The position numbers and the translations under genes are program-made. From Heterotrichella gracilis (taxonomy: Eukaryota; Sar; Xanthophyceae; Tribonematales; Xanthonemataceae): 64,000 nucleotides of DNA. Under the pieces are notes generated by a model. That model saw only the letters and a list, made by a program, of their open reading frames with translations. It had not been told where the DNA came from and did not search any database. Below are positions 1 to 64,000 of the stretch, in pieces; the first letter of the stretch is position 1; each line of letters starts with the position of its first letter. The stretch spans positions 1 to 64,000 of the forward strand of contig JAULBX010021964.1 in the NCBI GenBank assembly GCA_032358255.1, given 5' to 3'.

Positions 1-240
1 AGATTTCTCATGCTGACTAAATTCACTGAAACAAGTTTCAGGCATCTTCATTAGTCTCAAACTGTCAACTCCCCAAGCCAACAATTGGAAAATGTTAGCG
101 GCTGGGTCAAATGTATTACATTACATAAAGTGTATCCCCACCTTGACAAATACCTTGTCCTTATACAGACTATGTTTGTAATACCCAACCTCTCCAATGA
201 TAATGACTTCAATAAATTCTGACCCCTCTCCCCCATCCCA
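1..240. other. Unassigned sequence before the first gene
   Basis: I see no gene here. The frame of the first exon is closed by a TGA at 220-222, so the downstream gene either starts at the ATG at 241 or has an upstream exon that I cannot recognise. Confidence 0.4.
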
Positions 241-3200
241 ATGGACCAGTTTGCATCACTGGCGGCCTCCCCGGGGCACCCCGGGGGGGGCGAAACGCAC
301 GAGGAGGTGGAGGGGGTGTTCAGGGTGTATGCGCAGCTGCAGCAGGAACCCACCAACACGCATTTGCTGACCAAGGTGGCGTGTTATGAGGCGAAACACG
401 GGAATGACACGCAGGCGCGCCAGCTGTTCCACCGGGCATCGGTCATCGAGTTCCAGAAGGCGGAGCGGCTGCGGGTGAGGCCTGGAAACCCTTGTGGAAA
501 CCCTGAAGGAGACCCAGTAGACACCCTGGACAGAAAAGCAAAACAATGCTTTGCACGGCAGCTGTTCGAGCAGGTGTCAAGGATTGCACTACGTGGAATC
601 CTTTTGAGCCGTCCACCCACCCACTTCACAAAAACACACACCTCCAACCCCCACCTGCTACCCACCCCCCACCCACCCTATCCCCCACGCAGGGCGGCCA
701 GTGGACCAACTTCACCCCAGAAACCCTCTCCGTGGTTTTCGGCAAGCTACCACCCTCCCCCTGGGAAAGCACCACTGGGGCTACGGAAGCCGAACCCCAG
801 CAGTCTGAATCCACATCCAACTCCACTGGGGACGGCGGCGCCAGCAGTGGGGATACGGCAACCACAGCAGGGGATGCGGAGCAAGCCACCACCACCAGCA
901 CCAGCACCAACATCAGCACCAGCAACTCCAGTGGGGATGGGGGGCACTTGGGTGGCGGGGAGGAAACGCCACCTGGCGAATCGGCAGGTGCCACCGGAGG
1001 GGATGCGGGACTTGAGCCGGGGACCTTTAGGCGGGACCCTAGCCAAAACCCTACTGAGGCGCCACAGCCATCACCAGAGCCCACCGCAGCAGCAGAACCC
1101 CTGGAATCCCCTGGGATCGAACCTGAAACTTCAGGGACAGAACGCACGGCATCGGGCATCGAACCCGGGACCTCTGGGATCGAGCCTGGGACCCCCGGGA
1201 TCGAGCCGGGGACCTCCGATCGCTTGAATGTGGCTGTTTTCACTGCATGGGCTCGTTTTGAGGAGAGCCATGGGCTGCTTGATAAGGCTGAAGAGCTGTA
1301 CAACACTGCGCTGCAGCTGGACGAAACCAACAACGTGGCGCTGCTGGTGAGAGCTGGGTTAACCCTAACTCTAAACCCTAAAGCCTCGCCTGTGCCCTCC
1401 ACCCCCCCGCCATGCTCGTACCCTAACACCCACACGAAAACCCTTGTGTAGGGCCTTGCCAAGCTCAGCCACACCACCGGGCGCCCCCACAAGTCCATGG
1501 CCCTCCTGTGGCCAACCCTGCACTAAAAGCCCTAAGAAAACCCTAACAGCTTCGTGAAAACCCTTGCGTAGGGCCTTGCCAAGCTCAGCCACACCACCGG
1601 GCGCCCCCACAAGTCCATGGCCCTCCTGCGGGCAAGCCTTCGCGCCAACCCACGCCACGTGCAGTCGTGGGCGGCCCTGGCGCAGCTGCAGTCTGCCATG
1701 GGTGCGCCCCACAAGGCGCGCAGGACGTATGAGGAGGGGGAGAAAGTGTGTGCGGCGCATGCGCCGCTGTACACCGCGTGGGCGCACCTGGAGGTGGGTA
1801 GGAGGTTGATTTGGTCTCCAAGGTGGATGCGCTTGGAGGTAGAGCTGGGTTTTGGGGTTTGGGTGGGGTTAAGGGTTGAGGGGTTTTGTGCGCGTTGTTT
1901 GGCGGCGGGGGTAGGGCTTTTGGGTAGAATGAATGAGGAGGGGGAGAAAGTGTGTGCTGCGCACGCGCCGCTTTACACCGCCTGGGCGCACCTGGAGGTA
2001 GTAGGACTTATGTTGTGCTTTTTGCTAGGTGTGGTACATCAGTGCACTGCACGCGCTGATACACCACCTGGGTGCACTTGGAGGCAGGGTTCAGGAGGGT
2101 TTCTTCTAGCCGGGGAACTACCATACCTCTTCACCATGCATCCACGCTCATTTGACACCCCACACCCACCAGCACCCACCGCCCGCAGGCCAAGTGCCGC
2201 AACATCCACCGGGCCCGCACCCTCTACCAGTCCGCGCTCTCCACCTCCCCCACCCACCTCCCCGCCATGCTGGGCCTGGCTCAGCTTGAGGCCAGGGGGG
2301 GTAATCGAGCCGAGGCGCTGAAGCGGTACCAGCAGGCGTTGGAGATTGATGGTGGCAACGTGTTTGTCATGCATTCGCTGGCGCAGCTGTATTTGAAGGA
2401 GAACGATACGGACCAGGCGGGGGTGTGGGTGTCAAAGGTGCGTGGGGGCATGGATAGGTTGTCGGGCTGAAAACCCCAGCAAAACCCTAGGAAAGCCCTA
2501 CACAGAGATGCGATAATATGCCACCAGAACTCGACATTGTGCAATGGGTTCTTGCATCTTCGGCAAGGGCTTACAAAGACTTTGCGAGCCATTAGCCATG
2601 AAACGTCAATCGCACACCCTGCCTGCAGGTCCTGGCCATTGACTCTCACAGCGGCTATACCTTAACCCTCACCCTAATCATTAAACCCCAAACCCGGGAC
2701 CCTAAAACCCAGCCTTCTGCAGGTCCTTGCCATCGACCCCCACAACGGCTACGCCCTACACACCCTGGGTCAGCTGTACGAGCGCCAGGGGTGCACCTCC
2801 GATGCGCAGCGATGCTACTCCTGGGGGGTGGCCTGCAGGGACAAGCGCGGCAGCCTGCTGAATTATGAAGGTTTGGCGCTGCTGCACGCTTTCTGGAGGG
2901 ACAGCCCAACGGTGAGTGGCATATGAAACCCTGCGTAAATCCCTAGCAAAACCTTAGCAAAACCCTAGGCAAATTCGTGTGCAAAACCGTTGCGGAAACC
3001 CTGGTGAAACCCTAGGCGCGATGGTCTTTTTGGGGGGCGGCCAGCTCCACTATGAGGGGTTGGCGCTGCTGCACGCATTCTGGAGAACCGCACTGATGTT
3101 ATGTGTGTGGTATGGTGAGTTTGGGATTTTGAGATGTGGTTGTTGTGCAGGTGCGCGCCACGTTTGCTGCTGGTGCCGCTCGCTGGCCCACCACCACCTC

Positions 3201-4788
3201 GCGCTACCTCAGGGAGTGGGCAATGTTCGAGAAGAGGGAAGGGGCCTTGCAGGTGAGACCCTAAACCCTTAACCATGTACCCTAAACCCTAAACTACAGG
3301 CCCTACACCCCAAACCAACATCCGCTACCTGAGTGAGTGGTTGATGTTTGAGGAGAGGGAGGGGGCGCTGCAGGTGAGATGCGCTCGGGGAAAGGACAGA
3401 GTGTGCATGACCTACAGGTGCCTTCTAAAAACAACAATTGTTTATTTCACTGAGTTGAAGGATTGCAATTCTTCTCGTGTAACTGCATCCATGTCCTTGT
3501 TGTTCCAACGCAAGCGCTGCAAAAGTGTCTGTATAGCAATGTCAATCCCGGTTATTTGTGTGCAATCCCCAGGCCGCGGCTACGCTGTTCGAGCAGGCCG
3601 CCGCACTCGACCCCTCCGACCAGCGCACCTGGTTCCACGCGGGCTTGCTGGAGCGCAGGCGCAAGCGCTACCCCGCCGCGCGCGCCATGCTGAAAAAGGC
3701 GGCCTCGCTGAGCCCCCGCAACCCGCACGTGTGGCAGGCGTGGGCGGTGATGGAGCGGGAGGCGGGGCTGGTGCACGAGGCGCGGAGCCTGTTCAAGCAG
3801 GGCGTGGCGCACAACCCCAGGTGAGGGATCTGGGGCTTTCCTTCGGTGGGTTTGGGGTGGGTCAAAACTAGATTTGGTGTGTTTTTGGTTGTTAGTTGTG
3901 GCGGGTTTGGGCTGTGATGGAGCGGGAGGCGGGGCTGGCGCACGAGGCCAGGACCCCTGTTCAAGCAGGGCGTGGCGCACAACCCTAGGTGAGGGTTGGG
4001 GGCTCTTTATCAGTGGCTTTGAGGGGAAAATGAGTGTGTTGGTTGGGTCATGTTGTGGCCGTGGCGTACAACCCCAGGTGAGGGTTCTGGGGCTTTCTTC
4101 GTGTGGGTTTCTGGTAGGAATGGTGTTTTTTTGGGGGTATTTTGGCTGTTTTTTGTGGTGGGTTTGGGCGGTGATGGAGCGGGAGGCAGGGCTGGTGCTT
4201 GAGGCGTGCAGCCTGTTCAAGCAGGGCGTGGCGCACAACCCTAGGTAAGGGTTTGGGTCTGCGGACAAGAATGTACAATAAGAGCTGTATGATTTGCGGT
4301 GGGGTTGGGATTGAAGAGCTTGTCCAAGCACGGCGTGGCTCACATCCCTAAGTTAGGGTGTTGTTGCCCTGCTTTGCATGCCCAATCCAGAACCATACTC
4401 GTGGATATCATCATACCCATTCATCCATGCCATCCCCCCTAACACATCCCCCTGCCCAAATACGCCCCGCTGTACATGGAATGGGCCCTGAAACCTAAAC
4501 CACAACCCTGAAACCCTAAACACATCCCCCCTGCCCAGGTACGCCCCGCTCTACATGGAGTGGGCGCTTTTCGAGGCGGCCGCGGGGGATGGCCGATTCG
4601 CTCGGAAACTGTTCAAAACCGGGGCCGCGCTGGATGACCCCCACTACCCCCTCATTGAGGCCTGGAGGAGGTTTGAGGAGGGGTTGGGGGAGGATGGGGA
4701 GGTGGAGGCTGTGCTGGCTGTGGAAAAGGGGCTGGGGGCCAGGGGAGGGGGCAGGGGTGGTGGTGGTGGCGGTGGTGGTGGGTGGTGA
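241..4788 (+). CDS. HAT/TPR helical-repeat protein, possibly an MBB1/HCF107-type plastid RNA factor
   Basis: Eight exons join in frame: 241-474, 693-1346, 1572-1793, 2189-2437, 2723-2911, 3151-3252, 3573-3820 and 4539-4788, about 715 residues. From exon 3 onward the protein is a run of TPR/HAT helix pairs, for example AWARFEESHGLLDKAEELY, NPHVWQAWAVMEREAGL and YAPLYMEWALFEAA. The W/A-rich spacing with 'W..W..ME' is typical of HAT repeats, which scaffold RNA-processing proteins. Exon 2 encodes a long Ser/Thr/Gly/Glu-rich linker with repeated GIEPGTS units. The C-terminus is a Gly run from a GGT microsatellite and may be a mis-called intron instead. In green algae, HAT/TPR proteins of this size include MBB1, a psbB mRNA maturation factor, but this assignment is inference from repeat type and length. 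The start ATG at 241 is the first in the frame. Introns hold at least nine exon echoes. Confidence 0.72.
1441..1508 (+). repeat. Upstream echo of HAT-gene exon 3
   Basis: This is a nearly perfect copy, offset by exactly 120 bp, of the acceptor and first ~57 bases of exon 3 (1561-1628). It retains its own TAG acceptor. Identity breaks off abruptly after the CTCCTG. Confidence 0.9.
1926..2085 (+). repeat. Downstream echoes of HAT-gene exon 3
   Basis: Positions 1931-1996 repeat the exon 3 3' end (1733-1796) including its GAG|GT donor, with a few substitutions. A much weaker third copy lies at about 2040-2085 (TGCACTTGGAGG). Confidence 0.85.
2619..2665 (+). repeat. Upstream echo of HAT-gene exon 5
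   Basis: It repeats the CTGCAG acceptor and the first codons of exon 5 (V-L-A-I-D), about 105 bases before the real acceptor at 2721-2722. Confidence 0.8.
3046..3376 (+). repeat. Echoes of HAT-gene exons 5 and 6
   Basis: Positions 3046-3095 repeat the end of exon 5 (tyrosine-glutamate-glycine-leucine stretch) without a donor. Positions 3316-3376 repeat the last ~58 bases of exon 6 with an intact CAG|GTGAGA donor and are preceded by CCCTAAA filler. Confidence 0.85.
3893..4352 (+). repeat. Four-step echo ladder of HAT-gene exon 7
   Basis: Four copies of the exon 7 3' end follow the true donor at 3821: 3893-3990, 4058-4084, 4153-4250 and 4306-4352. The first three keep AG|GTRAGG donors, and the first and third retain about 90 bases of exon sequence. 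A short echo of the following exon 8 acceptor side lies at 4449-4485. Confidence 0.92.
4754..4788 (+). repeat. GGT microsatellite at the 3' end of the HAT gene
   Basis: A run of GGT/GGC trinucleotides encodes the terminal glycines in the predicted frame. Confidence 0.8.
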
Positions 4789-6237
4789 TGTTGGGAAGGG
4801 TGGGTGGGTGGGTGTTTGCCTGTGTGCGTGCCAATTTGGGGGTGCGCTGCGGGATGGTTGGGTTAACGGGTTAGGGGTTAGGGTTTTGTGGGGTTTAACG
4901 GTGTGACTAGCCAGTAACGTTGCCCTTTGTTGAGCAGGACCGTTGGCAAATATTTTATGAGCAGTTGCTTTACCGGCCAAGGCTGTTTTCGGGAACCGCC
5001 TGTGACACCAGCCCTCAACCTTGCACAGCCTTGGGTCACTCAATTGTCACCGCAAGAAAGAAAGAAAGAAACAAAACGCCCCCACACACGGCGGCAAACC
5101 ACAACCAGCAATGTTGAAAAACACAGACAAGCCGGGCAGCAACCGCAAAGCCCCCTACTCTTTGGGTTTGGGAAAGTAGGGTCACCTATGCACGCCGTGT
5201 CTTGGAATGCAGTTACATGGAGGAACGAAGTTACATGGGAGTCATCATAGCCTGTACTATAGGGGTTGAGCAGTGCGCCAATCACTTGCAGTCAGCCGGG
5301 TTATGTAACGAGCATGGCGCCGGCCATCCAGGTCTGTTCCACTAAGTGCACCTTTGCCTGCTAGGTGACAGGCCCTACCTGAAGTACCTGCTAGCATCTG
5401 CAACGCCACCCACGACTTCCCCAGTTTCAGCTTATTAGTGAATGGTGCGGTAAGTTTCGTAAAGCTGTGGGCAAACTCCGTTCCGTTTCTGGAGTGTAAA
5501 ACACGCTGGGCTAGATGTGTGAGGCAGTACTGATCGATGGCTATCACTGATAATACTTCCAATATATTAGTATAACATGGTGCCAGCTGGCGATGCGCGC
5601 TGCGGGGCGTATGTTGCAGTGTCCTTAATAAAACAGACATATATGCTGTAGCAAGTGCGTGTGCGCAGAGGTGGCCACTGTTGTCGACCCGTCAGGCAAT
5701 ATACCACCCTAGGCGCATGCAGGGTCCACTTGCATGCATGCATCTGGCGCGCACTGGACAGACTCGTAACTGGTAACACAGTTGAGGCGCAAGTGCCCAA
5801 TCGTCCCCTGTAGCAAGACAACCGTCTCAGTAAGGTAAACACTGTTATTGCAGGGCCTCTATGCTATATTCGTGGCACAAGACAATGCATGCGTTTGATG
5901 CTGTAGCTCCACTCCTCCCCTGCTGCCACCTTCGTAGTAAAGCTTCAAGTACCTGAGGTATGGTGTCCTCACGCCTGACCGGACAACACTCGTCGCGCGC
6001 AGCGAAAGGAAAGAGCCTCTACGATACGGTACCCCTTACGCGCCTCGCAAACCCTAGCCTGCTCCCCGTCACGTCGGACCTTTCTCGAGGAGGGGAGGCA
6101 GTTTGCATCTTATACACCACCTGGGTTTCGAAACTCCTTTTTCGAAAACATCAAGAGGGCACGCACGCTTGCTAGCAGCTAGTTCGTTGGCACTTTGAAA
6201 CCACTGGTAGCTGTGTTACCGTCTAGGGTCTAGCAAT
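4789..6237. other. Intergenic stretch with a dispersed repeat; no gene seen
   Basis: The stretch contains the first copy of an inverted dispersed repeat (5041-5145) with a GAAA microsatellite. Its right part (about 5728-5890) matches 9660-9800 upstream of the second F-box gene, so the F-box tandem duplication includes upstream DNA. No other coding signal was found. Confidence 0.6.
5041..5145 (+). repeat. Dispersed repeat, copy 1 (inverted mate at 14158-14262)
   Basis: About 105 bases match the reverse complement of 14158-14262 at roughly nine bases in ten by eye. The shared core is a purine-rich GAAA tract, then CGCCCCCACACACGGCGGC, then AACCAGCAATGTTGAAAAAC. A partial copy (AAGAAAGAAACAAAAC plus CCCCCACA) is at 9268-9300. 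Confidence 0.85.
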
Positions 6238-8946
6238 ATGCTGCCGCAACAGGGGGTGCCATCAGGGCAGGCCCCCCAGAGACAGGCAACCAACTGGAGG
6301 ACTTGGCACAGCGAGCAGGACAACCCCACCAGGAAGAACCTTATCAACCAGATGTAAGATGGAGCACTGTAGACTTGCATCCTGTCCGTTTTCGGTGCCC
6401 ATTGACCGTCTGCTGGACGCTGAACGCTGTGTTTCCCTGTGCTCAGCTTCCTTCTGTTCCACCAAAAGAAGCCCAATGTGGCGCAAGAGTGGCAAGACCA
6501 GCTGCCGGACTTCATAAAAAGGCTCGAAGAGGCTTTGTACAAGACTGCCAAGTCTCGGGTGCGGCTCCTGCTTGTTTTCATGGCTATAACCCTCGCCTTT
6601 TTTGTCTGCACCCAGTGCTGATTGGTGTTGTTACTGGGTACACAGGACGAGTATGGAGACGCAGGAACGCTTGAGCTGCGGCTTCAGAAGGTCGCTAGGC
6701 AAATGGTGTCTCGACACACCTCTCAGCAGCAACCCCGGCCTGCTGGGGGGACCACCATCGCGTGCCTCCCCGCTGCCGTGCTACAGAACGTCCTAGCACG
6801 GCTCCAGCTGCAAGAGCAAGTCCAGGCACAGTTGGCCTGCAAGGCTTGGAGGGAGGCCCTGGATGAGACCTCCCTGGTGTGGGAGAGGGTCTGGTTTGAA
6901 AACACCCACTGGGCCTATGAAGATCCCAAGTGGGCTGGTTTTGCAGCCTGGATGGGCCCCCGCCTGGCTTCCGCTAGCCGTGTGGGGTTGGGCATTCCTT
7001 ACAATCTGGGGGAGGAACGGCGGTTGCTGCGGAGTGCGTGGTTCCTGGCCTGCCTCAACCCGCTGCGGGTGGAGATGCTGCACCTGTACGGTGACCTTCG
7101 GGTGATGGACGTCCCTGCGATCCAGTCCTTGAGCAAGTTCACTGGACTCACCACCCTGGAGGTAGGCTGAGGTTGAGGGTTCACATGTTCATCCCTGAGG
7201 TTAACTCAACACATTCATGATCCCCAGTACAGTGGCCTGATTAGCAGCCAGCCTTGCACATGAATGAGGCGTCCATTTCCTTGGTCCTGGCTTTGCTTCC
7301 ACTCTTTCCATATGGAAATCAAGAAAGGAAAAGAGGGGGAATATGCTGCTTTTGTCTCTCTTCTCAGCATCCTTAAACATGTTCCTGCCCATTCATGAAG
7401 GTCGACATGACCGAAGGAGCCAATCTGCGCTTCCTGGCAGCGCTCACCAAGCTGACCAGCCTGCGTCTGACCCTCGATACCAACGACAAGGGGGGTGCTT
7501 TCCCGCTGCCCCTCAACCTCCGGGAGCTGGAGCTGCGCCTGGATGTGGAGGACCCAGATGCTGAGCCGGTGGCCATGGCGGCGTCTATGCCCGCCTCTAT
7601 GCTTCCGGAAATCAACCGACTCACATCCCTCACGCACCTGGTGCTGACTGTGCATAGGGATAACCTTCGGCTGGACCTCTCGGGGTGCGCTTCCCTGCAG
7701 ACATTGACTATCAGGTGAGCCCTATAGGGTTTAGGGTTTAGGTATGATTTATTTGCTCCTGTCAACCCAATCTCCAGTAGCCATCATCAATGGCACTAGC
7801 TCCCCGGAATTAATCTGGCTGCATTGCTAAAATCGCATGTAACTAACTGATCAATTCCGTCCCATTATCCCAGTTGTGCAGGGCATGTGGTGCTGCCACG
7901 TGGCGGGCTGCCACCCTCCCTGCAGCGCCTCATGATCAGGGAAGGCTTGAGCATCACAACGGAGGGTGGCAGCCTACCAGCATCACTACACACGCTGCGT
8001 GGCGAAGATGCCGCCTACTCTGGGCCATGGCCATGGAACTGCGGGGCGACACAGCTGCAGGTAGGGGTTAGGGATTAGGGTTTTGAATTTAGCCCCATGG
8101 CGTGGAACTGCGGGGCAACACAGCTGCAGGTAATTGTTTAGGGTTCAGGCCATAGCTGCAGTAAGTGTCATGTGGCTATGCTTTGATGGTGGGTGTGCCT
8201 GTGGTGATCATGCATGTTCATCTGGGCAAGCAACCCTGTTTGTTTTAAAGTGCTGTTTTGTTGTGTGCCGCAAACCTTGTATGGGGGCGTTGTACATCTC
8301 TCATAATTTCACGACCGTATCTGGCAATTTTGTTTTAGAATTCCCATGCTTTTGGTGCAATACGCATGCTCTGAAAGCATAAATCCTAAACCCTAAAGGG
8401 TTCTCGAACCCATGACTTACCATGCTCGTTGGATGGAGAAGGAGTGTACCGGATCAGTATACCATACCTCAAGATTCCTACTCGCACCAAGTCCTTTTGC
8501 TGCGATTACAGGTGCTGAGTATGGTTCTGTCCAGGAAGGAGCAGTATGGGCAGCTGCTGGCGGGCCTGGTGCATTTGCCCCAACTGGAGCACCTCTGCGT
8601 GAACTTTGCGGAACCCCAAAGACATGATCAGCACCCGAGCCTGGTGTCATTAGAGCTGCCCTGGCTGCCCAGCCTGCGTGAGTTTGCCTGGCGATCAAAG
8701 CAACCCATGGCGCTGCGCCTGCCCAGCTCCCCTGATGCTTGGCTGGATTTGGAGTCTACTCAGCGAGGAGGGGGGGGGAGTGGGTACTATGGGGGTGGCG
8801 GTGCGTGGTACCAGTGGAGGCGGGGGCCTGGGGGCGGCTTCGGCCTTGCTGCTCGGGATGGGTATGGGGACCTCAACTTTGGGTTGCCGATGTCGATAAA
8901 AGAGTGGTTTTTGCCCAGCATGCATGACAACTTTTTGCGCTCCTGA
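6238..8946 (+). CDS. KIX-domain / F-box / leucine-rich-repeat fusion protein
   Basis: Six exons join in frame: 6238-6353, 6447-6558, 6646-7161, 7401-7714, 7874-8060 and 8512-8946, about 559 residues. Residues ~19-100 look like a KIX domain of the Mediator MED15 type: NWRTW, a basic helix, QEWQDQLPDFIKRLEEALY, then DEY and TLELRLQKVARQM. Exon 3 reads without interruption from the third KIX helix into an F-box (residues ~115-160; LPAAVLQNVLARL then ACKAWREAL and a Trp), followed by leucine-rich segments such as LTKLTSLRL and INRLTSLTHLVL. F-box proteins recruit substrates to SCF ubiquitin ligases; KIX domains bind activation domains of transcription factors. A protein with both could target transcription regulators for ubiquitination, which is inference. 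The paralogue downstream lacks the KIX part. Introns are phase-conserved between the two copies. Confidence 0.8.
8094..8136 (+). repeat. Downstream echo of first F-box gene exon 5
   Basis: It repeats the exon end (CATGG..TGGAACTGCGGGGC..ACACAGCTGCAG) with an intact CAG|GTAATT donor, 34 bases after the real donor and separated from it by a TTAGGG-like filler. Confidence 0.9.
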
Positions 8947-10357
8947 GGGCACTGACAGCCACAGGGATGTGTCAACGTGCTATGTGGAAGTGACTGGTAA
9001 TAGCCCAAGCTGATGTTGTAGTTAAATACACACTTTGCAGAAATGGCTTCTGAAGCATAGTCTGTTGCTGTGCCATCCTGTGCAAACTTGTTTCTCAATA
9101 TATTATATTGTTTCTCAGTATATACCTCCCTGGTCTTCAGTAATCACAACACAAATCTAAGTAACCTAGCAGGAGACGAAAAAGAAGAAGAAAGAAAAAA
9201 AAGAAGTTGTGCAAGTCCTCTGGCCTTCCTAGCAGGACTCCTGGACATATGCAGCCTGACATCCAAGAAATAAGAAAGAAACAAAACTCGGCCCCCACAA
9301 AACAGGGTCCCAGGTGCACATATGTATGGCAACGCTTTGTATGGTGGGCCCTGTGGTGTACATTAAGGGGCTACAGTACCCCTACGTGAATTTTGCCAAC
9401 TGCTTTGGCGTATGTCAATGGGGAAGGGGGGCCAACACCTCAGCCCTTGGCTATTGAGGGGTTTATAATTAAGCTAGGGTTTAGGGTTGACCATATCGCG
9501 CTCGAGATAAGATAGCGTTTGCTTGCCAGTTGCCGCAAACTTTGCGCAATATACCGTAGCACTGAGAACGCAGACGTATATGCTACAACGAAACTCGCGT
9601 TGTTGTTGTTACCCTGCAGGCAAGATACCATCGAGGCACGGGCCCTTGAAACTCGTGCCCACTTGCATGCATCTGGCGTGCATCGGACAGGCTCGTAACT
9701 GGTAACGCAGTTAAGGCGCAACCGCCCTACGGTCATAAATTTGGCAGACACCCGTCGCGGTAAGGTAAAAATTGGTATTTCAGGGCTTGGTGTCGTGTAC
9801 TGTGCGTGCACAAGCAGTTGCATGCTCAAGGCCCCAGTGTGCATGCATGCAACAGCCTGTAGTGGCATACAGACAGTCAGAGTTTAGCAAACAGTCTTTG
9901 CAATACAAGCTTACAACGTTTGCATTCCATTCCTGTTCTACAACGTGTGTACCGTCCCGTACGCGTGATGGTTGCGTCAAGCTGTGGGTGGGCGACCCCA
10001 TCGAGTAGGATTGCTGCCTAGTGTTCCCAGCATCACCAACTGGATGCACTGCAGTAGCTGTTCCTAGCAAGCACCATATTTTCACAAGACTTCGTGCTAA
10101 CATCCAGGAATTTCCAGTCAATCCCGTACAATGTAAAGCTTGAGTGGACCACCATGTACAGTGCAGAGCTTGAAAGAGTGACCTAACACCATTTTGCTGA
10201 CGTTCTGTGCGCCAAGGTCCGCGCGCCTTCTACCCAACACCAGCTCTCATTTCACACCGGTTTGGGTTTTGAACCGGCTTTTCGGTTGCACCACCTTTGC
10301 AGTCATACGCCAATTACTGATGTCAATGCCCGCCCTCCTGCTCCCAGGCACTACCCA
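8947..10357. other. Spacer between the two F-box paralogues
   Basis: No gene was seen. Positions 9660-9800 match 5728-5890, marking the upstream limit of the tandem duplication. A partial copy of the GAAA dispersed repeat is at 9268-9300. Confidence 0.5.
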
Positions 10358-12954
10358 ATGGCGACCATTGCATCCCTCCCCGCTGGCATGCTTCAGAATA
10401 TCCTGGCCAGGCTCGAGATGAAAGAGCAGCTCCAAGCACGACTGGTGTGCAAGGCCTGGAGGGAGGCCCTGGATGCGTCTTCCACCGTGTGGGAGAGGCT
10501 GTGGATAGGCGAGGATGAAGGCCTTTGGCGACAAGATGACCGCGCCAAGTGGGTCGGGTATGCAGGCTGGATGGGGCCCCGCCTGGCGACAGCTCGCTGC
10601 GTGGCAGTGGCTATTCCTGGTGTCCACGACATTTGGCAAGAGCAGGAGCGTTTGCAGCGGAAGGAGTGGCTTCACAAAGTGGTGGTGTGGTTCCTGTCTT
10701 GCCTCAACCCCCTGCGGCTGGAGATGCTGCAGCTGGAGGGGAGCTTGGGGAGGGTGGGGTCCCAGCTGCTGCACAAGTTCACTGGCCTCACCGCCCTGGA
10801 GGTACGCTAGGGATTTAGGGTTTAGGGTCTTAGGGTTAAGGGTATATGCTGTAGGCTTTAGAGCTCACTGCCCTGAGGATGGTTTTGGGTACCAGCTGCT
10901 GCACAAGTTCACTGGCCTCACCGCCCTGGAGGTACACTAAGCTGTAGGGTTTAGGCACAGGTTTTCAAAACCCTACAGGGTTCCAGCAAGTTACTGGCCC
11001 CACCGCCTTGAGGTAGGCTAGAGTTTGGATTCATTCCAGGAGTAAAGCCAGGTTACTAGCACGATTGGCACCCACACGAGCAACCACAAATTGCTGCCTG
11101 GCATATCATGCTGCTTCTGCCGTTTCCAATCTGACGGTACTATTGTGCTGCTTTGGACGTACACCATAAGCACGCACCATAAACCCTCACGTCGTGCTCT
11201 CTGCTCAACCCTGCGGGTTATCCAGGAGAAAAGTCCTTGGGCGTCAAGCCTGGTGGTGTGCCCAAACCCTACTTGTGCACCTAAACCCTAACCCTGTGTG
11301 TCTCCTGCTCCCCCCTGCAGGTGTCCAGCACCAAGGGCGTCAACTGGAGCTTCCTGGCGACGCTCACCAAGCTGACCAGCCTGCGCCTGACCCTCGACAC
11401 CACCGAGCAGGGGGCTGCAATCCCGCTGCCCCTCAGCCTCCGTGAGCTGAAGCTCGAGACTCGGGTGCTGCGTGTGCCTGAGTCACCCGAGCCACCCAAC
11501 CTGGTGGCTGCGATGGTATCGGCGATCAACCGACTCACTGCCCTCACTCACCTGGTGCTGTACCTACGAGAAAGGGACCTTCGGCTGGACCTCTCGGGGT
11601 GCATTGCCCTGCAGACGATCATGATCTGGTGTGCCCTTTAGGGTTTAGGGTTTAGGCGCTGTGGACGATAATGGCCTGGTGAGCCCTTGATGTTGTAACC
11701 TCACAGTAGTCGACTGGCTGCATTGCAGGGTCGCATGAGATGTAGTTCATGCATTATAAATAACTGATCAACCCCGTCCCGCAGTTGTCGCGTTACCTCA
11801 TTCACCTCTTGTGACCCCGTTTCCCAGCTGATAAAATGGCTGCAACAAAGCAGCTGGAGCACCTTGCTTGAAATAAAAAGAACATATATAAGAAAACAAA
11901 ATAAACAAGAAAATCAATAACTGACCAACTCCATCCCATCCCCCAGTCGTGCCGGGCATGTGGTGCTGCCACGTGGCGGGCTGCCACCTTCCCTGCAGCG
12001 CCTCATGGTCTCCGAAGGTGAACGTGGCAGCATCACAACGGAAGGGGGGTGCCTGCCAGCGTCGCTCCACACATTTTGCGTCAGACGTGCGAATCACTTT
12101 GGGCCTTGGCCGTGGAAATGCGGGGCGCCACAGCTGCAGGTAGAGCTTAGGGTTTAGGGTAGCATTTAGGGTTAGGGATTAGGGTACTGTCGCAAATGGT
12201 GGCCGTGGAGCGGCGGGGAGCCACAGCTGCAGGGAATGCTTAGGATTTAGGGTTTTGGGTTTGCAAGCATACAAAGCCAGACCAGCAATCAGCCTTGCAC
12301 AAGCTTGCGCCAGCCAGTCCTTTTCTGACATTGCTTGTACCATTTTTGGATGTTTCTCACCGGCAGACCCTTAGTGACGAGAGCTGTTTCATTTGATTTT
12401 AATAACTACCTGAATTAATATTGTTTAATTCGTTGTTCAATCACACCTTCCCGTTACAGGTGCTGAGCATTGCTCTGGGCAGCAGGGAGCAGTATGGTCA
12501 GCTGATGGCAGGCCTGGCGCACTTGCCCCAACTGGAGCGCCTCTGCGTGTATTTTGCCCAGCCCCTTGGACCCGATCCAACCCACGAAAGTGAGGAGGAA
12601 AGGTACAGGATGGACGCACTGCCAAGGCACATCTACTTTTCTGACCTGATACCCCTGGAGTTGCCCTGGCTGCCTGGCCTGCGTGAGTTCAGCTGGCAAT
12701 CATTGCACCCCATGGCACTGCGCCTGCCCAGTGGCCCGGATGCATGGCTGGATTTCGAGGCCCTGCAGCCGGGAGTGGGGGATGGGTACTATGTGGGTGA
12801 TGGGGGTACGTGGTACCAGTGGAGGCGGCGCCCGGGTGGGGGGTTTGGGCTGGCTGTGCGGGACGGGCGCCAGTATAGGGACCAAGCATTTGGGATGGCG
12901 GTTTCGATGACTTGGTTTTTGCCCAGCATGCATGAGAACTTTATGCGGTCCTGA
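10358..12954 (+). CDS. F-box / leucine-rich-repeat protein, tandem paralogue without KIX
   Basis: Four exons join in frame: 10358-10801, 11321-11628, 11947-12139 and 12460-12954, about 479 residues. The F-box (residues ~5-50) contains LPAGMLQNILARLEMKEQL and VCKAWREAL. It is followed by leucine-rich segments (LTKLTSLRLTLDT, LPLSLRELKL, INRLTALTHLVL) and a conserved C-terminal block, WYQWRRRPGGGFGLAVRDG, ending FLPSMHENFMRS. Every intron sits at the same codon and phase as in the upstream copy, so the two genes arose by tandem duplication. I searched upstream for the KIX motifs and did not find them; the ATG at 10358 is the first in frame near the F-box. Role: probable substrate receptor of an SCF ubiquitin ligase (family knowledge); the target is unknown. 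Confidence 0.82.
10861..11020 (+). repeat. Echoes of second F-box gene exon 1
   Basis: Positions 10890-10931 copy the exon end almost exactly (CAGCTGCTGCACAAGTTCAC..CTGGAG|GTACAC). Positions 10985-11015 hold a third, more decayed copy ending in GAG|GTAGGC, and 10861-10880 a fragment. TTTAGGG-type motifs lie between them. Confidence 0.92.
11655..11800 (+). repeat. Echoes around second F-box gene intron 2
   Basis: Positions 11657-11686 repeat the exon 2 end with a CTG|GTGAGC donor, preceded by TTTAGGG filler. Positions 11760-11790 repeat the acceptor side of exon 3 (ACTGATCAACCCCGTCCCGCAG). Confidence 0.8.
12150..12235 (+). repeat. Telomere-like filler and echo of second F-box gene exon 3
   Basis: TTAGGG-type motifs at 12145-12185 are followed by a decayed copy of the exon end (GCCACAGCTGCAG) at 12195-12231, where the donor has decayed to GG. 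Confidence 0.85.
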
Positions 12955-13073
12955 GGGCACAGAATGGTCACAGGAGTAATTAGTATGCATTCTGGAAGTG
13001 ACTGGAGATGGCCTAAGGCTGTCTTGTTGTAGTTGTGCACTGGTCACATTTCTTTTGTGGCACAGGATTGCTA

Positions 13074-13116
13074 TTTTAGGGTTTTAGGGTTTTAGGGTTT
13101 TACGGTTTTAGGGTTT
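13074..13116 (+). repeat. Interstitial (TTTTAGGG)5 array
   Basis: Five tandem TTTTAGGG units, one changed to TTTTACGG. This octamer is the Chlamydomonas-type telomere unit, whereas most intronic motifs in this window are the heptamer TTTAGGG. Confidence 0.95.
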
Positions 13117-13646
13117 GCTCCTGCAGGATCTTAGGGAATAGGCTTGCGGTGTGTGGGTTTGGGATCAGGGTTTACGGTTGCTCCCATTTTGTGCTGCAGC
13201 AGGTTGTACCATTTTCAAGTTGAACTTATGTTTTTGCACTCTGATGCACCCAGATACCAAGCACGCAAGGCTAGGCTATTATCCAGCACACCATGGGCAA
13301 GGACCGCATTCTCTGGATCCTGCATTTGACTTCAGCTGCTTATTATTATAATAGCTTGTGCTATATTGCTGATAAAATAGCCGCAGTGGACATGCTAACT
13401 CGCCTCCGACGGAGTCCAGTAACTTCTTGCTTTCCTTACACGTTCACAAAGTTCCAAGGGAGTGTCACCCTGTACAACACCGCAAACTCCTCTGACAAGT
13501 TCACCGACGACTTGTCCAGCAAGGTCAACCATAGGTCGCGCCGTACAAGGACTAGGGTTAACGTTACCCTCAAGGGTACCATGGGGCCTCGTGCGCACAC
13601 GACAAAATTGGATATATGCAGCACAGTGTGTCAAGTCAAGTCAGTC

Positions 13647-13670
13647 AGGCGCCTCTTCTCAGAGGCGCCT
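13647..13670. repeat. Perfect 10-bp hairpin with 4-nt loop
   Basis: AGGCGCCTCT and AGAGGCGCCT flank the loop TCTC. The position is intergenic, so it could be a transcript-end hairpin or chance. Confidence 0.7.
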
Positions 13671-14157
13671 AGACATAGTTCACGGGCAGCACATACGTCC
13701 TGGACAGGTATCTTCGGGTATTGAGGTCCTCTATCGGCCTTGACTGGGCCTGCACATCGTCCTTGCAGAATAGTAGTCTGGCCACACATGCATGCATGCC
13801 AATCGCTCGCTCGCCGCCTGGAGCTGCCAATCGCTCGCTCGCCGCCTATCGTACGCGCCGCTACCTCATGGCCACTGGTGCCGTCTGCCCCCCTCCACCC
13901 CAGCCTCGCCACCCTACCAGCAGTCACGACGCCCGCCCTAGTGTCAACCAACCTCTGCAATCCCCTGGTCCGTCCGCTCAGCCTGCCCAACCCCCACCGC
14001 CACCCCTCACCACGTCAGCCCAGCTCAATAATTCACGCCGCACCCGTCCCCGCTTTACTACCGCCAGCTCGTACTTTGCTCCCCGTGACTCATACACTGA
14101 CAGACATTAATCGGGGCTATGCTTTGGTGCTATGCCCTTGTTACCCACGCCATGTTC

Positions 14158-14262
14158 CACTGGTTGCTGCCCGGCTTGTCCGTGTTTTTCAACATTGCTG
14201 GTTGTGGCTTGCCGCCGTGTGTGGGGGCGTTTTGTTTCTTTCTTTTTCTTCTTTCTTTTGCA
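14158..14262 (-). repeat. Dispersed repeat, copy 2 (inverted relative to 5041-5145)
   Basis: The reverse complement of this segment matches 5041-5145, so the two copies bracket the whole F-box tandem pair in inverted orientation. Confidence 0.85.
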
Positions 14263-14386
14263 TGCATGCCAAATTCTCAGCAGCTCGTAAGCTCACAGCG
14301 GCACGAACCCAGCTTCCAGGTCGACCATCGATATCGCGTTGCAGAGCTGTAAAATTAAACCAGCTGAAGCCTAACGGGTGCACTGA

Positions 14387-16951
14387 ATGGTCGAGGGTGA
14401 CTTGGAATATGCCTACCAGCTGCAGCTAGACGAGGTGATAAGCAGCAGCACGGCCATGCATACGGCCAACCAGGCCAGCGCGTTTGACCATACAGCCGAA
14501 GCTCTCCACGCTCTGCTCGATGGTTCTGAGGAAAAGGAGGGTGGTGCTCAAGCCAAGGTGTGTATTACTCAACCTCGACAGCACTAGTGAACTGCACCTA
14601 ACCTTGTATAGAGTGCTAGGTTTGGCGCAATGGGGTGTTTGGGCTTACTGACAGTGCCAGGAGGCAAGGGGGGTCATAAGGATGTATATTTTGTTATGGC
14701 AGCTGTTTGGATATGCAGATAGGCTTGCAAGATTGCCATGGCCAACTTACAGGGTTTGCTTCAAGCATGAGTCGTGTTGTAGAAGGAAAAAGTGGAAGCA
14801 AGGAGAGCAACAGTCCAAATGTAACACCCCCTGGGTTTGTTCAGCTGGCTATTCACCAGAATATTATATTTTTTTGTAACTTGATACCCGGCCTGTGCAG
14901 GCGCTCCATGAGTGCGGCATCTGCCTGGAGGAGGTTCCGGCTCGCACGCTGGTGCGCATGCCCTGCCAGCACCCCTACTGCCGCCCCTGCATGCGCCGCC
15001 ACTGCCAGGAGCTGCTGCGTGCCCGCAAGTACCCCATCGCGTGCCCTCATATAGACTGCCACCAGGAGCTTGCAGAGGACCATTGGGTGCAGCTGGGGGC
15101 TTGAGGAGGCAGAGCAGGCTATGCTGCTGAAGGTCAGGGTCATGGTCAGGTCAAGATTGTCCTGCTATACATGCCTTGGGACTCACTTTGGGCCAAGCTT
15201 TTTGGTGTCAGGGCCAGCTGCAGCACAACCTGTTGCACCTGAATTGGCGCATTGGGGCATTTCATTTCTTTTTGGCATATGGCAAGGTAAGCCATGAGCA
15301 GGTCAGGTCATGGTCCTGACTGCCACTGTCACTCTTGGAGGATCACTCTGTGCATGTGCGATTGAGAAGGTAAACCAGGTCATGCTACGCAAGGTCAGGT
15401 AAATTAAATGATGGTGGTGTTTTGTATGCCAAGGTGGTTGGTTCCAAATATGCGTTTCTTAAGCACCAAATATTCATGCCCACCTATTTTGTTCCTCCTC
15501 CAATGCGCCTAATCAGCAGGCTGCGTAATTACAATCCATTATTTTTTCGTATCTCTTTACTTCGATTATCAGCTGCAAGTGGAGCACGCCATCCCCGATG
15601 CCCTCAAGTTCTACTGCCCAGACCGCAGCTTCTCCGAGCGGCTGATAGTGGATCAGCCTGCAATCGACACGCCCGTGGAGCGCCTCCACCGCCACAAGCT
15701 GCTGTGCACCCCCTGCCGCACGCTGTGGCACGCTGATGTGGCATGTGACCAGTACCAGGTACACCTTAAACCCTGATTCGTGAACACAAAACCCTAAAAA
15801 ACGCTGTGGCACGCTGACCTGGCATGCGACCAGTACCAGGTAAACTTCAACCCTAAATCTTGAACCCAAAACCCTAGAAAGCGCTGTGGCACGCTGATCT
15901 GGTATGCGGCCAGTACCAGGTGAACCCTGAACCCTAAATCTCAAACCCAAAACCCTAAAACAGCGCTAAGACATGCTGACCTGTCTTGCAATGAGTACAA
16001 GGTGAACCCTTGACCCTAAATCTTGAACCCAAAACCTTAAAAAGCGCTGTGGCACGCTGACCTGGCATGCAATGAGTACCTATTGTGGTTGTGCACTGTG
16101 CCAATGGTAGGGGATAGTCTGCAATGGTGGTCCTGATAGCGAACGCTGGAATGCATGCTGTCTATGACAAGCATGCTCGTCTAAAGTAGATTGCCGTACC
16201 AATATACTCGTAAAAGAAAGAATAAATCACATGCATCCCCTTCACCCACCAGGCGCTGCCAACTGACATGCGCAGCTATGAGGACAGGCAGCTACAGGCG
16301 CTGGCCACTCAGTCCAGGTGGAAGCAATGCGTCAAATGCAGGCACGTCTCTACATAAATAGTGTATAAAATAAATTTTTTTGAAGCATTCTGACACTGTC
16401 GGACAGTGTTTGTTCAGAACAACTTGTTATTTCATGTTTTATGCCCGCAAAAGGTTCATTTTTTTACAGGACGCAGGTGGCATCCAAATTGTTTCTGAGC
16501 AAAGTAAAGGCTTTTTTAAGCATGCTTGCTCAATTCTCATAGCTTTATATAATTGCAAGCGTGGTAAGCATCAGTGTGCATGAACATGTACTTTATGCGC
16601 AGCAATTGCTGAGTTTGAGCAATACTGAACCACACCGTCCGGACACTTATCCCTCGGCGCTTGCGGCATATAATAGCCGGTGGCGTTTATCAAAGGATGA
16701 TCCTTTATGGAACCCACTACATGCTGTGCAAACGTTGCTACAGGCAAATGATTGAGCTTACCACTGGGTGCAACCACATGACATGCACATGCGGCGCCGA
16801 GTTCTGCTATGCCTGTGGTGCGCCCTACGAGCGTGCCAAGGCGACTTGCCAGTGTGCATTGTGGGACGAGAATAACCTGGTGGCGGCGGGTCCAGCGGCT
16901 GTCAATCCTGTCAGGCCTGGGGCAGGCAATTCACTTGAGTATGGCATATGA
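14387..16951 (+). CDS. RING-between-RING (RBR) E3 ubiquitin ligase, plant type
   Basis: Exons: 14387-14557, 14719-14820, 14901-15132, 15573-15758, 16253-16341 and 16744-16951, about 328 residues if one extra base is ignored. The N-terminus EGDLEYAYQLQLDE matches plant RBR proteins. RING1 is CGICLEEVPARTLVRMPCQH plus YCRPCM; the IBR region holds FYCPDRSF and CTPCRTLWH; RING2 reads CVKCRQMIELTTGCNHMTC then CGAEFCYACG. In RBR ligases the Cys after the Gly in GCNHM accepts ubiquitin from E2, and it is present. Two oddities occur. Exon 3 needs one base removed from the G5 run at 15095-15099 to pass from VQLG into LEEAEQAMLLK. The intron 16342-16743 begins with GC rather than GT. The frameshift could be a sequencing error or a real lesion. 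The stop at 16949-16951 may be only one of several ends. Confidence 0.8.
15095..15099 (+). other. G5 homopolymer frameshift in the RBR gene
   Basis: With five G residues the frame ends at TGA 15102-15104. With four, it continues through LEEAEQAMLLK to a GTCAGG donor at 15133. The continuation is plausible for the RBR region between RING1 and IBR. Confidence 0.6.
15721..16085 (+). repeat. Five-unit exon-echo array in the RBR gene
   Basis: The end of exon 4 (CGCTGTGGCACGCTGA..ACCAGTACCAG) is followed by four further copies at about 15804, 15883, 15962 and 16044. Unit length is about 80 bases: ~37 bases of exon, an AG|GT donor in three of the four copies, then ~40 bases of CCCTAAA-rich filler such as GAACCCAAAACCCTA. 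The last copy ends without a donor. Confidence 0.95.
16342..16743 (+). other. Probable GC-AG intron in the RBR gene
   Basis: Joining 16341 to 16744 restores the RING2 motif exactly (C-R-Q-M-I-E-L). The donor reads AG|GCACGT; the nearby GT at 16346 would give the wrong frame. Confidence 0.65.
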
Positions 16952-17212
16952 CATGCACTCGTGTGGTCTGTGCATCCAGTGCAGTATCACCAACATAATA
17001 CTATGTGAAAGTTGTGATTTGCTTGTCAATTACCTACAGCATCTGTTGGCAGCCTGCATGATGCAGTTGATCCTAATGGCTTCATCTAGATAGCGTGTGC
17101 ATTGCAATACATGCTCAGTACCAGTGGTAATCTATTGGTACTAACAGTCCAAACCATCGCGAGAACTCGCGCCGTCATGGGCACGCAGTAAAGATCATCT
17201 GTTTCTTGCAGC

Positions 17213-17488
17213 ATGTTCGAAGAAGCTTTTGCGGCGATGGACTTTGGTCAATTGCTACGCCTGAGGCAGCGTCCGGAGCTCCTTCTGGGGGACTTGGTTG
17301 CCAGAAGGAGGAACTACAAGACACAGCTGTGCAGACATTGGGAACGCTGGGGTCGTTGCGGATATGGTGGTCGCTGCAATTTTGCTCATGGTCATAAAAC
17401 CTACGGAATTAGGTGGAGTACCACTCCACCTCCCAACTTGTCGTTTGTTGGTGTCAACGATGTATCCTTGGAGTTGATTTTTCTGTAG
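17213..17488 (+). CDS. CCCH zinc-finger reading frame (own gene or extra RBR exon)
   Basis: The frame encodes NYKTQLCRHWERWGRCGYGG followed by RCNFAHG, a clear C-x8-C-x5-C-x3-H zinc finger of the RNA-binding class, preceded by an acidic/leucine stretch (MFEEAFAAMDF, LLRLRQRPELL). It begins just after a TTCTTGCAG acceptor at 17203-17211, so it may be an exon. It lies 260 bases past the RBR stop on the same strand. I could not find an RBR donor that keeps this frame, so fusion is unproven. CCCH fingers of this spacing usually bind RNA. The frame ends at TGA 17486-17488. Confidence 0.6.
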   Translation: MFEEAFAAMDFGQLLRLRQRPELLLGDLVARRRNYKTQLCRHWERWGRCGYGGRCNFAHGHKTYGIRWSTTPPPNLSFVGVNDVSLELIFL

Positions 17489-19818
17489 GTATGACAGTGT
17501 CACCCATGATCCCTTGGATTTTGTTTGTTTGCTTGTAGTACACCTGATGCCACATTGGTGTTCCAGCATTCAATGCGCGGTTATTTGCTGATCATCCGCC
17601 GGGCGGGATCACCCTAATGAAGACTCCTAAGATTGCACATGCATGTCGCAGAACAGTCCCCAATGGGTATCATCTGGTATGCGCAAATGCAGTTAGTGTT
17701 GTCCGTTAAACTTTTTGTCCTTGTTGAGCCTCAGGATGATCCCCTGCAAGCTTTATGCGCAACATCCATTGTATGAATAACTTCCTTTCTATTGAAAACA
17801 CAACTTGTACCAACTTGAAACAATGAGGGGTCACATGGTGGGTCGCAGGGGTGCCTGCAAGCCAGTGGCCCACATTCAGCAGAAATTGTGAGGTCCCTGT
17901 CTATCTTTTTGTCTTAAATGAGTCTCAGAGCCTGATCAAGTGTAAGGTTATTGGCATGTACTTATCCCCCAACTCTGCATTCAATGCAGTGCACGCCCTA
18001 GGACCAGACGCCCTTTACATAAATTTTGAATTATACTCTTCTCTTCACCAGCCCAGCTGGTAGAAGCAGATTGTGTAGGTACGCCGCCGGCCCGATTCCT
18101 GCTCAAATGTGGTGATGATGTTCACCCACCTTAGAAAACTGCTGGCAGCCAGGAACCCTGATGCATCTACATATAGCGGGTGGCGGCCAATCCTCATCGT
18201 AGCCAGTCTGAGACTACAACGCGCTGCTTGTCTGCCATGATAATGCAACTGATCCAATGCAATGTAGTAGCAGCCTAGTAAAAGCAGATTGTGTAGGTGG
18301 GCCGCAGACCCGTCTCCTGAGCACTCAAAACTTGGTGATGATTCAGATGCCATTCACCTCAACCTCCCAGTTTTTGCTGTTGTGGAGCTGCATGCGCAAG
18401 GGGGTTGCCACATGGGATCATAGTGATGACATATTCACGCTGTCAGCCTAAAAGGGCTGTACTTTCATTGTTATGGAAATCAGACACGCACTGCATCAAT
18501 GTACCAGGTATGCGCAAAGCCTTTAGGGGGTGCTACATGATGTTAGTTTTGACATGTCAAAAGGCGGTGCTTACACTGGAATTAAAGGCGCCGCCAACAG
18601 CAAAGATTCTTGCACCATGCCTAGTTTCATTATTGCAGATTGGAGGCGCGTTTGGCACACGCTGGTTTGACCACGATTGAATGCAATTGCAAATGCCCAT
18701 GTGCCACATGTAGTGGTTGTCACAATTGAGTGAATGGACAGCCATATATGCACCTTGACTTGCAAGTGGTCAGACACTGGCACCTTTGTTGTTGGGAATC
18801 AGAAGGGACTTGGACTGGATTTTTAACTTCAAAGCACCCACTTTCAAACTGGCGGACTGGGCTGCACCAGAAATTGCAATTTGGCGCGCCATGATGCTGG
18901 TGCTGCACAAATGAGTCTGACTGCACTCCTTTCAGACTCCGCGACATGCACTTTTCGGTGCTTTTTAAAATATTTTCGCTGACGTGGGTGCAGGGAGGGA
19001 TCCCAGATCCCGTAACGCTTTCGCGTGGCCCGGCATGGCATGCTGAGCTGAGTCCGAGTCGAGCCCGTCATGGCTGGCTGAGCTCGAGTCGAGTTGATTG
19101 GCATCCCATGTTGCTGCGAGAGGGTATTTAAGGCAAGTCACTGGTTGGGAACGCAGCTTAACTTACTCACACGTTCGTTTTATGCTGCTGTCTGCACGCC
19201 TCCACCTCCAGTGAACCTCCTTCAGTGGCCCACGGTAACCTGTCAGAGCGCTCGTGTCCCTCAAGTTTGCTGCCGCAGGGTGCCCATTCTGAGGGTCGTT
19301 GCAACATCCCATCACCCTTTTTTATCAAGCGTGCGACTGTAAGAGGTATGAAATGCATGTACTGTCTGTAAAGTTGGCTTTGTTATCTGCTGCAGCCTGA
19401 CTCAGACCGGGTCACTTGTCACCTGTCACCTGTAGAGTGTTACCTCAGGTGGTGCCTATGAGGTCATGGTGTAGCGTCACAGTAACAGCAACTGCACCAT
19501 TTGCATGGAGTTCCCACACTGCGCCAGTCATGTTCAAGGCTATTGACCAGTTATCCCGTTTAAACGTTTAAACTTTAAAGTCACATTAGGGGGACTTCCA
19601 AAAGAAGGGTTCCTGAATTCCAACAGCGATCCTGAGTTCCAACATACACAAGTCCCTCAAGTTTCTTGTAACTTACAGGCTACATCACCACTGCTTACAA
19701 GGGGAAGATTTACTATGTCTGTGTACTTATGGTGGCCACGCAGTCCATGCACATCGCTATGGCACACTTACCCCTGCCTGCACATGCACACTGCTGACGT
19801 GCATGGCTTGTGGCGCAG
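17489..19818. other. Unassigned stretch with SSU72 last-exon copies
   Basis: I see no intact gene. Positions 18054-18420 are a duplicated block related to the SSU72 terminal exon on the minus strand (separate entry). The rest has only short unremarkable frames. Confidence 0.5.
18054..18420 (-). pseudogene. Two decayed copies of the SSU72 last exon
   Basis: On the minus strand, 18054-18170 and 18278-18420 each resemble the SSU72 terminal exon (22110-22211): the reverse complement of GTAGAAGCAGATTGTGTAGG encodes the TYTICFY-stop end, and a GGTGATGAT(G) segment matches the preceding helix. The 18054-18275 block also matches 21868-22098 beyond the exon, so a ~370-base piece containing two exon copies was itself duplicated. 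Confidence 0.85.
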
Positions 19819-20441
19819 GCACCCATGCAGGCACCACCACCACCACCACCATCGGCAGAGGCTCTGAAGGCAGAGGTGATGCATCATAGGGAGACGATCA
19901 AGGAGCTGGAGGTGGGTACTTGTGCAAGGCCCTACCCTTCAGCTACTCCAGGGCTGGTGGCACTGTTTGGCACTGGCAAGCATATGTCCACAATCCTCTC
20001 CTCCAAAGGGCATGGTGTTGGTGTACCTGTATCTTTTATTAGCTGCAACACATTAAAGACATCATGCCATCTGCAGCTCAGCAAGATTGTGGGACCATCT
20101 GTAGATACTTTTCTTGCTGTCGTATGCACGCACAGCCCCTCGTAGATCTCATAGGCATGTACAGCTCACATGACAATGTTCTGGGCGTTTCCCTAAATCA
20201 TCTGTGTTGCAGTCTATGGACAGATGACATTCTACCGCCCAATGCTCACGCCTTTAAGCTGCCTTGCTCGACCAGGGCTGCTAGCGCACCTTTTGTTTGT
20301 GTAAATGTTATTAGCCTGGCGTAGTAATGACTGTCAGATCCCTGTATTCCAGCTAATACTATATTGCACACAACTCATCCTGGCCATGCACGTGGTGCAG
20401 AAGGGGAACAACGACCTGCGCGAGCGCATCAAGGAGGAGAG
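19819..20441 (+). CDS. Possible coiled-coil exons of an unknown gene (partial)
   Basis: Two candidate exons have good splice signals. One is 19819-19911, a proline-rich start then EALKAEVMHHRETIKELE, ending GAG|GTGGGT. The other is 20401-20441, KGNNDLRERIKEE, after a GTGCAG acceptor. Both are phase 0 at their acceptors and charged like a coiled coil. A third segment (EDLEAQREFQKKN) lies near 20515-20550. I found no start, stop or recognisable domain, so the product is unknown. Confidence 0.3.
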
Positions 20442-21867
20442 GTGCCGGCTGATCGAGCTCTTTACAGTATAGCCAGGCGGTCACGCTCAGCAGGTTGTGA
20501 AGAAAGGACTGAGGATCTCGAAGCACAGCGCGAGTTCCAGAAGAAGAATATACAATGTGCTATGCAACAACCTGCACCATGCACACTGTGGGGGGGTGTC
20601 AGTTTGAAACAGCACACATTTTTGTGTCTCAATACATAATAGGACAGGACCAACCACACACTGTGGGGGGGTGTTTGCATGCGCCCCATCCACCTTTGAT
20701 ATATCCGTATTGATAGGATAGTCTGACCTGTTCAGTCGTACGGGTGCAAGGTTTGGGGCACAGCATACACTTATTTGGTGTAGGTAGACACAGACAATCT
20801 GATACATTGAAGTGTCAATCATTGAATTGATCATTGAAGTGTCAATTATTGAAAGTGGGCACTGTGTAATCACCCTCATCACCGTGCGCGCATCAAGAAG
20901 AAGCAGTGCTGCCGCATTGGCAATCGTTAATTAGTCAATATTGCAATGCAGCTGCCATCCCAAGTTAGGTATGTTGGTGCTGGATTCCCCCATGGGCTGC
21001 ATGCATGCAATGCAGCCAGACTCTGGACCAGAAGAGGTCACCAACCACTCATCATGTGCCAGAAAACTGCCAAATGAAAAATTGCGCAGCCAAAGAGCTG
21101 GTATGTGTGAACGCCACAGTTATTGGCAGTCATTATCATCATGCCGCAGCTGCTAACGTCATTATGCCACACCTGCTAACCTCATCATACATGGATATGC
21201 CACCCATCACATGTCCAGATTTGCAGATTTTAGATGCTCACACCCCACACCCTACCCTACAGTGCCAGGATAAAGCTGCGTGGCGCCGCATGTGCAAGTC
21301 TGGCTGTATTGCTGGAACGCATGTGAGTAACTAATTGACTAACACCCCACGCCCTCCACATGGGCCACTTGTCAGCAAGTGTGGCCGCTGGCACCTGCAA
21401 ACCAGGCATTGCAAAGAGCGATGAAGAACAATTTATCATGATCGATCAATCAATGTTCGAACACAATTTGTACTCTTTTTAAATACGGTCACGGCCATGT
21501 GGTCCACAACAGGTGTATGGTCCGCACCAGGTGCAGGCATTTGTCAGCATTTGTGTGGGTCATGTACCTTGTTGTGCCCTAATCCACAAGGCCGTGAACA
21601 TGAAAAAGTAAATACGTGGCAAGATCTCCGGTAGACCTGGACCAAGTAGATATGTGGCAGTATTACAGATCTCTGGTAGACCTGAACTGTGGACTGTGTG
21701 CACTATCTGGACTTGTGGTAGATCTGTGGTAGACCTGGACCAACTGCAATCCGGCCTGTTGGTCCAGGTAGTGGAGGCCAATCATTGTGATTGGAACTTA
21801 AATATCAAAGGTAGAAGGCACGTGCCACTGATTCACCTACCCGCGACTTCCAAATCACTGACAGGCC
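20442..21867. other. Unassigned stretch; short local repeats only
   Basis: A ~20-base GCACACTGTGGGGGGTGT-like motif occurs twice (20580-20600 and 20655-20675). A GTAGACCTGGACCA motif recurs at 21630-21650 and 21728-21745. No gene is supported. Confidence 0.4.
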
Positions 21868-22098
21868 GCTGGTAGAAGCAGGTGGTCACCATCGGCCTAG
21901 TAGGTAGGCCACACACCCAAAGGCCACCGCCCCCCCATTTCCTGCAAAACCTTGGTGATGATGTCATCCACCTCAACAAGGAACTGCTGCCAGCCAGAAA
22001 CCCTGATGTGAAGATGGTGGCCAGTCATCATGACTGAGACCGCCATGAGCCGCTGACGTGCCGTGAGAGCACAACTGATCCGCTGCAATTGCATCGAC
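21868..22098 (-). pseudogene. Decayed copy of the SSU72 last exon just past the gene
   Basis: The reverse complement resembles the SSU72 terminal exon from the helix to the CFY end, but the coding frame is degraded. It parallels 18054-18275, including non-exonic sequence (CTGATCCGCTGCAATTGCAT). Confidence 0.8.
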
Positions 22099-22109
22099 TC
22101 CGTCTCCGG

Positions 22110-25100
22110 CTAGTAGAAGCAGATTGTGTAGGTGGGCTTCCGACCCGTTTCCTGCTCAAACTTGGTCATGATGTCATCCACCTCGTCCTCCCAGTCTTCG
22201 CTATCTTGAATCTGCATGCGCAAGGGGTTGTAAGAAACGCGGTGCTGACGTATTAACAGGCTGAGTGGGCCATTTTCAGGCTTGAAGGAGCCGTTTCACG
22301 CTTGGCTGAGAAGCGCAAACAAGCATGTATGAGGCTATGAGTGCAAGGGGGGTGCCACACGATGAGAAACTGACATGAGACAGCTTGAAAACGCGGTGGT
22401 ACCCTTGAAGAAAAGCGAGAACATGCTGCCCTTTGTGCACATCTGAACCAGGCATGTGCAAGGGTATGTGGCATCCTGATGCAGGGCTGCATGCGCAAGG
22501 GGTGAGGCCGGCATCAGCTTCCTCATACTGCCCATGGCTTTGCAGGCAAGCACATCGCAATTGCCTAATGGCATCCAGAATGCGCAAGGGTTTAGGGTTC
22601 TCTCCTTCTGCCTAAGAATTTCAATAGATTGTGACAGGAAGCTGGGTTGGGGAAGAGGGCACGCACATTTGGCACAGCTTCAGCACCTGGGGAGCTGCAT
22701 TTTACCTATAGGGGTCGAGGTGCAGGGTTTTGAGTTTAGGGTTTGAGGGCGAAGGGCGCGTACCATTTGGCACAGCTTCAGCGCCTGGGGAGCTGCATTT
22801 GCCGCCTCCTTGTGGTTGTCCTTCACATCCTAGCAGGGGGTAATAATTGGTGTCAAAACCCTAACCAGTAGCGTTTACCCCTCAATTGCGCAATTGCGTT
22901 TGAAAAGCAGCAATTGCTACCTTCCAAAGTGGTGCAAGCTGTGTAAGGACATGGTTGAATGGCTGGTACAAGCCTGACAATGCATCTGCTTGTATCTGGC
23001 TCTATTTGCTACAATTGCAGTCGACGTCTCACCCCCCACGTGCTACACTCAAAACACTACAACGGCCATCATACCAGCACATCATAAGCTGCCCATGCTC
23101 TCTCCTCCCCTTGCACTTACAACATTCACCACTAGCAGCCTCATGGTCAAAGCCCTAAGCTAGGGTTCGAGAAAACACCCAAGGTAGGGTTTGAGCCCTC
23201 CCCTTCCCTCCCCTCCCATCGTACTTACAATGTTCACCACCAGCAGCGGCCGCATGCTCATCTGCGTGCGGTTGTTCATGTCTGCAAGGAAGCACACCAG
23301 CTGGGTTACGGCGGTGCACATAGGCAGAAAGTGGGTGGAAGGGAAAGGATCGGTGAACCTCTGCTTGGTCACAATCTTATTGATATGGCTGCAGTGCTGC
23401 AGAGCAAGTAGCCCTCAATGTTGATCAGGGTGCAGGGTATGAAATTTATACAATGAATACGACTCGGGATTCCCATGCCTTCCCTGGCACATGCACCACC
23501 TCTCCAAAGGTCATTGTCGAGGGTTTAGGGTTTTGGTGCGCACCCTCCAGCAAGCTGCTCCATGACCCTCTCAAGAGGATACTGTTTGGGGTTCAAACCT
23601 AAGGGTATATGATTAGGGTTTAGGTTCTGGTTAAGTGCGCACCCTCCAGCAGCTGCTCCATGACCCTCCTCTCAAAAGTGACCACCACGTCAAACACATC
23701 CCTGGGACAGAAACGCAATAATTAGGCTTCAGGGGTTTTGCTATACGCAGGGCCCGCTTCATAAAAGTGATCACAACGTCAAACACATCCCTGGGACAAA
23801 GCGATGATGATTAGGGTTAGGGTTTTCTGCCACATGCGCCAACACTGGCATGTCCATCTATAGCATAGCAGTGCCCACAATGAGGCGCGCACCTGTTTTC
23901 CTGCCACCGCTCGGGCGCGGTCTTGATCTCCACGTTAAGCTTCAGCATGCCAACGATGCCTGTACGCTGATACAGCTCTAAATGCAAAACCCTAAAGTCT
24001 AAAGAGTACCAATTCTACCAATGACATAGTGCGTGCCCCATTCTGAAGGTGCGCACCTGTTTTCCTGCCACCGTTCAGGCGCAGTCTTGATCTTCACATT
24101 ACGCTCCAACATACCCACGATGCCTGTGCGCCGGTACAGGTCCGCATCCTTCTGCAGCAAATCGGCCAGGATGGTGGCGTAGGGGGTGCCAAAATCGTAC
24201 ACATTTGCCTGGGATTGGGAGGGGCCCGGCAGCCGCACGTGGCCCCCGACGCCAAAGCTCTCCACCTGCGATGAGGTAGGGTTTTGCTAGGGTTTTTGCT
24301 GCCGGTGCCACACCAATCCTGCTCCAATTTTGCCGCACACTTAGTCAAGCGTCCATAGCAATAGGGATTTACTAGGGTTTCTGTTGGCCACCCTACCTCC
24401 GACCCCGCATCCCGCAACACTACGTGCGCTTTCATGCAGCGGTTCTTGTTGGATGCGCACACCGATGCGCACCGCACCCAGCCCTGGGGTAGGGTTTTGC
24501 TAGGTTTTTTGCTACCAGTGCTAAATCCTACATCCATTTATAAAGTGGCAAGGAAGCAGGGTTCATTGCTGCCAGTGCCCAATCCTACACCCATCCCGCA
24601 GTGGGCGCAACAAGGTAAAGGTTTTATTAGGATTTTTTGCCGACCCTTCTTCCAGCTCCTCAGCACCAGGTGCGCCTCCATGGAGCGGTTGTTGTTAGAT
24701 GCACACACTGAAGCGAATGCACACAGCCCTGAGGTAGAGTTTCCTAGAGTTTCTGCTGCCGATGCTATTTCCTATACGCACTCCAATAGTGGCTGCCACG
24801 AAGGTAGGGTTTTGGTAGGGTTTTTCACCAACCCTACCTCGAGCCCAGCGTCACTCAGCACCAGGTGTGCCTCCATGGAGCGGTTGTTGTTAGATGCACA
24901 CACTGATGCGCACCGCCCACAGCCCTGAGGTAGGGTTTTGCTAGGGTATTTGCTACCACCAATAATTTATTGAGCCAATTCTATAATGGCCTCCATGACT
25001 GCAGGATTACACTCAAGACTTTCCTCTTAAACCTACCTCTAGCCCCGCATCACGCAGCACCAGGTGCGCCTCCATGGAGCGATTGTTGTTGGATGCACAC

Positions 25101-25126
25101 ACCATGGCAAACCGCAGCCTGCCCAT
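22110..25126 (-). CDS. SSU72: SSU72 RNA polymerase II CTD phosphatase
   Basis: Six minus-strand exons join in frame: 25126-25037, 24265-24057, 23701-23643, 23281-23229, 22829-22764 and 22211-22110, giving 192 residues, the usual length of Ssu72. The N-terminus MGRLRFAMVCASNNNRSMEA contains the CX5RS phosphatase loop (Cys10, Arg16). Further family blocks follow: SFGVGGHVRLPGP, NVYDFGTPY, NNRTQMSMRPL, DVKDNHKEA and the C-terminal YTICFY. Ssu72 removes phosphate from Ser5/Ser7 of the polymerase II tail and acts with the cleavage/polyadenylation machinery in the nucleus. All key residues are present, so the gene looks functional. It is transcribed divergently from archease, with 780 bases between the two start codons. 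The introns are unusually rich in echoes, including three copies of exon 1 that still encode the catalytic loop. Confidence 0.95.
22665..22712 (-). repeat. Echo of SSU72 exon 5
   Basis: It repeats the 3' half of exon 5 (GGCACAGCTTCAGC.CCTGGGGAGCTGCAT on the plus strand) about 100 bases downstream in transcription. A GGGTTT-rich filler lies between. Confidence 0.85.
23536..23805 (-). repeat. Echoes flanking SSU72 exon 3
   Basis: Positions 23536-23575 repeat the exon 3 3' end with its GGTGCGCAC donor, and 23757-23805 repeat its acceptor and 5' end (CAAACACATCCCTGGGAC). The real exon is 23643-23701 between them. Telomere-like motifs occur in both gaps. Confidence 0.88.
23888..23980 (-). repeat. 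Echo of SSU72 exon 2
   Basis: A ~90-base copy of the exon 2 3' end with intact reading frame (GIVGML, IKTAPERWQEN) and intact donor lies 80 bases beyond the real donor. Confidence 0.9.
24395..24930 (-). repeat. Three copies of SSU72 exon 1 inside intron 1
   Basis: Copies at 24838-24930, 24650-24745 and 24395-24490 resemble exon 1 (25037-25126). All still encode a VCASN(N/K)NR phosphatase loop. The first and third keep the GAG|GTAGGG donor; none keeps the initiator ATG context. Spacing between copies is about 190-260 bases. Confidence 0.93.
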
Positions 25127-25906
25127 CACGCCTGGCTATGCTTTGCTCCTCAGTGCTGTTTGTTAGGGCGGGTGACCGATTGTTGAACTAAGTGTAGGTT
25201 CAAGCCGACGTGAGTGGGGTAATGGAGTGGGTAGAAGTTGCACTGAACAAGTGTAGAATGGGGCCCAGCTGGCGGGGTGGTGAAAACCCTGGGGATCAGG
25301 GTGTAAATAGATTTGAACCCACACAACGCTGTGGATGTATTTGAAAGTGACTGGGAGGTGCGCTTGGTTTTAGGGCTGGCCGGCTAGCTAGTTTAAAGCG
25401 TAGGGGTGGCGAGAGGCACAGGCTGCAATGGCATCAACCGGCAGGAAGACGCAAGAATCGCAAGGGTACACAGACGAGGTTCCAAGTGATTGCTGTCAGT
25501 CTTAAGTCGGAAATGTGGCGGAGAGGCGGCAGCCTGGTTTAAAATGAGCTTGGGACAGCTTTGTATGCATGCATGATGATATGTTTGACAGCAGCGACGA
25601 AATTTGGACTGTTCAGCGACAGGTGTAGAGGATTGCGGGTGGGATATGGCTTTCACCGGTCGAGCGTTGCTACTTTGTCCTCCAAAAGGCGTACAATAGA
25701 CATCACGATGAAGCCATCGGTGGCAGGCGCGGTGCTAGGTGGAGGCGGCAAGGGTTTTTGGTAGGGTTTGTGCCAACTGCTGGATATTGCGAAGAGGCAA
25801 ACTATATTCTTCTGTAAAGATCCTGACCCAACGTATTTGCCCACTGGCTGTTAATGCCCATACGTCACTCTCCACTGATCACCTCTTGTTGTTAAGAATC
25901 CTCAGC
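25127..25906. other. Divergent promoter region of SSU72 and archease
   Basis: This 780-base gap separates two oppositely transcribed genes and must hold both promoters. I see no confident TATA box or shared motif. Confidence 0.6.
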
Positions 25907-28597
25907 ATGGCGGAAGAGCCCCCGCTCCCCTCCTACGAAGCCCTACCCCAGCGGGCGCGTTTCGCCAAGGGGAGGCTCAGCAAGCGGGCACGGAGCGACA
26001 GCACGGGCCTGGCGGAGGACCTTGCGAGCGTGGTGGCGGTGGTGTCGCCGCCGCCACCACAGCCCCTGCAGGTGCTGGTGGCGCACGCTTCCGTGCATGC
26101 ATATGCATGTATGCACGCTACATATGCACACACTTGCACAGACCACGGCGCGCACTGGCAGCCAGTGGTGTTAAGAATGGCGGTGTTCTGGTGTTGAATT
26201 TCGGGATCGAACCCAGGGCTCTCCTTGATATGCATGCATATATAGTGAGCAGATGCCCAGGGGTGGCCGAGCGGGTTCAACCTACCAGATTTGCCAATGT
26301 CATTGCCCTAAAGATGATTATCAGCGGGTTAATATACAAGGGGTCGTCTGCACACTCGGGTCCTTGTCTTGCGCCGTTGCAATTGGTGCCCAGGTTCCTC
26401 TCATAACACAATGCATTTCATGTGGTGGATTGTGTGGAGCCTGCACGTTCACAGGAGTTAAAACCACGTTAATGGTAAATAAATAAGTATCAGCACACTA
26501 AACCTTGTCTGTGTGTTCGCGCCAATAGCACCCCTCTGGATCCACACCACTTCAGATGGACACACCCTAATTTAGGGTTTTTGTGCAACAAACACTGCAG
26601 GCGGGTGCCGGGTCATCAGAGGTCGACAATGATGGCGCTGCGGGAACAGAGAGGAGCAACCTGCCCCTACCTGCATACCGGTCGAGCGCCGAGGAGGGCT
26701 ACAACTTCGAATGTGAGTTACCCTCTAGGGTTTACGTCGATGCTGCAGGCTGACGTGGAAACCCTAGTGGTTTTTTCACCTGGGGTATTAGGGTTCAGAA
26801 TGTCAACACTGCAGCTGACGTGCAAACCCTCGGGGAACCCAACCTGAGCGAATCACTTCACTGAAGCGGCATGGTTGATATGGCTGCATGCAAACTTGGG
26901 GTGTAGGAACTAGAGTGGTAAGGGGGTTATCATAAGACTGCTCGCGTCATACCTTCAAAGGGTGCATTCGAGGGTGTGGAGAAGGGTACACGTTAGGGCT
27001 TCATGAAGGGCTGTGCAGTATCAACATCCTTTGCAACTCTTCTGATTGTGTCTGTGTGCATGTGCAGATCTGGACCACACAGCAGATGTGCAAATACACT
27101 CATGTGAGTCTTCCTGCATCAGTTTGTTGATGGATTCATGTATTTATCTTACTGTTATTTTATTTGTTTCTTTTTGTGAATTATGAGTCACCCAGCACAA
27201 ACCATTTCATGTCTATGCAATGCACAGCCGCCATCCAAAGCCCTGCACCCAACCCATCCCATGCCGTGTGTGTCACCTCAATCTATCACATGTCATGCTT
27301 GGGGGTCAGGATTTATGCTTGCAATAGAGTTGGTTTGCATGAGAGTTGGTTTGCAAGGGATTCCTTAATGATTTCACTTGCGTGAGGGTCATTTTGGGAT
27401 TATTCCCTGCCTAATGCCTACTCTGCGGCAGGGGGGAGTAACTTAGAGGAGGCATTTGCAGCGGCGGCCCAGGGGATGTACAATTATATGACGCCCCTGC
27501 AGCAACTGGAAGGGGAGGAAATAAAAAGGTGAGGAAGCATGCAGGATAGGACAACATGGCACGTTGACGAATTCCTATTCCTGTGCGTGTTGTTCATGCG
27601 CCAAGCATTGTCAAGGTGTGGTGTAGTACACCCTTTGGTCCATGTACAGGTACAAGTGGATTCTAGATGCTGAAATTTGCACAATCGTGAGCAACCACCA
27701 AACTCCGGGGTGTTGCCTATGGTTGGTTTCAAGCCGCAGCGGATACTCGTCATTATTCTTATTCTTCTTATTCATAATCCCGGCATCCTCTCACCCTCCC
27801 CAAATACCCTTCTGTAGGGACTTTTCTGCCTCGGGCCACGACCTGCAGTCGCTGCTATTTGCCTTCCTGGACGAGCTGCTGTTTGTGTTTCACACGGAGA
27901 TGCTGGTGTGCCGCCACATGGCGGTGAGGCGGCTGGACAGGGAGAACTGGAAGGTGGAGGCCAGCGGGTGAGTGGTATCAAAAGGGTAATGGTTTTCTTG
28001 AATGATATTATCCTCCCTATCATAGCTCAATGACATTAAACTCTAGGATAGGGTTTGGAGATGCGGGTGTGCCGCCACATGGCGGTAAAGCGGCTGGACA
28101 GGGAAAATTGGCAGGCAAGCGGGTGGGTGGCAAAATCTAGGTGACCACAAAGAGCATAACAGTCCTATACTTTTGCGGCCTGCTGGTGGATGTGGCGCAC
28201 CAATTGCAAGTCAGTGGCTTGTAAGAGTAAAGTGTGGCGCCTTGTGTGCATGCGCGGCATGCGCTTTTCCCCTCCCGCCACGCGTGCGGCACTGAGATGA
28301 ACTCCGATGGTCATCTCGCTCCCCCTTTGGCATCTGACAGCATTTCCCCCTACCTTTGAAAAGTACCCCCCTTCCACCCTTTTGCGGCAGGCAACCCTAG
28401 ACCCTATTTGTAATACTCGACCCCAATCAGTGTGATGACACAAGCCCTAACCCCTAAACGTGGCGTGCAGGTGCGGCGTGCGCTTTGACCGCTCCCGCCA
28501 TGCGTGTGGCACCGAGATCAAGGCCATCACCTACAGCGCCATGCAGATACGGGAGGAGGCGGGGGACGCAGAGATTTTTGTCATCGTGGACATCTGA
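25907..28597 (+). CDS. Archease, tRNA-ligase cofactor, with N-terminal extension
   Basis: Six exons join in frame: 25907-26071, 26601-26712, 27068-27103, 27432-27528, 27818-27967 and 28471-28597, about 228 residues. From residue ~85 the protein matches archease: [16 protein letters not shown], then GSNLEEAF and GMYNYMT, then [18 protein letters not shown], and finally [15 protein letters not shown] with the end EIFVIVDI. Archease activates RtcB-type RNA ligases in tRNA splicing and RNA repair; the HTAD aspartate and the final aspartate, known metal-site residues, are present. The first ~85 residues, proline- and arginine-rich ([20 protein letters not shown]), are absent from typical ~140-170-residue archeases and could be a targeting or regulatory tail. 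The start at 25907 is the first ATG of this frame that fits. Introns contain echoes, and the last exon was partly duplicated with its stop codon. Confidence 0.93.
26197..26275. other. tRNA-like box fragments in archease intron 1
   Basis: Positions 26201-26212 read GGGATCGAACCC, a B-box-like element on the minus strand. Positions 26258-26272 read GTGGCCGAGCGGGTT, an A-box-like element of a Leu/Ser tRNA on the plus strand. They are in opposite orientation and do not fold into one tRNA. Confidence 0.35.
28058..28330 (+). repeat. Echoes between archease exons 5 and 6
   Basis: Positions 28058-28130 repeat the end of exon 5 (GTGTGCCGCCACATGGCGGT..) with a GCGGGTGGGT donor-like end. Positions 28228-28330 repeat the beginning of exon 6 (GCGGCATGCGCTTT..CTCCCGCCACGCGTGCGGCA). 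Confidence 0.92.
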
Positions 28598-29742
28598 CCT
28601 TGGGAGGCAAAAGTTGTTCTTGCAAATCCCCACAATTGAACCCCTGGGCCAGGCACGGGACGCGGAAATCTTCATGATTGTGGACATCTAACCTTGAGAG
28701 GCAAGATTTTCTGCGATTGCCATGGGATTGCCGATATTTGGCCCCTGACCCAGGGCCTGGGTTAAGGCACGGGTGGCAAATTCCCAGGGTGTGAATGTTG
28801 ATTTGGTAGCATCTGATCATCCAGGCCTGCCACTTGAGTAGATCCTTTATATTTATTTTCTTCATTGGTTGTGCTGTAGTAGAAACTGCCTTGTGGCTGT
28901 GATTGGTGCTTGCATTTCAAATGATATTTTTGGTGCACATTGTCAATGTACCGAGTTCCACATCGTGAACTACAGCATGTAAAATGATTGAAAGTTTTTT
29001 CAGAGCTCAATTACAAATGACTGTACATGTGTGCAAATTGTTGACGATTTGATCGGATCTTGCCACTGACTCGGGTTGGCAGGACTGAACAGGATTTTGC
29101 GCCGTGATCAAGCAATGTTGGGCCTTTCAGAAAAGTAATGCTGTAACATTGCAGTACATCAAAGATCGTTACATCCATCACCTACCCGCCCAAGTCTTCG
29201 ACAAGTGAACAGCATGCCAGTCATTTTACTTTACAAGCCCAGGTTATAAACTGGCCAAAGCGCCTTTTGAAAATTCTTACTTTGGGCTACAAAATCCCAG
29301 CGACCATCGACCAATGGCTGCCAACTGCCCAGTAGCGCTTGGCCAGCGTGCATGCTTCAAACTCACACAACATTTCCTAGTACTGAAAACCGGTTTGGAA
29401 AATTACTGCTGGCCAGATGCAATCGCAGCCCTAAACCCCAAACCCTAAACCCTTCCATCACAAGCCCCATGCCGCATGACCGGGTCACCGTGGCAGCGGC
29501 TACTGCAGCTTGGCAGCCCCATGTGATGAACAATCCAATTGCATTTGAACCATCTATCCACTGTCAGTGCACGGTGTTTAACAGTGGATTGTCTGTCACA
29601 GTGACTGTCCACAAGTTGTTCCACAATGACCATCCCTAACGATCTCCCACAATCATTATAAAATGTCCACAGCAGCTGTCCACTCTAGAGAATCTGATCC
29701 ACAAGCAGGCGAACAAATATTTGTTAATATTTATTAATGCAT
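28598..29742. other. Intergenic stretch after archease; no further gene seen
   Basis: Apart from the terminal echo at 28640-28700 I see only AT-richer sequence, a possible TGTAA polyadenylation signal at 28978-28982 and a CCCTAAA cluster at 29430-29455. Confidence 0.45.
28640..28700 (+). repeat. Copy of the archease terminus including a stop codon
   Basis: Just after the real stop (28595-28597), a copy encodes the same final residues (D-A-E-I-F-M-I-V-D-I then TAA) followed by the same GAGGCAA 3' flank. It is the terminal-exon equivalent of the intronic echoes. Confidence 0.92.
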
Positions 29743-31147
29743 TCATGCCCACGATTTCCCATGGGGTGGGGCCGCCCCAGCATTCACATTGTGGTCACTC
29801 ACGCGCTCTGGCTTGCCCACCCTGCTGGGCCCCACCCCCTGCGGCTCATGCAGAATGCTGGCACCCTCCGCGGGTGGGGGCAGACGGTTGGCGGCCAGGG
29901 TGTCAGGGCCCATGTGGCTGCCAGGTGGCAGGTTGGTGGCGGGGTTGGCGCCAGTCTTGTCGATCTGCTGCAGGTGGAGGGTGGCGGGATCAAAGGAAGA
30001 TGCCGGGACGGACAGGGGGGTGTTACCTGTGGAGGGAAGAGAGGGAGACTTGTGAGGGTCATGGGTACACATTTGATGTAGCGTGTCGGGCAGTGCATTG
30101 ATGCAATGATCATTATTCTATTCTTCTTCTATTACATGATGTACACGTTAGGACTGGCAGAGGGCTTCATACAAAATTCAAAGTGGTGGTCTGCTGCTGG
30201 TGGATGGTGGCAGGGTCCTGGGAGGAGGCAGGGACGGACAGGGGGTGTTGTCTGTGGAGAGGGGGAGGGGGAATTCAGGAGGGAGGGGTGAGGGGTAACA
30301 GGAAGGGGGGTTGGAACTGGAAGGAACGGTGAATGGTGTTGCGGATGGAGGGTGGCAGGGTCCTGGGAGGATGCAGGGATAGACAGGGGGTTGTTGCGAG
30401 TGAGGAGGAGGGGGAAGGTGGAGAGGAAGTTAAGTGGGGTGGGGGAGGGGGAGGGGGAGACCTGTTAGAGTCGTGATTGCTGACATGTTTGCAGGGATAC
30501 TGCTACCAGAATGGGACCATTCAAATGTACAGCGCCTCTGTTGTGACATGGCATGCCCAGTGTTGCGCAGACACGACACTGATTTGGTGCCAAATGCCAT
30601 GGCATGTAGCTCGCTGCGCAGCGCTGTTCATTGCGCGCAGCAGAGTGATGTACGACGTTGTGCCTGTTGGAAATTGTTGCACTCAGAGTTCGGCACATAA
30701 CCCTAGATCTAAACCCTAAATCCCAAGCTTGGCATGATGCATGACTCTAAACCCAAAACCTCAAACCCTAAACTTGGCATGCGCATGTTGGTCACCACCA
30801 TGGCGTTAGAAATTGCGGAGCTATCACAGTGGTGGTAGTTTCATCAGAGTGAGGCAGATTGTGTTAGTCCACATGCACACACTATCCACTCATGCGCATT
30901 TATGATGCAGTGCGCCACATTGTACAAATCGACTACCCTGGTAGGCGCCAGGCAACCCACCTGCTCCTGCGTCGTACACAGTACCCCCCTGGGCTATGGA
31001 CCTGCGATCTGCATCCCCCACATCCCTCCCTTCGGGCTTCTTCCCATGGGTGCGGGTCCTGGGGTCATCCACCCCCTCGATGTTCTTGCCACCCAACCCC
31101 TCTGCGGTGAAGTTGTCTGGGCGCTTGCTAGGGTCCTCTAGGGTCAT
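29743..31147 (-). CDS. Small hydrophilic protein of unknown function
   Basis: Two minus-strand exons, 31147-30985 and 30026-29743, join in frame to give about 148 residues. The protein is polar, proline- and glycine-rich and looks disordered: it starts MTLEDPSKRPDNFTAEGLGG, has repeated DD/RD/KK pairs, and ends AAPPHGKSWA. I do not recognise it. The composition recalls hydrophilic stress (LEA-like) proteins, but there is no diagnostic motif. The donor at 30984 and acceptor at 30027 are clean, and the intron carries two echoes of exon 2, which supports a real exon. The ATG chosen follows an acceptor-like TGCAG; an upstream exon cannot be excluded. Confidence 0.5.
30165..30420 (-). repeat. Two upstream echoes of the hypothetical gene's exon 2
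   Basis: Positions 30180-30262 and 30335-30408 repeat the acceptor side of exon 2 (plus strand: GGTGGCAGGGTCCTGGGAGG..GACAGGGGG), about 150 bases apart. Confidence 0.8.
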
Positions 31148-33085
31148 GGCTGCTGCTGGGTGTGTGGTCAGTGCCACTGATTGGAGGTGGAGGTTGATTT
31201 GCAGGCTGCTGTACCCCCTGCAAGTAGGAAGCTAGGTGTCAAAGGTGCAATGTGGCATGCAGTGGCAAGAACATAAGAAGTATTGCAGTGCACTTGAAGC
31301 TGAGTATGCATGCAGTGTCTGCTGCACAAATGGATTTAATATCTGCAGGAAGCGAGCAAGCTGCTCAAAGGTTTGGGCTGTCCACACTCTGCCAGAGGCC
31401 CTCAAGGGCTTGTGAGAAGTGCAACTTGCCTACGCTTGTGACAAGTGCATTTCAGTCAAAACTATAAAGCGTGTATTGATACTACCAGTGACTACAGCCC
31501 TGCCCTGGGCCACCACGACTTTGAAATCGTCGGCAGTGCTGGCTTAGTGCAGGAATAGGATATCCTCACTGTAAGAGAGTCCACGAAATTCGTGTAGAAG
31601 TTCTGTGGGCCATGCAGCACCGTGGCATTACCGTGCACCTTTGGCTTTAGTACTTTGACGAAAACTACTACAATTGTTGCCTTTAGCGTGCTTTGTTCTC
31701 TGAGCGGTCGGCACTTTCGGTTGTCACCGCACCTGGTACCTGTGTGTCAGTGATACAAGCTAGTGTTCCTGAAGACTTAGTAGCCTTGTGCAAACGTGCT
31801 GCATATATGTATATGTTTTTCTCCTCCACCTTCTATTATATAAAGGCTAAGCAGAGCCGCCCGCTGGGTTTCGAGTGCACTGCGCGCTGGTGAACCAGGG
31901 GCGAAGCTCTGTGCGCATTGCTGGGCAATTCCCTACAAGGCATTTTGTAAACCCTTTAAAGTTACCGCTCCCTCTGAGGGCTGTCCATGGTGGGCATCAG
32001 AGCAGCTGGCAGGAGTTTACAGGCAGAATACAAATTATAGACTACATGCTATCAGCGTAGATATTGTGGGCACATACCTGACTACCTTGGGAGCATGCAG
32101 TAAACCAGTGGTGGCACCGCTTGAACCCTTTAGGGTACTATTTGTGTGGTGACCATGAGCCTCCTCCCTCAAGGCATACCTTAACGGTTCAGGTTGACGC
32201 TTACAGCCACTCAGTGATCTTTTTCTCATTGCACCATTGGTGCATTTCCAAGTGCAATACCAATATGACAACACCACAATAAAAAATATGTGAATGGAAG
32301 CATGTGCACGTGCCTGCCAAATATCAACCGTGGCCCCCGGACAACAACACCAGTGAATACATTACCGCATGCTCCCACGACGTATGTACGTCCTGCCAAT
32401 ATATCAGTCATTCAATCTGTCCTTGTCTGCCCTTGGCTGTAAAGCACAGCAACTTCAAAACACCTAGCGTCAACATACTATCCAACCCCCGTTCCAAGGC
32501 ATCAACACCTGTATTCTTGGAGAATACTGAGGGGCACTATCTGCTGATCATGGTAATTCTCAATCATCAGGCACATTCAAAACCATTTCGTTGATGCAGA
32601 GCTCCCGATTTGAGACCCCACCCCAATCCCCCAACCTATGCCTGCAAAATTTCGCAACACAACCATCACCCTTGTGATGTGGAATCTTCCCCTGTTGATA
32701 CAGCTGTAAATAATCCCTTCTCAACCCTGCAACGCCCAACATGGTGGGAGCTGCTCATGCCCTAAACAATACAGCTTGGAGAAAACGCTCTTGAAAACGC
32801 ACCCGCTGCCAGCTGCTGACCTATCCCCGCACATTGAATTTCTGACTGCCCCAAAAGTACACCCTCTACCCCCAAGAACCTCCCAGTTGCTGCTGTGGGT
32901 GCCAGCAGTGCAAGTGATGTCCCATGGGCTGCAGCCTGCCTGGCAATTCTGGTTGTGGACTACAATCAATCTGGTAAACATCAATTATCATCTGCGCTTG
33001 ATGATGAACTGCTCCCCAAAACTTCTCTCCTTTTGCATTCAGCGCTTGACGATCCGATACGATCACCTGTTGGCAATCAATGTGA
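31148..33085. other. Intergenic stretch; no gene seen
   Basis: Only short frames without recognisable features. Positions ~33010-33060 hold a weak copy of the chalcone-isomerase-like gene's last exon (CTCCCCAAAA, CAGCGCTT). Confidence 0.45.
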
Positions 33086-35297
33086 TCAGCGCTTCAATAT
33101 TGCTGCCACCTGCTCCCCAAAGCGCTCCTTTGTGTCTGGTGTAACTGAGTCTGGCCCCAGGTAGATGTCAAACATGGCCTCGCACAGCGTGGGGCAGGCA
33201 ATGGTGCCCACCTGCAGGACAGGGACAAATGCATGGTAAATCTTTTGTGCCCCATGAAGTGAGAGGAACACATGGAGTGTTCATTGACAACATTTGGTAT
33301 GCCAAATCCCTCGCCACTCAATTGCCCACTGGGCGCCCATCCCCGTTGGCCACCGACTCGACGGCTAAGGAAGCTATATATAAACCCTAATTTCTATGCA
33401 GGCATTTCCTGGCACATCAGTATAAAAATGGAGACTGGAAATGCAACAGAATGTTGACAAAATTGGCCTCCACCCTATTCCCCCTAACACCCACCTGGCG
33501 CCCATCCACATTGGCTATCAGAGTCCCCTGCCTGGTGGCGGTGAAGTTGAATGTGCTCCCCTTGCTCAGTTTGACATTCTCCAGCATGGATGAGAACTCG
33601 CCGAACGAAGCGTCCTCCCCTGCCTGCAAGGGGAGCACAGTTGTATATCTGATGTAATAACATTGATGATAATAATGAATGCAATCAGATAGGAAAATAA
33701 AGACGAGGGGCAGAGTCCCCCATTGCCTGCCAAGGGAAGCACAGCTTGGGAATTTGTAATAATAGTGATAGATACATCTATTTGACCATTACTGATTTAT
33801 TAGTATCATGGAGTAGATTGACAAAAAAAATTGTGCGCACCTTCTCTCTCATGGGTGGCTCAAGGCGCCCTTTGAGCGCTGTCAAGAGGCGCGTTGTCAA
33901 TTAAGCACTAATTTGTTATCAAATATTTTCCATCGCATATATTTTATATCACAATGATTTTAGGTGCACCGTCCTCATGGGTGACCCTAGCCGTCCTGCC
34001 TAAACTAAACAATAATCTTTTGAATTTACTGATATTATATCGCCAGGAGTTTGTGCGCACCTTCTTCATGGGTGGCCCCAGGCGCTCGTTGAGCGCCCCC
34101 AAGAACGTCTTCATCTTCAAACCCCCGTACACGATCACCAACCGCAGGGTCTTCTCGACCTGCCTGCTGCGGATGGCATCTGTTCCAGCAGGAACCAGGC
34201 AGAAATTCAGTCGATTTCCAGCCCAAAGATGATAGCTTGCATGAGGGCTTTTTTAGAGGGACGGGAGGGGCACAAGGTTGCAGGCAGAGTGTGGAGTGTG
34301 TTACTAGTGTGCAGGACAGTGCTGCCTGGCGCTTGGTTCATTGGTAATGGTGGGTTGGACACCCTGCAGGTTTTTGTGGCCGATGGAACTTCGAGTGGCT
34401 GTGCATGCGGGGTGAGCGCTCCTGTGGGGTGCGGCGTGGGGGGTTGGGCACTGCAAGCCGCTGTGACCTGAATACAGGTTTGGGGTGCCGGGGGCTCACC
34501 ATCGTAGATGCTTTGCGTCTTGGGGATGACTGCCGCATCCAGTTTGCTGTACTTTGACGACAGCGCCTGCTTCAGTGCCCCTTGGTCCGCATACACACCC
34601 ACTGAGTACACTGCAGAAACGGGATGGTGATGGCTTTGCACAACGTTGACAGAAGTTTTGAATCTTGACACATACTGCAAGGTTCACTTGATGTGCTGCT
34701 TGGGAGTTGGGTGGGTGGTCAACATTGATCTGACTAGCCTCACTCACACTCTGCGGCGCATACCATGCAGCGAGTACCTAGTACTGCCAAACCATAGGGG
34801 CTGTACACAATTGCATTGCAGCACCCACCGTGTATTGTTTTGATGCCTGCGATCCTCTTGCTCCTCACACTGCAATGGAGGTGGATGGGACATGAGGTGA
34901 GTTGCCATCCTGACAAGAAGGCTGATGGCAATCAGCTTCAAGTCGATTATAAGGTTACAAGGTTGAGATGTTGCAAATAAAACCCACTCCAGCACTCCAA
35001 TACTTATCTAAAAGTTACCTACCCGTATCCTGTCAAAGCTGGGCAGTTGTGGTTGCCTCTGTGGCAAAACTCCCCTGGCATTTGGACACCGGTCTTTGGC
35101 TCAACAACCTGCTTTGAGGACACGGCACCACCCAACACCGATTGGGACAGGCTCAGGAAACGAGGAGCAGGCCGGAAGAGAGCATCTTGGGCTGCAGCAG
35201 CGGTTTGACTGAGCAACGAAAACGCCACAGACCCCAGATCATGATGCCGTGGCTGCACCTCTCCCCTGTCCAGCTTGACTGAAGCTGTGGTGAACAT
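33086..35297 (-). CDS. Chalcone-isomerase-fold (CHI-like/FAP) protein
   Basis: Six minus-strand exons join in frame: 35297-35023, 34869-34829, 34610-34500, 34179-34061, 33623-33495 and 33211-33086, about 266 residues. Family blocks appear in order: VVEPKTGVQMPG, GYGVRSKRIAGIK, VYSVGVYADQGAL, TLRLVIVYGGLKM, FGEFSSML, LSKGSTFNFTATRQGTLIA and LCEAMFDIYLGPDSVTP. These match the chalcone isomerase superfamily. Algae lack the full flavonoid pathway, and algal members are usually grouped with the plastid fatty-acid-binding (FAP) branch, so a fatty-acid role in the plastid is the likelier guess. The first ~50 residues (Ser/Ala/Arg-rich) could be a transit peptide. Catalytic status cannot be judged by eye. 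Echoes flank exons 4 and 5. Confidence 0.88.
33328..33352 (-). repeat. Echo of CHI-like exon 5 (donor side)
   Basis: GGCGCCCATCC..GTTGGC repeats the exon 5 3' end about 150 bases downstream in transcription. Confidence 0.75.
33706..33745 (-). repeat. Echo of CHI-like exon 5 (acceptor side)
   Basis: CCTGCCAAGGGAAGCACAG resembles the acceptor junction of exon 5 (CCTGCAAGGGGAGCACAG at 33622-33640). Confidence 0.75.
33838..33998 (-). repeat. Two echoes of CHI-like exon 4
   Basis: Positions 33838-33893 and 33962-33998 repeat the exon 4 3' end (plus strand: GCACCTTCT..CATGGGTGGC..AGGCG). The nearer copy (33962) is the more decayed. Confidence 0.82.
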
Positions 35298-37032
35298 GGT
35301 GGCTGATGACCGCCCTGATGGCCGAACACAAGGTCAGGGTTTCACTGACGACAGGTTTCAACTCAAAAGTACTACAGAACGGTATCAGTGCGCCACCTTG
35401 TTGCAGTTTCACACCCTATTCTATGTGGGCACACATGCCAGTGAAATTTGCCCAGATGCCGGTCTATTGCATACGATCAATAACGCCCCTACTATGAGTG
35501 TATCCAACGTGCGGCCTACGCTTGTATATGTTGTTTGCTTGTTCCTAGACTGTGTGAGGTTGTGAGTGGTGAGCAGCGCGACCATTTTCATTGGAATGGC
35601 CCCTCAGGGATCAGTGATATTGCTTTCAGGGATGCTCGGTGATTCCTAAGTCCCCAATAGGCCCATCCTATCCTGCCGCCAAAAAGTGCTGGCCCGAAAC
35701 TGGCACAAGTGCACAGATGGTCAAGGCAAAACTCTCGTAGCCTTCATCAGTTTTCGTGCCCCAGCAGAGCATCGCTATTCAAACCCCGCTTTGTTGTTGT
35801 TGAACAGTTGCCACCTGGGTTGAGTGGTGCATGCATTGCACAAGGACGTTGTGGCGTGCAACTCCTTTGTGCTTACAACCCTGGTAGCTTCAAGAAACTA
35901 GCACCAGGCACCTCGCAATCAACAACACCCAGTCCTATCTTGTAGCCACTCCCCTTCGACGAGTAGCTATTGACGCACTAGACACTGCAACACCCAGACT
36001 AGTGGCTATTCACACACCACCTGGGTTTCGTTGGTTGCACTCAACACCAGGTTGCAGTGGTGGCACCGTGGTGGGGTTGATGGGGGACCACGGGACGCAA
36101 GGTGGTAGTCGTTTCTTGTAGGCGGTGTGGCGTGGGGACAATATGCAAGGTATGTCCTGCGAGTGCATGGATGTCATGTGTCCACCCATTCTACTAGCCA
36201 CCCTGTTGTGTTGCTTCCTATCTGCTCTACGCAACCAGGACTACTTGGGCACAAGGCGATGCACGGTCTGGAGCATATGTAACAGTATGCCTTGTGACCA
36301 CTAATGGTAATGTTCCCTCTTGTGTGTTACAGGGACCCTTTCGGTTAGCGGCCAGACCACCTGGCAGCTACCAACAGCACACTGTAGAGCGGTGAGTGTG
36401 CTTTCAAATAGCATGTTGCCTGTCACTGTACCCACCTACCTCATACATAACCTCCTCCATCTACTGCATTGCACGGGCATCACCATGCTCACAATGCCAT
36501 GTAGGTGTCACTATCATCTGGGAGTGGGCGACACTGTATTGGGTCACAACCGCTGGGTAGGCAGTTGAGGCCGCTGCAGACAGGGGGACACAGTTCGAGG
36601 AGGAGATGGCACGGCACTGTTGTTGCGGCAGCGTCTGAGGTAAGGTTGTGCGCTCATCGCCTTGGCTACACTGGTGGAAAGTGGCTCTGCGCCCCACTGG
36701 CTGCGTGTGATGGCAACAGGGCGTTGCAATGCTCTGATACTGTACAGCACACATATCATACCCCACCCTGGTATCTTTCAAGCACTTTTTATAGCCTTGC
36801 TTTATCTGCAATTGCACAGTACACCACCAAATGGAAGCATGCGGACCGAGTTGACAGCGGTTTATGTGGGGCTGACACTTGGCAGCAGCTTGCTAACGGC
36901 TCAAATTTGAACGCCTGGATTTAGTGGCGCGTAAAAGGCAGCATTGCATGGCGTGAAGCTACCATTGGTGGGCGCACCCCACTCGTAAGTAGTTGTTCCT
37001 GTGACATTGAGGGGGCTCTACTGGCTGTGCAG
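35298..37032. other. Unassigned stretch upstream of the FtsHi gene
   Basis: The transit-peptide exon(s) of FtsHi probably lie here, but I cannot identify them. Several plausible acceptors exist (for example GTGTTACAG at 36324-36332). No other gene is supported. Confidence 0.4.
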
Positions 37033-45147
<8,115 letters not shown>

Positions 45148-46830
45148 AGGGGGTTGACATAAAGGAGAGATGAGCAGGGAAACCATCTTGCAGGGGCCCC
45201 AAGGGGGGATAACTACCTTGTGGGAGCGGAACATGGGGGGGCGTAACTACTTGGGTTGGGAAGGGAGACCAGGGGGGGGTAGCTGATGAGAAGGGGGTGG
45301 AGGGCATGCTGTTGGACGGGCTCTCGGCGCCAGCTCAGCAGGTGTAGGGGGGTGGAAAAGGGTAGAAGGGAGCGGGGCACATGGTTTCATGTCACCACAG
45401 GGGAATAGACATGCATGCCACACCAGCACGCACACATGGTATGTATACCATGTGGCGATGATGCTGCACGGGCCAGCCATGTGCTCACACCAGGGGTGTT
45501 AGTATATTAAACCAAGAATTCCTGGTTTGTATAGTAATCAACCCCCGCTCAAACATTTCACATGCTTTGACCCAGCTCATACGAGAGGTCAGGGGGGAAA
45601 ATGCTTCATATGGCTAAAACTTTGCAGTATGTCATTCGTACCGTGAAGCTGGTTGACGCTGGTTGCTTCTTTTCCGTTCGCACAGGCTTGGGGCAGAGTG
45701 CCGCCCTAGGCTATAGCATAGATGCAAATTTGATATTCACGCACTGTGGCTGGACGTTGCAACTTTGCAAGCCGCATTGTTCAATGTTGTTGGCCCTAGG
45801 TGGGACCTGTAATGAAGATTAAACCATGCCGCACCCTGAGAATATATATTCTTGCATGGCCATGGCTGATCATCAACTTGGTGATCACTTTCAAGTTCAA
45901 TGAGGTGACTTGTGAGTTTAAGTTGGCAGCGGCATCACGATATCTGAGCAGCACTGTTACACACCTCACAAGACAATTGCAGCAAGCGGATGGGGTTGTG
46001 CATCATGACATGAAATGACATCATTATCAAATCATCATGTGTTAAAACAGGATACCCGGACCAGCTTGGCGACGCAAGGCTGCCACAGGTGGCTAGAACG
46101 GATTTACAAACGTATTGTCTGCTTTCCAAGTGCTGCCCACTTTTAAAACTGCTTTAACACTAGAGGTATGCATGTCACCAGAGCTCTCTGCCTTGAAAAC
46201 GTCATTGGACTTGTTGACCATTTTCTATCAGTGGACTTGTAGACCGTTTTCCACCTTTGTGTCTTCCACCTTATTGTCAGGTGACTCACCGTGACCATCT
46301 GACAATCACATTGGTGAATATTTTTCAGTTTTAAACGGTCATCAAGTCCTATGATAGAAAACAGTCAACACCTCTGACGTTGCTAATTGAAGAGTGTTTT
46401 ATTGCAGTTCAAATCCAATCAACACGGCTGGATACTGGAATAATTACTTGCTAACAGCCTGCTGTGCATGCGTCTCGGGGCAGTGATCCATTGCACACTC
46501 CATCATCCCTTTCAGCTGCGGCGTGGCCACACAGAGGCCTCTGAGGCCTCTGAGTAAGGCCTCCTGAAGCCTTCAACAGACTCTGTACAAAGCTACCTGT
46601 GGCATGTCCTGATTGATCATCAATCACCTGAAAGAAAGACACAAGATTTTAGTAGAAAAGTACTACATTGAATGCATAATCAAGGTGTATTGAAGGTGTG
46701 AAGCCATGCTTTGGAGGGCAAAAGTCAGCATTGAAAAACCAGTCTCCACCCTGTGACCACCACTACAGCCACCACCTAAATACACGGTATCCCAGCACCA
46801 TGTAAGCCTACGGTAGCTACCCGGCAGTGC
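45148..46830. other. Intergenic stretch after FtsHi; no gene seen
   Basis: G-rich sequence with GGGGG runs extends to about 45,370, then AT-richer sequence. No supported coding region. Confidence 0.45.
45320..45356 (+). repeat. Echo of the FtsHi last exon after the stop
   Basis: GGC.CCAGCTCAGC.G.TGT.GGGGG repeats the end of the terminal exon including the GTGTGA/GTGTAG stop region. Confidence 0.7.
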
Positions 46831-46833
46831 AGA

Positions 46834-46962
46834 GCAGGCCGTGGCACGTCACGGTGTGCACATGTGCTGCAGTTGGATATGCCTCAGTATTATACTCAGT
46901 CAAGAGCCCTGAAGAACATCAACCTGCAGCATGTGTCCACACCGTGACGTGCCACGGCCTGC
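46834..46962. repeat. Long hairpin, ~42-bp arms and ~44-nt loop
   Basis: Left arm 46834-46875 (GCAGGCCGTGGCACGTCACG..) pairs with right arm 46920-46962 with only a few mismatches. This could be a small-RNA precursor, a MITE-like element or a cruciform. Confidence 0.9.
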
Positions 46963-48774
46963 AAGTAAATAATTAATTACTATTCTTTTTTAATTGCTTG
47001 AATATGGACTCAGTCTTCAGTAACGCAGTGATAGGCAGGAAATTCCTATATAAGCTGATATTACGTGAGATTCTCAGTGACAGAGCAGGTAAACCACGCT
47101 GGCACCTATACGCGCACCCAGCTGAAACAATGTGCAATAGGGCACAATCCCAACCCATAATGGACACTTGTTTGCTGTCAAGTTCCACCGCGAGCATGCT
47201 ATGGGCTGTATAAATGAGCAGAATTGAACTACATACCGCCAAAAGCATGCACGCGGTGGAACTCACAGCTAAAACACTCTGCAATGCAAAACCCTATTAA
47301 TAAACCCTCAGCAAGCCACTCCAGTATCATACAAGTCGTTGAAAGTTGTGCAAGTTAAGCTGCCGTGTACAAATGTCAACGCGCATCCAGGTAGTGTGCA
47401 TGTGCAACAGCATGTGTGTGTGTGTGCCATCTCGTGGCGCTGCACACTCTGAGAACTACATCCTTGATCCCTCTGCCTGCTCCAACTAGGATGGTAGCCA
47501 GCCTGTGTGCATACAAATTAATGCGTACTTGACAACTGCCAGTACTTTGGACTCCAAACATAGAGGGACTGCGGCCTCAGGTGCTATGGTGACTCAAACC
47601 AGAGGGGCTGCTGCCTCAGGTGCTGTCGTCACGATAGCACTGAAGGCCACTGACCTCTGGTTCGAGTCCATGTACTGCCACATGTCTAGTACACATTGAT
47701 CCTTATTTTCAACGGCTGTACTCTACATTCCCTCAGGAATCCGTGGTGGGCTGGATACTTCTGATCCCCCCTCCTTGGCACCCTAGAACTCTTCTTTGGT
47801 GGCTGTGTCCCCCGCCTGATCCTCAAACACATCTCATTCTGACCATGCGCATGGTGCAGGCGGAGCACCCTGACACCGATGAGGAGCTTCAGGGTGTCAA
47901 GGAGGAGGTCCAAAGCAAAGAGACCACCACAGGTTTCTTTGGAGGAACTCCACTACGGTAGCCCCAGAGGCCGCAGTCCGATACCCTCAGTTTTGAGCTT
48001 TTCAGGTCACAAGAAGTATTTGCCTGCAGGTGGAGAAGGTTGGACTTGAGGAGCAGCTCCAGGATGTGAAGAAGGGGATCAAGAGAATCCAGGCCCCCAT
48101 GGGTACCTGGATAGAGTACAACCTCCTCCGCCTGCACCATGCGCATGGTCAGAGAAAGCGGTGATTCTTGCGTCAGCTGGAATAGAAAAATTTGACAGTC
48201 ATGACTACCAAAAACAGTGAATATGAAAGTGCTAGTATGGAGAAAGCCAAGAAGGATCGAGCACTTGGGCGCCAGTAACATCAAATTGGAGATAGGCTCC
48301 ATCACAGCCAGATCAAAAGAAACGACTGGCACAAAAAAATAAAATAAGATTTTAAATAATTAATTATTAAAAAGCATATATGTTTTGAGGTGCTCATGAT
48401 GTTTATGTCTGTGTTACATTTAGCAACTTGTGAGCCTCCTACATGCATGTTGAGCAGCGCCAGTAGCAATAAGTGCAAGATAGGGTCCAGCACAGCCATA
48501 TCAAAGAAACAGGCGGCCTGGCCCATTGTATTGAGAGAAAATAGTTGAAAAGCAAAGACGCCCATTCCGCATGAACACAATGTGCATGGGTGTAGGGTTT
48601 AGGGTTTGAGGACGCAGGGACACAATATGCACATCACGGTGTGCAGGTGCAAAAGGTGCAACCGGACCTAATTGGTTAAGTAATTATTAAAGTTCTGGAG
48701 AAGATGGGAGGGCTATGGTCTGCACCTGTGCACAAAGCCTTACTAAGCACACCGGTGGGCAGCGTCCTGGATTG
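46963..48774. other. Repeat-bearing stretch without a clear gene
   Basis: GCTG.TGCCTCAGGTGCT occurs twice (47570-47590, 47609-47630). Positions 47839-47865 and 48123-48152 are inverted copies (CCATGCGCATGGTGCAGGCG). Between them two direct coiled-coil-like segments (DEELQGVKEEVQSK at 47878-47919; LEEQLQDVKKGIKRIQ at 48046-48093) may be relics of an exon duplication. Confidence 0.5.
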
Positions 48775-48829
48775 TCTTCAGTGTCTAGCAGCTGCGCCTC
48801 AGCCGGGTGCAGCTGCTAGACACTGAAGA
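48775..48829. repeat. Perfect 21-bp hairpin with 13-nt loop
   Basis: Arms 48775-48795 and 48809-48829 are exact inverse complements. The left arm and loop (CTAGCAGCTGCGCCTCAGCC) recur in the larger fold-back at 51272-51442. Confidence 0.95.
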
Positions 48830-48869
48830 AAATCCGCTCCACAAGCATCTTGAAGCGCACACTACTCCA

Positions 48870-49500
48870 GCCCTTCAAGATGTACTCCAGCGCCCTCACC
48901 TTGCGCCCTTTTGTACAGGCGTCAACCTCAACCTCACCAGTGCAGCACCTGCCCATCTGGCCTACTACGCTTGCTTGCTCACTGTGAGCAGGGTGCCCTC
49001 CTCCGGCATGGGTGTAGGGCTTAGGGTTTAGGGTTTAGGGTTTGGGGTGGGCGTGGGCTATCTACCGGATCGCTCCTGGACCAGTGACTCGTTGGGGTGA
49101 ACCAGGCGGGTGCAAAGGAGGTCAGGCTACAGCATGCACATCAAGAGAGAAGAAAGAGAAAAGCAAGGAGCATGCTTATATGTCCAGATGTGCTATATGT
49201 GGGCTGGTGTGCACCCAAAGTGCGGGGCCCTGTCACCCTGGTCACCTACCCTGTTTAAGGACCTGACAGCGCCTTGCTTGCATGGGCCCCTCCCCGCGCC
49301 GCTGCGCCCATGGCGCCTGCCGCATGCTGCCCACCCTGCACAAGCGCACACATGCAAGGGTTGCTTTTACCTGTTGTGTGCTGGTGAGCTGGTGCCGCAT
49401 GTGGCTATTTAAATAAATAACTGAATAAATAATATTTAAATAAAGAAATGGTGGTGCCACATGTGGCTCAAACAGGTGCTGATTGAGGTGGGCAGGGGTG
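48870..49500 (+). repeat. ~600-bp direct repeat, copy 1
   Basis: It matches 52840-53445 through several blocks: CAGTGCAGCACCTGCC, a TTTAGGG array, GCAAAGGAGGTCAG, CACCCTGGTCACCTACCCTG and ATGCTGCCC..CTGCAC. No open frame is conserved through both copies. Confidence 0.88.
49014..49046 (+). repeat. Interstitial TTTAGGG array
   Basis: Three to four heptamer units (TTTAGGG) in a row inside the direct repeat; the partner copy has a shorter version at 52966-52985. Confidence 0.9.
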
Positions 49501-49823
49501 TGAAGGAGAGGCAGGCAGGCGCACGGACATGTATTAGCTGCACACACGTATCACTGACCAGCATGGCGGGCGGTGGAAGCAAGTGACTCACAACCAAGCT
49601 AATAAATAAATAAATTAATAATAAAAATAAATTAATAAATAACTATGCAGCCTGTCCTGAACAAGCGCGTTGGGTAAGCAAAAGGATCTAGCAGAGGGAT
49701 GGACAATGCCCCTCCTGTCCACTATATCCTCTCCCAAGCTAAGACTGCAGCGTGCATTGCGATCAGTACCTTCTTGGAAGCCAGCTTGTCAGCCACACCA
49801 CCCTGGCTGGCTGCCCGCAGGAC

Positions 49824-49998
49824 ATCAATGACCCCGTCCTTGCCGATGCCCGCCAGGATCTGGTGCGGACAGAAGACCTCCCTTTACTACAGAAAAAGCC
49901 ATTATGGCTCCTCCCGCCGTGGTGGGAGGTCGTCCTCACCACACCAGATCCTGGCGGACATTAACGAGGACGGAGTCATGAGCAAGGACGGGGTCAAG
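49824..49998. repeat. Fold-back with imperfect ~60-75-bp arms
   Basis: Left arm 49824-49882 and right arm 49924-49998 share CGCCAGGATCTGGTG and ACCCCGTCCTTG as inverse complements. The arms look like inverted copies of one coding-like segment (H-Q-I-L-A in both). Confidence 0.8.
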
Positions 49999-50847
49999 TT
50001 GGCAACCATTAGGAACGCGGCTTGGTAGGATATGCGCAGCACACCTGTTTGGGTGAGGTGAGGACAGCACTCATGGTTCCTGTGGGAAAATCTCCTGCCT
50101 TGTCAAAACAGTGTACTTTTTGTAAGAGTGGACGGCAATGGAGTGCAACACAGGGCGGTTTGTAAAGCAAGCTACATACATGCACAGTATATTGCAGACT
50201 TATTTAGCCTGTTGTTGCAGCTTGTGTTAGTCCAACAACGGCCAGATGGTGCATCACAGCTTGATTATATTACTGACACATGCTCATACACTAGCTGGTA
50301 TCTCCACAGGGACTGGAGCTATGCTTCACAATGCAAATAGACCTTGAATCCTAAACCCTGAATCCTAAACCTCAGCTGATATCTCCACAAAGACTGGAGT
50401 TGAGTTTCATGGCTAGTGGTCTTGAGCTACTCCCCCGTCTCTCCTGGTAATCCGTATATCCACATGACCACATGTCGTCCAATCGAACACAACCAACACA
50501 CCATGTTGCAACGCACCATTGTCAGGGCGGAGGGGATGCTGTCCACCGGCAGGGACTTCAAAACCAACTTCTTCTTCAGCAGCAGGGCAATCTGCGGGAG
50601 GGGGTCGTGCCGCCACAGGCATTGATCCCACCCACTGATTAATGTATAGGGCGACAGCTTGTGTCCAGCATCGCTGTGGGTCCAAATGGCTGAATGTCCA
50701 AGCAAACACAGGGCCCTGAACCACAGTGATAGCCAGGCTCAAGTCGTTGCCCCAAACATCTGCAAGGCAGGGTATGCTGGGACTAACGCCTACGGCGGCA
50801 CAACCACCCTCCCTGCAGCATGCCCTACTGCTAAATCCGCCCCGGCC

Positions 50848-50980
50848 GGGGCCGACACCTTGTGACCAGCACTTGCTGTGGTTTAGGAGATGGAGGGACC
50901 CCATCGACGTCAACCATCGACAACGGTGTGGTCCTCCACTTCCTGAACCACAGCAAATGCTGGACACAAGGTGTCGCCCC
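50848..50980. repeat. Near-palindromic fold-back, ~62-bp arms, tiny centre
   Basis: GGCCGACACCTTGTGACCAG at the left pairs with the inverse complement of CTGGACACAAGGTGTCGCCC at the right. Arms run from about 50848-50909 and 50914-50980 with scattered mismatches. Confidence 0.9.
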
Positions 50981-51026
50981 ATGCATTTTATTTGTTATAT
51001 TTTATTCATTCATTTTATTTAATTAT

Positions 51027-51237
51027 TCGCCCCATACATCGTACAGGGCAACTCCTTCTCATTATTTTGTACTCCTCCTAGACATTTAAGGCCACGGCCC
51101 CATAAAATCAATTGATTTATTTTATCTTCATTTTTATTTTATTCTCAAGTATTTCAATTTTTACTCGCCCCATACATTTTCCAGGGCAGCCCCTTCTGTT
51201 CCTTTGTACGCCTCTTAGGACTTTAAGGTCACGCTGC
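51027..51237 (+). repeat. Tandem AT-rich duplication
   Basis: The block CGCCCCATACAT..CAGGGCA..CCTTCT..TTTAAGG at 51027-51095 recurs at 51168-51235; unit about 141 bases. Confidence 0.88.
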
Positions 51238-51271
51238 TCTCGGCCTCCAGCTCATGGAGCGGATTCCCTGC

Positions 51272-51442
51272 AGAAGCTAGCAGCTGCGCCTCAGCCAGGA
51301 CCCATTCCTTGCAGATCTCGAGAGCCCTGGCGAGGGGTGGGATGGTGGTGAACATTGTTCAACCCACGGCAGACCCAGCTCTCGCCAAGGACTACGGAGA
51401 TGCAAGGGTTGGGGCCTGGCTGAGGCGCTGCTACTAGCTTCC
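51272..51442. repeat. 171-bp fold-back related to the 48775 hairpin
   Basis: Left arm starting GAAGCTAGCAGCTGCGCCTC and right arm ending GCTGCTACTAGCTTC pair with mismatches over ~65 bases. The centre (GGTGAACATTGTTCAACC) is itself a palindrome, so almost the whole segment folds on itself. Confidence 0.9.
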
Positions 51443-51501
51443 GAAGTATGGCCAGTGGCTATACTGCCCATTCTGAGGTCACCAGGATGCAGCAGTAGAA
51501 A

Positions 51502-51682
51502 CTGCCAACAAAAGCTGCGGGGCAGCAAGCTATTAATGGGTGGGCGGATGCATGCAAAGGGGCGTGCAAGGAGTTCTGGCGATGGAGGGGCAGACTCTGT
51601 GCACGCTGAACTTCTTGCTCGCCACGCTTCTCGCACCGACCAACCCAGCAATAGCTTGCTGCCCTGCAGCTTTGTTGGCAGC
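51502..51682. repeat. Fold-back with ~75-bp arms
   Basis: CTGCCAACAAAAGCTGCGGG..GCAGCAAGCTATT at the left pairs with AATAGCTTGCTGCCCTGCAG..TTTGTTGGCAG at the right; the outer ~45 bases pair well and the inner part is weaker. Confidence 0.88.
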
Positions 51683-52839
51683 CAATCCCTTTGCGCAGGT
51701 GTGGAGCTGTGCATGGTGCAGGCAGGGATCCCACCTGAGGAGGCAAGAAGGGGACGGTGTGTGCTGCCTGCCGGGTGTGTGCTGGCCATAGTAGTTCTGC
51801 AAGTTGCTTCCCCTTCACACTGCTGAGCTCAGTCCCAGCGCTGTGGTGACTGCAGGGGAACTGCTGCCATTGTGCGCCTGCGTATGTGGATAACAGGGAG
51901 AACCATACTCGCCATCAGAACCACAATCAAGATGACTTTGACAGGGCCAATCATCAAGGCACTGAATTAGCGTCCTGTGATGTGGTACATCCTTTCCGAG
52001 TTGCTGGAGCAAGGGCAGCATCTAGGCTGCCCTGGCAAACCAGGAACTTGGAAAGCTCAACGGGTAATGGATGTAGCACACAGCAAGACGCTAAATCAGC
52101 CGCCTAAATTGCTGACACAAGGAATAAGCTTGGGTCCCAGTACATGCGAATCTGCAAAGCAGGTCCTGGAAGCCTGTGCCTGCTGGGCTGCATTGGGCCC
52201 ATGTTCCCACTACGATGCAAGGAGCTACCCTTTGGCTGAGCGCAGACCACATGGCATGGCATTCTGCCCTGCCAATGCCCGCTTCCAGCCCAAGTGCACA
52301 ATGGCCATTTTCCTGGGCCTTGGCACCGCCATGCTTGTGCGCAGCCCACCCTCGCACCTGACCCCCTGCCCACTCACCTTCGATGGGGGCACCATCGCCC
52401 AATCCCCGCTCACTGTGTGGCAAGAGGGGTACACAGGGCAGACTCCTTCCTGATCCCATGCAGCCGGTCTCAATGAGCAGTTGCGAAGCGTGCCACCAAC
52501 AGGAAATAAATAAAGTTAATTAATAGTAATAAATAGAGTTATTATTCAATATAAAGAAAGTGAAATAAGAAGTATGCCACAGATACCATTGCCAGGCTGG
52601 ACAGGTGCTTCCATTACTGATGAGGTGGAGGCACGGGCCTGTGTCAAGGAACGCAAGGTGGTGGGGGTGCAGTACATCCTGAAGGACGGCACAACGGTGC
52701 GCTCCAACACCTTTTTGAAAACTGAAAGCGTGCGCTCAGTGGTCACCGTAATGTTAATCTTACGGACGCTCCCTAATTTTCCAAAGGTGTTGGCTTGCAT
52801 GTAGTCCCGCCCTGTAGGACGTATTCCACCCACCCCACC
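51683..52839. other. Unassigned stretch
   Basis: No gene is supported. The reverse complement of 48845-48915 resembles 52645-52720 (CGCAAGGTG..TACATC.TGAAGG..GTGCGCTCCA), indicating an inverted duplication. AT-rich TAATAAATA runs occur at 52500-52560. Confidence 0.45.
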
Positions 52840-53445
52840 TTGTGCCTTTTTGGACAGACGCCTGCCTCAACCCCCCATCAGTGCAGCACCTGCCTATCTT
52901 GGCTCACTACCCTCACTCGCCCACAGTGGGCAGGATATCCTCCTCCGCCATGAATTTAGGGCTTAGACTTTAGGGTTTAGGGTTTCGGTTGGGCGCGGGC
53001 TGTTTGCTGATACGCTCCTTGAGCAGTTACGCAGGGTGACTTGCTGGGGCGTACCTTGCGGTACCAATTCTAAAACCCTAAAGCCTAAACAGGCTGGTAC
53101 AAAGGAGGTCAGACTCCAGCATGCACATCCAGAGGAAAGAAAGGAAAAACAAGGACATGTGTATTTGTCCAGATGTGTTGTTAAAAAGAGAGAGGCATGG
53201 GCCGATTTACGCGCCCAATATGCGGGGCGCAATCACCCTGGTCACCTACCCTGTTTGAACCTCTGACAGCGCCTGCCCTGCATGGGCCCCGCCTTGTGCC
53301 GCTGCTTCCATGGCACCTGCCGCATGCTGCCCCGCCTGCACGCCCACACATGCAAGGGTTGGGCTCACATGCTGTGTGCTGATGAGCTGGTGCCACATGT
53401 GGTTCAAACAGGTGCTGGTTCAGGTTCGTGGATGTGAGGGCAAGG
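52840..53445 (+). repeat. ~600-bp direct repeat, copy 2
   Basis: Partner of 48870-49500, about 4 kb downstream in the same orientation, diverged to roughly 80-85 % by eye. Confidence 0.88.
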
Positions 53446-55488
53446 CAGCCAGGCACGCATGGGCACAGATCAGCTGCAAAATTTGATGCGCCCAGGGGGC
53501 ACACATGACCACCATGGCGGTGGGGGAGGGGGGTGGCTACTATGCATATGTACGCCAGAATGGAGTGTGAACCCACCTTGCACCCTGCAACCCCTTTTGC
53601 TAGGCTTGAAGATTGTTTGGAGCAGCTTTCCCCTCGCCTGCCTGTGCCCCATGTGCACCTCGGATCAGCTCTCTCTTCCAGGCCGCGCATGTGATCCTGG
53701 GGTGCGGTGCAGTGACACTGCCATGCCGTGCACCACAAGATCCCATGGAAAGCTCCGAGGAGTGCTGGTCCAAGTTGCACATGGAATGTTTGCAGGTGGT
53801 GGTGCGTGCCATGCAGGCTGCATACGGGCTGTGGTGCGGTCCTGCGCCAGTCAAGCTGTCAGAAAGACAGCCGGTGATTATGTGCCACATGGGATATGTG
53901 CAACACGCGACCTCAGTAACATAGTGCCTGCCCATGGGGCCCTGAGCAAGTCTAGCCAGTCAGGCTGGGTTCCTGGTAGCTTCACAGCAGGACAGCTGCC
54001 CCTCAGGGCAGGGCAGGATCCTCATCCACACTGTGTTCTGCATGCATCAATAGAGCAATGATAAGAGATAGCAGCCCGTGTACAGTGCAGTCCTGGCCTA
54101 GTGCAGCCCTGCTCTGGCCCTGGGTTGGCGCCGCCTGAAAGTGGCCTTGTGTGCAACCCACACGGTACCTACAAGCCGCCAATTGCCTTCGCTCACCTTA
54201 CTACCCTCTGGATCTCAGACACTGGCTTTCAAGCCTGCAGTTGGCACAGGTGCCTCATGCAGCCATAGATACGGCGACTGTGCTCGATAGAGGCACTCAG
54301 GCTGTGATAAGGGCACCTCCGAGGTTGGCAACTCACGAGAGGGGCCAAGACCAGGTTTGAGCCAATTTCGATGCCTGCTAGACTCCGCTGAACAACATGG
54401 GGTGTCACTGGTGATGCTAAAAGTCACTAGGCCTCACTGGTTATGCCGAAGCATGCAGTGCGTCTGCATGGAAATGGTTTGCAGAGGCCAACGTTAGCTG
54501 AATAGATACGATGTGGATAGGGATCTCCCTCCCGAAAGGGAAAGGTTATTGGATTATCACGGGGGCGCAAGGGGTTGTATTTTATAAAATTGGTGGCCCC
54601 AGTGCCACCCGGTCCGGGCTAGCCAAGGGGTCTGGCATGTGAAGCACAAAGGCCTTGAGTGCGCAAATCCCATGGAGGCATGTACAGTTGAGAGCATGTA
54701 CTAAGGCCAGGATTAATGGACAATATTGAATTGACAGTGGTTCATCCTGGACCAGGTAATATACTATCGTAACACACACTTTTACAAAGGTGCAAGCAGC
54801 TCATGGCGTGAGTAACTCGATTTTATGCGCATATTCATCTGGTAGGCTGATTGCAACGATCAAACCTAGCAGCCAAGGATGCCACAGATGCACATGACAG
54901 ACTGCACTGAGTGCACACGCATGGCTGACTTCAGAACACTATCCACTCATGTGTGTCACTACAGCCATACATCATCAACAGCACTGCTTGATGCCACTTG
55001 CAGAATTACTAATCCAAGTCTTGTGCATATCAGACGATAAGTCGCGTTGGTTCACTGGCAAGAACTAATTGGCTGAATGCTGGAATAATTAATGATGATT
55101 TGCAATGGGCTGTTGCAAACTTGACTGGGGACCTTAAGAGCTCACAAATAGCTTACCCACTGGACAGTCGATACTCAAAGACAAACGCCTTGCAACCTGC
55201 AGTGATGCCAGGTGTATTCAGTTGCATGCACCAAGGCACATACTGAGCTGTCAGGTACATTGTCTAAAATACTGTCTTCCTCCACTGGCATCCGCCAGCA
55301 ATGTGCTCACTGTGGTACGCCTATAATGAAGGCATGTAACTGGAGGGCATCCGGCAGGGACGACAAACCCACAAATTTAGCCCAAGTAGGACCCAAGTAA
55401 AGCCATAGAGTTTTGGTGCAGGCTGGGCTCAAGAAAGCCAAAAGACCATTTGCGCATGCAGATCCTGGGTCCAAGGAAGGCATAGGAT
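53446..55488. other. Unassigned stretch before the ankyrin gene
   Basis: Open frames at 53459-54061 and neighbours are rich in Cys and Pro without recognisable domains or clear splice sites. I see nothing else. Confidence 0.4.
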
Positions 55489-57432
55489 CTATGGCGCAGG
55501 CAGGGGGTTCTGGTAGCTGCCTCTCTCACGCAGGAAGTCATCTGCGTCTGGGTTGTAACTCTCCCGGGGGCTGCGGCTGCCCAGCACTTCGGGCCCGGTG
55601 CCTATCTTGGTAGCCCCATAAAACCGCAGCACATCCTGCGTGAAACATTGTTGGGGACGTGACTTTCAATTGGGACACTTAAGGGTCTGAGTACAAGGCA
55701 CCAGCATGCACTGCCAGGGAACCCTCTCAAGCTGAGATTTCTCTGAGGAACTTCAGGCGGTGATTTCAGGATGCGCTGAGACTGCATACCATGCATGTGC
55801 TAGTGTCCACAAATAATAACAACACAGAAAAGGCTTAAAGCTGAGCACTTGCGCAAAAGGAGTTGTATATTGTAACACTGTCCTAATGCGTGATGCATAC
55901 CAATGGGTATTTTAAATTATGTATTTGTGTACATCACAATTGCTAGAAGGTAATCTGGTTGTGCAGCATGGAATGTGGGGATACAATGTTGACTAGACGT
56001 GGGATGAATGGAGTTATTCCCAATACAACAAAGCTTGCATTGCCATTTGTGCACTGAAATTTATAGGATCTTATCATATGGTTATGGTCTTGCGCCGCAC
56101 TGCTACAACTACTGGCCAGTAGTTGTAGCAGTTGAAACATTATTTCTAGACAACTGAATATTTCTTTTCCATTAATGGGAAGGCAAGGCGAACACTACAG
56201 TGCGTGAAAGGAATATCACGATGCGTGAAAGGAATATCACTGATAAATGAAATGAAGATATATTTACGTAGTAATGCATGGAAGGAAAGGCTTCCCCGCT
56301 CACCTCTGGGTAGATCCCCTTCTCCTCTGTGGCACCATACTTCCCCTTGGCCTGGCAGTAGGACAGGGGGGTCCACCCCTTGGGTGTCTCCTCATCCAAA
56401 TCAGCGCCATACTCTACAAGCAGCTTGATCATCTCAACACCGCCATCGATTGCCCAGAAGATCACCTGCAAACACATGGGTCATCACGGGTTATGTCACC
56501 AGGGTTGGAGCATAGACGATGGGTGGGCATTTAGAATGTAGAGTGGGCCTGTTCAGGAGGTGTACCAATATCAAATTCAGGATGAACAGTATAACGGCGT
56601 TCAAGGGAAAGGATAATAGAAGACGTCAACACTGTTTCATATCCTCTGTATTCTTTGCTATTTCACATTTGCTAGTAAAATTGTGAGACACGCAGCAATC
56701 CGATTTGCAGCTGTTCTTCAAGATATTGGGCAGGCTGTATAATTGCAATAAGATAAGCATTTACAACAGGGGGGAAATAATTGTGAAAGCTACGCAGCAT
56801 GTTGGTGGTCAAGCATGGGTCAGGCGCGTTGCCTCATGAAGGAGAGGAGTTGGATAAACAGGAGGGCACCCTGCCACCCAACAGACCACAGATTCACCGT
56901 AGATTTGGCCACCTACCAAGCCACAATTCTAACATTCTCTGTGCCACCCAGACCACAATTCCAACACAACCTGCGCCACCTACCCGGTCACAGTTCACAT
57001 TCATGAAGTTATGCTGCAAAGTTATCTCATTTATTTACTTGAATTTAGTTCCTTGCCACCTACCAGGTCGCAGTTCCCGTTCATGAAGTTGGGGTCCGCC
57101 CCGGCGCGCAGCAGTGCCCTGGCGCACTCCATCCTGGAGCGGTGGCAGGCAACCATGAGCACCGTGTAGCCCTCGGGGCACTTGTAGGCCCGCCCAAACA
57201 CAAAATTAACATCCGCCCCCTCCTCAATCTTCTTGTACACCAGCTTGATGTCGTTCTTGACCACCGCATTGTACAGCTCCTCGGTTTCGCGGCTGGCCTT
57301 GACCACGTCCTCGCCAAAGGCGCTGGGGTCGAAGTCGGGGTGGTGGGAGCCCTTGCCGTCGTCCCACTGGGCTGCGTAGGCCTCCTCGACCTCCTTTTGG
57401 CGCTTCTTCAGGATCTCCTCCATGTGCGCCAT
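55489..57432 (-). CDS. Ankyrin-repeat protein
   Basis: Three minus-strand exons join in frame: 57432-57064, 56465-56304 and 55635-55489, giving 225 residues. The N-terminus is a charged helix (MAHMEEILKKRQKEVEEAY). Two to three ankyrin repeats follow: LYNAVVKNDIKLVYKKIEEG with ADVNF, then GYTVLMVACHRSRMECARAL with LLRAGADPNF, then EMIKLLVEYGADLDEETPKG with WTPLSYC. The C-terminus is LRFYGATKIGTGPEVLG then a polar tail ending NPLPAP. Ankyrin repeats bind other proteins; no catalytic domain is attached, so it is probably an adaptor. I cannot name a closer family. The intron after exon 1 has at least three echoes of the exon 1 end. Confidence 0.88.
56915..57015 (-). repeat. Three echoes of ankyrin-gene exon 1
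   Basis: On the plus strand, GCCACCTACC.GGTC.CAGTTC..TTCATGAAGTT at 56976-57013 matches the exon end at 57055-57090; two shorter copies (GCCACCTACCAAGCCACAATTC at 56918-56939, split as CCACCTACCAAGCC plus ACAATTC; and CCACCCAGACCACAATTCC) precede it. Confidence 0.88.
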
Positions 57433-58939
57433 GGCTGCTGGGTGTGCGCTAGTGGATCTGTGCTGCACAACAGGGAGACAATGGTGAATGTATGTACAGT
57501 TTGTGAGGGGCAGGATCATGAAAGCTTGTGGCGCCATGGCAGTTGCAACTCTGCCATGTCTGCTTAGACGTACACTGGTGGACCTGCATTGCAGGGAGAC
57601 CTTTTGCCTGTTAATTACCCCTGTTGAACAAAACCCTTATGCAAAACCCTTATGCAAACCCTGCCCACCTCTGCAGGTGTCCAACAAGGACGGGACAGGC
57701 CACAAACGTAGGTTTGTCACTGACTGGTAAACCCCCTCCTCACTTGAACAGTTTGAGAGGGGCAGATGGCAATTTGCAGACCTTTTGCACACCCACGCCA
57801 CAACCTCACTTGCTGCAGTTGTTGGTAGGGCCATCTGATAGAAATGCAGGATTGTACAGGTATCTTTCAGTACAACTGTTTCCAACAGACCATGAACGGA
57901 CAGCCAGTGTGCTTCAGTGGCCCACCTGGTTTGTGATGGGTGCTTGCGGCAGAGTGATCTTCGATTGCTTGTGCTTGGGGAGTCCTGTGAGGCCACAACA
58001 AGAGACAATCAGCCAACTATTATGGTTGATCTACAAAGGTGTTTATGGACCGTTCTGCCAGTGTGACCAAAAGTCAGCGTCCTACTGGGTAACCAACCGC
58101 GATGACAGAGGAGCAGACAGTCAAATTACGCGCTGCTGTACGTGTGCAAAGACGGATACATATTATTACTGAGTTGGATGGGCTGCCCTAACCTTGAAGT
58201 CCTGAACGACCTGAGCACCTAAAGACGTGACCAGTTCGAACCGGCACTAGAATTAATGCATGCATATGCCTCGAGCAGGGAAAACCCCGCATAAACCCAC
58301 TTAAACCCTTGACATATGTTTCGACTGCTTTCAAGGTGAGTAATAAGCAGAGTGTGCGGCTAATACCAGTGCGAGCCTTCGTAGGTTTCCTATCACACCC
58401 ATGTCGCAGTCGCCCCCACAAAGCCCAAGTGCTTCGCTGCCATGACTACCAGCGACGTTGTTAAACCTCCCCGTAGCGATGTACATCGCCCAATAAAGAA
58501 CCTATCCCTCTGCTGCTCTACACCAGCCACGATGCCACCGCTTCCCGGTGTAAACGGCGTCCCTATTCACCCACATGGGCCCACATGCCGAGCATCAAAC
58601 CCAGCCCACCCGTTTGGTTCCCTACCTACCTACCTATGTTCCGTCAACCTGTTGGTGGAGATGACGAGATTAGCGGTGGTTTCCTCGCCGTTATACGACC
58701 TGGGTTGGAGTTTTAAGACCGTCGTTGGACCACATTGGCAGGAGCGGCAGGCGGTCATCGACCGCCGATTCCGCCTTATCCCCGCAGAATGATTGTGCGA
58801 TTCTTACGACAGTGGTTTTGTCGACAGAAAACAAGGCGCAGAGCCAAAGGCTGCATATATATCTCATGTTGAACATCTGTACGATAACTTGCTGCTGACA
58901 AAGAATCAATCACCCGGACATCCTCACACATCACCCAAC
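57433..58939. other. Divergent promoter region between ankyrin and cyclophilin genes
   Basis: About 1.5 kb separates two divergent start codons. No gene was recognised; short frames here have no features. Confidence 0.5.
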
Positions 58940-61900
58940 ATGGCATTGAAGTCGCTGACAGCCTCGGTGAGTGGCCAACCTATCGTATACCAAGGCAGCT
59001 ATGGGTACAACTATGTTATCAATCGTGCGATGTTGTTGTGTTTGATGCTATATGTATGGCTGTGCGTTCCTTGCCCAACGAAAACGGTCAGGTGGGTGGC
59101 TGCCCATCAACTGATGTGCGCCAGACAACCCATCGCGACCCATCAAGCGATGCATCACGCACCACAACCTGTACTTGACTCCTCGATGCCGTCATGAGCT
59201 CCCCACAACCCGTTTCGGTCGGTTTTGGCAGTCGAATGTAGCTGTACCGAACCTAGCCACGATGCAAAGGAACTGGTGGCTGCTGTGTGTGAACTTCTCC
59301 TCTACCCACCAGTAGTGTCAAGCCGTGTCCGAACGTCACTTGCAAAGTGCTGCAAGATTTTGTTGTATCCAGGACTAGCATTACGTGACTTGCCCAAGGT
59401 TGTGCTCTAAGCTGCTAGTCTGTCAGTCACCATTCCCACCTTTGAAGCCTTGTGAGTGTTGAGGAAGTTATGTCTGACCCACTCACACCCTTACAGAGGG
59501 CTGGTGTATAGAGTGCTGGCGTGCCTCAAGCTGCACGGCATGTGCAAACTTGATGGGCAGCTAGCTGAGTTTCTACCTAGGACTATCACTAGGTCCTCTG
59601 TGCCAACAATGGCGTTTGCAACAACGCTGGCAGTGCTTAATGCCCCTTGCTTGTGGTTTTGCAGGCTGCTGTGGCAGCGCGCGTGGCAGGCCTGCCCCGT
59701 CAGGTATGTGTAACAGCAGCGCATGCATCGCGTGCGTGGCGTTTATCTGGGACTGGCAGCAACTACCTACATGCCTAGGCTGCACGATGCTAGTCCAGCA
59801 CGTCATGTAGTTGTTGCTTGCGTCACAGTGGGCGTCACCACTACAACTCGTAGACTAGCTACCTACGACCCCTCTCGTACACAACCATGATGGACAAGTA
59901 ACGGTTCCCCAACCTCCCATACATCACAACACACTTTGATAACCGCCTTGCACCCCACCCACCCGTCACAACCCTCCATCCACCCGCCGCGCACCACACC
60001 ACCCACCCACCCGTCCACCCACGTTGTGCCCCCCACCCCACCCGCAGGTGGCCCGCGTTGCTAGCGCCCCCCGCTGCGCAGCCCCCTTCAGCTCCCTGGC
60101 CCTTCGCCAGGGATCCTTCTGCGCGCCAGCCAAGCTCACCCAGCGGACGCAGCAGGTGCGCAGTCATCTTGTGGCACAAATTAGGGAATTTTAATGCAGG
60201 GTGTGGGTTGTGGAATGGCCAAAAGAATAGGAGAAGAAGAAATGGTTGCTGGCCGCCCTGACCCATGCTGTGATAAGTGCCCAGGAAACGATTTTTTTTA
60301 TTCATTATTAATTTAAAAACATGCTTCCGCAAGGCTGACAGCCTTTCTGCCTGGACATCAAATGCAATGGACTAGAAAAAAGTCAGTTAATTTTTTTTTG
60401 GAGAAAAGCAAAGTGGCTAACTTTGTTTATATCTACCCCCTATGCTCCAGAGGTCCAGCCGCAGCTCCACCAGCCGCAGCGTGACCAGCGCAACAGCCGG
60501 ACCCGTCACCAAGAAGGTGTTTTTCGACATTGAGATCGGTGGCGAGCCCGCTGGGCGCGTGGTCATGGGCCTGTACGCCGATGACGTGCCAAAGACTGCT
60601 GAGAACTTCAGGTGGGGCGGTGACTTGGTTTGGATGATGGGAGCATGGGGTGTTGCCTAGGGTTAGCTAGGGGTTTGGTCATGGGGACCCGGTGGTGACC
60701 AAGAAGGTGACTTTTGCATTGGGATTGGTGGCGCGTGGTGATGGGCCTGTGCGCCGATGACGTGCCAAAGACAGCCGGGAACTCTAGGTGGGGGGCTTGA
60801 TAGGTTTTTAAGTGGGGCTTGGGTAACAGGACCATGGGGCGTTTTGCCTAAAGTCTGCAAGGATATTGGTCATGAGGATTAGATGGTGACCAAAAAGGTA
60901 AATCTTGACAATGGGATCGGGGGCATGAGCGCAGTGTGCCTGGTCATAGGCCTGTACGCAGATGACCCTGCCTATAGCAGAGAAAGTCAGGCGGGCAGAG
61001 ATTACAACAGGGCTTATAAGCTGTTCTGGCCCAAACATTTGGTTGATGGGGGCATGGCCTGTGGGTTGTACCCTAAACAGGGTTTTCCCGCTCCCTCAGG
61101 GCCCTGTGCACTGGCGACAAGGGCTTTGGCTTCAAGGGCTCGTCCTTCCACCGCGTGATCAAGGACTTCATGATCCAGGGTGAGTACATTATTTACAGGT
61201 GTAATAGGAAAACACATGCGTGCCATCACGAATACTAGAATGTCATATTGATGGTGCAGGAGCAACTTTTTTAAAGTAGTGCATGCGTGCCCTTTTACCG
61301 CGGCATCAGTTAATGCTTGCTAGTAATAAACCCATGTTGTTGCCACCTGAGATTCTGAAGCCGTCCCCTTGATATGCTGCCAGGTGGCGACTTCACAGCA
61401 GGCAACGGCACCGGTGGCAAGAGCATCTACGGACGCAACTTCCCTGACGAGAACTTCAAGTGTAAGTTCATCATGGCACCTTTTATTCATGTCACTGACG
61501 ATGGCACCCTGCAATCATGTCAATGAATCATGTGACATCCACCTTTCTGGCAATACTGGCGCTGCGGGTGCTGGTGGATCATGTCACATTTTTTTTTTTT
61601 TTTATGTCAGTGCACTAACCTGATCCATTTCCGACGCATTGCGCTCCTCTCCCACACACCCGTCCCCCCTCTCCACAGACAAGCACACCATCCCTGGGAT
61701 ACTGTCCATGGCCAACGCGGGACCCAACACCAACGGATCACAGTAAGATAAACCCCCTGCATAGAACCCTGAAATACTACAGGACCCTTTAAAGTACTTT
61801 TAACGCGTGCATGTCATCTATGGGGTACTGTCCAAAACCACGCAGGGCCCATACACCAATTGATCACAGCAACCTGTACATCAATGAAGGCCAGCGATTA

Positions 61901-62645
61901 AAAATGCGCGCTTTGTGCGAGTAAGGAGAAGCATCACATTCTGCGGTTTTGGGCCCAGTCGCTGCCGCATATAGAATACTTCCGCATGCAGTACGCCGTG
62001 CCCTCATGACTAGAAGTATCCAGGCACCACCCCGCATGACAGCCCCTGATCACCACTTTACCCCCAACTCTCTCATTCACACGCACACCACATGTTGACA
62101 GCTGGCAGCCCCTCATCCCTGCATGACCCCTCCTTTTCCCCCCCTGCAGGTTCTTCATCTGCACTGTGCCCACCCCCTGGTTGGATGGGAGGCACGTGGT
62201 GTTTGGCGAGGTGAGGCAGAAACCCTAGTATAGGGTTTGCGTCAATATGGGATGTAAATAGGCAATGAGGAGGATGGCGCATGGGGTCTAATCTTTGCAT
62301 ATTCCAGAATTAAAGCACTTGCTACATGGCAGGCTGTGTGGCTATGTGTTCTGAGGAGTTGCCAATCGCAATGTGTTGTTGAACCTTCCAGCCTACCTGC
62401 GAGTGTGTCCATGGGCCTCCTCCGCGGCTGAGTGCTGGCAACCAGCCCCTGAACTTTGTTAAATTTATGTGCAAACCCGTCATTACCCTGAAGCCTCACA
62501 GAACCCTGTTGTTAACCCTCTCACATATCCTCTCCCGCAGGTGGTTGAGGGCCTGGACATTGTGCAAAAGATTGAGGGCAGCAAGACAGGCCCAATGGAT
62601 CGCCCTGTGAAGCCAGTGGTGATCAAGGATGCCGGAGAGCTATGA
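58940..62645 (+). CDS. Plastid-targeted cyclophilin (peptidyl-prolyl isomerase)
   Basis: Nine exons join in frame: 58940-58966, 59665-59703, 60048-60155, 60451-60611, 61100-61179, 61384-61461, 61679-61742, 62150-62210 and 62541-62645, giving 240 residues. The first ~75 residues (MALKSLTAS.., many Ala/Arg/Ser) form a plastid transit peptide spread over three short exons. The cyclophilin domain follows: [68 protein letters not shown] and [13 protein letters not shown]. The catalytic Arg in FHR, and the Phe, Met and Gln of the F-M-I-Q block, are present, as is the Trp of the cyclosporin-binding site. The closest known type is the stromal cyclophilin of plants (CYP20-3/ROC4), by motif recall. A TGTAA signal at 62928-62932 may mark polyadenylation. 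Echoes follow exons 4 and 7. Confidence 0.95.
60680..60995 (+). repeat. Two echoes of cyclophilin exon 4
   Basis: Positions 60687-60792 copy much of exon 4 (GTGACCAAGAAGGTG.., ATGGGCCTGT.CGCCGATGAC, GTGCCAAAGAC) with a TAG|GTGGGG donor. Positions 60882-60992 hold a more decayed copy ending AG|GCGGGC. Confidence 0.94.
61805..61870 (+). repeat. Echo of cyclophilin exon 7
   Basis: It copies the exon stretch encoding G-I-L-S-M..N-G-S-Q (GGGGTACTGTCCA, CAGGGCCCA.ACACCAA, GATCACAG) with decay. Confidence 0.9.
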
Positions 62646-64000
62646 GCGTGCTAGGGCAGGAAATTTGCTGCTGCCATTGGCAGTGGTCAGCACAGCACTG
62701 GGTAGCTGTGGGGGAGAGAATGTAGCGGGTGCTGCTGCATGTGTTTCCAGCATTTAGCGATGCCTTGGCTGACTGCTTTGGCGGTTCCAATCTGGACACA
62801 TGTATGTGAGAGGAGTGTCAAGTGGTGATTGGGAAGTACTTGGTCATCATTGGTTTGGTATGGGACGGACACAGGCCAATTTTGTCTTGTCGTCACTGTT
62901 GAGTACCATGGCCCATGCGGCATGGAAGTGTAATTATTATGCTGACAGATTCTGAAGCAACCAATGCCGTATACTGGCGCGGCAGGTGCTATGTGCCATG
63001 GACAATGGCACTGTACAGCACATGTGAAACACGTGGCTGGCAGCTGCCGCAGCGCATGCTGCGCATCCCATGTAAACCGTGTGTATAGCGGTTACAGGGA
63101 GTGTGCTCACTGATGATCACAATTCACCAAATTGGATGTGACATCTGCAAACCTTACAAGGGGTTGCCAATGGCTTGAAGAGGATTTTCAAACACACACA
63201 CGCCGCGCCGCGCTTCAAAAGGCGTATAATATACATTATTGCGTCTTATCTTCTCCATTCCTGTACTACCTGTCTGAAACAATGGCTGTAAACAACAATG
63301 TTTGCGCTGCAATCTCCGAATGGTGCACCAAGCACCCACCACCTGGTGGATGCTACCATCACTACCACTGGATTCTGGGCGTCTAAAGCTGTCCGAAACA
63401 CACACTATTGCATCGCTTTTCAACAGTTTGAAATTGTGTCACAGCCGATCATCAATTAGTAATGTCAAAATGTACGGCACGGGCCCATACCTAAAGCTGT
63501 CCAACGCCAGCACCTGGAAATGACCCCTTCTTGCATACTATTAATATGCTTGCAATCTGCGCCTTGCATAGTACTGACATCACAACTTGATCAGGCTGCC
63601 CGCACATTGTAGGCCCAAGGCTAGGCTAGCCTTAGATTACATCTTAAATGTAATCTAGGGAGCCACAACACTGCACTGCATCGGATCGGATAAGGGTCAA
63701 GATCCTCAGGACTGGTTACTGAACTGACATCAATCTCCATGCAGCCAAAGCCTGCTCTAAAATTCATTGCTCCCCATTGAACTTGTCCAGGCACTCTGTC
63801 CCCAGCTCCTGCCTTGTGGCGCTGTCATCGTACCACAGCCCCATGCGGATTGTCATACACATCTAAGCCCCTACCCGCTGCCTGGCCAGCAGTTTGTGCG
63901 CACTGGGTCATACATACACTGGGAGGCAACCATATTCACAGCTTTCCCAAGCCCTTCAGGAAGCTCACATACTCCGGGATGGCTGTCGCAGCGCGCTGCT
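62646..64000. other. 3' flank of cyclophilin and unassigned end of window
   Basis: Beyond the probable polyadenylation site near 62,930 I see no supported gene up to the end of the window. A short palindrome (TAGATTACATCTTAAATGTAATCTA) spans 63632-63656, written here as TAGATTACAT / ATGTAATCTA arms. Confidence 0.4.

Follow-up and report, generated by a model that had tools for sequence, protein, structure and literature searches.

Partial copies of exon edges in the introns of Heterotrichella gracilis, many separated from the exon by telomere-like repeats

In mammals, short interstitial telomeric sequences (short ITS) have been described at double-strand breaks, some of them with duplication of the break edge (PMC2246262, PMC7215372). 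Telomeric repeats together with a direct duplication are reported there for 6 of 130 loci in rodents, 4 of 25 in primates and 3 of 66 in the horse, and the flanking duplication was read by the authors as staggered-break repair (PMC2246262, PMC7215372). Small tandem duplications have been attributed to CST and Pol alpha-primase, which fill in complementary 3′ overhangs (PMC8355091). Within genes, tandem genomic duplication of AGGT-containing sequence is a model of intron gain, reviewed in PMC3443670, and a tandem duplication across an intron-exon boundary has been described in potato (PMC4974935).

One 64,000-nt stretch of H. gracilis DNA (the window) was analysed from genomic sequence alone, following an earlier note on partial exon copies in adjoining introns. 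These copies are best read as an unusually dense variant of break-edge duplication with telomeric repeats, for which there are rare mammalian precedents, and not as an exon-specific system. The motif scored was the telomere-like heptamer TTTAGGG/CCCTAAA (that is, the TTTAGGG/TTTTAGGG kind), which is named by likeness. Scored clusters numbered 72 in introns and 28 in intergenic sequence, telomere-like by likeness only, and the motif was specific among 20 letter orders (27 clusters vs. at most 4 for each of the 19 other orders). As in the short ITS of those mammalian reports, short telomere-like repeats lie internally, introns included, and some are flanked by direct duplication. Unlike those loci, where the reports give duplication for a small share, direct repeats flanked 32 of the 72 intron clusters, several of which share a single exon-copy pair, compared with 12.7% of 778 control positions; copies here also recur at exon edges, several per intron.

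Gene models were built manually on splice anchors and open translation, giving 11 genes and 60 introns within the window. Pfam matches were obtained for 10 of the 11: TPR/HAT (G1), F-box (G2 and G3), IBR and CCCH (G4), Archease (G6), FtsH-type AAA+M41 (G9) and cyclophilin (G11) on the plus strand, and Ssu72 (G5), chalcone-isomerase-like (G8) and ankyrin (G10) on the minus strand. The remaining minus-strand gene, G7, had none. Exon copies were called by Smith-Waterman alignment of each exon to its own adjoining intron at a score ≥ 40, with ≥ 34 as a looser cut-off. A 30-mer donor probe (exon 3′ end plus donor) was also used, with a match threshold of ≥ 22/30.

At a score ≥ 40, 28 of 120 pairs of exon and adjoining intron matched (25 of 60 introns), compared with none of 120 pairs in reverse complement and none of 776 pairs of an intron with non-adjacent exons of the same gene. 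The donor probe matched its own intron in 21/60 cases vs. 3/3152 other-gene pairs, or 7/60 vs. 0/3152 with the found copies masked, and an acceptor-side probe gave 8/60 vs. 1/3152. G2 and G3 are paralogs, which bears on the 3 between-gene matches of the donor probe. The copies are therefore real and exceed control pairs within the window; the ten of eleven genes named in the earlier note are exact at ≥ 40 and become 11/11 at ≥ 34, and both strands are involved (G5, G7, G8 and G10 on the minus strand), as it had said. As for introner-type sharing, the comparisons covered exon-edge copies and the window against itself: the donor probe matched between genes in those 3/3152 cases, exons matched non-adjacent introns of their own gene in 0/776, and the self-comparison gave no dispersed repeat family over 10 kb. 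Overall, 29 exon edges had copies in the window, and donor-side copies outnumbered acceptor-side copies 21 to 7 at ≥ 40 (two-sided binomial p 0.013).

Copies lie on the strand of their gene. In G1, intron 2 holds an upstream copy of the acceptor and start of exon 3 (1572-1793) at 1420-1519 (91% over 100 bp), with a telomere-like tract at the junction (1538-1564), and intron 3 a downstream copy of the same exon's end and donor at 1933-2006 (92% over 75 columns). The start of exon 5 is copied upstream in intron 4 (2623-2652; 25/30 probe match) and its end in intron 5 (3036-3085), with telomere-like clusters ahead between 2926 and 3014. The exon 6 end and donor recur in intron 6 at 3323-3379, with a tract ahead at 3258-3294. 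Intron 7 contains a first copy of the exon 7 end and donor (3897-4024), more copies at 4154-4260 and 4316-4358, and an upstream copy of the exon 8 start (4437-4489; intervening tract 4494-4521). An exon end and donor are likewise copied in G2 intron 5 (exon 5; 8095-8132; intervening tract 8075-8083), G3 intron 1 (10887-10955; intervening tract 10814-10837) and, as a short copy, G3 intron 2 (11655-11684; 22/30 probe match), and the exon end copy of G3 intron 3 has lost the donor (12200-12253; intervening tract 12147-12185). G4 intron 3 contains 4.3 copies of an 81-bp tandem unit, each with exon end, donor region and CCCTAAA-like tract (15801-16080).

Exon 2 to exon 5 ends with donors are copied in G5 introns 2 (23883-23978; intervening tract 23987-23996), 3 (23520-23570; intervening tract 23613-23624), 4 (23115-23144; 23/30 probe match) and 5 (22656-22702; intervening tract 22724-22744). 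Intron 2 also has an upstream copy of the exon 3 start with acceptor (23763-23826), and intron 1 three copies of the exon 1 end, partly as ~199-bp units (24392-24903). In G6 intron 5, a copy of the exon 5 end and donor (28057-28130) starts where a telomere-like heptamer ends (28049-28056), and an upstream copy of the exon 6 start has lost its AG (28246-28301; intervening clusters 28393-28399 and 28452-28459). G7 intron 1 carries an upstream copy of the exon 2 start at 30190-30272 and a second at 30337-30415. Exon ends are copied in G8 intron 4 (exon 4 with donor, 33831-33887; second match 33964-33993; telomere-like heptamer 33999-34005), G8 intron 5 (exon 5, 33324-33353; 23/30 probe match) and G10 intron 1 (exon 1 with donor, 56975-57010; score 35, 52 after extension).

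Exon end copies in G9 lie in introns 3 (without donor, 38731-38765), 4 (donor lost, 39750-39895; more copies 39956-39985 and 40020-40072), 6 (with donor, 40648-40683; intervening tract 40610-40622), 8 (with donor, 41631-41698, 95.6% over 68 bp; further copy 41807-41858) and 11 (with donor, 43253-43354; intervening heptamers 43202-43208 and 43242-43250). Upstream copies of exon starts were located in its introns 7 (exon 8 with AG, 41244-41294) and 10 (exon 11, AG lost, 42796-42889). G11 has a copy of the exon 4 end and donor in intron 4 (60695-60793; second 60886-60966; intervening heptamer 60658-60664) and of the exon 7 end, donor lost, in intron 7 (61815-61872; intervening heptamer 61749-61755).

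Duplication was not restricted to introns, and the exon-edge-specific system first proposed is not supported. For 2 of the 11 last exons a copy lies in the 3′ flank past the stop codon, in G5 at 21934-21974 (score 57; intervening telomere-like heptamer 21998-22004) and in G6 at 28651-28704 (exon end; score 33), and an intergenic 26-bp direct repeat (50293-50318 and 50374-50399, spanning 50293-50399) surrounds a telomere-like tract at 50350-50371. Copies of first exons were found in 0 of 11 5′ flanks.

All copies were in direct orientation and 35-188 columns long (39 distinct rows), with 70-373 bp from exon to nearest copy. A splice junction was spanned by 32 of the 39 rows (24 donor-side, 8 acceptor-side) and a whole exon by none. 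As to the splice-site retention that the earlier note had described, GT is retained in 21/24 junction-spanning donor-side copies and AG in 4/8 acceptor-side copies (Fisher p 0.047). Exon-part divergence ranged from 0 to 25%, in keeping with its graded decay. Duplication is recurrent, local, graded and far above chance. The sole copy without a coding mismatch is 8 codons long and carries an indel, which gives no support to the earlier note's description of the process as ongoing. An assembly artefact or haplotype mix-up is of negligible probability, since copies differ from their exons by 4-28% overall, with indels, at varied offsets across 11 genes, and specific telomere-like tracts sit between copies.

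That the copies function, as alternative ends of exons or as decoy donors kept by selection, is very improbable. The GT retention would suit such a role, as would the single in-frame stop in the copies (simulated means 3.8-7.3) and an N/S count ratio of 1.01 for all pairs or 0.91 for one pair per exon edge (simulated means 1.5-2.0). Against it, 14 of 18 indels within copied exon sequence break the frame. Exon-copy differences were more synonymous than simulated neutral decay, an effect that weakened once CpG was removed; with CpG sites excluded, the 0-fold/4-fold mismatch ratio was 0.42 (79/1088 vs. 45/259), near, though below, the ~0.55 reckoned for a copy that drifts next to an exon under constraint. 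With no whole-exon copy and most indels frame-breaking, the suggested reservoir of alternative exons is not supported, and the copies do not qualify as duplicated alternative exons, which would retain a splice site at either end and an open frame. Tandem exon duplication, including mutually exclusive exons, also places local exon-derived copies in one gene; unlike these, the present copies are partial and decaying. The likeness to the AGGT-type and potato duplications, as those sources describe them, is that exon or boundary sequence is tandemly duplicated within genes. The difference is that the copies lie in existing introns whose ends are elsewhere, with no intron newly made between copies, and AGGT-type intron gain, raised at the outset, which would place a new intron bounded by duplicated AGGT within an exon, is not supported.

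The telomere-like repeats that separate exon from copy, which the earlier note overlooked, are the best clue to mechanism. Of 29 exon-copy intervals, 19 contained a heptamer, compared with 5 of 29 equal stretches past the copy (discordant cases 15 to 1, p 0.0005; leave-one-gene-out p 0.0005-0.0034), the idea having arisen from the same window in which it was tested; 9 of the 11 genes had at least one such heptamer. In a donor-proximity control, 16/22 were observed vs. a mean of 5.8, a level unreached in 3000 draws, so nearness to the donor alone is insufficient for the placement. Both motif orientations were about equally frequent (9 and 7 in donor-side cases, 34 and 30 across introns), which argues against an RNA-level role.

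These repeats could instead be ordinary intron content or fragile break sites that were not co-inserted, the copies being simple small tandem duplications made by slippage, unequal exchange or paired-nick fill-in and filtered by selection, a reading that is possible and rather unlikely. True tandem units do exist (the 81-bp and ~199-bp arrays above), and spacers of 0, 5 and 11 bp in G4 intron 3, G9 intron 4 and G5 intron 1 mark near-filler-free plain tandems. Among 26 testable spacers, 8 were more like the sequence after the copy than the null predicts, so some pairs may be decayed tandems. In 5 of the 16 cases on the donor side, homology reached into the telomere-like tract (in a sixth by one base), so that the tract there belongs to the duplicated unit. 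Copy-free introns were also enriched for the motif near the donor (4.4/kb in the first 60 bp vs. 1.3/kb). What tells against plain tandem duplication is the 15 to 1 placement of the motif between rather than beyond copies, and a simulation of filler-free tandems. Simulated homology reached a median of 37 bp into the intron, with an exon share of the offset above 0.65 in 34%; the observed median was 11 bp and the share at most 0.63 in 29 cases. Like the duplications described for Pol alpha-primase and CST, a complex that also belongs to telomeres, the present ones are direct, adjacent and short (0/120 inverted, 0/776 non-adjacent); unlike the abutting duplications of that account, with little or no filler, most are separated by a spacer that is often telomere-like (0-11 bp in just 3/29, else 20-341 bp).

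The short intron extent and low exon share favor repair of double-strand breaks, of which the copies are probably scars, staggered breaks having received telomeric repeats and a duplicated edge and then been filtered by selection. The observations behind this reading are that copies are direct, adjacent to their exon and decayed to different degrees, that their indels mostly break the frame, and that telomere-like repeats often intervene. The break we infer would be staggered, at or near an exon-intron junction, so that both ends would carry one and the same sequence. Fill-in and joining would follow, commonly with an insert of telomeric repeats, which telomerase could have added or telomeric DNA could have templated, plus other filler, yielding exon edge, telomere-like repeat and filler, and second exon edge in that order. 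A unit that was wholly exonic, or that carried a complete exon with both splice sites, would damage the protein and be lost, and in a wholly non-coding unit both halves would drift and the pair fade sooner. Where the unit crossed one splice junction, selection would hold one edge while the other decayed as intron, and the pair would remain recognisable. Because such single-junction duplications would be tolerated and long visible, the donor-keeping downstream and acceptor-keeping upstream bias can follow from selection. Recurrent events would lengthen introns.

Several results count against break repair. The heptamer is absent between exon and copy in 10 of 29 cases, and the duplicated unit includes the tract in the 5 donor-side cases above. 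Intergenic clusters had flanking repeats in 2 of 28, no excess over control (2.3% of 1107; p 0.62), in contrast to the introns. The motif also occurs at 3.6/kb outside the exon-copy pair in introns with copies (1.9/kb in copy-free introns), some arrays are tandems nearly free of filler, simulated neutral decay gives less synonymous exon-copy differences than those observed, and the intron part is more diverged than the exon part in the eight least diverged pairs (21/133 vs. 14/375 differing). Templated filler, in which a nearby exon edge would have served as template for polymerase-theta or synthesis-dependent repair at intron breaks, is improbable. It would fit the many short copy pieces and the 18 of 26 spacers not clearly like the post-copy sequence. 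Such templated repair is expected to yield inverted copies too, and these were found at ≥ 40 in 0/120 pairs and 0/418 intron tiles; moreover, 32/39 rows cross a splice junction although exon interiors are the larger template.

The growth of introns and the origins of short internal telomeric repeats are usually inferred from single loci, and here 29 exon edges are available in 64 kb. One half of each pair should stay near the original by selection, so that the age of the scar can be estimated and its boundaries located. Tentatively, and at somewhat less than even chances, telomeric-repeat break repair may be a main force on gene structure in this lineage, with introns largely piles of scars, each made up of a telomeric patch and a copy of the exon edge next to it, and each dated by its exon edge. 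If so, a repair pathway would steadily lengthen introns and sow decoy splice sites. If true genome-wide, the organism would be a natural laboratory in which to study break repair assisted by telomeric repeats, intron lengthening, and the way splicing deals with duplicated splice sites, given the 21 to 7 ratio of donor-side to acceptor-side copies.

Gene models were built across the 64,000-base window, in which G+C content was 49-59% per 4-kb block. Exon borders were placed by hand using splice anchors, and models were retained if they translated openly. The resulting 11 genes, predicted from sequence, contained 60 introns totaling 23,350 bp and an exonic total of 12,705 bp. Pfam support was obtained for 10 of the 11 proteins, while the G7 model was based on an open frame only; the FtsH-like model covers the gene downstream of its 5′ part, and that of G3 (an F-box gene) the exons after the first. 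Gene content comprised FtsH-like, cyclophilin (with an N-terminal extension), chalcone-isomerase-like, TPR/HAT, F-box, Ssu72, archease, IBR/CCCH, and ankyrin genes, a set suggestive of a green alga. The IBR gene, whose C terminus carries a CCCH zinc finger (14387-17488), was modeled with a GC donor at 16342 in one intron and required an exon 2 donor immediately ahead of an in-frame stop. Scans of the whole window for tRNAs and Rfam families returned no matches. Across positions 1-64000, CpG observed/expected ratios ranged from 0.48 to 0.64 (0.52 intergenic, 0.48 intron, 0.64 exon) with TpG/CpA in excess, which suggests cytosine methylation.

In self-comparison of the window, 54 direct matches were offset by < 1 kb, a single match by 1-3 kb, and another 13, which are gene and segment paralogs, by 3-10 kb. 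There were 15 inverted matches; 13 were listed at offsets < 5 kb, 12 of them at 46-53 kb. When exons were compared with their own adjacent introns, a score of 40 was reached in 28 of 120 pairs, versus 0/120 for the reverse complement of the same comparison and 0/776 for non-adjacent exons of the same gene. These decayed direct copies of exon edges within the adjoining intron (echoes) were confirmed with 30-base probes, which also recovered older copies. Using 120-bp tiles and a score ≥ 40, direct local repeats were found in 31/199 exon, 53/200 mixed, 133/418 intron, and 24/614 intergenic tiles, and inverted local repeats in 47 intergenic tiles and in no exon, mixed, or intron tile. Self-similarity of protein repeats (TPR, ankyrin) was rejected as a source, given that the copies are intronic, recognizable at the DNA level, and confined to the vicinity of the exon they match. 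The interval 46198-52903 holds several long palindromes (foldback elements, 74-88% in self-comparison), for example at 46834-46962, 48769-48835, 49828-49979, 50849-50980, 51273-51441, and 51502-51681, accompanied by a pair of diverged copies that are non-coding (48863-49404 and 52802-53402).

Copies were tabulated in 40 rows, and removal of one repeated row left 39 distinct copies. Reverse transcription was judged an unlikely origin, since 32 of the 39 cross a splice junction and hence contain intron sequence. Several tests were restricted to the copy closest to each exon edge (29 cases in 26 introns; 22 at donor-side edges, or exon 3′ ends, and seven at acceptor-side edges, or exon 5′ starts); probe-only copies and both last-exon copies fell outside this set. 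Median homology in the 29 was 51 exon bases plus 11 intron bases past the junction, with an exon-to-copy offset of 70-373 bp and a spacer of 0-341 bp. Among the 28 pairs reaching a score of 40, donor-side copies outnumbered acceptor-side copies (21 vs 7), and among the 32 junction-crossing copies the splice dinucleotide was preserved more often on the donor side (GT 21/24, AG 4/8; p = 0.047); these small numbers are consistent with duplicated donors being more tolerable than duplicated acceptors. Echo copies occupied 2,896 of the 23,350 intron bases. Median intron length was 446 bp with an echo (n = 26) and 294 bp without (n = 34), although longer introns also offer more room. In the tandem F-box paralogs G2 and G3 (6238-12954), the same exon end is copied in the following intron of each. 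Shared ancestry of these two echoes was set aside as each groups with its own exon, and the very few informative sites suggest that they may have arisen independently. Two other local duplications were observed: a 120-bp tandem pair (97% identity, 37762-38000) wholly within an intron of the FtsH-like gene, which is a young intron-only duplication, and a 21-bp tandem repeat (3.1 copies, 1153-1218) in a coding exon of the TPR/HAT gene, an exonic duplication of frame-preserving length.

Telomere-like repeats were enriched between exons and their copies. On both strands together, the CCCTAA hexamer occurred at 2.74/kb in introns, 1.07/kb outside genes, and 0 in exons, and its density was 3.9/kb in 30 echo introns versus 1.1/kb in the 30 without (p = 0.0006). 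Exact telomere-family heptamers lay between exon and copy in 19/29 cases versus 5/29 for a stretch of the same length on the far side of the copy; discordant cases favored the between-copy position 15 to 1 (p = 0.0005), and p stayed ≤ 0.0034 whichever gene was left out. Cluster density per kb was 9.8 between exon and copy, 1.9 in the length-matched far-side stretch, 3.6 across all intron sequence outside the pair, and 1.9 in echo-less introns. Among 20 letter orders of identical composition, 27 between-copy clusters came from the telomeric order and four from the next best. The words separating GGG runs were mostly TTTA (16), followed by TA (7), TTA (7), and TTTTA (3), making TTTAGGG the commonest telomere-like type. 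Because the motifs are generally concentrated near donors, a donor-proximity control was run with same-length stretches from 35 introns lacking a donor-side echo; the observed 16/22 compared with a mean of 5.8 and was unreached in 3,000 draws. The few acceptor-side cases alone had the motif inside in 3/7 and outside in 1/7. The motif was absent between copies in 10/29 cases and was already within the duplicated unit in 5/16 donor-side cases. A junction-window test gave p = 0.001-0.025 across six window and motif choices that were picked after inspecting the junctions, and the window that suggested the motif hypothesis also served to test it. Intron G-runs can act as splicing enhancers; as an explanation this was set aside, both motif orientations being about equally common.

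Direct repeats flanked 32/72 intron clusters versus 12.7% of 778 control positions, several of these clusters belonging to one exon-copy pair and thus not being independent. Intergenic clusters did not differ from controls (2/28 vs 2.3% of 1107). In one of the two intergenic cases a heptamer separates the Ssu72 last exon from its copy; in the other, a telomere-like tract is enclosed by a 26-bp direct repeat. Copying specific to exons or coupled to splicing was unnecessary as an explanation: 2/11 last exons are also followed by copies, and the latter tract with its flanking repeats lies between genes. Beyond the Ssu72 3′ copy (21934-21974), decayed sequence resembling the last-exon region (18053-18403) was found ~4 kb away. 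Between genes, a run of 5.4 TTTTAGGG units was present at 13074-13116, while intron tracts are mostly TTTAGGG-like; TTTTAGGG is the telomere type of Chlamydomonas (PMC6549138).

The earlier note had described graded decay and a seemingly recurrent, ongoing duplication. The decay was borne out: exon-part divergence spans 0-25%, so duplication events date from different times. The echoes included no recent, identical copy of useful length, which leaves "ongoing" unproven. Of 18 indels in copied exon sequence, 14 were frame-breaking. Mismatch rates by codon position were 0.084, 0.093, and 0.200, a third-position lean exceeding that of a simulated simple neutral copy. Selection on the copies, at first hinted at by these codon-position counts (N/S 0.305) and the simulation, weakened after CpG removal and did not fully disappear: without CpG sites the 0-fold/4-fold ratio was 0.42, still below the ~0.55 that we estimate for a copy drifting next to an exon under constraint. 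Differing sites numbered 14/375 in exon and 21/133 in intron for the eight pairs of lowest divergence. A mild surplus similarity of the exon part thus persists; either gene conversion from exon to copy or rapid turnover of introns might produce it.

In simulated filler-free tandem duplication, homology reached a median of 37 bp into the intron, and 34% of cases had an exon share > 0.65, versus 11 bp and a share of at most 0.63 in the 29 cases. A model with filler inserted between the copies gives the better fit; the set as a whole misfits the filler-free model, although single arrays do fit. Spacers resembled post-copy sequence beyond the null in 8/26 testable cases (three of the 29 had too short a spacer), and some of these cases may therefore be true tandems that have decayed. 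Among the top-ranked hits of literature searches, in which subscription papers were mostly missing, no title or abstract start described telomere-like repeats between exon-edge duplications, a result short of proof that no such description exists. Telomeric repeats are reported to accompany direct duplication of break edges at 6/130 rodent, 4/25 primate, and 3/66 horse loci (PMC2246262, PMC7215372), the horse paper attributes these to staggered breaks, and small tandem duplications arise via 3′ overhang fill-in by CST and Pol alpha-primase (PMC8355091). Given the filler fit, these precedents, and the fill-in route, we read the echoes as probable scars of staggered-break repair. Under this repair reading, a staggered break would be patched with telomeric sequence, from telomerase or telomeric DNA, and the echo would remain as its scar. 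Selection would act as the filter: mainly those duplications with one edge intact and the other inside an intron would be harmless and stay visible for long.
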